Source: Calothrix brevissima NIES-22 | GTDB taxonomy: Bacteria; Cyanobacteriota; Cyanobacteriia; Cyanobacteriales; Nostocaceae | Length of the DNA stretch: 64,000 nucleotides | Direction of reading: 5' to 3' | Assembly: GCF_002367995.1 (NCBI RefSeq) | Contig: NZ_AP018207.1 | Span: forward strand, 2,773,083 to 2,837,082 | In this document: positions 1-64,000 of the stretch, in pieces | Layout: the number at the start of each line of letters is the position of its first letter | How positions within the stretch are numbered: position 1 is the stretch's first letter | Program-made: the position numbers and the translations under genes | Notes under the pieces: model-generated | What the model saw: the letters and a program-made list of their open reading frames with translations, nothing else | Database searches by the model: none | Told to the model about the DNA's origin: nothing

Positions 1-1807
1 AGATACGAGACATATCAATTGCTTTTCCTGCTTCAATCTCTGGTAATGCTTCTAAGATTAACTCCGTCATGACTGGGCGACGAGCTAAATCTAAAAGCTG
101 AGGATTGCCCATAATCTCTTCTACTGTGGAAACCCCAGCTCTAAAAGAAAGTACTTGACGAATCTGTTCATCATTGAATTTTTCTAATTCCAGTACCTCA
201 AACTGAGGAGGCTCTCCGGTTAGAGCAGCAATTGAAGCTTTTAACTCAGCATTCAGTAGAGCACGACCTTCTTTAGCCTCTGGGAAATGCTCAGTGCGAC
301 AAGTTAAAATCGCTTTAGATCCAGGAACAACAACTCTAGCCAATTCCCAAAAATTATTAATCATCTTTTGGCTATCTACTCTGTCTGCCATCTCATCAAA
401 ACCATCAAAGATGAGCAGCAATTTACCCATACGATTTAATTGCTCGAATACAGAGTAACCAGGTAATGGTATTTCATATTTACGGAAAAAGAACTCTGAA
501 AACAAAGATTCAACACTAACGGCTTTAGCATAATCGCGTAGGGGAATCACCAGTGGTATACGAGGTCTTTCAATTCCCTGTTCTTTTGCAGTTCGATATT
601 CTTGTAATGCTGTCCAAGCATAATGTAAAGTTAGCCAAGTCTTACCAGTACCAAACTCACCCAGAATTGAAATATGCTCCTTGGATGGATCGTCTAACCA
701 GCGATCAATATAACCCTCTATCCAACCATCATTAGCGCCATATTTGCTAACACCTATTTTCGTCTTAGTAGCTGGATCGAATTCGTCTTTAGTACAAGCC
801 AAAGGGACGTACATTTTATCGATACCCTTTCGTTTAACTTCAGCTTCCAACCAGTCGAGATACTTGCTAAAATCAGCATCTTGATCTAAAAGCTCATCAA
901 AGGTATAGCAAAATATTACGTCTTGATTTTCTTTCTCTTTGACTGCATCACGGGCAGCAGGGCTAATTCGACGGGCTGCAACTAGCCAACCCTCTTTGGT
1001 CTTTAGTTCATCTACAGCTTTTCGTAAACCTACAACATCAGCTAGTTTTGCCTCTCCCTCAACACCACGCACTAGGATACGGTCATAACCACGCCTTACT
1101 GGAATTTTAATAATTAGCTCGAAATAAGTTTCTTCCTCAACTTCATAACTTTCTATTTCATATTTCAATGCTGTGAACCAAGATCTCATTTGTTGAGCCA
1201 GAATAAAATTTCTAACTTTGCCAACACTGGAATCATTACCAGGTTGAAATGCTTGGTAATTTTGTGCTTGTAAAGCGAGTTCTAGTAAGATATCTTGGGG
1301 TTTTGCTAATCTAGCTAGTTGATCCTGTATATCTAAAACGCTTCGTTGTAAATTATCAAGTTTCTGCTCCCTAACAACTTCTGCTGGATTGCGCGTTCTT
1401 CGTGTGACATCTAGAAAATGCATTGCAAAGGTTGCGAATTCCGATAGCGGTTCAATGCTTATCTCTTTAATCTGATCTCCCAGAGCATATCCATCTATAA
1501 AATCCTGTCCCTTTCTCAGCAGAATTGAAGGATCATTTTGCTCAAATGCTTCACGAAATGCCTGCCGAATTTCATCTTGCCTAAATAGTTCCAAAACTGG
1601 CTCAGGCTTCCCGACTCCATACTCTACAAGTGTGTAAGCATAAACACCAGCAAAATCAGCAGGTGGATGCTCAGGGTTAAATTTAAACTGTTTTAATAGC
1701 TTGATTACGGCCTCATTACGTTCTAGCTTATTTTTTATTGGTGTAGCTGCTAAACTAGCGATCGTTGTGAAAATTTTTGTTAATTGAGGAAATTCAGCAG
1801 ATGTCAT
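1..1807 (-). CDS. NACHT-domain NTPase with degenerate REase-like N-terminal region (partial, 3' end outside window)
   Basis: Open minus-strand frame from an ATG at 1807 running off the left edge, so at least 602 residues are encoded and the C-terminus is missing. The first ~130 residues look helical. A stretch at about residues 215-290 (KIPVRRGYDRILVRG ... GWLVAARRISPAARDA) resembles the core of Mrr-like restriction-endonuclease folds but shows no clear D-ExK pair. A P-loop follows at about residues 382-390 (GEFGTGKTW) and a Walker B at about 462-472 (LLLIFDGFDEM), the D-G-F-D-E form typical of NACHT ATPases. Proteins of this architecture (NLR-like STAND NTPases) include known anti-phage sensors; the sensor repeats would lie in the missing part. 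It starts 109 bp downstream of a Uma2-family gene on the same strand. The NACHT call is firm; a defence role is inference. Confidence 0.85.
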   Translation of the reverse strand, partial: MTSAEFPQLTKIFTTIASLAATPIKNKLERNEAVIKLLKQFKFNPEHPPADFAGVYAYTLVEYGVGKPEPVLELFRQDEIRQAFREAFEQNDPSILLRKGQDFIDGYALGDQIKEISIEPLSEFATFAMHFLDVTRRTRNPAEVVREQKLDNLQRSVLDIQDQLARLAKPQDILLELALQAQNYQAFQPGNDSSVGKVRNFILAQQMRSWFTALKYEIESYEVEEETYFELIIKIPVRRGYDRILVRGVEGEAKLADVVGLRKAVDELKTKEGWLVAARRISPAARDAVKEKENQDVIFCYTFDELLDQDADFSKYLDWLEAEVKRKGIDKMYVPLACTKDEFDPATKTKIGVSKYGANDGWIEGYIDRWLDDPSKEHISILGEFGTGKTWLTLHYAWTALQEYRTAKEQGIERPRIPLVIPLRDYAKAVSVESLFSEFFFRKYEIPLPGYSVFEQLNRMGKLLLIFDGFDEMADRVDSQKMINNFWELARVVVPGSKAILTCRTEHFPEAKEGRALLNAELKASIAALTGEPPQFEVLELEKFNDEQIRQVLSFRAGVSTVEEIMGNPQLLDLARRPVMTELILEALPEIEAGKAIDMSRI

Positions 1808-1916
1808 AAGCTTTTATGCGTTTTGAAGTATAAAGCATTTGGCACATTTTATACGTTTCTACTTCATAACGCACAATGCTCTTTCGTAACAAAGTTAATG
1901 AGCAGCGATCGCTCTT

Positions 1917-2501
1917 TCAATCAAAGCTATTTTCTTCAAACACCACACCGCGATAAATTTCCGCCATTGGTAATTCAATTCCCACTGAATCCAAGGGAAT
2001 TGATACTTCTAAACCAGTAAATTCACTGAGCAACCAACCTTGATCTTGCTTGCGATAGCGTTCAACAAATGGTTCATCTTGCTCGACTAATAAATATTCG
2101 CTAAAACTAGGAATTGAGCGATATATACGAAATTTATTTTGGCGGTCATAATCTGCGGTAGAAGGTGATAGTACTTCAACAATGAGGATGGGATTTAAAA
2201 CCTCATCTAACCGATCCGCATTCAGTTGAGGTTCACCATCAAAAGCCATAACATCAGGATATACTCCGCGTCGATATTCAGGAATCCACAGACGTAAATC
2301 GTTGTTAATTGGCTCAAATTGAGTATCGCGCAACGCAAAGGTAAGATAGGTCAAAGTATTCCGACCTATACGGCTGTGTTTGATTGTTCCACCTGGCATA
2401 AGTACAATTTCTCCATCTCGGTATTCGCTGCGTCCTTCTGCTTTTTCTTCGATGGCGCGATATTCATCCAAAGTGTAGCGGCGCTTGATGGTAGAAATCA
2501 T
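1917..2501 (-). CDS. Uma2 family (DUF820) putative endonuclease
   Basis: A 194-residue protein of the cyanobacterium-rich Uma2/DUF820 family, which has a PD-(D/E)xK nuclease fold. Visible family features are the N-terminal YTLDEYRAIEE...RSEYRDGEIVLMPGGT segment, the VYPDVMAF strand carrying the first acidic residue, and ILIVEVLSPSTADYDRQNK with the Glu and a downstream Lys. Length is normal for the family. Cyanobacterial genomes carry many copies and their physiological role is unknown; some behave as mobile or domesticated nucleases. It reads toward the NACHT gene, 109 bp away, so the two could be cotranscribed, but nothing proves a functional link. Confidence 0.88.
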   Translation of the reverse strand: MISTIKRRYTLDEYRAIEEKAEGRSEYRDGEIVLMPGGTIKHSRIGRNTLTYLTFALRDTQFEPINNDLRLWIPEYRRGVYPDVMAFDGEPQLNADRLDEVLNPILIVEVLSPSTADYDRQNKFRIYRSIPSFSEYLLVEQDEPFVERYRKQDQGWLLSEFTGLEVSIPLDSVGIELPMAEIYRGVVFEENSFD

Positions 2502-2726
2502 AATTCTTAGGCGATCGCATTACTAATAGGACAACAAGATTATTTTCTCACAGTGCCCGCGATGATGTGTTGTTAAAGAACAATATCTGCATTGGCAGTG
2601 TATTTACTTAAGTAACCAGTCAAAAAAGAATAATACTAATTATCGGCTTACCCCCTTCCCTCCCCCAATCTTCAAATTGCTACCATTTATCTTTACTCTC
2701 AGTTAAATTGAGAATTTGCATTTTCG

Positions 2727-5507
2727 ATGTTTATGAAGCTACGCTCATACATGCTAATAGGGTTATTACTCAGTCTACTTCTTGGTACTGTGCCAGTTTC
2801 GGGCAATCTCACCAATGCTGCAACACCCCCAGCAGTAGCACCTGTATCTACTCTTTCACTCTCTCAAGGCGTGAAAAAGACTGTCTTAGATAACGGCTTA
2901 ACAGTACTGACGAAAGAAATACATACAGCGCCTGTAGTTAGCGTACAGGTATGGTATAAAGTAGGCTCTCGTAATGAAGGTAAGGGAGAAAGTGGCATTT
3001 CTCACCAATTAGAACATTTAATGTTTAAGGGTACAAAAGAGCGTCCGGTGCAGTTTGGGCGGTTATTTAGTGCTTTAGGCAGTCAATTTAATGCTTTTAC
3101 TAGCTACGATGAAACGGTATACTTTGGCACAGTGCGCCGAGACAAGCTAGAAGCATTACTGACCTTAGAAGCCGATCGCATGAAAAATTCCTTGATTGGT
3201 ACTGAGCAACTCACGAGTGAAAAACGGGTAGTAATATCTGAGTTACAAGGGTATGAAAACTCACCTAGCTATCGTTTAAATCGAGCAGTCATGCAAGCGG
3301 CTTTTCCTAACCGCGCTTATGGTTTATCTGTAGGTGGGACAAAAGCTGATGTAGAGAAATTCACGGTAGAGCAGGTACGTAATTATTACCAAAAGTACTA
3401 CAGCCCAGAAAATGCTACTTTGGTAATTACAGGGGATTTTACCACAGAACCGACAATCAAAGCGGTAAAAGAAACTTTTGGTAAAGTAACGCCAAGAGCT
3501 AACAAAGACTTAGGAATACAAGAACCTAAGAAAACCGTGAGTGCTGTCCCCGCACAAAAAACGCCAATTGTCTTGAAAGAAGCAGGAAGTGCAGCATTAC
3601 TGCAAGCTGTTTATCCACTACCAGATTTAAAACATCCTGATGTTCCGGCAATTGATGTCATGGATATGATTTTAACTGGTGGACGTAGTTCTCGCCTTTA
3701 TCAGGATTTGGTAGAATCTGGACTGGCTAGCGCTGTTAATGGTAGCGCCGCAGAATTAATAGAACCGGGTTGGTATGAACTGAATGCTACAGCAGATCCA
3801 GGTCAAGAGTTAAGTAAAATTGCCCAAGTAATGCAAAAATCTTTGGCGAAACTGCAACAACAGTCGGTAACGACAGAGGAATTAAACCGCGCTAAAACTC
3901 AACTCCAAGCTTCATTTATTTTGGGTAACCAGGATATAACTAGTCAAGCCAACCAATTAGGGTATAACCAAACGATCGCGGGAGATTATCATTTTGTCGA
4001 AAAATATTTAGCAGCGATCGCTAAAGTTACCCCTCAAGATGTACAGCGAGTTGCAAAAACTTATCTCAATCCAGCTAAACAAACCATTGGCTTCTTTGAA
4101 CCAACCCAAGCAACTGGCGAACAAGCGGATGCTAGTGGCGGTTCTAGCCGCACTAGTGAAAACTTTAGCCCTGGTAAACCTGTAGATCCAGCCGAATTAG
4201 CTAAATATTTACCTCCTGCTACTTCTAGTACTAGCAATAGCCAGCAAGCCTTACCAGAGCAGTTTACTTTAGCTAATGGTTTACGAGTCCTGCTGTTACC
4301 TGACCATAGTGTACCGACAATTAATTTAAGCGGACAAATTGATGCGGGGACTGAGTTTGATGGTAATCAAAAAGCTGGGTTAGCAAATCTCACAGCTAAT
4401 AACCTGATGAATGGGACGCAAACTCAAAATGCTTTGACTTTGGCGGAAACTTTAGAAAATAGAGGCGCAAGTCTAGAATTTTCCGCTAGTCGCGAAGGTG
4501 TCAATATTAGCGGTCAAGGATTATCAGCAAATCTGCCCATATTAATTCAAACTTTAGCAGATGTGACACAAAATGCTAACTTCCCTGCCGACCAGTTAGA
4601 ATTAACTCGTCAACGGGTATTAACTAGCTTAAAAGTCCAACTTGACGATCCCCAATCCTTAGGAAGAAGAGCCTTCCAACAAGTAATTTACCCAGAAAAT
4701 CATCCGTTCCATAGCTTTCCTAGCGTCGAAAGCTTAAACAATATTACTCGCGATGATGTGCTGCGCTTCTACCGAGAACATTATCGCCCAGATACAACAA
4801 CGATCGCATTAGTGGGCGATTTTGATCCAGCCAAGGTTAAAGACTTGCTTAATCAAAGTTTCGGTAAATGGCAAGCCCAAGGTAAACCACCACAACTCAA
4901 TTTACCAGATGTAGAGTTACCCGTAACTTTGACACGCTTGAATAAAGTAATTCCTGGTAAAGCCGAAGCTGTTACCTACCTTGGTTATAATGGCATCTCC
5001 CGCAAAGATCCGCGTTACTATGCAGCTTTAGTCCTGAATCAAATTTTGGGTGGCGATACCTTATCTAGTCGCTTAGGTACAGAAGTACGCGATCGCCAAG
5101 GTTTAACTTATGGTATTTACAGCGCCTTTGCTGCGGGAGTTAACCCCGGCCCCTTCTTGATTCAAATGCAGACAGATCCCAAAGATGCAGAAAAAGCGAT
5201 CGCTAGTACTCTAGCCTTACTCAAACAACTGCGGGAACAAGGGATAACTCAAGCAGAATTGAACACCGCCAAACGCTCAATTAGCAACAGCTATCCTGTA
5301 GATTTAGCTAATCCCAGCGCTGTCGCCAGCATTATTTTGGATAATGATGTCTACGGACTTTCACCTCAAGAAATCCAAGAATTTCCCCGCCAAATTGAGT
5401 CTGTAACTATGGCAGATGTACAAAAAGTCATTCAGGAGTTAATTAAACCAGAAAATGTAGTCATTGTGACCGCAGGTTCTCAACCGACAGCGCAAAAACG
5501 CAGTTAA
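2727..5507 (+). CDS. M16 family zinc metalloprotease, double-domain, exported
   Basis: A 926-residue insulinase/pitrilysin-type (M16) peptidase. An N-terminal hydrophobic signal segment (MLIGLLLSLLLG, residues 9-20) suggests export to the periplasm or membrane. The first half has the inverted zinc motif HQLEH at residues 93-97 with the third ligand Glu172, giving the exact HxxEH-x74-E spacing of the family, so this half should be catalytic. The second half, from about residue 500, repeats the M16 fold without HxxEH and keeps the late Arg/Tyr pair (RDRQGLTYGIYS), as in the non-catalytic partner domain. The two halves are joined by a Ser/Gly/Pro-rich linker near residues 460-500. No clear Shine-Dalgarno precedes the start. 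Substrate unknown; oligopeptide degradation is the usual role. Confidence 0.93.
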   Translation: MFMKLRSYMLIGLLLSLLLGTVPVSGNLTNAATPPAVAPVSTLSLSQGVKKTVLDNGLTVLTKEIHTAPVVSVQVWYKVGSRNEGKGESGISHQLEHLMFKGTKERPVQFGRLFSALGSQFNAFTSYDETVYFGTVRRDKLEALLTLEADRMKNSLIGTEQLTSEKRVVISELQGYENSPSYRLNRAVMQAAFPNRAYGLSVGGTKADVEKFTVEQVRNYYQKYYSPENATLVITGDFTTEPTIKAVKETFGKVTPRANKDLGIQEPKKTVSAVPAQKTPIVLKEAGSAALLQAVYPLPDLKHPDVPAIDVMDMILTGGRSSRLYQDLVESGLASAVNGSAAELIEPGWYELNATADPGQELSKIAQVMQKSLAKLQQQSVTTEELNRAKTQLQASFILGNQDITSQANQLGYNQTIAGDYHFVEKYLAAIAKVTPQDVQRVAKTYLNPAKQTIGFFEPTQATGEQADASGGSSRTSENFSPGKPVDPAELAKYLPPATSSTSNSQQALPEQFTLANGLRVLLLPDHSVPTINLSGQIDAGTEFDGNQKAGLANLTANNLMNGTQTQNALTLAETLENRGASLEFSASREGVNISGQGLSANLPILIQTLADVTQNANFPADQLELTRQRVLTSLKVQLDDPQSLGRRAFQQVIYPENHPFHSFPSVESLNNITRDDVLRFYREHYRPDTTTIALVGDFDPAKVKDLLNQSFGKWQAQGKPPQLNLPDVELPVTLTRLNKVIPGKAEAVTYLGYNGISRKDPRYYAALVLNQILGGDTLSSRLGTEVRDRQGLTYGIYSAFAAGVNPGPFLIQMQTDPKDAEKAIASTLALLKQLREQGITQAELNTAKRSISNSYPVDLANPSAVASIILDNDVYGLSPQEIQEFPRQIESVTMADVQKVIQELIKPENVVIVTAGSQPTAQKRS

Positions 5508-5511
5508 TTGA

Positions 5512-5568
5512 AAGCGGCGGGAAACTCTATCTTCTCATGGATCTTGGGGTTTACTCGCCCCGCCGCTT
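5512..5568 (+). terminator. Possible hairpin after the M16 gene
   Basis: Arms AAGCGGCGGG (5512-5521) and CCCGCCGCTT (5559-5568) pair perfectly over 10 bp around a 37-nt loop just after the protease stop codon. There is no clear U-tract, so it may be a dispersed palindrome and not an intrinsic terminator. Confidence 0.3.
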
Positions 5569-5791
5569 CGGGCATTGGGCATAGGAAATTGGGCATTGGT
5601 TTATCTGTCTACCCTTTGCCTAATTGAGACTTAAAACCCTTACCAATCACAATTTACGGACAAGGGTTATCGCGTCTGTGACAAATGAATTGCACCACTC
5701 TATTTAATATTTATGATGATGGGCTTGTTTTTGGTAACACAATAATAAAAACTAAAAATAGTAATTCTTAATTTGTAAATACATTAATTAG

Positions 5792-6223
5792 GTGAGACAA
5801 ACATTTAATCAGGGTTTAGTAATAGTAGGAGCAGCGACTATTACTACTTTCACAGTCATAAATCTACCAGATGTCGCTGCTCAATATAAGACAAAATGCG
5901 TCAGCCAAATCACAGGTAAAGCAGGTAATGTCTTTTCCGGAGATTGTATTCCCAATGGGTTGTGGATTAACCCTAACTATGGTGCAGAATATGGCCGATT
6001 GATGCGGATTGCAATTCAAGCTGCGGCTAATCGGGATGATTACGATACAGCCATTATTAATTTTTCTAGAGCACAAAGCATTTCCGGCGTCACAGATTCA
6101 GAAGTACGTCGCGGGTTATTGGGTGCAATTCTAGCAAAATCAATTCAGAAAAATCCCGTACAAGGCTACTTCCCTTCTCGAATTTGGCTATTAATTACTG
6201 GAGAATTTAGCGAAGGAGGGTGA
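5792..6223 (+). CDS. Small exported protein of unknown function
   Basis: A 143-residue frame with a GTG start. Residues 8-24 (GLVIVGAATITTFTVIN) form a hydrophobic, signal-like segment followed by an Ala-rich possible cleavage region (DVAAQ). The mature part has two Cys (CVSQITGK...GDC) that could form a disulfide. A helical stretch follows (RLMRIAIQAAANRDDYDTAIINFSRAQSI) that resembles a single TPR-like helix pair, so a scaffold role is conceivable. I do not recognise the family. The GTG start is uncertain; no better upstream start is seen. Confidence 0.55.
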   Translation: MRQTFNQGLVIVGAATITTFTVINLPDVAAQYKTKCVSQITGKAGNVFSGDCIPNGLWINPNYGAEYGRLMRIAIQAAANRDDYDTAIINFSRAQSISGVTDSEVRRGLLGAILAKSIQKNPVQGYFPSRIWLLITGEFSEGG

Positions 6224-6315
6224 GGAAATAGGGAAGGAAGACAAGGGGGACAAGGAAGAAAGATGACAAATTACCAATGACCAATGACAAGTTATATTTA
6301 ATCGCACCGACTTAC

Positions 6316-6615
6316 TTAAGCCACAAGATAATAGCGACGAATATCTGGTGCAGCAGCTACTAAACCTTCTAATTTTGCTGCTGCTTCTTGGAGATGGGGC
6401 GAATCTAAATGATTATTTAGTGCTTCGTTAGAAGACCATTCTTCCACAAAAGTAAAATCTGTGGGATCGTGCTGATTTTGTAAAAGTTCATAAGTGATAG
6501 CACCTGTTTCCTGTCGGGTTGGTTCAATTAGTTCCAACAAAACTGCTTTGAGTGCTTCTACTTTATCGGGTAAAGCCACAACACGGGCTACAACGCGAAT
6601 GGTTTGGTTTGTCAT
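6316..6615 (-). CDS. Putative quinol monooxygenase, ABM superfamily (YgiN-like)
   Basis: A 99-residue antibiotic-biosynthesis-monooxygenase fold protein. The pattern RVVARVVALPDKVEALKAVLLELIEPTRQETGAITYELLQNQHDPTDFTFVEEWSSNEALNNHLDSPHLQ matches the dimeric ferredoxin-like YgiN/ABM family: a first strand, a long helix, an E-x-G-x-x-x-Y-E-L segment, and the F-x-x-x-E-x-W strand. Length is normal. Members oxidise quinols or small aromatics without cofactors, but many have no known substrate. It stands alone, convergent with the upstream secreted protein gene. Start ATG at 6615. Confidence 0.85.
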   Translation of the reverse strand: MTNQTIRVVARVVALPDKVEALKAVLLELIEPTRQETGAITYELLQNQHDPTDFTFVEEWSSNEALNNHLDSPHLQEAAAKLEGLVAAAPDIRRYYLVA

Positions 6616-8114
6616 CTTTTAATAGCTTTTTAAACAAAAAATTCCTTTGGTTTAATAATTAATTTATTTAAAACAAAACTAAATATATTTTAAACAATCT
6701 AGTATTTTCTGAAGTACGGGTTGCTAGATCCCCGACTTCTATAAGAAGTCGGGGATCTGATGGCCACCAACTTCTCACAGTAACCTATATTAAAAAGAGT
6801 GTTTAAAACCTTAAGAAAAATTATGTAAATTTTATTACATACTTACTGAGTTCATACCCTGACTTTAGTTGTCAAGCTGAAAATACTTGCAGTTTTCACA
6901 ACTTTCAATCATAAATAAACGTTTTCTGACTAAGCAATCTTGTTATACTGGAGCTAAATACACACATTGAATATTATGTCAACCCTATATATGCCAGATG
7001 AATATGTGTGTAACTTATATAAAAACCAGATAAGTATATGGTAAAAGAATATTTATAAGCATTTCCACTAACAAATATGAATTTTGTTTTTGAGTGCATC
7101 TTCCAAAGTTCAAGAGATTCACAGTCTTTAGCTAGTTCCGATCGCTGTGAACGGACAAAAGCAAGATTAAATCTCTCAGGTGTATATAGGGCAAGCATTT
7201 GAGCGTTAATTTTATCAGTAAATAGTTGACATCGATATAATTCGCTCAAACTCTTATTTTGTAAGGTTTTTAGCCGATTTTTTGGAAATTAATAAAAATT
7301 GTCAAGCAGTCTGGAATACAAGCTTTTATAGCAGCTTGTAAAACAGGCTATTGAATTATATCATCAGGTACAAAAGTTATCTGATGTTTTTGAGTCTCCA
7401 AAAAATAAATCAGGGTAAATAAGTCTACATATTGTGAGGTAATTATGACAATTAGTCGAATTGTGAGATTCAAAATAGCAGCTTTGATTGTTACTATATA
7501 AAATAGTTGAAACTGCCAAGGATAGTAAGAATCTGCAATCAGTCCTTATTTTGATTTTTTGACGCCAGTAAATATCTGAAAACGCCTTTTTGATGAAATG
7601 AGGTGTTTAATTTTCTCAAAAAAATATCGTAGTGCTAGAGCTAACTACAAAATTAATGTGTAGTGTAGCAGAGATATTGATTTTCAGTAATTTTATCAAC
7701 TTTGAGATAGTATCTAACAAAAATTCAGAGTTGAAATACTTCATGGTTCTTATTCACTAAGTGCATAGTCCGGGTTCAAAATTTCTAGTAAAACCTTTGC
7801 AATATTTGTAAAGGTTGCTTTTGCATCTTCAATTAAGTTACCAACCATGATTTTGGTATATCTAATCCTGTTTTCTCTATTTTTTGGCTAAAAAATAGAA
7901 TTTTCAAATTTTGTAGTTTTGGAATAGGGAATCAATGCATATATTGCGGCTTGCAAGAGACAACTTGCCCATCATTTGCGCCCTAGCAAGTGATTTTTAT
8001 AGCCTTTTTGACATTTGTCATTATGAGCTAGTTTGGGTGGTTGTTTCTGATATCTGCTAACTCAAACCATGAAAACAGAGAGTTTTAAATCTATACAAGT
8101 GAGGAGGGAATCTG
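6616..8114. other. 1.5-kb gene-poor AT-rich stretch
   Basis: No convincing gene. It holds one palindromic repeat (6726-6758), a weak TTG-start minus-strand frame of 91 codons (6974-7249) that matches no family I know, and a 18-codon hydrophobic frame with a good GAGG ribosome site (7445-7501, MTISRIVRFKIAALIVTI). The last ~100 bp should contain the promoter of the repeat-rich exported protein that follows. Confidence 0.5.
6726..6758. repeat. Palindromic dispersed repeat, 15-bp arms
   Basis: AGATCCCCGACTTCT (6726-6740) and its perfect reverse complement (6744-6758) flank a 3-nt loop. Hairpins with this 'ccccgacttct' core are, from memory, common intergenic repeats in Nostocales; there is no U-tract and no adjacent gene end. 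Confidence 0.75.
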
Positions 8115-10019
8115 ATGATTCATAAAGCTTCTGTTGCATTATTTAATCTGTTGTTAATCTTGGTGACGCAATCTGCATTCGCACAAGAACCATGTTTACC
8201 TAAACCCAATCCCCAACCTAACCCCAATCCGGAATCTCATCCGAAACCCAATCCTAATCCTGAGTCTCATCCGAAACCCAATCCCAATCCGGAATCTCAT
8301 CCGAAACCTAACCCTAATCCTGAGTCTCATCCGAAACCTAACCCTAATCCTGAGTCTCATCCGAAACCTAACCCTAATCCTGAGTCTCATCCGAAACCTA
8401 ACCCCAATCCTGAGTCTCATCCGAAACCTAATCCCAATCCTGAGTCGAATCCAAAACCTAATCCCAATCCAGAATCTAATCCGAACCCCAATCCCAATCC
8501 GGAATCCAATCCGAAACCTAATCCCAATCCGGAATCTAATCCGAACTCCAATCCAAATGCACAACCCAATCCCAATAATCCTCAAGCTAATCCCCAACCA
8601 AACCCTCAACCCAATCCAGAAACGCCAGTAGAAACTAAAGGCAAAAACGTTGGAAATTTAGTACCTATTTCCATACAACTTACTGGAGTCAGAAGGGTAA
8701 AAGTAGGTCATACAGATGTTTCTGGTTCTGTGTTTGCTGGAGGTGGAACCTTCTCCAGTGCGGGAGTTGAAGGTACTGTAAGCTATCGCTTATCTAAAAA
8801 TACATTCCTCTTTGGACAAGCTACATACAATCCTGTAGCACCATCTAAAGCAATTGGCGCTGGAGGTGTGACTACTGGAGTTGTATTTAATGCACCTGGA
8901 AAGTCTGTTCGCCACAACAGCTATATCGGGGTTTATAGTAACGTCGTTGGTTTTGGTAACACCGGCGGAGATGAAGTTTCTCAGACTGCTTTTGGAAACG
9001 TAGGAATTATCGGAGGAGTTCAACGTCCAGTTGGCGAAAAAGTCTCTGTATTTGCTCAAGCAGAAGCTGCTCAACGCTTGTACTCCCTGGCCAAGACTTC
9101 CCAAGGACAAGCAGCAAGAGTTTCTGGGGGAATGGCGGTGGCTCTATCTTGTGCATCTAATGTCAGTGTAGTTGGAGACTATACTGTTGGCTCTAACCAA
9201 AGCTCGGAATGGGGTTTAAGAGGGGTCGTGAATTTAGACTTACTTGGTGGAAGTCCTTGTGAAATAAAACGGATTAGTGCCTCTTCTAACGTGGTCAAAG
9301 TGACTCAATACCTTGTTACCCTCATTGGCGCGAATCCATCTGCCGCCGAGGTTAGAAAGGCTGGTTTAACTCCTCCCAATGCTAATCCAGAAAGATATCG
9401 CCTCCAATCTGAACGTTGGACAGGAAAGAAAGCGCAGGTTGTCGAAAAGTTGGTAGTTGATGCTGTGGAAGTAGAAGGTGTCTCTGACAAAATCCTCTTT
9501 GTCCAAAAGCCTATATCTCCTCAAGCCTTGGAAAAAGCCCAAAAGATTGCCGCCGACAGGGAACCTAAACAAGCCTTTGAAGAGATTCGTAATCTTCTGC
9601 AAGCTGAAGAACGAGACAAGACTTTCAACCTAGAGGAAGAAGCGAAAAGGATTGCTCAGGAAAAAGGAATGGCTCTTTCTTCTTTACAGCAAATTGGATA
9701 TGCTTTCACTTACCAAAATCGTCTGATTGGTGTGGTAGATAGTGACTTGTCCCAACCCTTTGTGGGAACACCACGAGAAGCTTCTCCAGCAGAGTTAATG
9801 ATTGTGAACGAAATTGCCAAAAAAGGGAATAGTATTTTACCTGCTTTGGCAACAGGTTACACCACCAAAGGCACAACCCTTGGAAGAAACAGCGTCGTCA
9901 ATGGTAATGTGCTACGACCTGGGACAAGAGTTCAAGTACCCAAGCGAAAAGATGTAATTATTCCCACTTCTAGCGTTGAATCTACTCAGGTTGAGTGGAA
10001 TAGGATTGAGAAAAAGTAG
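8115..10019 (+). CDS. Exported Asn/Pro repeat protein with predicted beta-rich domain
   Basis: A 634-residue protein with a strong ribosome site (GAGGAGGG at 8101-8108). Residues 1-24 are a classical signal peptide ending in SAFAQ. Residues about 36-146 are eleven 10-residue repeats, seven of the NPNPESHPKP type and four with Asn in place of His, followed by a looser Asn/Pro/Gln tail. From about residue 190 to 390 comes a Gly/Val/Ser-rich part of alternating polarity (VSGSVFAGGGTFSSAGVEGTVSYRL, FLFGQATYN) that looks like amphipathic beta strands, perhaps a small outer-membrane barrel or adhesin domain. The last ~240 residues are mixed alpha/beta with a charged helical segment (LLQAEERDKTFNLEEEAKRIAQEKG). 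I do not recognise the family. A cell-surface or outer-membrane role is inferred from the signal peptide and the extended Pro-rich stalk. Confidence 0.85.
   Translation: MIHKASVALFNLLLILVTQSAFAQEPCLPKPNPQPNPNPESHPKPNPNPESHPKPNPNPESHPKPNPNPESHPKPNPNPESHPKPNPNPESHPKPNPNPESHPKPNPNPESNPKPNPNPESNPNPNPNPESNPKPNPNPESNPNSNPNAQPNPNNPQANPQPNPQPNPETPVETKGKNVGNLVPISIQLTGVRRVKVGHTDVSGSVFAGGGTFSSAGVEGTVSYRLSKNTFLFGQATYNPVAPSKAIGAGGVTTGVVFNAPGKSVRHNSYIGVYSNVVGFGNTGGDEVSQTAFGNVGIIGGVQRPVGEKVSVFAQAEAAQRLYSLAKTSQGQAARVSGGMAVALSCASNVSVVGDYTVGSNQSSEWGLRGVVNLDLLGGSPCEIKRISASSNVVKVTQYLVTLIGANPSAAEVRKAGLTPPNANPERYRLQSERWTGKKAQVVEKLVVDAVEVEGVSDKILFVQKPISPQALEKAQKIAADREPKQAFEEIRNLLQAEERDKTFNLEEEAKRIAQEKGMALSSLQQIGYAFTYQNRLIGVVDSDLSQPFVGTPREASPAELMIVNEIAKKGNSILPALATGYTTKGTTLGRNSVVNGNVLRPGTRVQVPKRKDVIIPTSSVESTQVEWNRIEKK
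8221..8550 (+). repeat. 30-bp in-gene tandem repeat, 11 units
   Basis: Eleven exact-length 30-bp units encode NPNPES(H/N)P(K/N)P within the exported protein. Units differ mostly at third codon positions (aacccTaatcc/aacccCaatcc), while central units at 8311-8400 are identical, a sign of recent unit duplication. Copy number is expected to vary between strains. Confidence 0.95.
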
Positions 10020-10031
10020 CGATATAAAGAG

Positions 10032-10066
10032 GGAAAGGCGGTATAAATCACAGCCTTTCCTTTTCC
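10032..10066 (+). terminator. Intrinsic terminator of the repeat protein gene
   Basis: Stem GGAAAGGC (10032-10039) with GCCTTTCC (10053-10060) and a 13-nt loop, followed by TTTTCC, begins 13 bp after the stop codon. Confidence 0.65.
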
Positions 10067-10461
10067 TTTCCTGCTAATACCAATTCGCTATGATGATGCA
10101 CTTAATATTTATTTAATGAACCGCCCTTCGGGTTCGCCACTTTGCCATCGTGACGGGAACCGCCAAGACGGCAAGTGGACTCACCAAGACGCCAAGTACG
10201 CCAAGAGAAAAGAAGCAAGTATTAAGTGCAAGTTTACAGAGAATTGGTATAAATTCCCCTTGGTTGCATACAAATGCACATCTCTTTACTCTGCGCTCTC
10301 TGTGCACTCTGCGGTAAAAAATCTTTTTTTCAACTACAGAGCACACAGAGGAGCCAGTGCTTTGCAGGGGTTCCCCACTTGTAGCAACTGGCGTGATACC
10401 GATGTAGAGATAAGGATTTAAGTCTTAGGGATAAATTTAGCACTTGTGTATACACCGTAGC
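10067..10461. repeat. Intergenic stretch of dispersed repeats
   Basis: No gene supported. It contains a 'CCAAGACGCCAAGTACGCCAAG' type direct-repeat run near 10170-10205, of which a shorter relative occurs at 20464-20495. It also contains a palindromic unit at 10351-10393 (GAGCCAGTGC ... GCAACTGGCG) of which a second copy sits at 20271-20314. Frames across this stretch on both strands have repeat-derived, non-protein-like composition. Confidence 0.7.
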
Positions 10462-11088
10462 TTAAATTCCTAGACTGCGAGCAGCTACCATGTATCGGAA
10501 TATGTATTCTACTATTTCAATATAATTACGAGCTGCTGTGGGGGAAGATGCCCAAACTGTGACACCGTGATTGCGGATGAGGAGGGCGGGGATTTGTGGC
10601 GGGGTATTGGTAAAGCGCTGTTGAATTTCTGCTGCGATGCGGGAAACTTGCAAATGATTGGTGAAGATGGGAATTACACAACTGGGATTGTCTGCGTAAA
10701 CTCCTAAGCCTTTGAGCATTTCTAAAGGTGGTAAGGGAAGGTCATCTTCTGGGGTAAAGTTGGTAACTAAATTAGACTCAATTGAGTGTATATGGTAACA
10801 AGCTTGTGCTTCTGGGAAGAGGGTATAAAGTATTTGATGAATCGCAGTTTCGGCGGAAGGTTTGACATCAATTGATGATGCTTGGACTTTGCCACTGGCA
10901 TCAATACGAACAAAGTCACTCAGTAATAATTCGCCTTTAGAACGACCACTAGCTGTAATCCAAAAGCTACCATCGGCTAGGCGGATGGAAAGATTTCCGG
11001 CTGTTCCTACCATCCATCCTTTCTGATAAAAGCTGCGGGCGGTGTTGATGAGTTCCAAGCGCGGATCTGTGCGGTTGGGGGTTGTCAT
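10462..11088 (-). CDS. mtnB: Methylthioribulose-1-phosphate dehydratase MtnB
   Basis: Class II aldolase-fold enzyme that dehydrates 5-methylthioribulose-1-phosphate in the methionine salvage pathway. Family marks are the N-terminal AGNLSIRLADGSFWITASGRSKG, the zinc-site segment ACYHIHSIESN (His-x-His), and the third His in LLIRNHGVTVWA. About 208 residues, normal length. I place the start at ATG 11088, giving an ATGA overlap with the mtnX stop codon; a GTG two codons upstream (11094) is possible but less likely. Last gene of the salvage operon. Confidence 0.93.
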   Translation of the reverse strand: MTTPNRTDPRLELINTARSFYQKGWMVGTAGNLSIRLADGSFWITASGRSKGELLLSDFVRIDASGKVQASSIDVKPSAETAIHQILYTLFPEAQACYHIHSIESNLVTNFTPEDDLPLPPLEMLKGLGVYADNPSCVIPIFTNHLQVSRIAAEIQQRFTNTPPQIPALLIRNHGVTVWASSPTAARNYIEIVEYIFRYMVAARSLGI

Positions 11089-11714
11089 TTCCACATTTTC
11101 ACTAGATGTTCGCGGATTTGCGAGAAATTATCCCAGGGAATGTAGGGTTTTTTTTGCTCATCTAAATATTCGGCTAGGCGATCGCGTGCGAAGATCACAG
11201 AAGCTTGCAATCCCATATTTAAATCGGTTAAGGAATCACCGATCGCAATCTTTTGATAGGCTGGGTATTTAGACATGATTTCGACTTTGGCAACTAGTTC
11301 TGTACCTCCCTCATAGGGGGAAATAACTTTTAAGTGGGAACCGTTAGTGTCTACATCTACCGCATAGATCCCATGAACTCGTTCCACTAATCTATCGAGA
11401 ACAGTTTCTACCATTCCTCGCAAACCACCAGAAATCACAACTAACGGTACTCCCTGAAATTCCAGAAAATCTAGTAATTGGACAAATCCGGGGCGAATTG
11501 GTTGAGTTTGGGTAAATTCCAAAATTTCGCTGTAGCGTGAAGCGGGAATTGATTCGAGAATTTGTCTGACTCCCTGTCGCAGTGTCAGTTGTCTGGCATA
11601 CATTTGAGGCAGTAATTCTGCTGATATTTCTGGTGCAAACTTTTTTAATACTGCGACAAAGGTTTCTTCGGTTGTAATCGTTCCGTCAAAGTCGCAAAAG
11701 ACAATTCGCCTCAA
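11085..11714 (-). CDS. mtnX: HAD phosphatase MtnX (2-hydroxy-3-keto-5-methylthiopentenyl-1-phosphate phosphatase)
   Basis: A 209-residue haloacid-dehalogenase phosphatase. Motif I is FCDFDGTIT at residues 6-14 with the nucleophile Asp, motif II is VVISGG, and the metal-binding motif IV is AIGDSLTDLNMG. Lying between mtnD and mtnB identifies the salvage-pathway MtnX, which acts with a separate enolase (MtnW); no mtnW is in the window, so it is elsewhere or replaced. Its stop overlaps the mtnB start by four bases, indicating translational coupling. Confidence 0.92.
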   Translation of the reverse strand: MRRIVFCDFDGTITTEETFVAVLKKFAPEISAELLPQMYARQLTLRQGVRQILESIPASRYSEILEFTQTQPIRPGFVQLLDFLEFQGVPLVVISGGLRGMVETVLDRLVERVHGIYAVDVDTNGSHLKVISPYEGGTELVAKVEIMSKYPAYQKIAIGDSLTDLNMGLQASVIFARDRLAEYLDEQKKPYIPWDNFSQIREHLVKMWK

Positions 11715-11749
11715 TTTTTATCCTCCCAGTCTCAATTGTTTTTCCTATT

Positions 11750-12301
11750 TCAGCCTACAGCTTGGGGAATGCGAATTTCTTTGGCTGTATACTGAGGAAC
11801 CCAGCCTTCCGTGCTAATAAAATAACGCACTGCTTTGACTCGCTTGGCTGGCGTCAGATGAAACCAATGTTCGGTATTGGCAGGAACGTTAATGTATTCT
11901 TGTGGTTGCACTGTTAATTCTACTTGGCTACCATCAGGACGGACAAAGCCAAAAACTGCTTCGCCATCGATGATGTAGCGCACTTCATCATCAGCGTGGG
12001 TGTGAATTGATGCAAATTTAACTAGTAACTCATCTAAGTTGGGAATTCCGGGATGCAGTACAATCAAATCTCGCGATTGATAGCCGGCTGTTTGTTGCAA
12101 TTGCTGAAAATAGCCATCTAATGCTTGCAGTACTTGTTCTTTCTCGGCTTCGTTGAGGCTATCTTGGGCTAATAATTGATGTAATTGGCGATCGCTTCCT
12201 ATATCCCAATGATTGAGTTGAATATTCAACAATGCCAATTCTCTGGTAATTTCTGGTAAATCCTGGTATTCAGTGCCATTTTCTAGTTTTAGTATCGCCA
12301 T
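11750..12301 (-). CDS. mtnD: Acireductone dioxygenase MtnD
   Basis: A 183-residue cupin. The metal-binding signature HTHADDE (His-x-His-x4-Glu) and the later His in NTEHWFHL provide the 3His-1Glu site; PDGSQVELTVQPQEYINVPA is the second cupin motif region. It oxidises the acireductone intermediate to the 2-keto acid precursor of methionine (Fe form) or the off-pathway product (Ni form). It precedes mtnX by 35 bp and follows a small ORF by 33 bp, so all four genes on this strand are probably one transcript. Confidence 0.95.
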   Translation of the reverse strand: MAILKLENGTEYQDLPEITRELALLNIQLNHWDIGSDRQLHQLLAQDSLNEAEKEQVLQALDGYFQQLQQTAGYQSRDLIVLHPGIPNLDELLVKFASIHTHADDEVRYIIDGEAVFGFVRPDGSQVELTVQPQEYINVPANTEHWFHLTPAKRVKAVRYFISTEGWVPQYTAKEIRIPQAVG

Positions 12302-12334
12302 AAATCTTCCTCAAAGCGATCGCGCCTACTTAGA

Positions 12335-12580
12335 CTACTTAATATGTAATTCTTTTTTAGCTCGTTTTAATTGTTTCCAGAGTACATGAATTTGTTTGTA
12401 AGCTTCTTCTGGAGAAATTTTACCACCTGTTTGCAAATCGCAAATATAACTTACTCGCTGCGAAAATTCTTGGAGATTGGCATTAAAAACTACATACTCT
12501 GGCTGAAATTGTCCGTAGTAAGAATTACGCGGATATAAAAAATCGCATAATTCGGAGAGAAAATCTGATTCTTGTGTCAT
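12335..12580 (-). CDS. Small conserved-looking protein at the head of the mtn operon
   Basis: An 81-residue acidic/aromatic protein (SDFLSELCDFLYPRNSYYGQF ... GGKISPEEAYKQIHVLWKQLKRAKKEL) with a helical C-terminus. It resembles small conserved hypothetical proteins common in cyanobacteria, but I cannot name a family with certainty. The ATG at 12580 is preceded by AAGGAG (12588-12593), a strong ribosome site. It is 33 bp upstream of mtnD and likely cotranscribed with it; whether it belongs to methionine salvage is unknown. Confidence 0.7.
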   Translation of the reverse strand: MTQESDFLSELCDFLYPRNSYYGQFQPEYVVFNANLQEFSQRVSYICDLQTGGKISPEEAYKQIHVLWKQLKRAKKELHIK

Positions 12581-12676
12581 ATCATTCTCCTTAGAAGAAT
12601 AAACATAGGAATTATTTAATAAGTAAAAAGTAAAAAGATAATACCCATAAATAAGAGGTAAGAAGCATTTTTACTG

Positions 12677-12836
12677 GTAGCATCCCAATTTTGACGCAAT
12701 ACCCTAGAAGGGTATTGCTATACCAACAAAGCCTGCCTTCGCAGGCTAAAAGTTTGATAGCCTGCGAAGGCAGGCTTGGTATTTCTAGCCCCACCCTTAT
12801 AGGGTGAGGGCGTTTTTGCACATTTGGGATGCTCCC
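12677..12836. mobile_element. MITE copy 1, 160 bp, with 9-bp target duplication
   Basis: Ends G(T)AGCATCCCAA and TTTGGGATGCTCCC are terminal inverted repeats. The 9-mer TTTTTACTG stands on both sides (12668-12676 and 12837-12845), a target-site duplication. Inside are a 19-bp perfect inverted repeat (12729-12747 with 12759-12777) and two smaller hairpins. It has no coding capacity; a second copy lies at 24696-24856 in the same orientation. Confidence 0.88.
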
Positions 12837-12845
12837 TTTTTACTG

Positions 12846-13432
12846 ACTTAATTAAATCCAATTTTCAGAAATAGCTGATTCCATTTTTGAGAAAGGTAGC
12901 AGATGAATATAAATATCCATCTGCTACACAGGAACGGAGGTATAAACTTGATTACTAGTACTTTGATCGATTAGTTTCATCCCAATACGATTAAGGTTGG
13001 GAAAAGTATCAGTTTTGCCTGTTGAATATTAACAGTTGACAAACTTTTATGTAAAATTTCACAATCTATTTATAATTACTGTTACAGTCGATACAGCAAT
13101 ATTTATTAGTCATAAATTCTACTAAACAATATCTATAATTTTGGGTGGTAATGGACAATAATAGCTGCATAAGTCTTATACCTGTAAACTACGGTAAGAC
13201 GATAGACATACTGTATTTTAAGCCCTGGATAAAAAGTATCGCATATTCTTATGAGTCTAGCAAGAGGGTTTTCTCATGCTTAGAGAAAGTTTCTATCGTT
13301 TAGAGGACAAGCCTGATAGCATTTGTGTGTATACTAATTTACTTAACTTAAACTGTAACGAAAGAGCGATCGCGCTTCAGCCTATGGAGAATAGGCGAAA
13401 AATTCAGTTATCTCACTAGGAGCAATATAATA
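12846..13432. other. 587-bp intergenic region before the MgtC-like gene
   Basis: AT-rich with no supported gene and no magnesium riboswitch that I can recognise. The only identifiable element is the ribosome site TAGGAG at 13418-13423, nine bases before the MgtC-like start. The promoter presumably lies in the last 150 bp. Confidence 0.4.
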
Positions 13433-13969
13433 ATGGGGCCGATGTTAATTCATGCTGATGATTGGCTAGATATAGCCTTCAGACTGACTCTAGCCTTGAT
13501 AGTAGGCTGCACCATCGGCTGGAATCGTCAGCAAGGAGGTAGACCAGCAGGGATGAGAACGTTCATGCTGGTAAGTATGGGAGCGGCCTTATTTGTCATG
13601 ATACCTTTGCAGGCTGAGGGCGATAGTACCTTTGCGTCTACCAATGCGTTGAGTCGCACAATTCAAGGTGTCGCAACTGGTGTAGGGTTTCTCGGTGCGG
13701 GTTTGATTCTTCAAGAATCACCAAGAAAATCGACTACGCCAAAAGTACGTGGCTTAACCACTGCTGCTTGTATTTGGACTGCGGCGGGACTAGGTGCAGC
13801 TATTGGCTGTGGTTTGTGGCAAATGGGATTATTAGGAGGAATATTGACTTTAATAACCTTAAGTGGCGTAAAAAAGCTCAAACGCCTATTTTTTAATCAT
13901 AAAGGTCATCATAAATCAGGAACTACTGAAGAATCACTTAATTCTATAGATGACGATGATGACGATTAA
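13433..13969 (+). CDS. MgtC/SapB family inner-membrane protein
   Basis: A 178-residue membrane protein of the MgtC/SapB/YhiD family. The hallmark segments are present: TLALIVGCTIGWNRQQGGRPAGMRTFMLVSMGAAL, with the conserved Arg and Gly-Arg-x-x-G-M-R-T, and the transmembrane VATGVGFLGAGLIL. There are about four or five transmembrane helices before a cytoplasmic tail. The tail is unusual, with Lys/His-rich KGHHKSG and a terminal run of Asp residues, which could bind cations. In other bacteria MgtC-type proteins support growth in low Mg2+ or acid and modulate ATP synthase; the ligand here is unknown. Confidence 0.93.
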   Translation: MGPMLIHADDWLDIAFRLTLALIVGCTIGWNRQQGGRPAGMRTFMLVSMGAALFVMIPLQAEGDSTFASTNALSRTIQGVATGVGFLGAGLILQESPRKSTTPKVRGLTTAACIWTAAGLGAAIGCGLWQMGLLGGILTLITLSGVKKLKRLFFNHKGHHKSGTTEESLNSIDDDDDD

Positions 13970-13984
13970 TCTCAAATAACCTCA

Positions 13985-14012
13985 CCAATGACAAATGACC
14001 AATGACAAATGA
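13985..14012. repeat. Heptamer short tandem repeat
   Basis: Run of CAATGAC/AAATGAC units just after the MgtC-like gene, a typical short tandemly repeated sequence (STRR) of heterocystous cyanobacteria. The bases from 14013 to 14244 show no gene. Confidence 0.75.
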
Positions 14013-14244
14013 CCCTGGTACTATATCTACTGGTTGGTTAAAAATGTGAATTATCAGGAGAATGGGTCTAAAATACTGTCCTTCTAGGACGGCTTTCTGG
14101 TAAAATCAGTACAACCGGAAAATCAGATGTGTAGTCGTGGCACGCGAACTGACCGTTGGACAAAGGCGCTTTGTCACCAGCCCTCAAGGGTTGCCCCAAT
14201 ACTTCACTGCCCTCTAAAAATATGGCATAGGTGGGAGAAAATAA

Positions 14245-14412
14245 AAATCAAATAGGGTAGGGCATACCCGAATTTACGCTTGGGGAGTAGTCCATAAGAG
14301 TGCTTGCTGTAAAAGGTGTAGTCGGACTAAACATGAAACTGTCAGCCCAAAATCAACATTGTTGGTAGAGGCAAGATTCAGCCCAAGAATCACCGCCCTA
14401 AAAGTGCGGTGA
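14245..14412 (+). mobile_element. IS200/IS605 remnant: tnpB C-terminal tail and right end
   Basis: After a stop at 14242, an open frame to TGA 14410-14412 encodes VGHTRIYAWGVV ... KHETVSPKSTLLVEARF, which matches the tail of cyanobacterial TnpB proteins as I remember them. The final bases form the hairpin ACCGCCCTAAAAGTGCGGTG followed by AATGTCAAGG, the usual right end of such elements and the region that encodes the guide-RNA 3' end in intact IS605 elements. The RuvC and zinc-finger parts are missing, so it is inactive. Confidence 0.7.
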
Positions 14413-14604
14413 ATGTCAAGGAAATGTGTTGGTAGTAGAAGGGTCATTGCGATTGTTAATGTTCCTACTCCCGATTTGTTGGATCAAATATTGCTGGATT
14501 TACCCATTATGCAGAAAAATGGTCAGCGTGTTCAGGTTGAGGTAACTCCCCTGAGAAGATATGAAGATTTTGCAGCCGATTTAAAAGCGCGTTTAGATCG
14601 CTAA
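14413..14604 (+). pseudogene. 5'-truncated muconolactone-isomerase-like protein
   Basis: Sixty-three codons whose first few (MSRKCVGS) come from the IS right end and junction. From residue 9 the sequence RRVIAIVNVPTPDLLDQILLDLPIMQKNGQRVQVEVTPLRRYEDFAADL resembles the C-terminal half of muconolactone delta-isomerase-like proteins (about 90-95 residues, dimeric ferredoxin-like fold). The N-terminal half is absent, apparently replaced by the IS605 remnant that ends at the ATG. It could still be expressed as a chimera, but catalysis is unlikely. The family assignment is moderate. Confidence 0.6.
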
Positions 14605-14666
14605 TAATTAATTTAATTTATTTTATTTGGCGATCGCATTTTGACTCAAGCCGATCGCCTAAATAA

Positions 14667-15266
14667 CTATAAACTTGCCACAAGTTCCTTTAAGCGATCG
14701 CGTCCATCGCGAAAAATTGACCATCCATCCCCAACTAATACAGCTTCTACCTCCGTTAGTGCTGCTAATCTCTGCACAGATGCCACTGCTGCCTCTGGAT
14801 TTACCAGCTTTTCATAGGGTAAAATGGTTAATGTCCCGGCTTTGTGCGCCCTGACTAAATCTCCAGTAATTAAAGTTGTTTCCTCTAGTAATAGCGCTAA
14901 TTCACCAGGGGTTTTAGAACCTTGGAGTTCAATCACCTTCAATCCTGGAACTACCTCTTCACCATCAACCAACCAGCGATCGCAAGCTATGGGAAAATTA
15001 TCTTTCTCCCCTGCTGGTGCTGCTATTTTGGCATAAGTTTGATTAGCAATTTCTGGAGTTGACCTAATATGATCGGAATTTGTCACTACAATCCAAGCTA
15101 CACCACCCAGGGATGTAATATGATTCCAATCATGGTTTGATAGAGCCACTGGATCGATGAGAATATTCCCTTGGGGACGAATCCAAGCAATCCCGTTGAA
15201 ATCAATATTTCTAGCGGGATTAAAATGAGACCAACCATAGAGATCTGGACGGTGCAGAGATTTCAT
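14667..15266 (-). CDS. MBL-fold metallohydrolase-like protein with degenerate metal site
   Basis: About 199 residues from the ATG at 15266; a TTG-initiated frame reaches 15326 but adds 20 residues of no family character. The layout GNILIDPVALS...VAWIVVTNSDHIRST...GDLVRAHKAGTL...AVLVGDGWSIF follows the metallo-beta-lactamase fold strand by strand. The canonical HxHxDH motif is reduced to TNSDHIR and the final His motif to VGDGW, so only part of the dinuclear metal site remains. It could be a non-hydrolytic or sensing derivative. Neighbours (a truncated gene and a divergent ABC transporter) give no hint of substrate. Confidence 0.7.
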   Translation of the reverse strand: MKSLHRPDLYGWSHFNPARNIDFNGIAWIRPQGNILIDPVALSNHDWNHITSLGGVAWIVVTNSDHIRSTPEIANQTYAKIAAPAGEKDNFPIACDRWLVDGEEVVPGLKVIELQGSKTPGELALLLEETTLITGDLVRAHKAGTLTILPYEKLVNPEAAVASVQRLAALTEVEAVLVGDGWSIFRDGRDRLKELVASL

Positions 15267-15432
15267 GTTGATTTTGGGGCAATGCCTGCAATTACTCAGT
15301 ATCGGTAAATTTAGGCTGGAAATCAAGGCATTAATACAGATTAATTTTCGGAGAAAATAAATTTATACAGGGGGACAACGAAGACTCTTGTAGAGACAAG
15401 GGTTCATCGCGTCTGTGTCTCTGAAAAATGAT

Positions 15433-16932
15433 TCAAGAACGTTTCACCGGATTCATCCAGGTTTCCAGGCGACTAAATGCTTGAGAAGATAGCAGTGTTA
15501 AGCATAGATAAACTATCGCCACAGCAAAGTAAATCTCAAAGGCGCGATAGTTATCTGCAACAATTAATTGTCCTTTGCGGGCGAGTTCTTCCAAGCCAAT
15601 TGCGGAAACTAAGCTAGTATCTTTTAACAAACTAATAAATTCATTCCCCAACGGTGGAATCATCCGGCGGAAAGCTTGAGGGAAAATGACATAACGCATG
15701 GTTTGCAAAGAACTTAAACCAAGAGATTGGGATGCTTCAGCTTGTCCTGGTTCTATTGATTGAATCCCAGCGCGGACGATTTCTGCAATGTAGGCGGCGC
15801 TATTTAATGTTAAGGCGATTACCCCTGCAATTAAGCGATCGAAGGAGAAAGTTAAACCAAGTTCTTGGATGAGTGCAGGTATGCCAAAATAAATCATAAA
15901 AATCTGCACTAGTAAAGGCGTTCCTCGAAAAAAATCTATATAGGCGCGTGTTAGCCAACGCAAATATGGGATTGGGGAAAGGCGAATAATACCCAACAGG
16001 GAACCGCCAATTAAACCCAACACTACAGATACTACTGTTAATTGTAATGTCACCAATACGCCTTTTAGAAGTATGGGGAAAGACCGCCAAATTATGTTTA
16101 ATGAATAGAATATGCCAGTGGTGCTGGTAGTTTGTTGCTCAAAAGGTGATTTAGCTGGTAAGGTTGGGGGTTCGGCTTTAAACCACTGGCGATAAATTTG
16201 GGCATAAGTGCCATTTTTAAGGATTTTATCAAGTCCGTCGTTAATTAATGCTAGATTTTCTGAGTTTTTCGGTGTGGCAATGCCATAATATTCTTCTGTA
16301 ACTAATTGCCCTACTACTTTTACCCCCTGGAGATTGCCCTGATTAATGGCGTATAAAGTCACGGGAGCATCGTTGATGACTGCATCTACATTACCATTGG
16401 CTAATTCTTGCAAAGCTAGAGGTGCAGAATCAAAACTGCGAATTTTTGCACCGGGAATATTTTGAGCTTTTTTAGCGCCAGTTGTACCAATTTGTACAGC
16501 AATTCGTTTATTTTGGAGATGATCCAGGTTAGTAATATCTTGATTGTCTGCGCGAATGGCGATCGCTAATCCTGCTTTAAAATAAGGACGAGAAAAGGAA
16601 ACTGTTTTGCTTCTTTCTTCGGTAATGGTAATCGAACTAATCGCCGCATCTACAGTTTTTGCTTGCAAAGCTGGAATCATACCATCAAAGGGTATGCTTT
16701 GAATTTCTATTTTAAAATTAGCCGCAGTTGCGATCGCCTGGATCAAATCAATCGAAAAACCTTGCAACTTGCCGCCACTTCCGAGAAACTCAAAAGGTGG
16801 AAACCCAGGTTCATTAGCAACCCGCAGAGTTTTTCCTACAGTAGAATTAACGCTACAGCCAACAAGTAAAAATAAACTCAATACTGTAGCTACTAACGAG
16901 TTTAGCCAAGGTACCTGAGCCAATCCAAGCAT
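15433..16932 (-). CDS. Amino-acid ABC transporter: substrate-binding protein fused to permease
   Basis: About 499 residues from ATG 16932; a TTG five codons upstream (16947) is a weaker start. A lipoprotein signal leads to the lipobox LVGC with Cys26. The periplasmic type-3 binding domain follows ([26 protein letters not shown], typical of Gln/Glu/His binders) to about residue 255. The permease domain has the HisM/GlnP signature ([31 protein letters not shown]) and the EAA loop [24 protein letters not shown] that contacts the ATPase. Such fused binding-permease proteins are known in cyanobacteria and Gram-positives. The ATPase partner is divergent, 27 bp away. Confidence 0.93.
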
Positions 16933-16959
16933 ATTAATTCTTCTCAAACCTCAAATCTA

Positions 16960-17715
16960 ATGAACAATTTTCCATCTGCGATTACTTTTGAGAATATCGA
17001 AAAAAGCTTCGGTTCCCTGAAAGTTCTTCAAGGAATCACCGGCGAAATCAATCGCGGTGAGGTAGTGGCGGTGATTGGTTCTTCCGGCTGTGGTAAAAGT
17101 ACTTTACTACGTTGTTTTAATCGTTTAGAAACCATTAATCACGGACGTTTAGTAGTTAATGGCATAGATTTATCACAACCTGAGATTAACTATACTCTAT
17201 TGCGAGAACTCAGAACCCAAGTGGGTATGGTTTTTCAACAATTTAACTTATTTCCCCACCTCAGCGTACTAGAAAATTTGACACTTGCTCCCCGTAAAGT
17301 TTTAGGGAAAACACCCAAAGAAAGCGCCCAATTAGCCGGATTATATCTGGAAAAAGTCGGGCTGTTTGATAAAGCATCAGCCTATCCGGAGCAACTTTCT
17401 GGGGGACAAAAACAACGTGTAGCGATCGCGCGGAGTTTATGTATGAATCCGCAAATTATGTTGTTTGATGAACCTACCAGCGCTTTAGATCCAGAACTCG
17501 TTGGTGAAGTGCTACAAGTCATGCAGCAATTAGCAACGGAAGGAATGACAATGGTAGTCGTTACTCATGAAATGCAATTTGCGCGAGAAGTCGCGCACCG
17601 AGTCATATTTTTGGATCGAGGCGTTGTAGCGGAACAAGGTTCAGCCCATGAAGTTTTAACTTATCCTCAAAGCGATCGCCTACGTATTTTCCTCAGTCGT
17701 TTAAATGTTGTTTAA
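16960..17715 (+). CDS. Polar amino-acid ABC transporter ATPase (GlnQ-like)
   Basis: A 251-residue ABC ATPase. Walker [10 protein letters not shown] is at residues 40-48, the Q-loop is in [13 protein letters not shown], the signature is [15 protein letters not shown], Walker B with the D-loop is [12 protein letters not shown], and the switch His is in VVTHEMQFA. The [14 protein letters not shown] and GVVAEQG segments are typical of the GlnQ/HisP polar amino-acid group. It is divergent from the fused binding-permease gene, with which it should form one importer energised at the cytoplasmic face. Confidence 0.95.
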
Positions 17716-17736
17716 AAGTTGCCACAAACTAAATTT

Positions 17737-17997
17737 CTAAAGATATTCACTCAGGAAGTCAAAAGGATCGTCTTCCCAACATGGTTCAGGAATCATCAAC
17801 AGTAAACTATTACGGATATCAGTTTCAATTTCATCACTATCTTCCCTGTCAAATAATTCAGTCATAACTTTCCAGTCACGTTCTTCTAAAGATATCAGTG
17901 CTGGGGCATATACATGTAGATTTCCTGGATAATTCACACGTTCAATTAGGGCTGACTATCGCCAAAAATATAGTTTATTTTGTTGATAAACAATCAT
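17737..17997 (-). pseudogene. Small unknown protein interrupted by an in-frame TAG
   Basis: An ATG at 17997 opens MIVYQQNKLYFWR, then TAG at 17956-17958, then the same frame continues as SALIERVNYPGNLHVYAPALISLEERDWKVMTELFDREDSDEIETD to the stop at 17737. The downstream part could restart at a GTG at 17937 (66 residues). Acidic and rich in aromatic residues; I do not recognise it. Either a nonsense-broken gene of 86 residues or a shorter functional restart. Confidence 0.5.
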
Positions 17998-18217
17998 ATT
18001 CTAACTTGAGCATTACGTCGTCACAAGCAATCTAAAAAATCCTCATAAAATTAATTGCAAAACTTTAAATCTATTTTTTCAATTGCGGGGTCTTACCCCA
18101 CAAATTATTCAACAAGATTTAATATTTAAGTAATGGTAATTACTGATACTAAAAAATGTCTATTTAATACGTAATTTGCTTCCCTGCCCCCTACCCCCTC
18201 CCCTCAGTGATAGGCTA

Positions 18218-19180
18218 TTATTTGAGGTTGTAAATCTCTGTTAAATCGACATTTCCGCCACTGAGAATAATTCCAATCCTGGCTACTGGTACTGTGACAA
18301 TACCTTCTAGTAAAGCTGCTGCGGCTAATACTCCTGTGGGTTCAACAACTATTTTGAGGCGTTCCCAAAGAAAAAACATGGTGCGGATAATTGCTGATTC
18401 TGAGACTGTGACCATATCATCAACGTAATTCAAGATGATAGGAAAGGTAATTTTCCCCAAGCTAGGAGTACGCGCACCATCAGCGATGGTATTTGGGTTA
18501 TGGACAGTTTGCAGAGTTTTGCTGTAAAAGGAACGAGTAGCATCATCGGCTAATTCGGGTTCAACGCCAATTACCCGACATTTTGGCGATAGTGCTTTAG
18601 TTGCGATCGCACATCCCGAAAGTAAACCACCACCACCGCAAGGTACTAATAAAAAGTCGAGTTCGCCTACTTCCTGGATTAATTCTAAAGCAGCTGTACC
18701 TTGTCCGGCGACAATATGGGGATGATCGTAAGGGGGAATGAGTTTCAAGTTGCGATCGCGGGCTAAACTTTGGGTGAGTTCTTCCCGATTAGTATTGTGT
18801 CGATTGTAGAGAATCACCTCCGCTCCATAACCGCGAGTAGCTGTTTGCTTGACTGCTGGTGCATCATCCGGCATAACAATAGTTGTAGGGATATTAAGTA
18901 ATTTTCCTGCTAGTGCGATCGCCTGGGCGTGATTCCCCGATGAAAAAGTAATCACCCCTTGTTGTTTTTGGGTTTGAGATAGCTGTGTTAATGCATTGTA
19001 TGCACCTCTAAACTTAAAAGCCCCTGTACGTTGAAAGTTTTCGCACTTAAAAAACACCTCGCTATGAGTCAGTTCATTCACTGTTCTGGAAGTTAGCACT
19101 GGTGTTTGTTGGGAAATTCCCAAAAGCCGATTGTAAGCAGCTTGTACGTCAGTAATAGTGAGCGAATTTTCCTGTAGCAT
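18218..19180 (-). CDS. PLP-dependent threonine/serine dehydratase family (threo-3-hydroxyaspartate dehydratase or serine racemase-like)
   Basis: About 320 residues from the ATG at 19180 (MLQENSLTITDVQAAYNRL), the usual length of this family; a GTG at 19243 would add 21 unlikely residues. The PLP lysine is Lys56 in TGAFKFRGAYNAL, and the phosphate-binding loop is PCGGGGLLSG. The C-terminal ACT-like regulatory domain of biosynthetic IlvA is absent, so this is the short catabolic/racemase type. GDP-type fold II enzymes of this kind deaminate threonine, serine or 3-hydroxyaspartate or racemise serine, and the sequence does not decide which. Confidence 0.88.
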   Translation of the reverse strand: MLQENSLTITDVQAAYNRLLGISQQTPVLTSRTVNELTHSEVFFKCENFQRTGAFKFRGAYNALTQLSQTQKQQGVITFSSGNHAQAIALAGKLLNIPTTIVMPDDAPAVKQTATRGYGAEVILYNRHNTNREELTQSLARDRNLKLIPPYDHPHIVAGQGTAALELIQEVGELDFLLVPCGGGGLLSGCAIATKALSPKCRVIGVEPELADDATRSFYSKTLQTVHNPNTIADGARTPSLGKITFPIILNYVDDMVTVSESAIIRTMFFLWERLKIVVEPTGVLAAAALLEGIVTVPVARIGIILSGGNVDLTEIYNLK

Positions 19181-19314
19181 TGCTAGGAGTATGAAACATT
19201 CTCGCTCATTATTTTTATCTGAAATAGCATCAATGCCAAGCACCTCATAATTTAGCGCTTGGCATTTTTTGTCAATTCCTATTCTGGACTAAATTCGGTG
19301 GTTTATACAATACT

Positions 19315-19427
19315 AGGACTTACGCAAAAACTACGGAAGAATCGAACCGCGTTCGCGTAGCGTCTCGCAGAGAAGACACGAAGGACAAGAAGAAATAAGA
19401 GTTTCAAAGGTATTTTGCGTAAGTCCT
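19315..19427. mobile_element. Small MITE-like element, 113 bp
   Basis: Perfect 15-bp terminal inverted repeats AGGACTTACGCAAAA and TTTTGCGTAAGTCCT. AATACT occurs immediately left (19309-19314) and one base right (19429-19434), a possible target duplication. The interior has GCGTAGCGTCTCGCAGAGAAG, a motif seen in many dispersed Nostocales repeats. No coding capacity. Confidence 0.75.
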
Positions 19428-19505
19428 GAATACTTTGCTGAAGCAAAACTAACTAATATACCGCAAATCTTTGTTGCATTGCTATAACAAATGAAACAAG
19501 AAAAT

Positions 19506-20036
19506 TTAACTATTCTCATCTAGAATTGTGCCTTCCAAATTAGCTTTTTCTAGATTTGCACCGCTTAAATTGGCTTGATTTAAGTCTGCTTGCGCCAAAT
19601 TCGCCTGAGTTAAATCTGCTACTGTTAAGTCTGCACCGCTCAAATCAGCCTTATCTAAATTTGCAGCAACTAAAGTGGCTTCGGTTAACTCTGCTTCACT
19701 CAGGTTAGCTTCAATTAATTTAGCGACAGTTAAATCAGCCTGAGTTAAATTCGCGCCATCTAAAACAGCACCGTCTAATATTGCGCCATCTAATATTGCA
19801 CCAGTTAAATTACTTTCACTGAGGTTAGCATCACTCAAATTGGCTCCGTTTAAATCTGCCTCAACTAAGCTAGCGTGGCTTAAATTTGCATGACTCAAAT
19901 TAGCACCATCTAAAATTGCTCTATCTAATATTGCACCACTGAGATTTACTTCTCGTAAATTTGCTTCACTGAGGTTAATACCTGTAAAGTCTCTTGTACC
20001 AGCAGCATAGTTTTTTAGGAGTTCATCTGCCTGCAT
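19506..20036 (-). CDS. Pentapeptide-repeat protein
   Basis: A 176-residue protein almost entirely made of A(D/N)LXX pentapeptide repeats from about residue 20 to the C-terminus (LSEANLREVNLSGAILDRAI onward), which fold as a right-handed quadrilateral beta helix. A short helical cap (MQADELLKNYAAGTRDF) starts the protein; there is no signal peptide or transmembrane segment, so it is cytosolic. Members are abundant in cyanobacteria and mostly of unknown function; a few mimic DNA. Some adjacent repeats are near-identical (AILDGAILDGAVLDGANL), showing internal duplication. Confidence 0.95.
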   Translation of the reverse strand: MQADELLKNYAAGTRDFTGINLSEANLREVNLSGAILDRAILDGANLSHANLSHASLVEADLNGANLSDANLSESNLTGAILDGAILDGAVLDGANLTQADLTVAKLIEANLSEAELTEATLVAANLDKADLSGADLTVADLTQANLAQADLNQANLSGANLEKANLEGTILDENS

Positions 20037-20270
20037 AGATTATGCTCCATTTATTTTTGTTACGTTGAAAGTCACGGCAATTAATTTATGACTTAGCCTT
20101 GGCAACAGAGGCTGTAAAAATACGCTTAAACTATCATAGCCAGCAGATTTTTTTCTTATCACTAGCTAAGGTTATTATTTGATTTCATACCTTGGATAGT
20201 AGGCATTTCTAAAGTATACTTAGCAAGATTCAAGTACGATTCCTATAGTTAAGGATAAATGTAGGTTGGG

Positions 20271-20314
20271 GAGCCAGTGCGTTGCGGGGGTTCCCCCCGT
20301 TGTAGCAACTGGCG
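20271..20314. repeat. GCCAGT...ACTGGC palindromic repeat, second copy
   Basis: GAGCCAGTGCGTTGCGGGGG followed by a mirrored TTCCCCCC...GCAACTGGCG. The copy at 10351-10393 differs at a few positions only. Confidence 0.75.
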
Positions 20315-20349
20315 TTTGAACGAAGTGAAACCCAACAAATCGCCGAAAA

Positions 20350-20570
20350 TGTTGGGTTTCGTTCCTCAACCCAACCTACGTGGTTTAAGGTTTTTGAGGC
20401 TAACTGAACGGTATTGGCAAGCCTCACAGAAAATTAGTATGTGTTGTGAAAATATTTTTTTAATGAACCGCCAAGTCGCCAAGTACGCCAAGGAGAAGAG
20501 AAAAAAATGAGAATTAGTAAATTTCACAAATGATTTAGATGTAGGTTGGGTTGAGGAACGAAACCCAACA
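20350..20570. repeat. 30-bp perfect inverted pair (20350-20379 / 20541-20570)
   Basis: TGTTGGGTTTCGTTCCTCAA at 20350 continues to CCTAC at 20379; the exact reverse complement begins GTAGGTTGGGTTGAGGAACG at 20541. This is a widespread type of repeat in filamentous cyanobacteria, and the two copies flank about 160 bp of unrelated sequence. Confidence 0.85.
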
Positions 20571-20789
20571 CGCCAAAGTCTTTTAATTTTTTTGGTTTCA
20601 CAACCTTATACCCAACGTACCCATCTATCTCATTTTTTTCTGGAATTGGTATAAGTACCTCTGCCAAATTAATTATATTTTTTATCAAAAGATAGAAATA
20701 CCTATAATCTGGTTTTTGTTCCCTGTTCCCCTTTCCCTATTCCCTTCTCGAAATGTGCAATTTATTTTGCACAACTACTTGTATGTAAA

Positions 20790-22274
20790 TTAAACTAATA
20801 ATTCCGAAGTTATTTCCTCAAAGTTGCGTCTGTAGACTTTGTTGCCATACTCTTCCCATGCTTGGTTTGAAGAGTGGGGAAATTGGGTTAATGTTGCCTG
20901 TTGAATATATTCCATAAACGGGCGACGAAGACGTTCATATTTATCGAAAGCTGAGGCTATAGCTTGTAGGTTATGCCAATGATTTTCTTGAGCAATATTA
21001 GTAATTAATGTTGTCATTACCATTGCATCTTCTAATCCTTGATTAGCTCCTTGAGCCATAAAAGGAGGCATACCATGTGCAGCATCACCAACTAATACAA
21101 CTCGTCCTGCACTCCAACTTGGTAAGATATTTTCATCTATAGCAGCACGATGAATGTAATAAGGACGTTGCAAAATATTTTCTGGTGGAGATAATTGGAC
21201 TAATTCTTGTAGTAACTGGGGAAATCCAGCTTTTTCTAACTCTTGCAGCCCTAAGTTACGCAAATCACTACCACACTTCCCTGACACTGAATCCAAAGGT
21301 ACTGCTACATGCAGTAAATAGCCCATACTTTGTCTATTCATTAACAACATTCTGGGCGTTTCACTAAAAGCGTGATTGCTCAGATCGTAGTTAGCTATTG
21401 TAATAATTGGCGAGCCTGCCAAAAATTTTTCTTCAATATGCGATCGCACTTCTTGAGGAATATCGGGTATTTCTCGACAAGATATTGCCGCAAAGCCAGA
21501 ATATTGGGGTGTGGCGAAAGCTAGGTTAGAGCTATCGGCATAAAGTATCTGACGTACTGTAGAGTTAATCCCGTCTGCGGCAACAATTAACTTAGCTCGG
21601 AATGATTTTGTTATTGATGGTTGAGGCGTACTGTCTGAATTTTCAGACTGTGTATCTAACCAATATGCATAGGGATTAGCTTCAACATTCGCACTACTAA
21701 CACAATCGATGCGAATACAGCCTAATTCTGGCTCATCTACTACATTAATACAACGGTGATTCGGTTTAACTTGCTCTTCTGGAAGTAGTTGTCTTAAGGC
21801 AGTTTGTAAATTATACCAAGAAATGGAAACTCGACCTTCGCCATACTCACTCAACCAAACATCAAAACTCAGAGGAATTGCGCGAACTTTCTGCCCCTGA
21901 AAGTTTTTTGAAACCCATTCTAGTGAAGGTTTGGGAAGTTTTGGTTCAATGACTGCGGTGGTTTTCTCTGCTTCAGCAGGCTGGTAATTAGTGAAAGTCA
22001 GACTCGCTGTTTTGACTGCTTGATATGCGCGATCGTCTAAATATTTTAGAGCTTTTAATCCGTTAGGCAGAAGATCCACAACCTGACCAACTTGACGAAA
22101 AGCACGAGTTTGATCTATGACGAGAATATTGTCAATACCACGTTTGCGTAAACCAACAGCAGTGGCTAAACCAATAGGACCAGCACCAACTATGATAACA
22201 TCGTAGATTTTGTTAATGGGTGTATTTGTGAATCCATCTGCTATTGATTGACTTTGGGGAATATTCATAGGCAA
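20790..22274 (-). CDS. FAD-dependent monooxygenase (aromatic hydroxylase/epoxidase type)
   Basis: A 494-residue group A flavoprotein monooxygenase. The Rossmann FAD motif is VIIVGAGPIGLATAVGLRKRG at residues 26-46; the second FAD-binding block is GRVVLVGDAAHGMPPFMAQGANQGLEDA near residue 395. The middle contains LIVAADGINSTVRQIL, corresponding to the conserved DG motif that contacts both FAD and NAD(P)H. No signal peptide. Relatives include salicylate hydroxylase and zeaxanthin epoxidase, and the substrate cannot be told from sequence. It stands alone on its strand with the EF-G paralogue 91 bp upstream, likely a separate unit. Confidence 0.9.
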   Translation of the reverse strand: MPMNIPQSQSIADGFTNTPINKIYDVIIVGAGPIGLATAVGLRKRGIDNILVIDQTRAFRQVGQVVDLLPNGLKALKYLDDRAYQAVKTASLTFTNYQPAEAEKTTAVIEPKLPKPSLEWVSKNFQGQKVRAIPLSFDVWLSEYGEGRVSISWYNLQTALRQLLPEEQVKPNHRCINVVDEPELGCIRIDCVSSANVEANPYAYWLDTQSENSDSTPQPSITKSFRAKLIVAADGINSTVRQILYADSSNLAFATPQYSGFAAISCREIPDIPQEVRSHIEEKFLAGSPIITIANYDLSNHAFSETPRMLLMNRQSMGYLLHVAVPLDSVSGKCGSDLRNLGLQELEKAGFPQLLQELVQLSPPENILQRPYYIHRAAIDENILPSWSAGRVVLVGDAAHGMPPFMAQGANQGLEDAMVMTTLITNIAQENHWHNLQAIASAFDKYERLRRPFMEYIQQATLTQFPHSSNQAWEEYGNKVYRRNFEEITSELLV

Positions 22275-22365
22275 GCAAAGTAAGTTGGCATTTTTACCGC
22301 AGTAGTAAAAACTCCGGAAATTAACAAAAAGGTAAACAATATTGTCTACCTTCTTGTTATATCAA

Positions 22366-24378
22366 CTATTGGTTACTAGCTTGTCTGTAACAGGCAAATT
22401 CCATTGTGAAAGTTGCCATACCCGCAGTTTGCGATCGCAAGTCTGTAGAATAGCCAAACATTCGCGCTAGGGGTACTTCCGCCCGAATCACTGAGTATGT
22501 TTGCATAGTTTGGGAACCCAACAGCAAACCGCGACGGGAGGAGATATCGCCTTGAACTCTACCTAAATACTCATTGGGTGTTTCCACTTCTACAAGCATA
22601 ATTGGTTCGAGAATATAGGCTTTGGCTTTGTTAATCGCTTCTTCTAAAGCTTGATGGGAAGCTGAACGAAAAGCCAATTCTGACGAATCTACTGAGTGAT
22701 AGGAACCACTTTCCAGCACAACTTTTACCCCGGTGACAGGATAACCTTCTAAAATCCCCGATTGCATAGCTTCGCGGAAACCTTTTTCGCAACCAGGAAT
22801 ATATTCTTTCGGAATTGCACCGCCAACTACTCGGTTTTCAAACACAAAGGGTTCTTCTGTAGGTTCAATCCAACCACTGACATGGGCGTATTGTCCAGAA
22901 CCACCGCTTTGTTTTCTCAGTCGGTAATCAAAGTATGCTTTTTGACCAATTGTTTCCCGATAGGCAACTGCGGGTTTACCAACATATACCTCCGTGTTAT
23001 ATTCCCGTTGAATGCGCTCCAAGTAAATTTCTAAATGCAGTTCGCCCATCCCAGAAATTAGGGTAGCTCCTGATTCAGTATCTATACTCAACTTAAAGGT
23101 AGGATCTTCTTTTTGGAAACGGTTGAGAGCTTTAGAAAGGCGATCGCTATCTTCTTGTTTTTTCGGCGTGACTGCCAGTGTAATTACTGGCTCTGGGACA
23201 TACATTTTTTCCAAAGATACTAGTGTTTCTCCAGAGTAAAATGTATCGCCAGAAGCACAATCGATACCCAACATGGCGATAATATCTCCAGCTTCTGCAA
23301 CCTTCACCTCTTCACGCTTGTTGGCGTGCATTCTCACCAAGCGCCCAATTTGCACCCGTTGTTGAGTACGGGCGTTGTAAACAGTATCCCCCTGTTTTAA
23401 TGTCCCCGAATAAATTCGGGTGTAGGTTAACTGCCCAAAGGATTCTACAGTGAGTTTAAACGCCAACGCCACTAAAGGATCGTCAGGATTGGGGTAAAGG
23501 CTAACAGACTCGACAGTTTTGACGATTTCCCGATCTACCGGCGATGGGAGATAATAGGCGATCGCATCTAGTAAATTTTGTACGCCTTTATTTTTGAATG
23601 CCGAACCTAGCAATACTGGTGTCAGTTGCAAAGTTAAGGTGGCTTGGCGGATAGTTTGCCAAATTAATTCTTTGGGAACTTCCCTACCTTCCAATAACAT
23701 CTCTGTCATCGGTTCAGAGAAGAATGACAAAGCATCCAGCAGTTTTTCTCTGGCTTGCTCCGCTTCTTCTACAAAGGCGTCAGGAATTGCCTGTTTCACC
23801 CAATTTTCGCCGTTTTCGCCTGCAAAATAGGAAGCTTCCATTTCAATCAGGTCAATTACCCCTTGAAATTGATCTTCACTACCGATGGGATACTGAAGTA
23901 GTATGGCATTTAACTGCAAGCGATCGCGCATAGCTTGCACTACCCGAAATGGATTCGCGCCGATGCGATCCATTTTGTTAATGAAAGCAATGCGGGGTAC
24001 GCGATAGCGCTTCATCTGGCGATCCACAGTAATCGATTGGGATTGCACCCCTGCAACCGCACACAGCACCATTACCGCCCCATCCAATACCCGCAGAGCA
24101 CGCTCTACTTCTATCGTAAAATCAACATGTCCTGGTGTATCAATTAAGTTAATTTGCGTATCGTGCCACTGACAAGTTGTCGCGGCTGAAGTGATCGTAA
24201 TACCATGTAATTTTTCTTCAGGCATAAAATCCATCGTTGCACCCTTGCCACCTCCCCGTACTTCTTCAATTGCATGGATTCTGCCTGTATAGAAGAGAAT
24301 GCGCTCTGACAGTGTAGTTTTACCAGAGTCGATGTGAGCAGAAATACCAATGTTTCGGATACGTTCTCGGGGAACCAT
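22366..24378 (-). CDS. fusA: Elongation factor G paralogue
   Basis: A 670-residue translational GTPase with all five EF-G domains. G1 is AHIDSGKT (14-21), G3 DTPGH (80-84), G4 NKMD (134-137). The [13 protein letters not shown] form with Ile-Asp-Ser resembles the spd/mitochondrial-type EF-G1 group more than the canonical GIxAHIDAGKTT of bacterial EF-G. The switch I Arg of RGIT is His58 (LHGITI). Slightly shorter than the usual ~690 residues. A good ribosome site AAGGAAG (24384-24390) precedes the ATG. It is not beside rpsL, rpsG or tuf, so it is probably a second, specialised EF-G and not the main one. Confidence 0.92.
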
Positions 24379-24695
24379 AATAACTTCCTTGATTATTGAT
24401 GCAACAAATTATTACCGCCTCAGCAGTAAGGTTGATATACTACAATTATACTACAAAATAACTTGGATGGCAAACAATCTCTGGTTGCTGGGAAAGCTGG
24501 TGGATGATGAGGTAGCAAGACTTAATTTAGGGAACTTACAAAAAATAAATAACCCATATTCCCTAGTGCGAGCATCTTGCTCGCTTTTAAACATCAGCGA
24601 GCAAGATGCTCGCACTACAAATTTATTAGGTATTTAAAAAATTGGATGTTCCTAGGGGGATGAGGTGGATCGGTTCGATACATAGTCAACCATTC
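24379..24695. other. Intergenic region upstream of the EF-G paralogue
   Basis: No gene supported. The only structure is the 21-bp-arm palindrome at 24564-24617; the EF-G promoter should be within the first 150 bp. Confidence 0.5.
24564..24617. repeat. Palindrome with 21-bp perfect arms
   Basis: TAGTGCGAGCATCTTGCTCG...(24564-24584) and its exact complement (24597-24617) around a 12-nt loop. A dispersed intergenic palindrome; it has no U-tract and is not at a gene end. Confidence 0.85.
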
Positions 24696-24856
24696 GGGAG
24701 CATCCCAATTTTGACGCAATACCCTTCTAGGGTATTGCTATACCAACAAAGCCTGCCAAGGCAGGCTATCAAACTTTTAGCAAAAGAAGGCAGGCTTCGT
24801 ATTTCTAGCCCCACCCTTATAGGGTGAGGGCGTTTTTGCACATTTGGGATGCTCCC
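24696..24856. mobile_element. MITE copy 2, 161 bp, central loop inverted
   Basis: Same element as at 12677-12836, with full terminal repeats GGGAGCATCCCAA / TTTGGGATGCTCCC. No target duplication is evident. The 11-bp central loop (ATCAAACTTTT, 24768-24778) is the reverse complement of the loop in copy 1, and one stem arm has diverged (AGCAAAAGAAGG). It directly abuts the HEAT-repeat relic. Confidence 0.88.
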
Positions 24857-24857
24857 C

Positions 24858-25136
24858 ACCGCAATTAGAGAATTAGCGCGTAACTTTCAAGACGATGCTG
24901 ATATCATTGGCTTCTTGAAAGAACGCGCTATAGGTGATGAAAATTCGCATGTACGCAGTCTCAGCTTGCAAGAATTAGCTGGCAATTTTCCACATCATAC
25001 TGACACCATCGGCTTGTTGCAACACCGTGCAATTGTTGATGAAGATGCAAATGTGTGCCGTATCGCTTTAGAAGAGTTGGCGCAAAATTTTCACATCGCC
25101 TTTGATGCTACTAAACTGCCAGAATGCTGCAATTGA
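24858..25136 (+). pseudogene. HEAT-like repeat protein fragment
   Basis: About 93 codons in frame with an ATG that lies inside the MITE end. It contains roughly two and a half ~34-residue units ([60 protein letters not shown]), the pattern found in C-terminal repeats of large cyanobacterial NACHT or HEAT proteins. No N-terminal domain exists upstream because the MITE begins directly before it. Its 3' end overlaps the end of the IPP isomerase gene by 46 bp. Most likely a fragment of a larger lost gene. Confidence 0.65.
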
Positions 25137-26152
25137 TGTAAATTTGTATTCCCCGTACAGAATAAAACTGTGGTGATTTCGGCAATTAACAACTCAACTA
25201 AATCCACTAATGCGGCTTCGGAAACAACGGCGGCTTGCAAAAATGGCATGGCTAACCCGGCGATATTTGCACCTAAAGCGATCGCTTTTGCCGCATCTAA
25301 TCCATGACGCAACCCGCCAGAGGCAATTAAGGGTATATCGGGAGCGATCGCACGAATATTTGTAATACAATCTGCTGTAGGCAAACCCCAATCCGCAAAA
25401 GTCCTACCCAAGCGGCGTTGTAATATATTATCCGCTCTTTCGCTTTCCACCTTTGCCCAAGAAGTACCCCCCGCACCAGCCACATCAATCGCCGCTACCC
25501 CAGCCGCCAGCAATTTCTCTGCCATCGCCGCAGAAATCCCATTACCTACTTCCTTGGCAATCACTGGCACTGGCAATTTAAAGCACACGTCTGCTATTTT
25601 GTCAAGCAAGCCGCGAAAATTAGTATCTCCACGAGATTGAATGCATTCTTGCAGAGGATTGAGGTGCAAAATCAAAGCATCAGCTTCGAGAATTTCAACT
25701 ACCCGCAAACATTCATCGACACCATACTTATAGTTAAGTTGCACAGCGCCCAAATTAGCAAATAACGGCACATCGGGCGCATACTTACGCATCGCAAAAG
25801 TATCTGCTACCTGGGGTTTTTCCACCGCTACACGTTGAGAACCAACACCCATCGCTAATTTATAAACTTGAGCGACTTCTGCTAATCGGCGATTGATGAT
25901 ACCAGCTTCTTCCGTTCCTCCCGTCATAGAAGAAATTAACAACGGTGCGCCCAGAGATTTACCTAAGAACTGGGTACTAATATCTATATCATTGCGGTCG
26001 ATTTCTGGTAAACAACAATGAGTAAAGCGATAGCGTTCTAATCCATTGGTGATTTCGTGACATTGAACATCTTCTTCCAAGCAAATGCGAATATGTTCCG
26101 CCTTGCGCGATTGAGTTTGTGCCGAGGTGCTGGTATCGTTGTTGGTTGTCAT
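25091..26152 (-). CDS. fni: Type 2 isopentenyl-diphosphate delta-isomerase
   Basis: A 353-residue FMN-dependent isomerase interconverting IPP and DMAPP, the branch point supplying carotenoids, quinones and chlorophyll tails. Family motifs are [16 protein letters not shown] at the N-terminus, [55 protein letters not shown], and the FMN phosphate-binding [20 protein letters not shown]. The C-terminal ~15 residues ([13 protein letters not shown]) extend into the HEAT relic and are probably non-native. The start codon abuts a heptamer repeat run, so the native promoter may have been displaced or is within it. Confidence 0.95.
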
Positions 26153-26154
26153 TG

Positions 26155-26262
26155 GTCAATAGTCAATGGTCAATGGTCAATAGTCAATAGTCAGTTGTCA
26201 GAGACGCGATGAACCTTGTCTGTACAATTGTCCTCCTTGTCCTCCTTGTCCCCCTGCCCCTC
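26155..26262. repeat. STRR heptamers and pyrimidine 9-mers upstream of fni
   Basis: GTCAATA/GTCAATG units at 26155-26201 start three bases from the fni start codon. A separate TGTCCTCCT 9-mer run at about 26229-26257 reaches the stop of the GTPase gene. The whole spacer is thus repeat-derived. Confidence 0.8.
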
Positions 26263-27644
26263 TACCCGCCTAACTCCTGGCGCAGGCGATAGACGATGGT
26301 ATTCGGTTCGACTTGGGAGAGAATTTCTTGAATGACGGTGTTAGCGCCTAATTGTCCCCAGGTGCAGCCTTGTTGTAGATAAACTTGGGCGGCTTTACCT
26401 ACAGCATAGGCTCCATAACCGGCTATTCCGCCTTGCGCGATCGCACTGCCGAAAGAAGCGGTAATATTAACAGGATTATCGCCGCTAGTCAGGGCGGCTG
26501 TACTTTTACCTAAGCCAAATAATAAACTACTACCTAATTCGCTGAGTAATAAGCCGCCAGAACTCAATAAAATCGTTTTGAGGATTTTTCCGGCTTCATA
26601 GCTGGTGATGGGTAAACCATACAACCTAGCTAGGGCGCGAATTAATAATAAATCGGCAATGGTACCACCTAAAATATCTAAAACAGCAATGGGATTTAAC
26701 CCAACTACCAAAGCTTTATACTTAGTAAATTGCCAAATAATATTTTCCGCTTCTTGTTCGCGTAAATCAACTGTTTTTTGCGCGATCGCGGTTTCTGCTT
26801 CCCTCGCTTGAATTAGTGCATTTAACGCTAAGAGCGATCGCCCTTCCCGATTCAGTATATTTAAAATTGTCTGCTTAAGTTCTTCTACTTGGGTTGGTGG
26901 TGTCTCCCATTCATAGCTTACCCGACCATCAGGCCACTCTACCCGCACTTCCATTGGTGCTGGTTCCGCCGCTACCATGACAATTTCATCAGGTAATAAA
27001 GGTTGGGCTTGGGGATGTCCGGCTCCTAATTGCTGTAAGTTCGCGTAAATTGCTGCCCTATCTGTATCTGGGTACAAATCGATTTTGTTAAATACTAAAA
27101 TTAGGGGTTTTTGTGACTGGCGTAAATCCAGTAACGCTTGATACTCTGTTTTTGTAATATCGCCAGAAACAACAAATAAAATTAAATCTGCTTGCCGCGC
27201 TACTTCCCGCGCCATGTTTGCCCGCGATTCTCCCTCAATTTCATCTAAGCCGGGAGTATCAATTAATTCTACTTGTACCTTACCTCCTGGTTGCCAGCGT
27301 ACAGAACGCGGCCATTGTGTCACGCCATTGAGGGGGCCAGTTTGGAGAATTTTATCTTCTAATAAAGCATTTAATACTGCCGATTTGCCCCGACTAACCA
27401 AACCAAAGGCAGCAATTTTAATCACATTTGAGTCTAACTTGTTGAGTGTAGTACTCAAAGCTTCCAATTCCGGCTTCACCAAACCCGCCAATTCTGGGTT
27501 AGATGCGAGTTGTCCTGATTTGCGAAGATATCCATACCAAGACAAGGTTTGTCGGAGACTAGCACGAGCACGGTTTAAATGAGTTTCTTGCAAATTGCGC
27601 ACTGGGTTAGCTTCAGTCAAGATGAAATTGAGAACAATTGACAT
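26262..27644 (-). CDS. Era/dynamin-like GTPase with membrane-associated C-terminal domain
   Basis: A 460-residue GTP-binding protein. G1 is GLVSRGKS (81-88), G3 DTPGLDE (129-135), G4 NKID (186-189). After a ~75-residue coiled region at the start and the G domain comes an all-alpha, hydrophobic Gly-rich C-terminal half (IAVLDILGGTIADLLLIRALARLYGLPI, AYAVGKAAQVYL), similar to the DUF697-type domains attached to cyanobacterial GTPases. Association with a membrane is likely; the process is unknown. Only ~110 bp of repeats separates it from fni on the same strand. Confidence 0.85.
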   Translation of the reverse strand: MSIVLNFILTEANPVRNLQETHLNRARASLRQTLSWYGYLRKSGQLASNPELAGLVKPELEALSTTLNKLDSNVIKIAAFGLVSRGKSAVLNALLEDKILQTGPLNGVTQWPRSVRWQPGGKVQVELIDTPGLDEIEGESRANMAREVARQADLILFVVSGDITKTEYQALLDLRQSQKPLILVFNKIDLYPDTDRAAIYANLQQLGAGHPQAQPLLPDEIVMVAAEPAPMEVRVEWPDGRVSYEWETPPTQVEELKQTILNILNREGRSLLALNALIQAREAETAIAQKTVDLREQEAENIIWQFTKYKALVVGLNPIAVLDILGGTIADLLLIRALARLYGLPITSYEAGKILKTILLSSGGLLLSELGSSLLFGLGKSTAALTSGDNPVNITASFGSAIAQGGIAGYGAYAVGKAAQVYLQQGCTWGQLGANTVIQEILSQVEPNTIVYRLRQELGG

Positions 27645-27837
27645 TTCTATTTTGCGCTAAATTTCCATTGCAGCTGATTATAAAAATTTATGAAGCTAAG
27701 GTCAAAATTAATACACATACGTAATAAGTAGCTGAATATCTCACACATCAAATCTTCATCGCTGGACAGTGCAGAGTTTTTTTGGACATAAAAAACTGGG
27801 AATACTAGAAAAAACCTATCCATTGAGGCGATCTTCC

Positions 27838-30051
27838 ATGAGCCAAGAATGTCCTAATTCCAAAATTTGCACTTGTCGCCAAATTAGATGGTGCAAGAAT
27901 AGGGAAGCAGGCAGGCTCTTTCTGTGGTTTCCTATTCCCCATACTCTCAAAAAAGTCACCTCATATCTCAAGCATATTGCTGTTGACTATGAATTAATGT
28001 CAGAACGCTCCGGTTTAAGTTTAAATTGTCAATACGAACAAGCACAAGAAATTGCGTTTAATTTGACTAAATTCTTAGCGCCGAGAGAGTTAAAAGAAAC
28101 TCAAGCTTTGTTTATGAAGGGTACTATCCAGCCGCAACTTCATGATTTTAGCGATATGGCTTCCTTGCAACGTTTTATCAAATTCGGTCAAGCAGAATGG
28201 TTGCTAGAGATGTTAAGCAAGGAAAGATTTATCAGTTATTTTCAACCTATTGTTTTAATTAATGATACATCTAAAATTTACGGTTATGAATCCCTATTGC
28301 GTGGATTAGATGAAAAAGGCGATTTAGTCTTACCAGCATCAATTTTAGGGTTAGCAACTGAAGCGGGAATCTTACCGCAAATTGACCAATTTGCCCGCCT
28401 AAATACTATCGATAAATTTAGTCAGTATGCAGTTAGCGGTCGGATATTTATCAATTTTTCCCCCACAGCAGTTTACGATCCAACTTCTTGCCTGCGCAGT
28501 ACAGTAGAAGCAATCGATCGAGTAGGAATTTCTCATGAACGGGTAGTATTTGAAGTTATCGAATCAGAAAATCCTCAAGATTTAGAACATTTGAAAACCG
28601 TCTTAAAATATTACCGAGATGCCGGATTTTTAATTGCCCTCGATGACTTGGGATCTGGCTACTCTGGCTTGAATTTGCTGCATCAGCTACGTCCAGACTT
28701 TGTGAAGTTAGATATGCAATTAATTCGCAATGTTCATCAAGATATTTACAAGGCGTCAATTACCGAAAAGCTGTTAGAAATTACTCATAAATTAAATATC
28801 CAAACCGTTGCTGAAGGAATTGAAAATATTGAAGAATTAACTTGGTTAAAACAACGCGGTGCTACGCTAGCACAAGGTTATTTAATTGCTAAACCTAATT
28901 TAGTACCTGTGAAGACAACACCACAATTTGAGGACGCTCGCTCAATTATTATCTTACCCGGTAATAAAAATTTAGGACAATTAATTAAACAGCAAACGCA
29001 GTCAGAAAAAGTTATTGCATCGGTAGCGCAAAGAATTCGCGAATCGTTAAATTTAGCAGAAATTTTGCAAACCACTGCTGATGAAATCAGACAATTATTT
29101 CAGTTAGACAGAGTCATAATTTATAGGTTTGAGCAAGATTGGAGTGGCTCAGTTGCTGTTGAATCTTTAGCACCAGGGTGTAATTCTATTTTAGGATTAC
29201 ATATTGTTGATACTTGTTTTCAGTCCGATCGTGCAACTTACTACCAACAAGGTAATAGTAGAGCGATCGCGGATATTGAAACTGCTGAATTATCACCCTG
29301 TCATCTTGAGATGTTGCGCAGTTTACAAATCAGAGCCAATTTAGTAGTCCCAATTTTGCAAAAAGAATATTTATGGGGACTGTTAATTGCCCATCAATGC
29401 AGTAACACAAGATTATGGCAACAATCAGAGATTAACTTATTTAACCAGCTTGCTGGTCAAGCAGCGATCGCAATTCAACAATCGGAACTTTACCAGCAAT
29501 TACAAGACGCAAATCAAGAATTACAGCGTCTCGCGTCTTCCGATGGACTCACCCAAGTAGCCAATAGACGCTGTTTTGATGATACCTTGAATGGGCAATG
29601 GCAGCGATCGCTCGAAGAACCCGCCGCAATTTCTTTGATTTTGTGTGATGTCGATTACTTTAAGCTGTATAACGACAGTTTAGGACATCTAGCCGGAGAC
29701 GATGCACTCAGACAAATTGCCCAAGCTATCTCTGCTGCGGTTCACCATCCTGCTAGCTTAGTAGCGCGCTATGGCGGAGAAGAGTTTGCAGTAATTTTAG
29801 CCAATACTGATGTCGAATCAGCGATCGCGATCGCCCAAGATATCCAGCGTCATGTTCTTGATTTACAATTACCTCATCCCCATTCCCCAACCAGTAAATT
29901 TATTACCCTCAGTCTGGGATTAGCATCTATCACCCCCACCCCCCAATTACCTCAGAATACCTTAATTGCTGCGGCTGATATGGGACTTTACCAAGCAAAA
30001 GCACAGGGAAGAAATTGTATAGTATCTATGGGGTACTTAAATTTCACTTAG
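27838..30051 (+). CDS. EAL-GAF(cyanobacteriochrome-like)-GGDEF c-di-GMP enzyme
   Basis: I take ATG 27838 (MSQECPNSKIC), 737 residues; a GTG at 27769 is possible but weak. Residues ~125-355 form an EAL phosphodiesterase domain with ESLLRG for the EAL motif, DDLGSGYSG and KLDMQLI, so its key residues look intact. Residues ~390-550 form a GAF domain of cyanobacteriochrome type: the canonical chromophore Cys-His is SPCHLEML (Cys488, codon 29299) and the second Cys is in a D-T-C-F motif (Cys460, codon 29215), as in DXCF receptors. Residues ~565-730 are a GGDEF cyclase with active GGEEF and no RxxD inhibitory site. It should therefore couple bilin-based light sensing to c-di-GMP synthesis and breakdown. 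No chromophore lyase gene is nearby; one is not essential. Confidence 0.9.
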   Translation: MSQECPNSKICTCRQIRWCKNREAGRLFLWFPIPHTLKKVTSYLKHIAVDYELMSERSGLSLNCQYEQAQEIAFNLTKFLAPRELKETQALFMKGTIQPQLHDFSDMASLQRFIKFGQAEWLLEMLSKERFISYFQPIVLINDTSKIYGYESLLRGLDEKGDLVLPASILGLATEAGILPQIDQFARLNTIDKFSQYAVSGRIFINFSPTAVYDPTSCLRSTVEAIDRVGISHERVVFEVIESENPQDLEHLKTVLKYYRDAGFLIALDDLGSGYSGLNLLHQLRPDFVKLDMQLIRNVHQDIYKASITEKLLEITHKLNIQTVAEGIENIEELTWLKQRGATLAQGYLIAKPNLVPVKTTPQFEDARSIIILPGNKNLGQLIKQQTQSEKVIASVAQRIRESLNLAEILQTTADEIRQLFQLDRVIIYRFEQDWSGSVAVESLAPGCNSILGLHIVDTCFQSDRATYYQQGNSRAIADIETAELSPCHLEMLRSLQIRANLVVPILQKEYLWGLLIAHQCSNTRLWQQSEINLFNQLAGQAAIAIQQSELYQQLQDANQELQRLASSDGLTQVANRRCFDDTLNGQWQRSLEEPAAISLILCDVDYFKLYNDSLGHLAGDDALRQIAQAISAAVHHPASLVARYGGEEFAVILANTDVESAIAIAQDIQRHVLDLQLPHPHSPTSKFITLSLGLASITPTPQLPQNTLIAAADMGLYQAKAQGRNCIVSMGYLNFT

Positions 30052-30109
30052 TTGGAAAATGGGCATTGGGCATTGGGAAGATAGATTTTCATGTTTGCTT
30101 GAAAATAGC

Positions 30110-30165
30110 GTTGACTGTTGACTGTTGACTGTTGACTGTTGACTATTGACTGTTGACTATTGACT
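30110..30165. repeat. Eight heptamers (GTTGACT/ATTGACT)
   Basis: Eight uninterrupted 7-bp units, six GTTGACT and two ATTGACT, ending five bases before the ATGAGGGG leader of the RpiB-like gene. Nearby GGGCATT units (30061-30077) are a second STRR type. Confidence 0.95.
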
Positions 30166-30184
30166 CATCATGAGGGGTGCGGAA

Positions 30185-30640
30185 ATGAAAATTGCTATTG
30201 GTAGTGATGAACGTACACACTTAACAGATATAGTACTTGCAGAACTCAAACAGCGCGGACATCAAATCGTTACCTTTGGTTCATTGGATGAAAATGAATC
30301 AGAAGTTGATTGGCCTATTAGTAGTAGTAAAGTAGCTTTAGCTGTAGCCACGCAGCAAGCAGACGAGGGAATTGTCTTTTGTTGGACTGGTACAGGTGCA
30401 TCAATCGCGGCTAATAAAGTTACTGGTATTCGCGCCGCCTTGTGTCATGATGCTGAGACAGCCCGTGGGGCACGTATTTGGAATCATGCTAATGTTTTAG
30501 TACTTAGTCTGCGCGCCACAACAGATGCGATCGCTAAAGAAATTCTCGATGCTTGGTTTTCTACGCCATATTCCAACGATGACTGGAATCTGCAACAAAT
30601 GCAACGCATCACAGAGTTAGAAAAAGAATTTAGTCATTAG
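30185..30640 (+). CDS. RpiB/LacA/LacB family sugar-phosphate isomerase
   Basis: About 151 residues from the ATG at 30185 (MKIAIGSDE), preceded by AGGGGTGCGGAA; an in-frame ATG 15 bases upstream overlaps that ribosome site. The family fold is clear: MKIAIGSDERT, DWPISSSKVALAVATQQADEGIVFCWTGTGASIAANKVTGIRAALCHD. The catalytic Cys is in FCWTGTGASIAANK, where the usual CGTG is CWTG. Related enzymes isomerise ribose-5-P/ribulose-5-P or allose/galactose-6-P. The last codons and stop (GAATTTAGTCATTAG) lie inside a heptamer repeat (AGTCATT x3-4, 30632-30659), so the C-terminus is repeat-derived. Confidence 0.87.
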   Translation: MKIAIGSDERTHLTDIVLAELKQRGHQIVTFGSLDENESEVDWPISSSKVALAVATQQADEGIVFCWTGTGASIAANKVTGIRAALCHDAETARGARIWNHANVLVLSLRATTDAIAKEILDAWFSTPYSNDDWNLQQMQRITELEKEFSH

Positions 30641-30749
30641 TCATTAGTCATTAGTCAGTGGTTGAGAAGATAATTCACACTCAACCGTCAACCATCAACC
30701 GGCAACAAATTATAGGTACAATTCTAAAGCGATCGCTCTTGTATCAATT

Positions 30750-31244
30750 ATGAGTAATATTCCCCAAATCGGACAACCAGCACCTGAATTTTCTATTCCT
30801 GACGAACACGAAACTCCAGTCAGTTTAACGGATTTTAGCGGTCAATGGGTTGTGCTTTATTTTTACCCCAAAGATAACACCCCAGGTTGCACCACAGAAG
30901 CCAAAGATTTTACCGAATTAAATCAACAATTTAGCGCAATGGGCGCAAAAATCTTCGGCGTAAGTCCAGATTCTAGCCAATCTCATTGTAAGTTTATCGC
31001 TAAACATAACTTAACAATTACCCTGTTAAGCGATCCAGAACATGATTTAGCCGAAGTTTATGGAATTTGGCAATTAAAGAAGTTTATGGGTAAAGAATAT
31101 ATGGGAGTTGTGCGTTCAACTTTCCTCATCGATCCTGATGGTAAAATTGCTTATACTTGGTCAAATGTGAAAGTTAAAGCTCATGCTCAACAAGTTTTAA
31201 ATAAACTGCAAGAATTGGCAACCATATCAACTGCTTCATCTTAG
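30750..31244 (+). CDS. bcp: BCP/PrxQ-type peroxiredoxin
   Basis: A 164-residue thioredoxin-fold peroxidase that reduces hydroperoxides. The peroxidatic Cys is in NTPGCTTEAKDF (Cys47). The usual resolving Cys five residues later (PGCTxEAC) is Lys; the only other Cys is in SQSHCKF (Cys80), so an atypical or 1-Cys mechanism is likely. No signal peptide, hence cytosolic. Family assignment also rests on PEFSIPDEHETPVSLTDFSGQWVVLYFYPKD and RSTFLIDPDGKIAYTW. Separate promoter region of 109 bp containing STRR. Confidence 0.93.
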   Translation: MSNIPQIGQPAPEFSIPDEHETPVSLTDFSGQWVVLYFYPKDNTPGCTTEAKDFTELNQQFSAMGAKIFGVSPDSSQSHCKFIAKHNLTITLLSDPEHDLAEVYGIWQLKKFMGKEYMGVVRSTFLIDPDGKIAYTWSNVKVKAHAQQVLNKLQELATISTASS

Positions 31245-31527
31245 TTTCAACCGACGACAATTTTTAATATCAACTTAAGGGGCTAGAGGTTAGGGGTTAG
31301 GGAAGAGAGATTTCCTCGTGAATGGCTGGCTTGAAAATAAAAGTTATATGTCTATCAAAATAGATATATTCATCTTCTATTTCCATCCGTTTTTGTGTAC
31401 GCATTTCATGATGGCTACTTTTTAGATTTCGTAAGCTATAAAAATCTAAATTGCGGATTAAAATTTTGTCGTTCCCTAGTGCATAATCCGATAATGCAAC
31501 TTAAATCCTGATTAGCTTACGAATATA

Positions 31528-34500
31528 TTACAACGGTAGGTGGATAGCAAATATAGTACCCTCACCTAATTTAGAAGTTACCTCTATTAATCCTTCATGC
31601 TTTTCTTCAACGATTTGTTTAGCTATAGCCAACCCTAAGCCAGTACCTTTACCAACACTTTTAGTAGTAAATAAATGGTCAAAAATCTTTTGTTTTACTT
31701 CTTCACTCATACCTTTACCATTGTCAGCAATGGCAATCTTAACGAGAGCGGTTTCTACGGAAGTTGTCACGATAATGCGGTTAGGATTAGCTTTAATTTC
31801 GTCAAAACTACATCCATGATTTGATTCCTCTAAGGCATCAATAGCGTTCGCCAAAATGTTCATGAATACCTGATTTAATTGACCAGGAAAACATTCTATC
31901 TGGGGTAAATTACCGTAATGAGTTATTACCTTAATCGCGGGACGTTGTTCGTTAGCTTTAAGACGATGTTTGAGAATTAAGATGGTGCTATCAATGCCTT
32001 CATGAATATTAAATGGTACTTTGTAATCTTTATCAGCACGGGAGAAAGTGCGTAGGGAATTGCTGATATTTTTTAAGCGATCGCAAGCCATTGTCATAGA
32101 ATCCAGCATTTTAGGCAGGTCTTCTATGGCATATTCCAAATCAATTTCTACCTCATGGTCGAGAATTTCTTCAGTCTTATCGCTGAAAGTCTCTTGATAG
32201 ATTTTTAAATGTTCAATAATATCAGCAAAGGTGGGTTGAGCTTGTTTAAGACTAGCTACAATAAAGCCCAAAGGATTATTCATTTCGTGGGCGACACCAG
32301 CGACTAAGTTACCCAAGGCGGACATTTTTTCACTTTGAATGATTTGTAATTGGGCTTGTTGCAAAGCCAGTTCAGCTTGTTTGCGATCGCTAATATCTAA
32401 CAATAGTCCATCCCAAATTAACGTGCCATCAACAAGTTTTTCTATTCGTGATTCCCCGTGAATCCACTTAATAATTCCAGAGGGTGTAATAATTCGCCCC
32501 TCCCACTGCCAAGGAGTTAAGGTTTGCGCTGAATTTGCAATGGACTGACGATGAGATTCAGCATCTTCTGGATGCGTCAGGTCTATGATGATCTGCACAT
32601 TGGCGATCGCTTCAGCAGCAGTGATTTCATAGAGGTCATAACAGTCGCTACTCATGTAAGGCATTGACACCGAACCATCGGTTGCCATGATAAATTGATA
32701 CACCACCCCAGGAACATTATCTACTAGATGATGAAAACGGGATTGAGCAGTTTTTAACTCATTGAGCGATTGCTCTAACTGTTGGCTGTATTCCTGAGAA
32801 AGTTGATAAAGTCGGGCATTTTCCAGAGAAATAGCAGCTTGAGCGCAAAGTAAATTGAATAGTTCGACGCGATCGCTGGTAAACGCCCTCATTACTAAAT
32901 TATTTTCTAGATATAAAATCCCCAGTAATTTACCTTGATGCAAAATCGGGTTGCACAAGATACTTTGAGGCTGCTGACGGATAATATAGGGGTCATTAGC
33001 AAAGGTGTTATCTGCGGTTGCATCCAGCAGTACCACAGTCTGTTGACTATGCTTGACTTTGTAAATCAGCTTGTGGGGAATATCTTGACTGTCTGCAATG
33101 GGAAGACTTTGTAAAACAATTGGTTGCGTTATTTGGGTAATTGCGCCTTGAATTAATAGATGATTGTCTTGCAGCAGCATTAACACACATTTATCAGCCC
33201 CAGCAGTTTCTATCACGATTCTCAGTAAAGATGAAAGCAGTTTTTCTAGTTCGATTTCACCTGAGATAGTCTGAGATGCTTTGAGAATTGCAGTTAAATC
33301 TAGAGTATCTGAGACACTACTGCTAGAACTAGAAGACGTGACACTCCCCAAGGGGAAGATAGTTTCGTTAGTGGAAACAACAGAACGGCTTTGCTGTAAT
33401 ATGGGGGCGAGTAGTTGGGGATAACGTTTTTCTAAGTCGGCAACTTTAGCTTTTGCACCCCATTTTTCGTAACAATAGTAGGCTTCTTGGATATAACCTG
33501 CGGCGAATTTTTGTTTTCCCCATTCGAGGCAGAATTTACCTGCAAGTTCGTTTGCTAAGGCTTTTTCTTGAAGATAGCCATTGACTTCAGCAAGAGAAAT
33601 AGCACTATCGAACAGTTCAATTGCTTCTGTTTTATGTCCTAATAAAACGCTTAAAACTGCATTCACGAGATCGTACTTATGAGCAAAGTTTTCCGGACAA
33701 CTAGCTGCCCATAAACTCAGTTGCGCTTGGTTTGATTTAACTTTTTGGATGTAACTATTGTCTAAACCTAAAGCATGAACCCGGCAGTATTCAGCTATAG
33801 CAATAGATTGATAGAAATTGATAGCTGCAACCTGATATTTTCCAGTAATTGTACCAATGAGGTCTTCAGCCCCCTGAGCCGATTCCAATGCCTCCTCATA
33901 GCGTCCGTAAAAACATAAAATTTTAGTTTTTAGGAGCAAATAATGGCAAATTGCATAATCACTGTTGTTGAGCCTACATACTTCAAGATGCTGCTGCTCA
34001 GTTGGGATATCAAGAGCAGAACTAGCTGTAAGTTCAGCAAGTGCCATTTTTAGTCCAGAGAGTACATCCACAGGAAGCTGATAGTTAAGTTTCTTGGCAC
34101 AAAATTCTAGATATTCCGGAAGATTTTGCTGAATTTCTAATAGGCTTTCTCCTGCATAAAATGAATTGAGCAGCTTGTACATCAAAAGATTACCTGAATA
34201 AACCATCTCCCCAGACTGTAGCCCAGCCACTAATCCTTGATCGAAAATAGGTATCGAGCAACGCAAGGGACGCACCCAGGAAAGCAAATTATTCCCCAGC
34301 ATATAGTATGCTTTGCATAAATTATCTGCTTGTTTAAATCGTTTAGCTAAACTTTCTGCCAGGACTCCAAATTCATAGCCAGATTGATAGTTGCTCTGAT
34401 AAAATCCGAGATACATTCCATAGGCTGAAAATCCGTTTCCTGATTCAGCTACTACGCCAAAATTGAGAGATACTGAAACCATCGATAAGGCGACGATAAA

Positions 34501-37296
34501 GTATAGCTCTCCCTTTTGGAGAACATAAACGGGCACGATTAAATTATTCAAGATTTTAATAATCAGGCGTTTTTCTGGAGCGGTGGACTCTGGTTCATCG
34601 ACTAGCTGCTCTATAGTGCGATCGCCTAATTTCAATTCAATCTCACTTTGGTAAGATTCAAGTTGCTCTGGTAAGTCTATTTCTGATAAATCAAAATTCA
34701 AGCAAGACAAGGCCTTTTGTCCATACTCAAGTGCTTGGAGATACTGACCCTGCAATGTGAACATCAAAATTGCGAGGTTAAACGCTTCAGCTCTTTCAAT
34801 TTGTTGTCTTGCAAAGCTAGAGATCGTTTCAACAATGGCTAGAGAAGATTGAAAATCCCCAGACAAATACTTAACTTCTGCGAGATTGAAATAAACATCT
34901 AAGGTTGTCTCATAACATTGCTGCCAACTATCTTGAGGTAACAAGCTTTGAGCTACTGTAAAATAGTTAACAGCAACTCCATAGGCAGTAGACTCTTTAG
35001 CCCTTCTCCCTGCAATACAGTTTAGCTGTAAAAGTTCTGAACGTTCTTCTTGGCTTTGATGCAGTACAAAGCCCTGATTTAAGTGATTGACGATCGCAAA
35101 AATTTTGCTACCTTGTTCTTCTTTTGAAACATTAGCCAGCAGAAGTTTGCCAATTTGGAAGTGGGTTGCTTGTTTCAAAGTCTCAGGAATGAGAGAGTAA
35201 GCGGCTTGCTGCACTCGATCGTGGAGAAACAGATAACTGACAGTAATGTTATCAACCGTTTCTACATCATGTCCCTTTCCCTGGAAAAACTTGTAGGTTG
35301 AGTTTTCTGGAATAACTAACCCCTCTTGCAGCGATCGCCACAAGTCTGCTGCTACAATATCTTGAGTAGTTTCACAGACTACTGCTAATGTTTCTAAATC
35401 AAATCGATTACCAATGCAGGCCGCTAGCTTTAATACTTGCTGTGTTGCTTCTGGTAGTCTCTGCAATCGTCGGATTGTAAATTCCACAACGTCATCCGTC
35501 AGAGCTAACTGTGTCACCTGGGTTAAGTCACACTGCCAATAGCCAGAGGTAGTATGAAAAATAATACATTCTTCCTCATGTAGTCCGTACAAAAACTGAA
35601 TGGTGAAAAATGGATTTCCCTGAGTTTTTTGGTAAACTAAGTGCGAAAGCGGTGCAGCGATATTATTTGCACATAGCAATGTATCGGCAACTAAACAGGT
35701 AATATCTAATTGATTCAAAGCAGCCAAAATAAGCGTATTGAGATTGACACCTGTTTGTCTAATCTCATTCAGAGTTAACATCAACGGGTGGGCTGGAAAA
35801 ACTTCATTATCCCGATAAGCTCCGAGTACGAGTAGATAGCCTGTTTCTGACTCGCTCATCAACAATTTCAAAAGATTCAAAGAAGCGGAATCAGCCCACT
35901 GTAAATCATCGAGGAAAATTACTAAGGGATGTTCTTTTTTCGTAAATACCCGAATAAATTTGCCAAACAACAAATTAAATCGATTCTGAGAAGCACTACC
36001 AACTAGCTCAATTACCGGGGGTTGAGAGCCAATGATGTATTCTAGTTCGGGAATGACTTCAATGAGAACTTGTCCGTTTTCACCAACAGTAGCCAGGATT
36101 TGCTCTTTCCAGTGAGCTAGTTCTATATCGGATGCGCTGAGGATTTGTCCCATCAAGCTGCGAAAAGCTTGGACAAAGGCTGAAAATGGAATATTGCGAT
36201 TAAACTGGTCGTACTTCCCTTTGATGAAATAGCCGCACTGTCGGGTGATGGGTTTATGGACTTCATTCACCACCGCAGTTTTGCCAATACCAGAGAAACC
36301 AGCCACCAGCATCAGTTCAGAACTACCGCCAGCAACACGCTCGAATGCTTGGAGTAAAGACTGAACTTCATTTTCCCGTCCGTACAGTTTATCAGGAATA
36401 ATGAAGCGATCGCACAAATCACGCTGTGCAATTTCAAAACTTTGAATTTCACCAGTTTCTTTTAGCTGATGTAAGCAGTTTTCTAAATCAAATTTCAATC
36501 CTAACGCACTCTGATATCTATCTTCAGCATTCTTCGCCATCAGCTTGCTGACGATTGCTGAGATAACTGAGGGGATATCTGGCTTAATTTCATGTATTAA
36601 TGGCGGAATTTTTGCCAGATGAGAATGTACCAATTCCATCGCCTCATTAGATGAAAATGGTAATTCTCCTGTCAGCAATTCATAGAAAGTCACGCCCAGA
36701 GAATAAAAATCTGTGCGGTAGTCAATCCCCCGATTCATTCTCCCTGTCTGTTCGGGAGATATATAAGCTAGTGTTCCTTCTAAAACATTGGGGTTAACCA
36801 GGGTTTGGGTTTCTCTGGGTAATAAGGATGCAATACTAAAGTCAATTAATTTAACTTGTTTAGTTTGGGGGTTAATTAAGATATTGCTGGGTTTGATATC
36901 TTTATGAATAATCCGCTCGTGGTAGAGTAGGTTGAGGATGTCACAGAGTGCGATCGCTAAAACTAAAAACTCTTGTAGAGATGGTAAAGTTTTAACCATT
37001 CTCCACTCCTTGAGGGAAATTCCCCCAAAGTCTTCCATAACTAACATATAGCCATTTTGCAGAGGTTCAAGGCTATAGGTTTGAATAATCAGAGGTGAGT
37101 TGAGATTTTTCCCAATGGTGTATTGGTTGCGAAATAATAGCAATTCGCTAAAGCTGGGATAAGAGTTTTTCAGCAGTTTTATAACTACTGGTACGAAATC
37201 GCTTTCTCTGACTGCGCGATAAACTATTGTTCTCGAACCATTGTAGAGTTCTTCACTAATGCGATATCCAGGAATACTGACAAGAGTGCTCACCAT
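31528..37296 (-). CDS. Hybrid Ser/Thr kinase-AAA-GAF-PAS-histidine kinase, array gene 1 (HstK-type, with PAS)
   Basis: 1922 residues, last gene of the array in transcription order. Kinase domain: VVIK Lys40, HKDIKPSNIL (Asp133), DFS (152-154) for DFG, and a full activation/APE-like segment SPEQTGRMNR. AAA_16 domain: Walker A GFSGIGKTA (333-341), Walker B VIFLDDLQWADS (~459-470). Residues ~600-1300 are a helical repeat region unlike that of genes 3-5. The GAF domain starts at about 1350 and the PAS spans about 1520-1640 (HHLVDNVPGVVYQF, THPEDAESHR, DISDRKQAE). HisKA has phospho-His1670 in HEMNNPLG and the HATPase has N, G1 and G2 boxes (NAIDAL, ADNGKGMS, GKGTGLGL). Its kinase insert (LKEWRMVKTLPSLQEF) is the most divergent of the five. 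Downstream lies no response regulator. Confidence 0.95.
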   Translation of the reverse strand: MVSTLVSIPGYRISEELYNGSRTIVYRAVRESDFVPVVIKLLKNSYPSFSELLLFRNQYTIGKNLNSPLIIQTYSLEPLQNGYMLVMEDFGGISLKEWRMVKTLPSLQEFLVLAIALCDILNLLYHERIIHKDIKPSNILINPQTKQVKLIDFSIASLLPRETQTLVNPNVLEGTLAYISPEQTGRMNRGIDYRTDFYSLGVTFYELLTGELPFSSNEAMELVHSHLAKIPPLIHEIKPDIPSVISAIVSKLMAKNAEDRYQSALGLKFDLENCLHQLKETGEIQSFEIAQRDLCDRFIIPDKLYGRENEVQSLLQAFERVAGGSSELMLVAGFSGIGKTAVVNEVHKPITRQCGYFIKGKYDQFNRNIPFSAFVQAFRSLMGQILSASDIELAHWKEQILATVGENGQVLIEVIPELEYIIGSQPPVIELVGSASQNRFNLLFGKFIRVFTKKEHPLVIFLDDLQWADSASLNLLKLLMSESETGYLLVLGAYRDNEVFPAHPLMLTLNEIRQTGVNLNTLILAALNQLDITCLVADTLLCANNIAAPLSHLVYQKTQGNPFFTIQFLYGLHEEECIIFHTTSGYWQCDLTQVTQLALTDDVVEFTIRRLQRLPEATQQVLKLAACIGNRFDLETLAVVCETTQDIVAADLWRSLQEGLVIPENSTYKFFQGKGHDVETVDNITVSYLFLHDRVQQAAYSLIPETLKQATHFQIGKLLLANVSKEEQGSKIFAIVNHLNQGFVLHQSQEERSELLQLNCIAGRRAKESTAYGVAVNYFTVAQSLLPQDSWQQCYETTLDVYFNLAEVKYLSGDFQSSLAIVETISSFARQQIERAEAFNLAILMFTLQGQYLQALEYGQKALSCLNFDLSEIDLPEQLESYQSEIELKLGDRTIEQLVDEPESTAPEKRLIIKILNNLIVPVYVLQKGELYFIVALSMVSVSLNFGVVAESGNGFSAYGMYLGFYQSNYQSGYEFGVLAESLAKRFKQADNLCKAYYMLGNNLLSWVRPLRCSIPIFDQGLVAGLQSGEMVYSGNLLMYKLLNSFYAGESLLEIQQNLPEYLEFCAKKLNYQLPVDVLSGLKMALAELTASSALDIPTEQQHLEVCRLNNSDYAICHYLLLKTKILCFYGRYEEALESAQGAEDLIGTITGKYQVAAINFYQSIAIAEYCRVHALGLDNSYIQKVKSNQAQLSLWAASCPENFAHKYDLVNAVLSVLLGHKTEAIELFDSAISLAEVNGYLQEKALANELAGKFCLEWGKQKFAAGYIQEAYYCYEKWGAKAKVADLEKRYPQLLAPILQQSRSVVSTNETIFPLGSVTSSSSSSSVSDTLDLTAILKASQTISGEIELEKLLSSLLRIVIETAGADKCVLMLLQDNHLLIQGAITQITQPIVLQSLPIADSQDIPHKLIYKVKHSQQTVVLLDATADNTFANDPYIIRQQPQSILCNPILHQGKLLGILYLENNLVMRAFTSDRVELFNLLCAQAAISLENARLYQLSQEYSQQLEQSLNELKTAQSRFHHLVDNVPGVVYQFIMATDGSVSMPYMSSDCYDLYEITAAEAIANVQIIIDLTHPEDAESHRQSIANSAQTLTPWQWEGRIITPSGIIKWIHGESRIEKLVDGTLIWDGLLLDISDRKQAELALQQAQLQIIQSEKMSALGNLVAGVAHEMNNPLGFIVASLKQAQPTFADIIEHLKIYQETFSDKTEEILDHEVEIDLEYAIEDLPKMLDSMTMACDRLKNISNSLRTFSRADKDYKVPFNIHEGIDSTILILKHRLKANEQRPAIKVITHYGNLPQIECFPGQLNQVFMNILANAIDALEESNHGCSFDEIKANPNRIIVTTSVETALVKIAIADNGKGMSEEVKQKIFDHLFTTKSVGKGTGLGLAIAKQIVEEKHEGLIEVTSKLGEGTIFAIHLPL

Positions 37297-37324
37297 ATTG
37301 CGCTCATCTGATATTTTCTCAATC

Positions 37325-37334
37325 TAGTATTCCC
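37325..37334 (-). promoter_or_regulatory. Conserved leader motif GGGAATACTA, gene 1
   Basis: Ten bases ending 28 nt upstream of the gene 1 ATG. The adjoining spacer is of the type with ...GATGTCTAAATTTATCTTTAAAGT, also found upstream of gene 5. Confidence 0.6.
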
Positions 37335-37370
37335 GGATGTCTAAATTTATCTTTAAAGTCAAGCTAAAAT

Positions 37371-40300
37371 TTACACAGGAATTTCAATCGTGAATTCAGT
37401 ACCTTCTCCTGGTGCGGAAATACAACTTAACTTACCCCGATGTTTTTCTACCACAATCGAATAGCTAGTTGAAAGTCCCAAGCCAGTACCGCTACCTACG
37501 GGTTTTGTCGTAAAAAATGGATTAAATACCTGATTTTGCACCGACTGACTCATCCCTATACCGTTATCTGCAATGCGAATAATGATAGTTTTTGTTTCAG
37601 TTAATTCTGTCTGAATTTTAATAGTTGGTTGGCAATTTTTATCTGATGTTTCTAAGGCATCAATAGCATTGTTGATGATATTCATAAACACCTGATTGAG
37701 AGCCGATGCATAACAATTAACTAAAGGCAATAATCCATATTGTTTGCTGACTAGAATTTCTGGACGTTTACTATTAGTCTGAAGTCGATGCTGCAAAATT
37801 AATAATGTGCTTTCTAAACCAGAGTGAATGTCTACTTTTTTAATTTCTGATTCATCCAAGCGAGAAAAATTTCGCAGTGACAGCACTATTTGCCGGATAC
37901 GTTCTGCTCCCACTTTCATGGAAGATAGGACATTTGGTAAATCATCTAATATAAACTTTAGGTCAATATCAGCAATCTTTTTGTCAATTTCTGGTAACGC
38001 TTGCGGATAAATTGACTGATATAAATGATTTAACTCTATTAAAGATGTGATATATTCATCTGTTGCTGCTAAGTTGCCATAGATAAAATTAATCGGATTA
38101 TTAATTTCATGGGCAATTCCCGCAACTAATTGTCCTAAACTGGACATTTTCTCAGCTTGAATTAGTTGAGATTGAGTTGAATAAAGTTGATTAAGTGTTG
38201 ATTCTAACTGAGTGGCTTTTGCTGTTAATTCCTGGGTACGTTCTGCTACTTTTTGCTCTAAATTGTGGGAATAATTCTCTAATTGATGATAAAGGTTGGC
38301 ATTTTCTAGAGAAATTGCCGCTTGAGTGCAGAGTAAATTTATTATTTCAATACGCTCCCTTGTAAACGCTCCCAATGTGACATTATTTTCTAAATACAAA
38401 ATGCCAATTAATTTGCCTTGGTTGAGAACTGGCGTACAGAAAATACTTTTGGGTTTATGGTGTCGAATATAAGGATCGGCTACCAAATTTGGCTCGACTA
38501 CAGCATTTTCCACAACAGCCGCAACCAAAGTATTTTTAACTCGATTAATTAGGCTAATAGATACTATGTCTTCACAAGGCAGAGATTGTAAAATTATGGC
38601 TGATTGTTGCAGTTGGTATAATGCCTCAATTACCCAACAATTATCTTTCGGTATGAGTAACGCACATTTATCGGCTCCAGCACTTTCCAAAATTACTTGA
38701 AGTAAAGTTGAGAGTAATTTCTCTAACTCAATTTCACGGGAAAGTGATTGAAAGGCTTTAATAATAGTGGCTAAATCAAGGGCTTGTGAGAGGCTATGAT
38801 TGCTGAGAGAGGAACTTTGGGCTGTGTGAGATGAGGTAGAAATAATTGTTTCTGTGGGTTTGAAAGTCGGTTGTTGTTTGTGCAAAATTGATAGCAGTAA
38901 TTGGGGATAGCGGCGTTCTAAATCGATGACTTTGGCTTTTGCACCCCAACGGGAATAACAGTAATAAGCCTCCATCATGTAAGTTTGAGCAATTTTTGTT
39001 TTCCCCCAATCAAGATAAAATTTAGCAGCCAATTCATTAGCTAAGGCTTCTTCGTTGAAAAATTGGTTAGTTTTAGCTAGGGTAATGGCTTGTTCGTAAT
39101 GTTCCATTGCCCCTAATTTATCACCAGCAACTCGCAACTTTTCTGCTTCTACTAAATGCCATTTGTTTAAATAATTCATCGGCGCATCTTGCGCCCACTG
39201 GTAAAGAGTTTGTTGATGGCTTTCGACTTCGGCGAGAATTTCCTCTATTTGTGTGGAAACAAGTGCTAGGCGGGTGAGAGCAGCATAGCAATGGAAAATA
39301 GGCACAAAAATTATTCCTGACACTGCCATTAAATAGGACTTAACTTGGGTGATATAGTCAAGAGCAGCCTGATAATTGCTAAAAAAATAGGCAAGGAATA
39401 GTTTATAGCTATAAGCAAAGGCAAATGCAGTGAGATCCCTATCTTGCTTGTGCTTTGGAAACATCACTGTTTCATCGTAGAAAATGCCAATTAAGCGATC
39501 GGGTTGGCTCACTGTTACTTGAAACTGCTCGATTGTTTGCTGTACCATCTGCAAATAAGCCAGTGCTGAATCTTGTTTTACCTGAACGAGAGCAGCATTG
39601 TAAGCAGGTAATTCCGCCGCCAAGCTATGCAATTCTGCACCAGCGAATAACCCCGTTAGCGCATAACCTTCTATGCTGTAGCCAGCGTAGAGAAAATCAC
39701 CGGTTTCCATCCCCGCCATGTAGCTTTCTTTCAGGATGACTCGCGCTATTGATATGGCTTGTCGGCGATGTTGAATGAACGAGCTAAACAGGTTAAAAGT
39801 GATGCACTTCATACCTTGAGCATTCAACTTTTCTAGTAATGAAAGTGCTAATTTACCAAACTCATAACCGATTTCGACTTCGCCAAAAAAGGCACACATC
39901 ACCATCCCATGAATTGCATAGCCAGGGATTGAGGCGGGAGTATTGCCAAACTCCAGGGATAAGCGTACCATAGTTGCGCCGAGAATGGGCATTAAACCAG
40001 GTTGTCCCAGTAACACTGGTGGAAATAACATACTTAATATCTGGATTGCAGCTTGAGCTTGAGGTTCGCTGATTAGGGGTAAGTCAATCAGTGCAGCAAT
40101 TTCTCGGTTTTGGAGTTGCTGGTTGACTACGGCTAAGGCTTTACCAATCTGTGTTTCATCTACTTGGCTGGGTAATTCGACTCCCAGTTGGGCTAAAGCT
40201 TCTCTACCCACTGCGATCGCTGCTAATATTTGGCTACTAGCTGTGAGTGCGGCGATTTGAATTTCGTAGATTTTAACTTTGTCAACAATGCTTTGTGCTT

Positions 40301-42785
40301 GCTGTAACACGAATGTAGCAAGTTGTTCCATAGCGTCAAAATCACTATTTAAATAACTGGCTTCTGTTGCAGCTATATACAAATTCAAAGCTAATTTATA
40401 TTGACTTTGCCAACAATTAATCTCTAATAACTCAATTCCCGTTTGGAAATACTCTCTTGCGGCGGTGTATGCGGTGGAATTTCGAGCTTTATTCCCAGCT
40501 TTTAAGTTGAGTATTGCTAAGGTTTCACGTTCTTGTGGTTGATTAATTAATGCTTGTCCTTGATTCAAATGTCCCACAATATCAAACAGTTTTTCTTCTC
40601 TTTCTATTTCGGAAAATTTTTGCAGCAGTAGTTTTCCAATTTTCAGATGGGTTACTTGCTTTTTGTCATCAGGAATCAGGGAATAGGCTGCTTGTTGAAC
40701 TCGGTCATGTAAAAATCGGTAAACTGGATTAGCTGCTGCATAAGCATCTGATATATTATCAGATTTAACAAATAATTTATAGATTTTTGTATGAGGAATA
40801 ATCAGCCCTTCTTGCAATGATTTCCATAAATCATCCGCAGTTGCTTCTAGCGATTGTTCAGAAATAATCGCCAATGTTTGCAAATCAAACTGTGCCCCAA
40901 TACAAGCTGCTAGCTTGAGAATATTTTGAGTTGTCTGTGGTAATTTCTGCAATTGTAGTGACATAAATTCTACCACATCATCAGTAATTGCTAAAGCTTT
41001 AATTTGAACAATATCGCACTGCCAATTGCGAGATGCAAAGTCAAAGGTAATTAGTTGCTCATTATTTAATGCTTTGAGAAACTGGGTGGAAAAAAAAGGA
41101 TTACCTGTGGTTTTTTGATAGATTAATGTTGTTAAAGGTTGGGCTAGTAATAATTCGCACTTGATTGTATCTGCAACTAACTGATTGAGATTAATTTCAT
41201 TTAATGGTTTGAGGATGATTTTATTGACAACTGCTCCAATTTTTTCTAGCTCATTTATCGCCAGGATAAATGAGTGAGTTGGGGATACTTCATTATCACG
41301 ATATGCACCCAAAAGCAATAAATATTTTGTATCTTGCATCAACAGTTGTAACAATTTCAGCGATGCGGAATCTGCCCATTGCAAGTCATCTAAAAACATC
41401 ACTAAAGGATGTTCTTGATTAGTAAACACTTGCACAAACTTTTGTAAGAGCAAATTAAATCTATTTTCCGCAGCGTTTCCTGATAGTTCTGTGGCTGGCG
41501 GTTGCTCGCCAATAATATGTTCTAATTCGGGAATTACGTCAATTAAAACTTGTCCATTTTCGCCCACAACATTCAGAATTTTGGTTTTCCAAATTTGCAA
41601 TTGTGCATCAGATTCTGAGAGGAATTGACCCATTAAATCACGGAATGCTTGCACAAAAGCACTGAAGGGAATGTTTTGTTGAAATTGGTCATATTTACCT
41701 TTAATAAAATAGCCGCGTTGTCTAACAATTGGTTTGTGTACTTCGTTAACAATGGCTGTTTTCCCAATTCCAGAAAATCCAGCTACTAGCATCATTTCTG
41801 TTGCGCCAAGGCTGACTCTATCAAATGCTTCTAGTAGGGTTTTAACTTCAGCTTTTCTGCCATATAATTTATCAGGAATAATGAAGCGATCGCACAAATC
41901 CCTACTAGCAATTTCAAAGTCTCCAATCTCGCCATTTTCTTTTAGCTGAATTAGACATTTTTCTAAATCAAATTTTAACCCCAATGCACTCTGATATCTA
42001 TCTTCAGCATTTTTTGCCATCAACTTGCTGACGATATCTGAGATAAATAAGGGGATATCTGGATTAATTTCATGTGCTAAAGGTGCTGTTTTAGCAATAT
42101 GAGCATGTACCAATTCCATCGCCTCATTAGACAAAAATGGTAATTCTCCTGTGAGTAGTTCATAAAAAGTTACACCCAAGGAATAAAAATCTGTGCGATA
42201 GTCAATTGGGCGATTCATTCTCCCTGTTTGTTCTGGAGATATATAAGCAAGTGTTCCTTCTAATACGTTGGGATTGACTAATGTTTGAGTTTCTCTGGGT
42301 AATAATGATGCAATACTAAAGTCAATTAATTTAACTTGTTTAGTTTCGGGGTTAATTAATATATTGCTGGGTTTGATATCTTTATGAATAATTCGTTCAT
42401 GGTAGAGTAAGTCCAGGATGTCACAGAGTGCGATCGCTATTACTAAAAACTCTTCTAGAGATACAACATGCTGATATTTACTGAAATAATCCTTGAGAGA
42501 AATTCCCCCAAAGTCTTCCATAACTAACATATAGCCATTTTGGAATGATTCGAGGCTATAGGTTTGGATAATCAGAGGTGAGTTGAGATTTTTCCCAATA
42601 GTGTATTGATTGCGAAATAACAACAATTCGCTAAAGCTGGGATAGGGATTTTTCAGCAGTTTGATAACTACTGGTGTTGAGTTGCTTTCTCTGACTACGC
42701 GATAAACTAGTGTTCGGGAGCCATCATAGAGTTGTTCGCTGATGCGATATCCGGGAATCTTCACAAGAGTGTCAATCATAATCAC
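37371..42785 (-). CDS. Hybrid Ser/Thr kinase-AAA-GAF-histidine kinase, array gene 2 (divergent, no PAS)
   Basis: 1804 residues. The most distant paralogue: it starts MIMIDTLVKIPG, and the spacer motif is 23 nt from the start in place of 28. Kinase: Lys42, HKDIKPSN at ~134, DFS; AAA Walker A GFSGIGKTA ~336, Walker B MFLDDLQWADS. GAF at ~1354-1505 is followed directly by a long coiled-coil linker (KVAERTQELTAKATQLESTLNQLY) and an H-box of a different subtype, HEINNPINFIYGN (His1559). HATPase has NAIDAL, ADNGIGMS and GSGTGLGL. Its HisKA subtype and linker show that the C-terminal module is not of the same origin as those of genes 1 and 3-5, or has diverged much longer. The poly-Ser linker is looser (SSHTAQSSSLSNHSL). 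Confidence 0.95.
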   Translation of the reverse strand: MIMIDTLVKIPGYRISEQLYDGSRTLVYRVVRESNSTPVVIKLLKNPYPSFSELLLFRNQYTIGKNLNSPLIIQTYSLESFQNGYMLVMEDFGGISLKDYFSKYQHVVSLEEFLVIAIALCDILDLLYHERIIHKDIKPSNILINPETKQVKLIDFSIASLLPRETQTLVNPNVLEGTLAYISPEQTGRMNRPIDYRTDFYSLGVTFYELLTGELPFLSNEAMELVHAHIAKTAPLAHEINPDIPLFISDIVSKLMAKNAEDRYQSALGLKFDLEKCLIQLKENGEIGDFEIASRDLCDRFIIPDKLYGRKAEVKTLLEAFDRVSLGATEMMLVAGFSGIGKTAIVNEVHKPIVRQRGYFIKGKYDQFQQNIPFSAFVQAFRDLMGQFLSESDAQLQIWKTKILNVVGENGQVLIDVIPELEHIIGEQPPATELSGNAAENRFNLLLQKFVQVFTNQEHPLVMFLDDLQWADSASLKLLQLLMQDTKYLLLLGAYRDNEVSPTHSFILAINELEKIGAVVNKIILKPLNEINLNQLVADTIKCELLLAQPLTTLIYQKTTGNPFFSTQFLKALNNEQLITFDFASRNWQCDIVQIKALAITDDVVEFMSLQLQKLPQTTQNILKLAACIGAQFDLQTLAIISEQSLEATADDLWKSLQEGLIIPHTKIYKLFVKSDNISDAYAAANPVYRFLHDRVQQAAYSLIPDDKKQVTHLKIGKLLLQKFSEIEREEKLFDIVGHLNQGQALINQPQERETLAILNLKAGNKARNSTAYTAAREYFQTGIELLEINCWQSQYKLALNLYIAATEASYLNSDFDAMEQLATFVLQQAQSIVDKVKIYEIQIAALTASSQILAAIAVGREALAQLGVELPSQVDETQIGKALAVVNQQLQNREIAALIDLPLISEPQAQAAIQILSMLFPPVLLGQPGLMPILGATMVRLSLEFGNTPASIPGYAIHGMVMCAFFGEVEIGYEFGKLALSLLEKLNAQGMKCITFNLFSSFIQHRRQAISIARVILKESYMAGMETGDFLYAGYSIEGYALTGLFAGAELHSLAAELPAYNAALVQVKQDSALAYLQMVQQTIEQFQVTVSQPDRLIGIFYDETVMFPKHKQDRDLTAFAFAYSYKLFLAYFFSNYQAALDYITQVKSYLMAVSGIIFVPIFHCYAALTRLALVSTQIEEILAEVESHQQTLYQWAQDAPMNYLNKWHLVEAEKLRVAGDKLGAMEHYEQAITLAKTNQFFNEEALANELAAKFYLDWGKTKIAQTYMMEAYYCYSRWGAKAKVIDLERRYPQLLLSILHKQQPTFKPTETIISTSSHTAQSSSLSNHSLSQALDLATIIKAFQSLSREIELEKLLSTLLQVILESAGADKCALLIPKDNCWVIEALYQLQQSAIILQSLPCEDIVSISLINRVKNTLVAAVVENAVVEPNLVADPYIRHHKPKSIFCTPVLNQGKLIGILYLENNVTLGAFTRERIEIINLLCTQAAISLENANLYHQLENYSHNLEQKVAERTQELTAKATQLESTLNQLYSTQSQLIQAEKMSSLGQLVAGIAHEINNPINFIYGNLAATDEYITSLIELNHLYQSIYPQALPEIDKKIADIDLKFILDDLPNVLSSMKVGAERIRQIVLSLRNFSRLDESEIKKVDIHSGLESTLLILQHRLQTNSKRPEILVSKQYGLLPLVNCYASALNQVFMNIINNAIDALETSDKNCQPTIKIQTELTETKTIIIRIADNGIGMSQSVQNQVFNPFFTTKPVGSGTGLGLSTSYSIVVEKHRGKLSCISAPGEGTEFTIEIPV

Positions 42786-42808
42786 TAAATCTTCAAAATG
42801 TCTTGATT

Positions 42809-42818
42809 TAGTATTCCC
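42809..42818 (-). promoter_or_regulatory. Conserved leader motif GGGAATACTA, gene 2
   Basis: The same decamer ending 23 nt from the ATG, although the surrounding leader has diverged; its survival here suggests function. Confidence 0.6.
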
Positions 42819-42853
42819 AAAGGATCAACTTTCCTCTATGATGACGTAAAAAT

Positions 42854-45800
42854 TTACACTGGCAGTTGGATGGTAAATTCTGTCCCTTCACCTAGATCAG
42901 AATTGACTGTGATTTTACCGCCGTGTTTTTCTTCGATAATTTGCTTTGCTATAGCTAATCCTAAACCTGTGCCTTTACCGACAGCTTTAGTAGTAAATAA
43001 ATGGTCAAATATTTTGTGTTTTACTTCTTCGCTCATCCCTTTACCATTATCAGCAATAGAGATTTTCACGTATTTATCTGCTATTGATGTGGTAATTGTA
43101 ATGGAGTGAGGATGAGCTTGAATTTCTGCAAAAGTCCGTCCGTGATTCGATTCATCTAATGCATCAATGGCATTAGCTAAAATATTCATAAATACCTGAT
43201 TTAATTGCCCAGGAAAACATTCAACTTGGGGTAAATCACAGTATTTAGTTGTTACTTCAATCGCGGGACGTTGTTCGTTAGCTTTGAGACGATGTTTGAG
43301 AATTAAAATTGTGCTATCAATGCCTTCATGAAGATTAAATGGCACTTTATAATCTCTATCAGCACGGGAGAATGTGCGTAGGGAAGTGCTGATATTTTTT
43401 AATCTATCGCAAGCCATTGTCATAGAATCCAGCATTTTAGGTAGGTCTTCTATGGTATATTCCAAATCAATTTCTGACTCGTGGTCGAGGATTTCTTCAG
43501 TTTTCTCGCTTAAGGTTTCTTGATAGATTTTCAAGTGTTCGATAATATCGGCAAAGGTGGGTTTAGCTTGTTTGAGACTAGCAGCAATAAATCCTAAAGG
43601 ATTATTCATTTCGTGGGCGACACCAGCAACTAAGTTACCTAATGCAGACATTTTCTCACTTTGGATAATTTGTAAATTCGCTTGTTGTAAAGCCAGTTCA
43701 GCTTGTTTACGCTCGCTAATATCCAACACCAATCCATCCCACACTAACGTACCATCGGCAAGTTTTTCTATGCGCGATTCTCCGCGAATCCACTTAGTAA
43801 TTCCACAAGGGGTAACAATTCGCCCTTCCCACCGCCAGGGAGTTAAGGTTTTAGCTGAATCTGCAATGGACTGACGATAAGCATCAACATCCTCTGGATG
43901 TGTCATATCCATGAGAATCTGCACATTGGCGATCGCTTCAGCAGCAGTGATTTCATAGAGATTGTAACAGTCGCTACTCATGTAAGGCATTGACACCGAA
44001 CCATCGGTCGCCATCAAAAATTGATACACCACCCCAGGAACGTTATCTACTAGATTATGGAAGCGGGATTGAGCAGTTTTTAACTCATGGAGCGATCGCT
44101 CTAATTGTTGGGCTGATTCCTGAGAACGTTCATACAATCGCGCATTTTCTAGAGAAATGGCGGTTTGAGTGCAGAGTAGGTTGAGGAGTTCGATGCGATC
44201 GCTGGTAAACGCTCTCTTGGCTAAATTATTTTCCAGATATAAAATCCCCAGCAACTTACCTTGATATAAAATTGGACTGCACAAAATACTTTGAGGCTGC
44301 TGACGGATAATATAGGGATCGTTGGCAAAGGTAATATCTGCGGTTACATCCAATAAGACAACAGTTTGTTGGCTGTGCTTGACTTTGTAAATCAGCTTGT
44401 GAGGAATATCCTGACTTTCTTCAACAGGAATTCTTTGCAACACCACTGGGTTTGTTCCTTGGGTAATTGAGCCTTTAATTAGCAGGCGGTTGTCTCGCAA
44501 CAGCATTAACACACATTTATCAGCACCAGCATTTTCAATGACGATTCTTAGTAAGGATGAAAGCAGTTTTTCTAGTTCGATTTCACCAGAGATAGTTTGA
44601 GATGCTGTGAGAATTGCTTTTAAATCTAGGGTATTTGAAACACTGCTGCTAGAACTGGAAGTACTGGTAGATGTGACAGTCCCCAAGGTGAAGATAGTTT
44701 CGTTAGTGGAAAAAAGCGAACGACTTTGCTGTAATATGGGTGCAAGTAATTGGGGATAGCGGTTTTCTAAGTCAGCAACTTTGGCTTTTGCTCCCCAACG
44801 GGCATAACAATAATATGCTTCCTGCATATAACCTGCGGCAACTTTCTCTTTTTCCCAGTTGAGATAAAATTTGGCAGTTATTTCGTTGGCGAGGGCTTCT
44901 TCTTGGATGTAGCCGTTAGCTTTGGCTTGAGAAATCGCGAGATCATAAAATTCTATAGCTGCGGCTTTATCACCTAAAACTCGATGCTTTTCCGCTTCTA
45001 CTAAATAGAATCGATGCAACTGATTCATGGGTGCATAATTTGCCCACTGTTCCATGATTTTTTGATTTTCTGCTACCTGCTGTAAAGTCTGCTGTTGTTG
45101 TGTGGGTGAAGCGGTAGGATATAAAGCAAGTTGCACTAAAGAATCATACCAGTTGAGCAATGAGACGTTAGGCATTGCATATCCTGAAACAGAGTATTGT
45201 TTAGCTTTAATAGCATATTCTACTGCTAAATCTAGGACTTCAAACAGATAGCAAAGCATCAGTTTATTGACCCAAAAATGCCATAAACCAGTGCCATCAT
45301 TAGTTTGTTCATGTAATGGCAGCATTGACTTCTCATCGTAGGCTGTACCAACTAATTCCCAAGGTGTAGTTGTTGGCTCGATTAAATTCAATACCACTTG
45401 GTGATAAAGATTGGTATAGTTCAGTGCGCTTTGTTGGTGAATTTTGACTAAAGCTGCACTATAAATCGCCAATTCATTCGCTAATTTAGTTAATTCTTGA
45501 CCGGCGATATAAGCTTGACAGCAATAAACGTAGGCACCATAACCAGCAAAAGCCAAATCCCCCGTATCTAAACCACTGGTATAGGCTTTGATTAATGGCT
45601 TGAGGGTGGCTGTAACAGACTCTTGCCAGTGGCTAATAGAATGATAAACGACAACAAGGACTCTGACTTCGTATTCTCGATCGCAAAACTTGGAGAGGAC
45701 TTGCAATGCCAACTGACCAAATTCATAACCTGTGGAGATAGTTTGTATCTGCCCAGAAAGCATGAGTCCATACACTGAGTAAGCTAGGGCAGAAGCAGAG

Positions 45801-48643
45801 GTATTACCGTATTTTACAGACAGAGCAACTTGCTTGAGTACCAATAAGCGATGGAGCTGCGGTTTTGCCACATAAGCAGGAGTCGTGACTTTAACTAATA
45901 CCCGTAAGGCGGCTTGTAATTCCGGCTGCTGCATTTGTGGTAAATCAGCTAACTCAGCTACTGTTTTATCAATGAGGAGAGCTTGAATTTCCTGTAAACC
46001 CACAAAGAAATCTTGATCTGTCGGTTCTGGGGGAAACTCAATGCCAATGGGTCGCAAAAATTGCATGGCTGTATCAATAGCTGCCAATAATTTACCTTGC
46101 ATTGTGTAGGCTTCAATTTTGGCTTCGTAGACTTTGGCTGTATCAATGACTGCTTTGGCTTGTTGTAAAACTTCTTGGGCAAAGTTTTCCATTAAGTCCA
46201 TTTCGCCACTGAGATTGCTGGCTTCGGTAGCTTCGTTGTATAAGCTTAAGGTGAAATCATAGTCAGATTGCCAAGGGTTGGCGGGGAGTAACTCAATACT
46301 GATTTTTAGGTAAGCTAGTGCAGCTTTATAGGCGGTTGAGGCTTTGGCTTTTTTCCCGGCGATGAAATTTAAGCGGGAGAGTTGATGGCGTTCTTGTGGT
46401 TCATGGAATTGTTCAATGCCAATATTTAACTGATTAGCGATCGCAAAAACCTGTTCCTCTATTTCTGCTTCTGGTGTGTTTGACCACAATAAACGACCGA
46501 TTTTGACATGGGTTGTCTGTTTTTGTGCTTCTGGGATTAATGAGTAAGCCGCTTGTTGGACGCGATCATGTATAAATTTGTAGGCAACAGTTTGTTGATT
46601 TGCCGATATGTTTACAAGCTTTTCTTGCCCGACATAAAACTTATAAACATCGCCAATCGGTAAGATTAATCCTTCTTGTAATGCTTTCCATAAACAAGCT
46701 GCTGTTTCAACTTCAGATTGTAATGAAACAATAGCCAAAGTTGCTAAATCAAAAGAATTGCCAATACAAGCTGCTAACTGCAATACTTCTTGTGTTGATG
46801 GCGGTAGTTTTTGCAATTGCAAACTCATAAAAGCCACAACGTTATCTGTAACTGTTTGCACCTTTACTTGAGAAATATCACATTGCCAACAGCCTAACTC
46901 AAAATCAAATTTAATCAGTCCATCTTGATATAATGATTTCAGAAACTGGGTAGCAAAAAATGGATTACCTTCTGTTTTTTGATGGATCAATACAGAAAGA
47001 TTCCATGCTAATTCTTCTGGACATTTGAGGGTATCAGCCACTAACTTATTCACTTGTACCTTACTTAAGGGAGCTAAGGTAATCGTGTTAATTATTACTT
47101 GTTTTTTCTGAATTTCACTCAAAGTCAGCATTAATGGATGTGCTGGGTAAACTTCGTTATCACGATATGCACCAATGATGAAAAGATGACCAGTATCGGT
47201 CATTAATAGCTGCATTAACTTGAGTGATGCAGAATCAGCCCATTGCAAATCATCAAGGAATATTACTAAAGGATGTTCTTTAGTTGTAAAGACTTGGGTG
47301 AATTTTTGAAATAATAGATTAAATCTATTTTGGGCGGCTGTTCCTGATAATTCTACGGCTGGTGGTTGTTGACCAATAATGTTTTCTAATTCAGGTATAA
47401 CGTCAATAATTACTTGTCCATTGTCCCCAATAGCCTCTAATATTTTATTTCTCCATTGTTGAATTTGGGCATCGCTTTCGGTCAATAATTGACCCATTAA
47501 ATCACGGAATGCTTGGACAAAAGCCGAAAAGGGAATATTGCGTTGAAATTGGTCATATTTGCCTTTGATGAAATAACCGCGTTGTCTAACAATTGGTTTA
47601 TGTACTTCGTTGACAACGGCGGTTTTCCCAATTCCAGAAAACCCAGCCACTAGCATCATCTCTGTTGTACCCTGGCTGACTCTTTCAAATGCTTCTAGGA
47701 GGGTTTGAACTTCACCTTCTCTGCCATATAATTTATCGGGAATGATGAAGCGATCGCACAAATCCCTACTAGCAATTTCAAAGTCTCCAATCTCACCAGT
47801 TTCTCTTAACTGAGTTAAACATTTTTCTAAATCAAATTTCAATCCCAATGCACTCTGATACCTATCTTCAGCATTTTTCGCCATCAACTTGCTGAAGATT
47901 TTTGAGATAGCTAAAGGGATATTTGGATGAATTTCATGTGCTAAAGATGGGGTTTTCGCAATGTGAGAATGTACCAATTCCATCGCATCATTAGATGAGA
48001 ATGGTAACTCGCCTGTCAGCAATTCATAGAAAGTCACACCTAAAGAATAAAAATCTGTGCGGTAGTCAATCCCCCGATTCATTCTCCCGGTTTGTTCTGG
48101 AGATATATAAGCCAGTGTTCCTTCTAAAACATTGGGATTGATTAATGTTTGGGTTTCTCTGGGTAATAATGATGCAATACTGAAGTCGATTAATTTAACT
48201 TGTTTAGTTTCGGGATTAATTAAGATATTGCTGGGTTTAATATCTTTATGAATAATTCGCTCATGGTAGAGTAAGTCTAAGATGTCACAGAGTGCGATCG
48301 CTATGACTAAAAATTCTTCTAAAGATGCGACACGCTGATTTTTCGTAAAATAATCCTTGAGAGAAATTCCCCCAAAGTCTTCCATAACTAACATATAGCT
48401 ATTTTGGAATGATTCGAGGCTATAGGTTTGGATAATCAGGGGTGATGTGAGATTTTTACCAATGGTGTACTGGTTGCGAAATAACAACAATTCACTAAAG
48501 CTGGGATAAGGATTTTTCAGCAGTTTGGTCACTACTGGTACGGAATCGCTTTCTCTAACTGCGCGATAAACTATTGTTCTCGAACCGTTGTAGAGTTCTT
48601 CATTAATGCGGTATCCGGGAATACTGACAAGATTGCTAACCAT
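42854..48643 (-). CDS. Hybrid Ser/Thr kinase-AAA-GAF-PAS-histidine kinase, array gene 3 (with PAS)
   Basis: 1929 residues, the longest. Kinase: the VAIK position reads VVTK (Lys40), HKDIKPSN (132-139), DFS. AAA Walker A at ~334, Walker B VIFLDDLQWADS. The helical region carries GYEFGQLAL-type repeats shared with genes 4 and 5. A poly-Ser linker (TSTSTSSSSSSVS) precedes GAF at ~1357-1507. PAS spans ~1527-1647 and is close to that of gene 1. HisKA has His1677 in HEMNNPLG. The HATPase is almost base-for-base the same as in genes 4 and 5, except the last ~25 codons (GGKITVNSDLGEGTEFTIQLPV). Compared with gene 4 it is longer by exactly the PAS insertion of 131 residues. Confidence 0.95.
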   Translation of the reverse strand: MVSNLVSIPGYRINEELYNGSRTIVYRAVRESDSVPVVTKLLKNPYPSFSELLLFRNQYTIGKNLTSPLIIQTYSLESFQNSYMLVMEDFGGISLKDYFTKNQRVASLEEFLVIAIALCDILDLLYHERIIHKDIKPSNILINPETKQVKLIDFSIASLLPRETQTLINPNVLEGTLAYISPEQTGRMNRGIDYRTDFYSLGVTFYELLTGELPFSSNDAMELVHSHIAKTPSLAHEIHPNIPLAISKIFSKLMAKNAEDRYQSALGLKFDLEKCLTQLRETGEIGDFEIASRDLCDRFIIPDKLYGREGEVQTLLEAFERVSQGTTEMMLVAGFSGIGKTAVVNEVHKPIVRQRGYFIKGKYDQFQRNIPFSAFVQAFRDLMGQLLTESDAQIQQWRNKILEAIGDNGQVIIDVIPELENIIGQQPPAVELSGTAAQNRFNLLFQKFTQVFTTKEHPLVIFLDDLQWADSASLKLMQLLMTDTGHLFIIGAYRDNEVYPAHPLMLTLSEIQKKQVIINTITLAPLSKVQVNKLVADTLKCPEELAWNLSVLIHQKTEGNPFFATQFLKSLYQDGLIKFDFELGCWQCDISQVKVQTVTDNVVAFMSLQLQKLPPSTQEVLQLAACIGNSFDLATLAIVSLQSEVETAACLWKALQEGLILPIGDVYKFYVGQEKLVNISANQQTVAYKFIHDRVQQAAYSLIPEAQKQTTHVKIGRLLWSNTPEAEIEEQVFAIANQLNIGIEQFHEPQERHQLSRLNFIAGKKAKASTAYKAALAYLKISIELLPANPWQSDYDFTLSLYNEATEASNLSGEMDLMENFAQEVLQQAKAVIDTAKVYEAKIEAYTMQGKLLAAIDTAMQFLRPIGIEFPPEPTDQDFFVGLQEIQALLIDKTVAELADLPQMQQPELQAALRVLVKVTTPAYVAKPQLHRLLVLKQVALSVKYGNTSASALAYSVYGLMLSGQIQTISTGYEFGQLALQVLSKFCDREYEVRVLVVVYHSISHWQESVTATLKPLIKAYTSGLDTGDLAFAGYGAYVYCCQAYIAGQELTKLANELAIYSAALVKIHQQSALNYTNLYHQVVLNLIEPTTTPWELVGTAYDEKSMLPLHEQTNDGTGLWHFWVNKLMLCYLFEVLDLAVEYAIKAKQYSVSGYAMPNVSLLNWYDSLVQLALYPTASPTQQQQTLQQVAENQKIMEQWANYAPMNQLHRFYLVEAEKHRVLGDKAAAIEFYDLAISQAKANGYIQEEALANEITAKFYLNWEKEKVAAGYMQEAYYCYARWGAKAKVADLENRYPQLLAPILQQSRSLFSTNETIFTLGTVTSTSTSSSSSSVSNTLDLKAILTASQTISGEIELEKLLSSLLRIVIENAGADKCVLMLLRDNRLLIKGSITQGTNPVVLQRIPVEESQDIPHKLIYKVKHSQQTVVLLDVTADITFANDPYIIRQQPQSILCSPILYQGKLLGILYLENNLAKRAFTSDRIELLNLLCTQTAISLENARLYERSQESAQQLERSLHELKTAQSRFHNLVDNVPGVVYQFLMATDGSVSMPYMSSDCYNLYEITAAEAIANVQILMDMTHPEDVDAYRQSIADSAKTLTPWRWEGRIVTPCGITKWIRGESRIEKLADGTLVWDGLVLDISERKQAELALQQANLQIIQSEKMSALGNLVAGVAHEMNNPLGFIAASLKQAKPTFADIIEHLKIYQETLSEKTEEILDHESEIDLEYTIEDLPKMLDSMTMACDRLKNISTSLRTFSRADRDYKVPFNLHEGIDSTILILKHRLKANEQRPAIEVTTKYCDLPQVECFPGQLNQVFMNILANAIDALDESNHGRTFAEIQAHPHSITITTSIADKYVKISIADNGKGMSEEVKHKIFDHLFTTKAVGKGTGLGLAIAKQIIEEKHGGKITVNSDLGEGTEFTIQLPV

Positions 48644-48671
48644 ATTGTGCTCATCTAATATTTTCTCAATC

Positions 48672-48681
48672 TAGTATTCCC
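48672..48681 (-). promoter_or_regulatory. Conserved leader motif GGGAATACTA, gene 3
   Basis: Decamer 28 nt before the ATG. The 61-bp spacer is nearly identical to the one before gene 4 (GTAGCTCTACTTATCTATCT upstream of the motif). Confidence 0.6.
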
Positions 48682-48704
48682 AGATAGATAAGTAGAGCTA
48701 CAAT

Positions 48705-51700
48705 TTACAAGGGAATCTCAATGATAAATTCAGTACCTTCTCCTAAAGCTGAGTTACATTTCAATTTTCCAGCGTGAGTTTCTTCGACAATTTGTTTGGC
48801 TATAGCTAATCCTAAACCTGTGCCTTTCCCGACAGCTTTAGTAGTAAATAAATGGTCAAATATTTTGTGTTTTACTTCTTCGCTCATCCCTTTACCATTA
48901 TCAGCAATAGAGATTTTCACGTATTTATCTGCTATTGATGTGGTAATTGTAATGGAGTGAGGATGAGCTTGAATTTCTGCAAAAGTCCGTCCGTGATTCG
49001 ATTCATCTAATGCATCAATGGCATTAGCTAAAATATTCATAAATACCTGATTTAATTGCCCAGGAAAACATTCAACCTGGGGTAAATCACAGTATTTAGT
49101 TGTTACTTCAATCGCGGGACGTTGTTCGTTAGCTTTGAGACGATGTTTGAGAATTAAAATTGTGCTATCAATGCCTTCGTGAATATTAAATGGCACTTTA
49201 TAATCTCTATCAGCACGGGAGAATGTGCGTAGGGAAGTGCTGATATTTTTTAACCTATCACAAGCCATGACCATTGCATTCATCATCTTCGGCAAGTCTT
49301 CTATGGTATAGTCTAGGTCAATTTCTGATTCATGGTCTTGAATTTCATCACTCTTGTCTGGAAAAGTTTGTTGATACAATTTGATGTGTTCACTCAAATC
49401 GGCGATTGTTGGTTTAGCTTGTTTGAGAGTTGCTGCAATAAAGCCCAAAGGATTATTCATTTCGTGGGCGACACCAGCGACTAAGTTACCCAAGGCAGAC
49501 ATTTTTTCACTTTGCACGATTTGTAATTGAGCGTTTTGTAAGTTGTCTAATGCCTGTTCTAGCTGTTGGCTGTATTCTTGAGAACGTTGATAAAGTTGGG
49601 CATTTTCAAGAGAAATGGCGGCTTGGGTGCAGATGAGGTTGAGTAGTTCGATGCGATCGCTCGTAAACGCTCCCTTTGCTAAGTTATTTTCTAGGTATAA
49701 AATGCCCAGCAATTTACCTTGATGCAAAATCGGACTGCACAAAATACTTTGAGGCTGTTGACGGATAATATAGGGATCGTTGGCGAAAGTGATATCTGCG
49801 CTTGCATCCAGTAGCACTAGAGTTTGTTGATTGTTTTTGACTTTGTTAATCAGCTTATGGGGAATATCTTGACTGTCTGCAATAGCAAAACTTTGCAACA
49901 CAATGGGTTGTGTCCCTTGGGTAATTGCGCCTTGAATTAATAGATGATTGTCTTGTAGGAGCATTAACACACATTTATCAGCCCCAGCATTTTCAATCAC
50001 GATTCTTAGTAAGGATGAAAGCAGTTTTTCTAGTTCGATTTCCCCTGAGATAGATTGAGACGCTTTGAAAATTGCTGTTAAATCTAGGGTATTTGAAACA
50101 CTGCTGCTAGAACTGGAAGTACTGGTAGATGTGACAGTTCCCAAGGTGAAGATAGTTTCGTTAGTGGAAAAAAGCGAACGGCTTTGCTGTAATATTGGCG
50201 CAAGTAATTGGGGATAGCGGTTTTCTAAGTCAGCAACTTTGGTTTTTGCTCCCCAACGGGCATAACAATAATATGCTTCCTGCATATAACCTGCGGCGAC
50301 TTTCTCTTTTTCCCAGTTGAGATAAAATTTGGCAGTTATTTCGTTGGCGAGGGCTTCTTCTTGAATGTAGCCGTTAGCTTTGGCTTGAGAAATCGCTCGG
50401 TCATAAAATTCTATAGCTGCGGTTTTATCACCTAAAACTCGATGCTTTTCCGCTTCCACTAAATAGAATCGATGCAACTGATTCATGGGTGCATAATTTG
50501 CCCACTGTTCCAGTGTCTCTTGATTTTTTGCTACCTGCTGTAAAGTCTGCTGTTGTTGTGTGGGTGAAGCGGTAGGATATAAAGCAAGTTGCACTAAAGA
50601 ATCATACCAATTGAGCAATGAAATGTTAGTCGTTGCATATCCTGCAACAGAGTATGGTTTAGCTTTAATCGCACATTCCACTGCCAAATCTAGGACTTCA
50701 AACAGATAGCAAAGCGTCAGTTTGTTGACCCAAAAATTCCATAAACCATTGCCATCATTAGCTTGCTCATAGAATAGCAGCATTGACTTTTCATCGTAGG
50801 CTGTACCAACTAATTCCCAAGGTGTAGTTGTTGGCTCGATTAAATTCAATACCACTTGGTGATAAAGATTGGTATAGTTCAGTGCGCTTTGTTGGTGAAT
50901 TTTGACTAAAGCTGCACTGTAAATTGCCAATTCATTCGCTAATTTAGTTAATTCTTGACCGGCGATATAAGCTTGACAGCAATAAACGTAGGCAGCGTAA
51001 CCAGCAAAAGCCAAATCCCCCGTATCCAAACCACTGGTATAGGTTTTGATTAATGGCTTGAGGGTGGCTGTAAGAGGTTCTTGCCAGTGGCTAATCAAAT
51101 GATAAACGACAACAAGGATAAAGGCTTCGTATTCTCGATCGCGAAACTTGGATAGGACTTGCAATGCTAACTGACCAAATTCATAACCTGTGGGGATAGT
51201 TTGTATCTGCCCAGAAAGCATGAGTCCATACCCTGAGTAAGCTACGGCAGAAGCAGAAGTATTACCGTATTTTACAGACAGAGCAACTTCCTTGAGTATC
51301 ACTAAGCGATGAAGCTGCGGTTTTGCCAGATAAGCAGGAGTCGTGACTTTAACTAAGACACGCAAGGCGGCTTGTAATTCCGGCTGCTGCATTTGTGGTA
51401 AATCAGCTAACTCAGCTACTGTTTTACCACTGAGGAGAGCTTGATTTTCCTGTAAAGCTAACATAAAATCTTCGTCTGTCGGTTCTGGGGGAAACTCAAT
51501 GCCAATCGGCTGCAAAAATTGCATGGCTGTATCAATAGCTGCCAAGAACTTACCTTGGATTGTGTAGGCTTCTATTTTGACTTCGTAGACTTTGGCTGTA
51601 TCAATGACTGCTTTGGCTTGTTGTAAAACTTCCTGGACAAAGTTTTCCATTAAGTCCAACTCGCCACTGAGATTGCTGGCTTCGGTAGCTTCGTTGTATA

Positions 51701-54101
51701 AGCTTAAGGTGAAATCATAGTCAGATTGCCAAGGGTTGCTGGGGAGTAAATCAATACTGATTTTTAGGTAAGCTAGTGCAGCTTTATAGGCGGTTGAGGC
51801 TTTGGCTTTTTTCCCGGCGATCAAATTTAAGCGTGATAGTTGATGGCGTTCTTGTGGTTCATGGAATTGTTCAATGCCAATATTTAACTGATTAGCGATC
51901 GCAAAAACCTGTTCCTCTATTTCTGCTTCTGGTGTGTTTGACCACAATAAACGACCGATTTTGACATGGGTTGTCTGTTTTTGTGCTTCTGGGATTAATG
52001 AGTAAGCCGCTTGTTGGACGCGATCGTGTATAAATTTGTAGGCAACAGTTTGTTGATTTGCCGATATATTTACTAACTTTTCTTGCCCGACATAAAACTT
52101 ATAAACATCACCAATTGGTAAGATTAATCCTTCTTGTAATGCTTTCCATAAACAAGTTGCTGTTTCAATTTCTGATTGTGATGAAACAATGGCTAAAGTT
52201 GCTAAATCAAAAGAATTACCAATACAAGCAGCTAATTGCAATACTTCTTGAGTTGATGGCGGTAATTTTTGCAATTGCAAGCTCATAAAAGCCACAACGT
52301 CATCTGTCACCGATTGCATTGTCACTTGGGAAATATCACATTGCCAACAGCCTAACTCAAAATCAAATTGAATCAGCCCATCTTGATGTAATGCCTTGAG
52401 AAATTGGGTGACAAAAAATGGATTACCTTGCGTTTTTTGAGAAATTAATACAGAAAGATTCCATGCCAATTTTTCTGGACATTTAAGGGTATTAGCAACT
52501 AATTGATTTACTTTTGATTGACTGAGTGGTGCTAAAGTAATTGTGTTAATTGTGGCTTGTGTCTTTTGAATTTCACTCAAGGTCAATAATAATGGATGTC
52601 CAGGATGGACTTCGTTATCGCGATATGCACCAATAATGAAAAGATGACCTGTATCAGCCATTAATAGCTGCATTAACTTGAGTGATGCGGAGTCAGTCCA
52701 TTGTAAATCATCCAGGAATATTACTAAGGGATGTTCTTTGCTGCTAAAGACTTGGGTGAATTTTTGAAATAATAGATTAAATCTATTTTGGGCGGCTGTT
52801 CCTGATAATTCTATCGCTGGTGTTTGTTGACCAATAATTTTTTCTAATTCGGGGATAACGTCAAGAATTACTTGTCCATTTTCCCCAACAGCCTCTAATA
52901 TTTTATGTTTCCATTTTTCTAGTTGGGTATCGCTTTCAGTTAATAATTGCCCCATTAAATCACGGAATGCTTGGACAAAAGCAGAGAAGGGAATATTGCG
53001 ATTAAATTGGTCAAATTTACCTTTAATAAAATAGCCGCGTTGTCTAACAATTGGTTTATGTACTTCGTTGACAACCACAGTTTTACCAATTCCAGAGAAA
53101 CCAGCGACCAGCATCATTTCTGTTGCACCAAAGCTGACTCTTTCAAATGCTTCTAGGAGGGTTTGAACTTCACCTTCCCTGCCATATAATTTATCGGGAA
53201 TGATGAAGCGATCGCACAAATCCCTTTGTCCAATCTCGAAACTTGGAATTTCCCCAGTTTCTCTTAACTGAGTTAAACATTTTTCTAAATCAAATTTCAA
53301 GCCCAACGCACTCTGATACCTATCTTCAGCATTTTTCGCCATCAACTTGCTGAAGATTTTTGAGATAGCTAAAGGGATATTTGGATGAATTTCATGTGCT
53401 AAAGATGGGGTTTTCGCAATGTGAGAATGTACCAATTCCATCGCATCATTAGATGAGAATGGTAACTCGCCTGTCAGCAATTCATAGAAAGTCACACCTA
53501 AAGAATAAAAATCTGTGCGGTAGTCAATCCCCCGATTCATTCTCCCGGTTTGTTCTGGAGATATATAAGCCAGTGTTCCTTCTAAAACATTGGGATTGAT
53601 TAATGTTTGGGTTTCTCTGGGTAATAATGATGCAATACTAAAGTCAATTAATTTTATTTGTTTAGTTTCGGGATTAATTAAGATATTGCTGGGCTTGATA
53701 TCTTTGTGGATAATCCGCTCGTGGTAGAGTAAGTCTAAGATGTCACAGAGTGCGATCGCTATGACTAAAAATTCCTCTAGAGATACAACATGCTGATTTT
53801 TCGTAAAATAGTCCTTGAGAGAAATTCCCCCAAAATCTTCCATAACTAACATATAGCCATTTTGCAGAGGTTCAAGGCTATAGGTTTGGATAATCAGGGG
53901 TGATGTGAGATTTTTACCAATGGTGTACTGGTTGCGAAATAACAACATTTCGCTAAAGCTGGGATAAGGATTTTTCAGCAGTTTGATCACTACTGCTACT
54001 GAATCCCTTTCTCTGACTGCGCGATAAACTATTGTTCTCGAACCGTTGTAGAGTTCTTCATTAATGCGATATCCGGGAATACTGACAAGATTGCTAACCA
54101 T
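48705..54101 (-). CDS. Hybrid Ser/Thr kinase-AAA-GAF-histidine kinase, array gene 4 (no PAS)
   Basis: 1798 residues, shortest of the five. Kinase domain nearly identical to that of gene 3 (ESDSVPVVTK is RDSVAVVIK here), with HKDIKPSN and DFS. AAA Walker A GFSGIGKTV; Walker B region FLDDLQWTDS has Thr in place of Ala. GAF at ~1357-1507, then a short linker (ALDNLQNAQLQIVQSEKM) straight into HisKA with no PAS; His1546 in HEMNNPLG. Residues around the H-box (KQAKPTIADLSEHIKLYQQTFPDKSDEIQD) differ from genes 3 and 5, but the following HATPase is near-identical to theirs. The patchwork of identity with gene 3 (N-terminus and middle) and gene 5 (linker) fits repeated recombination. Confidence 0.95.
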   Translation of the reverse strand: MVSNLVSIPGYRINEELYNGSRTIVYRAVRERDSVAVVIKLLKNPYPSFSEMLLFRNQYTIGKNLTSPLIIQTYSLEPLQNGYMLVMEDFGGISLKDYFTKNQHVVSLEEFLVIAIALCDILDLLYHERIIHKDIKPSNILINPETKQIKLIDFSIASLLPRETQTLINPNVLEGTLAYISPEQTGRMNRGIDYRTDFYSLGVTFYELLTGELPFSSNDAMELVHSHIAKTPSLAHEIHPNIPLAISKIFSKLMAKNAEDRYQSALGLKFDLEKCLTQLRETGEIPSFEIGQRDLCDRFIIPDKLYGREGEVQTLLEAFERVSFGATEMMLVAGFSGIGKTVVVNEVHKPIVRQRGYFIKGKFDQFNRNIPFSAFVQAFRDLMGQLLTESDTQLEKWKHKILEAVGENGQVILDVIPELEKIIGQQTPAIELSGTAAQNRFNLLFQKFTQVFSSKEHPLVIFLDDLQWTDSASLKLMQLLMADTGHLFIIGAYRDNEVHPGHPLLLTLSEIQKTQATINTITLAPLSQSKVNQLVANTLKCPEKLAWNLSVLISQKTQGNPFFVTQFLKALHQDGLIQFDFELGCWQCDISQVTMQSVTDDVVAFMSLQLQKLPPSTQEVLQLAACIGNSFDLATLAIVSSQSEIETATCLWKALQEGLILPIGDVYKFYVGQEKLVNISANQQTVAYKFIHDRVQQAAYSLIPEAQKQTTHVKIGRLLWSNTPEAEIEEQVFAIANQLNIGIEQFHEPQERHQLSRLNLIAGKKAKASTAYKAALAYLKISIDLLPSNPWQSDYDFTLSLYNEATEASNLSGELDLMENFVQEVLQQAKAVIDTAKVYEVKIEAYTIQGKFLAAIDTAMQFLQPIGIEFPPEPTDEDFMLALQENQALLSGKTVAELADLPQMQQPELQAALRVLVKVTTPAYLAKPQLHRLVILKEVALSVKYGNTSASAVAYSGYGLMLSGQIQTIPTGYEFGQLALQVLSKFRDREYEAFILVVVYHLISHWQEPLTATLKPLIKTYTSGLDTGDLAFAGYAAYVYCCQAYIAGQELTKLANELAIYSAALVKIHQQSALNYTNLYHQVVLNLIEPTTTPWELVGTAYDEKSMLLFYEQANDGNGLWNFWVNKLTLCYLFEVLDLAVECAIKAKPYSVAGYATTNISLLNWYDSLVQLALYPTASPTQQQQTLQQVAKNQETLEQWANYAPMNQLHRFYLVEAEKHRVLGDKTAAIEFYDRAISQAKANGYIQEEALANEITAKFYLNWEKEKVAAGYMQEAYYCYARWGAKTKVADLENRYPQLLAPILQQSRSLFSTNETIFTLGTVTSTSTSSSSSSVSNTLDLTAIFKASQSISGEIELEKLLSSLLRIVIENAGADKCVLMLLQDNHLLIQGAITQGTQPIVLQSFAIADSQDIPHKLINKVKNNQQTLVLLDASADITFANDPYIIRQQPQSILCSPILHQGKLLGILYLENNLAKGAFTSDRIELLNLICTQAAISLENAQLYQRSQEYSQQLEQALDNLQNAQLQIVQSEKMSALGNLVAGVAHEMNNPLGFIAATLKQAKPTIADLSEHIKLYQQTFPDKSDEIQDHESEIDLDYTIEDLPKMMNAMVMACDRLKNISTSLRTFSRADRDYKVPFNIHEGIDSTILILKHRLKANEQRPAIEVTTKYCDLPQVECFPGQLNQVFMNILANAIDALDESNHGRTFAEIQAHPHSITITTSIADKYVKISIADNGKGMSEEVKHKIFDHLFTTKAVGKGTGLGLAIAKQIVEETHAGKLKCNSALGEGTEFIIEIPL

Positions 54102-54129
54102 ATTGTGCTCATCTGATATTTTCTCACTC

Positions 54130-54139
54130 TAGTATTCCC
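54130..54139 (-). promoter_or_regulatory. Conserved leader motif GGGAATACTA, gene 4
   Basis: Decamer 28 nt before the ATG; differs from the gene 3 leader in two or three bases of the whole spacer. Confidence 0.6.
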
Positions 54140-54162
54140 AGATAGATAAGTAGAGCTACAAT

Positions 54163-57100
54163 TTACAAGGGAACCTCAATGATAAATTCAGTACCTTCAC
54201 CCAGAATAGATTGGCAATCCAACTTACCACCGTGAGTTTCTTCGACAATTTGTTTAGCTATAGCCAAACCCAAACCTGTACCTTTCCCGACAGCTTTAGT
54301 AGTAAATAAATGGTCAAATATTTTGTGTTTTACTTCTTCGCTCATCCCTTTACCATTATCAGCAATAGAGATTTTCACGTATTTATCTGCTATTGATGTG
54401 GTAATTGTAATGGAGTTAGGATGAGCTTGAATTTCTGCAAAAGTCCGTCCGTGATTCGATTCATCTAATGCGTCAATGGCATTAGCTAAAATATTCATAA
54501 ATACCTGATTTAATTGCCCAGGAAAACATTCAACTTGGGGTAAATCACAGTATTTAGTTGTTACTTCAATCGCGGGACGTTGTTCGTTAGCTTTGAGACG
54601 ATGTTTGAGAATTAAAATTGTGCTATCAATGCCTTCATGAAGATTAAATGGCACTTTATAATCTCTATCAGCACGGGAGAATGTGCGTAGGGAAGTGCTG
54701 ATATTTTTTAACCTATCACAAGCCATTGTCATAGAATCGAGCATTTTAGGCAAGTCTTCTATGCTATATTCCAAATCAATTTCTGACTCGTGGTCGAGGA
54801 TTTCTTCAGTTTTATCGGGTAAAGTTTCTTGATAGATTTTCAAATGTTCAATAATATCAGTAAAGGTGGGTTTAGTTTGTTCGAGAGTAGCATAAATAAA
54901 ACCAAGAGGATTATTCATTTCATGAGCGACACCAGCGACTAAGTTACCCAAGGCGGACATTTTTTCACTTTGGACGATTTGTAGTTGAGCATTTTGCAAG
55001 TTGTCTAAAGCTTGTTCTAATTCTTGGGCATATTCCTGAGAACGTTCATACAATCGCGCATTTTCTAGAGAAATGGCGGCTTGGGTGCAGAGTAGGTTGA
55101 GTAGTTCAATGCGATCGCTTGTAAACGCCCCCTTTGTTAAATTATTTTCTAGATATAAAATCCCCAGCAATTTACCTTGATTCAAAATTGGGCTACACAA
55201 AATACTCTTGGGCTGTTGACGGGTAATATAGGGGTCATTAGCGAAGGTGATATCTGCGGTTGCATCCAATAAGACAAAAGTCTGTTGATTGTTTTTGACT
55301 TTGTAAATCAGCTTGTGGGGAATTTCTTGACTGTCTTCAACGGGAAGACTTTGCAGGACAATGGGTTGTGTTCCTTGGGTAATTGCGCCTTGAATTAATA
55401 GATGATTTTCTTGCAGGAGGATTAACACAGATTTATCAGCACCAGCATTTTCGATGATGATGCTAAGTAACGATGCAAGCAGTTTTTCTAGTTCGATTTC
55501 CCCTGAGATAGATTGAGATGCTGTGAGAATTGCTTTTAAATCTAGAGTATCGGAAATACTGCTGCTAGAAGCCGAAGAACTGCTTTTTGTGACAGTCCCC
55601 AAGGTAAAGATAGTTTCGTTAGTGGAAACAACAGAACGACTTTGCTGTAATATGGGGGCGAGTAATTGGGAATAGCGGGTTTCTAAGTCGGCGACTTTGG
55701 CTTTGGCTCCCCATCGAGCATAACAATAATATGCTTCCTGCATATAACCTGCGGCGACTTTCTCTTTTTCCCAGTTGAGATAGAATTTAGCAGCAAGTTC
55801 ATTAGCTAGTGCTTCTTCTTGAATGTAGCCGTTGGCTTTGGCTTCTTTAATGGCGCGATCGTAAAATTCTATGGCTGCTATTTTATCATCTAAAACTCGA
55901 TGCTTTTCCGCTTCCACTAAATAGAAGCGATGCAACTGATTCATGGGTGCATAATTTGCCCACTGTTCCATTATCTGTTGATTTTCTGCTACCTGCTGTA
56001 AAATCTGCTGTTGTTCTGTGGATGATGCAGCAGGATATAAAGCGAGTTGTACTAAAGAATCATACCAGTTGAGCAATGGGATGTTAGTCATTGCATATCC
56101 TAAGCCGGAAGCTTGACATTTTTTAGCTTTAATTGCATATTCCACTGCCAAATCTAGGACTTGAAACAGATAACAAAGCATCAGTTTGTTGACACAAAAA
56201 TGCCATAAACTATTAGGATCGCTAGCTTGTTCATTTAATAACAGCATTGACTTTTCATCGTAGGCTGTACCAACTAATTCCCAAGGTGTAGCTGTTGGCT
56301 CGATTAAATTCAAGACAATTTGGTGATAAATATTGTGATAATTTAGTGTCGCTTGTTTGTGAATTTTGGCTAAAGCTGCACCATAAATCGTCAACTCACT
56401 CGCTAGTGTAGTTAATTCTTGACCAGCAACATAAGCGTGGTAGCAATAAACAGATGCACCGTGGCAAGCAAAAGCTAAGTCCCCAATGTCTAAACCTCTG
56501 GCATAGGCTTGCAGTAAGGGCTTGAGGGTAGCGGTGAGCGGTTCTTTCCAGTGGGTGATAAAACCATGAACAACTACCAGGACTCTGGCTTCATATTCAC
56601 GATCGCAAAATTTGGAAAGCATTTGCAAAGCTAACTGACCAAATTCATAACCAGGGAGGATACTGTTTGATTGACCACTCAGCATCAGTCCATACCCTGA
56701 GTAAAAGAAGGCACTGGCTGAGGTGTTGCCGTATTTGATGGATAGAGACAGTTCCTTCGGCACTAGCAAGCGATGGAGTTCTGGTTTTCCGAGATAAGCA
56801 GGAGTGTCTACTTTAACTAAGACACGCAGGGCGGCGCGTAATTCCGGCTGCTGCATTTCTGGTAAATCGGCTAACTGCGCTATTGTTTTATCACTGAGGA
56901 GAGCTTGAATTTCCTGTAAACCCAGAAAGAAATCTTGATCTGTGGGTTCTGAGGGAAACTCAATGCCAATCGGTCGCAAAAATTGCATGGCTGTATCAAT
57001 AGCTGCCAAGAATTTACTTTGAATCGCGTAGGCTTCAATTTTGACTTCGTAGACTTTGGCTGTATCAATAATTGCTTTGGCTTGTTGTAAAACTTCCTGG

Positions 57101-59571
57101 GCAAAGTTTTCCATTAAATCCAGTTCACCACTGAGGTAACTGGTTTCGGTAGCTTCGTTATACAAGCTTAAGGTGAAATCATAGTCAGATTGCCAAGGTT
57201 TGGTGGGGAGTAACTCAATACTGATTTTCAGGTAAGCTAGTGCAGCTTTGTAGGCGGTTGAGGCTTTAGCTTTTTTCCCAGCGATGAAATTTAAGCGAGA
57301 GAGTTGATGGCGTTCTTGTGGTTCATGGAATTGTTCAATGCCAATATTTAACTGATTGGCGATCGCAAAAACCTGTTCCTCTATTGCTGCTTCTGGGGTA
57401 TTTGACCACAATAAACGACCAATTTTGACATGGGTTGTCTGTTTTTGGTCTTCTGGGATTAATGAGTAAGCCGCTTGTTGGACGCGATCGTGCAGGAATT
57501 TATAAACAAAAATTTCCCCATTGTCTTGATTTACACCTTGGTTTTCTGTACCCACAAAAAACTTATAAATCTCTGTCTGCGGTAAAATTAAGCCTGACTG
57601 CAAAGCATTCCATAAACAAGTTGCAGTTTCTACTATAGATTCTTGACCAACTAAAGCTAATGTTTTTAAATCAAATTCATTCCCAATACAAGCTGCCAGT
57701 TTTAAAATCTCTTGGGTGGCTGTTGGTAGCTTTTGCAATTGCTGCGCCATAAATTCGACCACATCATCGGTCAAAGCCGCCTCTCGCACTTGCACAATAT
57801 CACACTGCCAATGCCCTGCGCCCCAGTCAAAGGTAATTAACTGGTCTTGATGTAATGCTTTCAAAAACTGGGTGGCAAAGAAGGGATTACCCTGAGTTTT
57901 CTGTATGACCCGTTCTGTCAGTGGTTTGACTACAGATGTGGGAGCATGAAGGGTATCGGCAATCAGATGATTGAGACTGGTAAAATTCAGGGGTTGTAGG
58001 GTAATGGTGTGGATTTTTGCCCCTGTTTTCTCCATGTCATTCAGGGTTAGCATTAACGGGTGGGCGGCAAATACCTCATTATCCCGATACGCACCTAACA
58101 GTAATAAACAGCCCGTTTGCGACTCAGACATTAACACTTGAATCAAATTCAATGAAGCTGAATCCGCCCATTGCAAATCATCCACAAACATCACTAACGG
58201 ATGTGCGGGGATGCTAAAGACTTGAATAAACTTTTGAAACAACAAATTAAACCGATTTTGGGCGGCGGTTCCTGATAATTGCGGTGCTGGGGGTTGTGCG
58301 CCAATAATCTGTTCGAGTTCAGGAATCAGTTCTACAATCACTTGAGCATTGTCTCCCAGTGCTGCTGAAATCTGATTTTTCCAGTGTTGCAATTGGGTAT
58401 CGCTTTCGGTTAATAATTGCCCCATCAAATCCCGGAAGGCTTGCACAAAGGCAGAAAAGGGAATATTGCGATTAAATTGGTCGAATTTGCCCTTAATAAA
58501 ATAACCGCGTTGTCTAACAATGGGTTTATGCACTTCGTTCACAACCGCAGTTTTCCCAATTCCGGAAAACCCAGCCACCAGCATCATCTCTGTTGTACCC
58601 TGGCTGACTCTTTCAAATGCTTCTAGGAGGGTTTGAACTTCGCCTTCCCTGCCATATAATTTATCGGGAATGATAAAGCGATCGCACAAATCCCTTTGTC
58701 CAATTTCAAACTCTCCAATCTCACCAGTTTCTCTTAACTGAATCAGACATTTTTCTAAATCAAATTTTAACCCCAACGCACTCTGATACCTATCTTCAGC
58801 ATTTTTCGCCATCAGTTTACTGACGATTTTTGAGAGTATCGAGGGAATATCTGGACGAATTTCAGCTATTAATGGCGGAATTTTCGCAAGATGAGAATGC
58901 ACCAATTCCATCGCATCATGAGATGAAAATGGTAATTCTCCTGTGAGCAGTTCATAAAAAGTCACACCCAGGGAGTAAAAATCTGTGCGGTAGTCAATCC
59001 CCCGATTCATTCTCCCGGTTTGTTCTGGAGATATATAAGCCAGTGTTCCTTCTAAAACATTGGGGTTAACTAGGGTTTGAGTTTCTCTGGGTAATAAGGA
59101 TGCAATACTAAAGTCGATTAATTTAACTTGCTTAGTTTCAGGATTAATTAAGATATTGCTGGGTTTGATATCTTTATGAATAATCCGCTCATGATAGAGT
59201 AAATCTAAGGTGTCACAGAGTGCGATCGCTATTACTAAAAACTCTTCTAAAGATGCGACACGCTGATTTTTCGTAAAATAATCCTTGAGAGAAATTCCCC
59301 CAAAGTCTTCCATAACTAACATATAGCCATTTTGCAGAGGTTCAAGGCTATAGGTTTGAATAATCAGAGGTGAGTTGAGATTTTTACCAATGGTGTACTG
59401 ATTGCGAAATAACAACAGTTCATGAAAATTGGGATAAGGATTTTTCAGTAGTTTGATAACTACCGCTACTGAGTCACTTTCTCTGACTGCGCGATAAACT
59501 ATTGTTCTCAAACCATTGTAGAGTTCTTCATTAATGCGATATCCAGGAATACTGACAAGAGTGCTAACCAT
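54163..59571 (-). CDS. Hybrid Ser/Thr kinase-AAA-GAF-histidine kinase, array gene 5, first in transcription order (no PAS)
   Basis: 1802 residues. The glycine-loop region reads YNGLRTIVYRA (Ser to Leu against the others). Kinase HKDIKPSN and DFS; AAA Walker A GFSGIGKTA, Walker B VMFVDDLQWADS. The AAA C-terminal part (RVIQKTQGNPFFATQFLKAL, LTDDVVEFMAQQLQKLP) differs from gene 4, but from about residue 690 (EDQKQTTHVKIGRLLWSNTPEA) it joins closely the sequence of genes 3 and 4. GAF ~1361-1511; HisKA His1550 in HEMNNPLGFIYATLEQ. As the gene furthest upstream it should carry the main promoter; the upstream region is itself a relic of an array spacer. Confidence 0.95.
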   Translation of the reverse strand: MVSTLVSIPGYRINEELYNGLRTIVYRAVRESDSVAVVIKLLKNPYPNFHELLLFRNQYTIGKNLNSPLIIQTYSLEPLQNGYMLVMEDFGGISLKDYFTKNQRVASLEEFLVIAIALCDTLDLLYHERIIHKDIKPSNILINPETKQVKLIDFSIASLLPRETQTLVNPNVLEGTLAYISPEQTGRMNRGIDYRTDFYSLGVTFYELLTGELPFSSHDAMELVHSHLAKIPPLIAEIRPDIPSILSKIVSKLMAKNAEDRYQSALGLKFDLEKCLIQLRETGEIGEFEIGQRDLCDRFIIPDKLYGREGEVQTLLEAFERVSQGTTEMMLVAGFSGIGKTAVVNEVHKPIVRQRGYFIKGKFDQFNRNIPFSAFVQAFRDLMGQLLTESDTQLQHWKNQISAALGDNAQVIVELIPELEQIIGAQPPAPQLSGTAAQNRFNLLFQKFIQVFSIPAHPLVMFVDDLQWADSASLNLIQVLMSESQTGCLLLLGAYRDNEVFAAHPLMLTLNDMEKTGAKIHTITLQPLNFTSLNHLIADTLHAPTSVVKPLTERVIQKTQGNPFFATQFLKALHQDQLITFDWGAGHWQCDIVQVREAALTDDVVEFMAQQLQKLPTATQEILKLAACIGNEFDLKTLALVGQESIVETATCLWNALQSGLILPQTEIYKFFVGTENQGVNQDNGEIFVYKFLHDRVQQAAYSLIPEDQKQTTHVKIGRLLWSNTPEAAIEEQVFAIANQLNIGIEQFHEPQERHQLSRLNFIAGKKAKASTAYKAALAYLKISIELLPTKPWQSDYDFTLSLYNEATETSYLSGELDLMENFAQEVLQQAKAIIDTAKVYEVKIEAYAIQSKFLAAIDTAMQFLRPIGIEFPSEPTDQDFFLGLQEIQALLSDKTIAQLADLPEMQQPELRAALRVLVKVDTPAYLGKPELHRLLVPKELSLSIKYGNTSASAFFYSGYGLMLSGQSNSILPGYEFGQLALQMLSKFCDREYEARVLVVVHGFITHWKEPLTATLKPLLQAYARGLDIGDLAFACHGASVYCYHAYVAGQELTTLASELTIYGAALAKIHKQATLNYHNIYHQIVLNLIEPTATPWELVGTAYDEKSMLLLNEQASDPNSLWHFCVNKLMLCYLFQVLDLAVEYAIKAKKCQASGLGYAMTNIPLLNWYDSLVQLALYPAASSTEQQQILQQVAENQQIMEQWANYAPMNQLHRFYLVEAEKHRVLDDKIAAIEFYDRAIKEAKANGYIQEEALANELAAKFYLNWEKEKVAAGYMQEAYYCYARWGAKAKVADLETRYSQLLAPILQQSRSVVSTNETIFTLGTVTKSSSSASSSSISDTLDLKAILTASQSISGEIELEKLLASLLSIIIENAGADKSVLILLQENHLLIQGAITQGTQPIVLQSLPVEDSQEIPHKLIYKVKNNQQTFVLLDATADITFANDPYITRQQPKSILCSPILNQGKLLGILYLENNLTKGAFTSDRIELLNLLCTQAAISLENARLYERSQEYAQELEQALDNLQNAQLQIVQSEKMSALGNLVAGVAHEMNNPLGFIYATLEQTKPTFTDIIEHLKIYQETLPDKTEEILDHESEIDLEYSIEDLPKMLDSMTMACDRLKNISTSLRTFSRADRDYKVPFNLHEGIDSTILILKHRLKANEQRPAIEVTTKYCDLPQVECFPGQLNQVFMNILANAIDALDESNHGRTFAEIQAHPNSITITTSIADKYVKISIADNGKGMSEEVKHKIFDHLFTTKAVGKGTGLGLAIAKQIVEETHGGKLDCQSILGEGTEFIIEVPL

Positions 59572-59652
59572 ATTGCGCTCATCTGATGATTTATCGATCT
59601 AGTATTCCCAGATGTCTCAAATTTATCTGTAAGTTAGAGTCAAAATTTACAC
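59572..59652. other. Relic array spacer upstream of the kinase block
   Basis: Runs parallel to the gene 1/gene 2 spacer: TAGTATTCCC, GATGTCTCAAATTTATCTGT, then CAAAATTTACAC, which in the other spacer contains the stop codon of gene 2 (TTA). Past TTACAC the similarity ends and the restriction-like pseudogene begins. Confidence 0.6.
59600..59609 (-). promoter_or_regulatory. Conserved leader motif GGGAATACTA, gene 5
   Basis: Decamer 28 nt before the ATG of the first gene, so it is present even where no kinase gene lies upstream. Confidence 0.6.
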
Positions 59653-59675
59653 GAGTACAGCTTTCAGCAATCTGA

Positions 59676-60095
59676 GAGAATGTAGCCAAAATGGTGCTAT
59701 TATCTCCTTTACTAGATTTAGCTGGATGTTATCGTGAGCCATTTTTATTAGCTACGGAAAAGTCGAGAGAAATTGCAATTGAGGATAAAGACGAAATTGT
59801 TAGAGGACGAATTGACGTTTTAGTTATTCAAGAACAACTGTAGTTGTGAGTAATTGAAGCTAAAAGAGCTAGTTTTTCCCTTTTAGAAGGTATACTGCAA
59901 GCGATCGCTGATATGCTGGCTAATCATCAGCCAGATAAACCTGTGTTTGGCTGTGTAACCAGTGGCGAAGATTTGTAGTTTATCAAGCTAATTCAGCAAG
60001 ATAAGTTTGAGTATGCTTTATCCGATAAATTTACGTTATCCGATTCTCGGGATATTCAAAAAATTGAGTTAACTTTTGAGTTGATATATGTCTAA
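59676..60095 (+). pseudogene. Decayed restriction-endonuclease-R-like (HSDR_N-type) protein
   Basis: A frame of 140 codons that reads as a nuclease-like family protein: MVLLSPLLDLAGCYREPF, EIAIEDKDEIVRGRIDVLVIQ, then VIEAKRASFSLLEGILQAIADMLANHQ, VFGCVTSGEDL, FIKLIQQDKFEYALSDKF. It is broken by TAG (59841-59843), TGA (59847-59849) and TAG (59976-59978), and another TGA at 59673 ends the frame upstream. The catalytic-like D...E-A-K elements (GRIDVLV, VIEAK) survive around the stops. The N-terminal part is missing, cut at the relic kinase spacer. Its stop TAA overlaps the ATG of the cysteine desulfurase. Confidence 0.75.
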
Positions 60096-61254
60096 TCGCC
60101 CCATCTACCTAGATTGCCATGCTACCACCCCCGTTGACGAACGAGTATTAGCAGCAATGATTCCTTACTTCACAGAAAAGTTTGGTAATCCAGCAAGTAT
60201 CAGTCATGTTTACGGTTGGGAAGCAGAAGCAGCTGTGAAACAAACGCGAGAAATTTTAGCAACAGCGATTAACGCCTCACCAGAAGAAATTGTTATTACT
60301 AGCGGGGCGACAGAAGCTAATAATTTGGCGATAAAAGGTGTAGCTGAAGCCTATTTCCAAAAAGGACAGCATATTATTACAGTGGCGACAGAACATAAAG
60401 CTGTTCTCGATCCCTGTGCATATTTAAAAACATTGGGTTTTGAAATTACAGTACTTCCCGTACAAAAAGACGGATTAATTGATTTAATTGAGTTAGAAAA
60501 AGCAATCCGCCCAGAGACAATTTTAGTGTCGGTAATGGCTGCAAATAACGAAATTGGCGTATTGCAGCCTTTATCAGCCATTGGCGAAATTTGCCGCGAT
60601 CGCAATATTCTTTTCCACACCGATGCCGCCCAAGCTATTGGTAAAATTCCCTTGGATGTGCAAGCGCAAAAAATTGACTTAATGTCGCTAACAGCACATA
60701 AAGTATACGGGCCGAAAGGTATTGGCGCGTTATATGTCAAGAGACGCAACCCCAGAGTCCAACTCGCCCCTCAACAACATGGCGGCGGACACGAACGAGG
60801 AATGCGATCGGGTACATTATATACACCGCAAATCGTCGGTTTCGGTAAAGCTGTAGAAATCGCTTTAGCAGAACAAGCAACAGAAAACCAACGCCAGACA
60901 CAACTGCGGTTAAAACTATGGGAACAGCTTTCGCAAATCGAAGGCGTTCATCTTAACGGACATCTTACCCAACGCCTACCAGGAAACCTAAGTATCAGCG
61001 TTGACGGCGTAGACGGTGCAGCACTTGGCTTAGGATTACAATCAATCATGGCAGTTTCCTCTGGTTCCGCTTGTAATTCAGCCGTCACAGCACCTTCCCA
61101 CGTTCTCACCGCCTTAGGACATCCCCCACAGCTAGCCTACGCCTCAGTCCGCTTTGGTATTGGTCGCTTCAATACCCCAGAGGAGATTGATATTGCAGCC
61201 AAACATGCGATCGCCACTATTAAAAGTTTGCGCAAGCAGACGACTTTGGTGTGA
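60088..61254 (+). CDS. Cysteine desulfurase (NifS/IscS family)
   Basis: A 388-residue PLP enzyme that moves sulfur from cysteine to Fe-S cluster scaffolds or other acceptors. The PLP Lys is Lys205 in LTAHKVYGPKG, the PLP-stacking His is His103 (ATEHKAV), and the active Cys is Cys329 in SSGSACNSAVTAPSHVL, in the long flexible loop typical of group I (NifS/IscS). The start LDCHATTPVD matches family N-termini (YLDxxATTPVD). No nifU, iscU or nif gene adjoins it in the window, so it is likely a housekeeping or accessory copy. Start ATG lies inside the end of the pseudogene, without a clear ribosome site. Confidence 0.94.
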   Translation: MSNRPIYLDCHATTPVDERVLAAMIPYFTEKFGNPASISHVYGWEAEAAVKQTREILATAINASPEEIVITSGATEANNLAIKGVAEAYFQKGQHIITVATEHKAVLDPCAYLKTLGFEITVLPVQKDGLIDLIELEKAIRPETILVSVMAANNEIGVLQPLSAIGEICRDRNILFHTDAAQAIGKIPLDVQAQKIDLMSLTAHKVYGPKGIGALYVKRRNPRVQLAPQQHGGGHERGMRSGTLYTPQIVGFGKAVEIALAEQATENQRQTQLRLKLWEQLSQIEGVHLNGHLTQRLPGNLSISVDGVDGAALGLGLQSIMAVSSGSACNSAVTAPSHVLTALGHPPQLAYASVRFGIGRFNTPEEIDIAAKHAIATIKSLRKQTTLV

Positions 61255-61477
61255 GGAGAAGGGAAGGGGGACAAGGGAGACAAGGGGGACAAGGAGGACA
61301 AGGAGGACAAGGAATTTTAGATTTTAGATTTGCGATAGCGCAGCGTAAAGCCTTCGGCATAGCTTCGCTTAGAGCGAGTCCGCGAGCGTCTTTTGGATTC
61401 CAATCTAAAATCTAAAATCCAAAATCCAAAATTGTTTCAATGCCCAATGCCCAATGCCCAATGCCCCATGCCCCATT
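61255..61477. repeat. Repeat-filled spacer after the cysteine desulfurase
   Basis: GGGACAAGG/GGACAAGGA 9-mers (about 61266-61312), then a long inverted pair built on ATTTTAGATTTTAGATT / AATCTAAAATCTAAAAT around a GCGATAGCGCAGCG...AGCGAGTCCGCGAGCG core (61316-61421), then five or six CAATGCC/CATGCCC heptamers (61440-61476) reaching the stop of the next gene. No gene. Confidence 0.85.
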
Positions 61478-62545
61478 TCAATAAGGATCTGAACTAAACC
61501 TTCCCCGTTTGACACTCCGCAGATAATAACCCCTACTGGGTATGTTTTTTAAATCAAAGGTGTCGCCACGGGGAACGCGCCAAATTTTGTAGTCGTGAAA
61601 TGTTAAAGGTGTGCGGGGTTTGCAAACTTCTGGCGGGCGATCGCCTAAAACAAAATATGCTGCACCCCTACCCATCACTTTCGCCACACCATATTTATCA
61701 ATGACTACCGATGTTTCTTCGCTAATGGCGATACCTAAAGCCCGTTGAGTTTTGCCATCCTGAATTTGACGGGCAATAAAAGCCATAATTCTGCCCATTC
61801 TTTTGCGCCTGTCAAAGTGAGTATCGACAATGGTTCCTGAAAGATGCCGCCATTTAAAAAAGTTGTAAGTGAAGGTAATATCCTGATAAGGATCTTCTAG
61901 GGCATCTTTGGTTTCAATCCCTTCTTCCGAAGAAGCACAAGCATCATAAACAAATTCGCTTTGGATCATCGCCCCCGCACTAGTACCGCCAATTCCCCCA
62001 CCTCTGGCGTAAACAGAATTGACAGCCGCCTCTAGTTTAGTGCCTTTCCAGTTACGGATGTATTGGCATTGGTCGCCGCCAGCAATAAAAATTACATCAG
62101 CTTTGCGGATTTTATCAACAATCTCCGCTTTGTTGGCATCGTTGCGATTGCTGACAATCAGCGTCTCTGCTGACCTTACGCCTTTCATTTCATAAATCAG
62201 TCGAGTGTAATCGTGATTACCATAGGTGCGGAGAACTACAACATTCACCTTAGTAGCGCAGTTAGTACCGCCCCTCACCTGGTGAATCATCCATTGAATC
62301 GCCTCCTCAACATCAGGGCCACCACCACCCAAGTTAAGCACAGGCCCGGCTAGGTGAGGTAAGGCAGGTAAAGCAGCAGGTAAGCTAGGTAAGGGAGCTA
62401 CAGGAGAATCAAAATCCTCGGTAATGTCCTGAAAATAGCGTCTCAAGTTTGCTGTAATATGGGTGATGAAGGTGGTTCCCATCTTCAGCAACATGGTTCC
62501 TAAATTTTTTAACCACTTTGCTATATTTGGAAAAGCCTTAGTCAT
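61478..62545 (-). CDS. Cyanophycinase-like peptidase (family S51)
   Basis: About 355 residues from the ATG at 62545, preceded by AGAAGG five bases upstream; a GTG at 62590 is less likely. The nucleophile Ser189 lies in GGTSAGAMI, the S51 G-x-S-A-G motif; VIFIAGGDQCQYIRNW and GTIVDTHFDRRKRMGRIMAFIA match cyanophycinase blocks. The first ~70 residues carry a Leu/Pro/Ala-rich linker (APLPSLPAALPALPHLAG) of unusual composition that precedes the catalytic domain. Cyanophycinases release Asp-Arg dipeptides from the nitrogen reserve cyanophycin; a related S51 peptidase activity cannot be excluded. No cyanophycin synthetase is in the window. Confidence 0.88.
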   Translation of the reverse strand: MTKAFPNIAKWLKNLGTMLLKMGTTFITHITANLRRYFQDITEDFDSPVAPLPSLPAALPALPHLAGPVLNLGGGGPDVEEAIQWMIHQVRGGTNCATKVNVVVLRTYGNHDYTRLIYEMKGVRSAETLIVSNRNDANKAEIVDKIRKADVIFIAGGDQCQYIRNWKGTKLEAAVNSVYARGGGIGGTSAGAMIQSEFVYDACASSEEGIETKDALEDPYQDITFTYNFFKWRHLSGTIVDTHFDRRKRMGRIMAFIARQIQDGKTQRALGIAISEETSVVIDKYGVAKVMGRGAAYFVLGDRPPEVCKPRTPLTFHDYKIWRVPRGDTFDLKNIPSRGYYLRSVKRGRFSSDPY

Positions 62546-62695
62546 GCTAACCTTCTGGTGCAAACTGCAATTATTTGCTAACTCTCTCACCAGAAGGGGT
62601 GAAATTCCCAGCGTACAAGGCTTGTACTGTTTTTTAACCCTAAAAATGCAGGGTAATCTTTTATTCTCTGCTCTGATTTTCGTTGCTTGTGCAAT

Positions 62696-63886
62696 TTAAA
62701 ACCAGTCTATTTGCGATCGCTCTTTCACTACTCGCTGATACACAGCTTCAGTTTGCAGGGCTAATTTTGGCCAGCTAAAGCGTCTCTCTAAATCCTCATA
62801 AGCATTATCAATCAGCCATTGGCGATAACCAGGATTTTTCAACACCTCCAAAATACCCCAAGCAATCGATTCAGGACTGTTTACCCAGGTAACAATCCCG
62901 GTTTTGGTATGTTGTACTACTTCCGGAAAACCACCTGTGTCAGAAACTACTACGGGAACCCGCGAGGCAAAACTTTCCAACGCAACTATACCAAAGGGTT
63001 CATAAAGACTGGGGAAAACTGCACAGTCAGCTACAGTCTGAAATTTATCCAAGTATTCATCAGAAAGAAAACCAGTAAAATAGCATTTATGCCAAATTCC
63101 CAAATCCCAAGCTTGACGCTTGAGATGGTCAGTATTACCGCCACCAACAATCACAAATTTAACATTACCATTCATTTCCCCCAGTACCTTGGGTGCAGCA
63201 TTGAGTAATAAAGGCACACCCTTCTCGTAAGTCATGCGTCCAACATAGTAGACAATTTTTTCATTGTCTTCAGCAAATTGGCGGCGAAAATCATCAGCAT
63301 GAAAACCATCATGATGCTGTTTCTTTTCTGGCCGAATTCCGTTAAAAATTACATCAATTTTATCCCAAGGGCTATGTAATACTCTTTCTACTTCCCTGCG
63401 CATATATTCGCTACAAACAATAATTCGCCAAGCGTTAAAAGCTAACAAATTCTCTTTACCACTGATATAGCGTTGGGTATCTGTATGAATACCGTTATAG
63501 CGTCCGTATTCAGTCGCGTGAATTGTCGCAATTAGGGGTATTTTAAAGTTACTCTTAAGAGCGATCGCAGCATCACCAACTAACCAATCATGAGCATGAA
63601 TTAAATCAAACGGGCCTTCTTCTAGAATCAGTTTGCCACCATGATGTCCCATGCTCTCATTTAAGTTGACTATCCAGTGAAAAAAATCTCTACTAGCAGC
63701 TACCGGGACTCGATGTACATGGATTCCTTCTACCAATTCATACATCGAAGCTTGACCGTGTTCCACCGTAATTAAATGAATTTCATGTCCCAGCTTCACC
63801 AATTCTGGATATAACTCTGCCACATGACGCGCAATCCCGCCAACTATCCTTGGTGGAAATTCCCAACTTAATACCAATATCTTCAT
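62696..63886 (-). CDS. GT4 family glycosyltransferase
   Basis: A 396-residue GT-B glycosyltransferase. The N-terminal domain starts MKILVLSWEFPPRIVGGIARHVAEL with the GGIARH motif of the glycogen-synthase-like GT4 group; DLIHAHDWLVGDAA and IVCSEYMRREV follow. In the C-terminal domain, YVGRMTYEKGVPLLLNAAP binds the nucleotide sugar and EPFGIVALESFA carries the E-x7-E signature. The donor and acceptor are unknown; trehalose, sucrose or polysaccharide synthesis are all compatible. No transmembrane segment, so cytosolic. The remaining 114 bp to the window edge hold nothing recognised beyond a presumed promoter. Confidence 0.92.
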   Translation of the reverse strand: MKILVLSWEFPPRIVGGIARHVAELYPELVKLGHEIHLITVEHGQASMYELVEGIHVHRVPVAASRDFFHWIVNLNESMGHHGGKLILEEGPFDLIHAHDWLVGDAAIALKSNFKIPLIATIHATEYGRYNGIHTDTQRYISGKENLLAFNAWRIIVCSEYMRREVERVLHSPWDKIDVIFNGIRPEKKQHHDGFHADDFRRQFAEDNEKIVYYVGRMTYEKGVPLLLNAAPKVLGEMNGNVKFVIVGGGNTDHLKRQAWDLGIWHKCYFTGFLSDEYLDKFQTVADCAVFPSLYEPFGIVALESFASRVPVVVSDTGGFPEVVQHTKTGIVTWVNSPESIAWGILEVLKNPGYRQWLIDNAYEDLERRFSWPKLALQTEAVYQRVVKERSQIDWF

Positions 63887-64000
63887 TTACTAGACCCCCC
63901 AATGCTTGAGAAATAAGAAATAGCTAAAAACTTATATTTATAAGGTATAAGTGTGACGATTACAGTGAGTATATCTACTAAAAATTTAAATTTCTTAATA

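Follow-up and report, generated by a model that had tools for sequence, protein, structure and literature searches.

How five genes for giant kinases come to stand side by side, and whether all of their parts share one history, is the question raised by a locus of Calothrix brevissima NIES-22. The window, that is, the whole stretch of DNA that was analyzed (64,000 nt of contig NZ_AP018207.1, positions 2,773,083 to 2,837,082), contains five intact head-to-tail ORFs on the minus strand, between 31528 and 59571, which are separated by spacers of 61, 61, 68 and 74 bp and were numbered K1 to K5 in reading direction (Table 1). The encoded proteins have one domain order, Ser/Thr kinase, AAA_16, helical middle, GAF and histidine kinase, with an additional PAS in two of them. 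Pkinase, AAA_16, GAF and HATPase_c scored above the Pfam cut-offs in all five proteins, as did PAS_3 in K3 and K5; HisKA exceeded its cut-off only in K4, was below it in K2, K3 and K5, and was not listed for K1 at E 0.001. The H-box G.LVAG.AHE.NNP is found in every copy, and simple patterns for the kinase Lys, HKD, DFS, Walker A and B, N and G boxes were matched throughout. HKDIKPSN and KLIDFS occur in all five, indicating KD rather than RD kinases in which DFG is changed to DFS, and the Walker A (GFSGIGKT) and Walker B (DDLQW.DS) motifs, likewise common to all, are those expected of the P-loop ATPase of a STAND NTPase. The called start codon of K4 is GTG, and an ATG two codons in gives a better alignment with the neighboring genes.

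With a Ser/Thr kinase, GAF and HisKA/HATPase in a single protein, and with the KD-type kinase and DFS, the array proteins belong by their motifs to the known HstK/cbSTKIII family of dual kinases, and both activities are predicted from the intact motifs. According to the part of PMC2176072 available, this family of filamentous cyanobacteria includes HstK (Alr2258) and an adjacent, co-transcribed pair, Alr0709/Alr0710, has a KD-type kinase with DFG changed to DFS as its hallmarks, and has already been proposed to undergo shuffling of GAF and HisKA domains. The first-pass annotation had described five hybrid kinases of HstK type in an uninterrupted block, and its coordinates, lengths, spacers and modules were borne out by the ORFs, Pfam matches and motifs. 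Long, similar copies commonly carry a risk of misassembly, and the row could in principle consist of repeats falsely joined; this we regard as hardly conceivable, given that the copies differ at 8.6–42% of bases overall, that all five frames are open, that the assembly comprises 9 contigs, and that comparable rows are present in other assemblies.

Table 1. Positions in the window of the array genes, their exchanged parts, the upstream elements and the flanking genes.
Feature	Position	Strand	Remarks
K1, HstK-type dual kinase	54163..59571	-	1802 aa; first array gene; ATPase and middle nearest G002_A3
K2, HstK-type dual kinase	48705..54101	-	1798 aa; kinase and middle sister to those of K3
K3, HstK-type dual kinase with PAS	42854..48643	-	1929 aa; nearest relatives change at about residue 700
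K4, HstK-type dual kinase	37371..42785	-	1804 aa; kinase end array-type; middle and tail common to G002_A5 and G002_A2
K5, HstK-type dual kinase with PAS	31528..37296	-	1922 aa; apparently chimeric: ends array-type, middle from another HstK lineage
K5 putative sensor cassette, about residues 690-1230	33607..35229	-	70-92% per 60-residue window to G007_6784k / G004_C7; 10-57% to four array genes
K3 middle, about residues 700-1230	44954..46546	-	K1/G002_A3-like, behind a G001_B3-like ATPase region
K1 middle, about residues 700-1230	55882..57474	-	All-helical in predicted model
Upstream element before K1, TGGGAATACTAGA	59598..59610	-	
Upstream element before K2	54128..54140	-	
Upstream element before K3	48670..48682	-	
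Upstream element before K4, TGGGAATACTAAA	42807..42819	-	
Upstream element before K5, CGGGAATACTAGA	37323..37335	-	One mismatch
Peroxiredoxin (AhpC-TSA), left flank of insertion site	30750..31244	+	
Remnant of ~208-aa gene, right flank of insertion site	59665..60090	+	Beside K1; counterpart open in some relatives
Class-V aminotransferase, right flank	60088..61254	+	

A structure was predicted for residues 296–1336 of K1 from an alignment with 54 family sequences (mean pLDDT 82, pTM 0.62). In the model, the ATPase gives way to an extended series of helices, and the middle is all-helical, with pLDDT values mostly above 85. Its top Foldseek match in the PDB was 6mfv, by its title a STAND protein with a tetratricopeptide sensor (E 4e-10, with low TM-scores of 0.31/0.43), followed by Cdc6/ORC ATPases and, lower down, by plant resistosome and apoptosome chains. 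A sequence search of the PDB with the ATPase and middle of K1 gave no match at E 0.1, and no NCBIfam model reached its cut-off among the matches listed (the best 25 of 80 for K5, of 64 for K4 and of 78 for K1). The helical repeat that lies behind the ATPase of STAND NTPases thus has a counterpart in the K1 model, as judged from the 6mfv match with its low TM-scores, and the middle is predicted to form a TPR-like superhelix behind a STAND-type ATPase; it is probably the sensor, a role that is putative. Across the 54 sequences, conservation is 0.79 at residues 696–720 and 0.74–0.77 at 1246–1295, and falls to 0.39–0.65 in the bins between, so that two conserved blocks bracket a variable part.

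The similarity among the five genes changes along their length. In 75-codon windows, K1, K2 and K3 share 58–100% DNA identity with each other, and K4 and K5 are 81–93% identical to these three over the kinase, and 35–70% from about residue 525 to 1200. Kinase dS is 0.14–0.52 in all ten array pairs, while middle dS is at least 1.5 or saturated in the seven pairs that involve K4 or K5, and with synonymous sites so different, selection on the protein alone is not the explanation. By contrast, among eight pairs of orthologues used as controls, in which six scattered genes of the window's genome were compared with relatives, seven stay within about 2.3-fold in dS across domains, and the eighth, a very diverged pair, exceeds this. 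By such comparisons, all five genes derive their N-terminal Ser/Thr kinase from a recent common source, as four of them, K4 being the exception, do their GAF-histidine-kinase end, and the middle (about residues 700–1230) has a different history in K4, in K5 and, set against its own ATPase region, in K3.

The clearest chimera is K5. Its residues 1–300 and about 1260–1922 are array-type, and the middle, over about 540 residues, is 84% identical to that of a non-array gene found in two relatives (G007_6784k and G004_C7). Middle dS against these two genes is 0.56 and 0.54, and in the other regions it ranges from 2.1 to saturation. The K5 ATPase has no near relative in the family set (best 0.73), which makes it likely that exchange occurred more than once or that the source lies outside the sample. 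K3 resembles G001_B3 up to about residue 700 and K1/G002_A3 beyond it, and the changes of relationship, at about 700 in K3 and at about 690 and 1230–1260 in K5, lie close to the conserved blocks at 696–720 and 1246–1295. Runs of identical codons between K1 and K3 (78) and between K2 and K3 (107) were longer than in any of 1000 shuffles; because this test pools domains, part of its signal reflects uneven constraint. Counting against a mosaic reading is K4, for which dS to G002_A5 is even along the whole length (0.34–0.60). Recent swaps are also rare at this depth, since, of the 92 pairs between genomes whose middles are at least 0.70 identical, just 3 were discordant by the set cut-offs, and two of these three represent the K5 event.

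Trees calculated separately for the domains, which the first-pass annotation had proposed as a check, also gave histories that differ by region. In the middle tree, K5 groups with G007_6784k and G004_C7 (support 100), and the AU test rejects the same trio for the tail (p 3.8e-10) and for kinase and tail combined (2.97e-64). For the middle, a grouping of K5 with K1–K3 is rejected (AU 5.3e-91), and so is a single clade of K1–K5 (p 0.00045). The kinase segment alone is less decisive: placing K5 with the middle-donor lineage is not rejected by the AU test (p 0.077, lnL 28.9 lower), and a single K1–K5 clade is weakly rejected (p 0.045), the latter because these kinases mix with those of array genes from G001 and G002.

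The array might instead have arisen when a single gene was duplicated in tandem and its copies diverged in the ordinary way, with the ends kept alike by stronger purifying selection and with no exchange. Local duplication has clearly contributed: K1, K2 and K3 are adjacent and carry one middle type, and the K1–K2 and K2–K3 spacers differ at 2 of 61 bases. Yet dS is several-fold uneven across the domains of a single gene pair (e.g., middle 1.5 to saturated against a kinase value of about 0.45), and the nearest relative of the K5 middle lies outside the array. Plain duplication is therefore contradicted for K4 and K5 by the domain-wise dS and could still explain how K2 and K3 arose; as an account of the whole row it is unlikely. 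We consider it probable that the array is a place where sensor cassettes are exchanged on the dual-kinase chassis of cytoplasmic STAND-type receptors (HstK/cbSTKIII).

Such exchange can be compared between array genes and other members of the family. Using 401 aa from the K1 ATPase region as the query, 14 to 29 family matches were found in each of eight genomes of the genus, the window's genome (G000) included, and a comparison set of 99 proteins was drawn from them: 16/16 matches in G000, 23/26 in G001, 28/29 in G002 and 17/19 in G007, with the rest from genomes of which only some regions were fetched (4/24 in G003, 5/20 in G004, 1/14 in G005 and 5/18 in G006). Three ORFs were left out, a 508-aa piece (G002), an 885-aa piece at a contig end (G003) and one cut duplicate (G001). 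Among within-genome pairs in four genomes, mean identity was 0.862 in the kinase and 0.487 in the middle for 49 array pairs, compared with 0.558 and 0.418 for 552 non-array pairs. When only pairs with a middle identity of 0.35–0.45 are considered, the kinase mean is 0.833 for 23 array pairs versus 0.545 for 383 non-array pairs. The same pattern is clearly repeated in an array from another genus of the cyanobacterial family (G035), where kinase and middle identities are 0.84/0.39 in 15 array pairs versus 0.62/0.39 in 21 other pairs (seven genes outside the array), and where the middle is saturated in 13 of the 15 array pairs at a kinase dS of 0.43–1.12. It recurs more weakly in G032 (0.81/0.46 in 6 array pairs versus 0.69/0.41 in 55 other pairs, with 11 genes outside the array). 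The three array pairs of G012 give 0.81/0.31, and this genome offers no single genes for comparison.

Rows of this kind are not confined to the window. Its genome (9.26 Mb in 9 contigs) has 16 family genes, namely the five described here, a pair at C1:854-866 kb and nine single genes. The first-pass annotation had held that such genes are normally scattered, which agrees with the nine singles and not with the array, the second pair or the arrays of other genomes. Nor is a row of five the rarity it was taken for, since rows of 10, 6, 4, 3 and 3 family ORFs occur in five relatives, three of them interrupted by other genes. The largest, in G002, holds ten family ORFs in about 56 kb (including the 508-aa piece and one cut to 1521 aa), together with one receiver-kinase and one hybrid kinase gene. 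The G001 row has three family ORFs in the first 24 kb of a contig, the second and third separated by three genes, of which the two scanned both encode histidine kinases, one of them bearing a receiver. In other genera of the cyanobacterial family, rows of six (G035), four (G032, with three genes between the second and third) and three (G012) were found; these are three of eight genomes picked from 60 for few contigs and several matches, so the array frequencies are not a census. A further possible triple is indicated in G015 by matches 5.5 and 7.4 kb apart. Among 38 named loci, contig 39 of Nostoc sp. FACHB-110 has five family ORFs, interrupted once by a gap of about 6 kb, contig 8 of FACHB-280 has four, two of them cut by the locus ends, and N. 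linckia z4 has three, one of them cut.

Between the HstK copies of three relatives' rows lie genes for receiver-kinase, hybrid kinase and Cache-HAMP kinase proteins (L040:4092-7539, L043:7950-13071, L187:13224-18620), and the G032 row also holds one for a solute-binding protein. The products of these intervening genes are possible partners, and such genes are absent from the window's array. The earlier statement that no response regulator lies between the genes accordingly holds for the window, and does not extend to the rows of G001, G002 and G032, which hybrid histidine kinase or receiver genes interrupt. At the far end of the ten-member G002 row (L039:9973-12593), an HstK copy is present only as several short ORFs, which is consistent with gene loss in arrays.

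The flanks of the array indicate that it is a newcomer at its position. In all six relatives that carry both flanks on one stretch (G001, G002, G003, G004, G006 and G007), the peroxiredoxin lies 0.4 to 1.7 kb from the aminotransferase side, a distance too small for an array gene, compared with 28.4 kb in the window; G005 has only the right flank on its contig. The synteny check suggested in the first-pass annotation thus finds the array missing at this site in all six relatives that could be checked, and the array therefore arrived at, or moved to, the site in the window's lineage. Beside K1 is the remnant of a gene of about 208 aa, which we take to be Uma2-like. Its counterpart is open in G001, G005 and G006, and no ORF was listed for it in G002 and G007; zero to three small ORFs of this kind are listed at the site in each of five relatives. 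A different gene, of about 250–270 aa, adjoins the G002 and G001 rows and single family genes in G007, G003 and G004. Judged by its N-terminus, it also adjoins the G035 row, the other side of which resembles that of the G002 row. In the window's genome, G005 and G006, the 12–20 kb fetched around this gene contained no family gene. The window's array may have come from the shared site marked by the ~250–270-aa gene.

A short element, TGGGAATACTA, lies about 40 nt ahead of the array gene starts. It is present exactly in 14 of 17 array upstream regions and in 22 of 82 other family upstream regions (one of the 82 entries had no upstream sequence), and with at most one mismatch in 17/17 and 43/82, respectively. 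Each of 50 shuffled motifs occurred in at most three of the 99 regions, and the reversed motif in two. Over the whole genome, the 13-base form has 8 occurrences, 4 of them in the window's array, and the reversed pattern has none. A literature search with the string GGGAATACTA returned no paper on cyanobacteria by title. The region from K1 to the aminotransferase contains no NtcA-type site (GTAN8TAC), of which the window as a whole has 14 (shuffle mean 8.9), and from 48500 to 60100 there are 24 sigma-70-like sites (shuffle mean 32.0) and 7 terminator-like sequences (8.9).

These elements bear on the proposal that the row is a single operon for a coordinated set of sensors, the members of which would form mixed oligomers or cross-phosphorylate. 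Such an arrangement would be compatible with sensor exchange, and the common strand, the short spacers and the co-transcription reported for Alr0709/Alr0710 in the available part of PMC2176072 speak for it. The description of the block as operon-like is not supported, however, by the presence of a separate copy of the element before each array gene and also before scattered family genes. Since each array gene keeps its element, the genes are at least as likely to be controlled separately, if in a similar way, and the operon seems improbable, if somewhat less so than plain duplication. Expression of each gene probably begins at, or is adjusted through, the element that precedes it, a candidate promoter, binding site or leader. 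Duplication carries such elements along, so they are no proof of independent transcription, and read-through may occur.

The element was also seen outside the HstK family. In an EAL-GGDEF gene of the window (27769-30051, plus strand), TGGGAATACTAGA lies within the called 5' end, at 27797-27809. Two relatives align only from residue 19–20, and the true start is therefore probably downstream, in which case the gene shares the HstK upstream element. Another copy directly precedes a 500-aa minus-strand ORF (G000:C1:312988-314520, L183), the start of which resembles an L106 ORF.

In STAND proteins such as MalT, an ATPase switches and oligomerises. By likeness to these, a ligand or partner of an array protein would bind the TPR-like superhelix, upon which the ATPase would switch and oligomerise, and the change would reach both terminal parts, the Ser/Thr kinase on one side and the GAF-histidine kinase on the other. 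Homologous recombination within the conserved blocks would swap the middles, and gene conversion would hold the ends alike. With ends so similar, signals from different inputs probably converge on an overlapping set of output partners, the genes of which lie elsewhere. The arrangement resembles STAND NTPases with TPR sensors (PDB 6mfv) in having an ATPase followed by a TPR-like superhelix, and differs in that a kinase output flanks these parts on either side, the proteins being about 1,800–1,930 aa long.

Plant NLR receptor clusters are also tandem arrays with conserved signalling and variable sensor parts, between which sequence is exchanged. The likeness is one of analogy: the sensor part is not claimed to be homologous, and an immune role here is hypothetical. 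An NLR-like array would recognise phage or other biotic ligands and signal via both kinases, and the STAND-type ATPase with its helical sensor, the resistosome chains among the weaker fold matches and the different middles on like chassis are in keeping with this. Against it, the PADLOC-DB matches listed (the best 25 of 34 for K5, 33 for K4 and 34 for K1) all lie in the kinase domain, at about residues 1–300, none of them being to a defence family outside this generic domain; the Pfam matches of ten flanking proteins include no defence family, and the available parts of PMC2176072 and PMC2442094 report HstK-type proteins in connection with iron, nitrogen and heterocysts. We therefore rate a role in recognising phage or other biotic ligands as very unlikely. 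A broader conjecture, to which we give little weight, sees HstK arrays as a bacterial counterpart of NLR clusters, loci dedicated to generating receptor diversity. The border blocks would serve as recombination joints, scattered family genes would supply new sensors, and conversion would leave the signalling ends interchangeable; the arrays would gain and lose members and change position from one species to the next, perhaps keeping track of biotic ligands.

Returning to sensor exchange on a dual-kinase chassis, what is new is the mosaic anatomy of the array genes; the family, the co-transcribed pair and GAF/HisKA shuffling are already in print. The published HstK/cbSTKIII proteins differ from the present case in the row of five, the exchanged helical middle, the STAND-like ATPase with its TPR-like middle, and the test by synonymous sites. 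The portion of the PMC2176072 text available does not contain the term AAA or treat exchange of the middle, and the titles and abstracts of openly licensed PubMed Central articles that were found described neither HstK arrays with at least three members nor middle or sensor exchange. Trees of the kinase domain alone mislead as to what HstK-type proteins detect. The sensing part, the sharing of output partners within one array and the route to new bacterial sensors become testable, and a poorly understood family of giant bacterial receptors gains an evolutionary logic of like outputs and exchangeable inputs. With the rows of relatives showing the same pattern, such rows in bacteria may be sites where sensors are mixed and matched on one signalling chassis.
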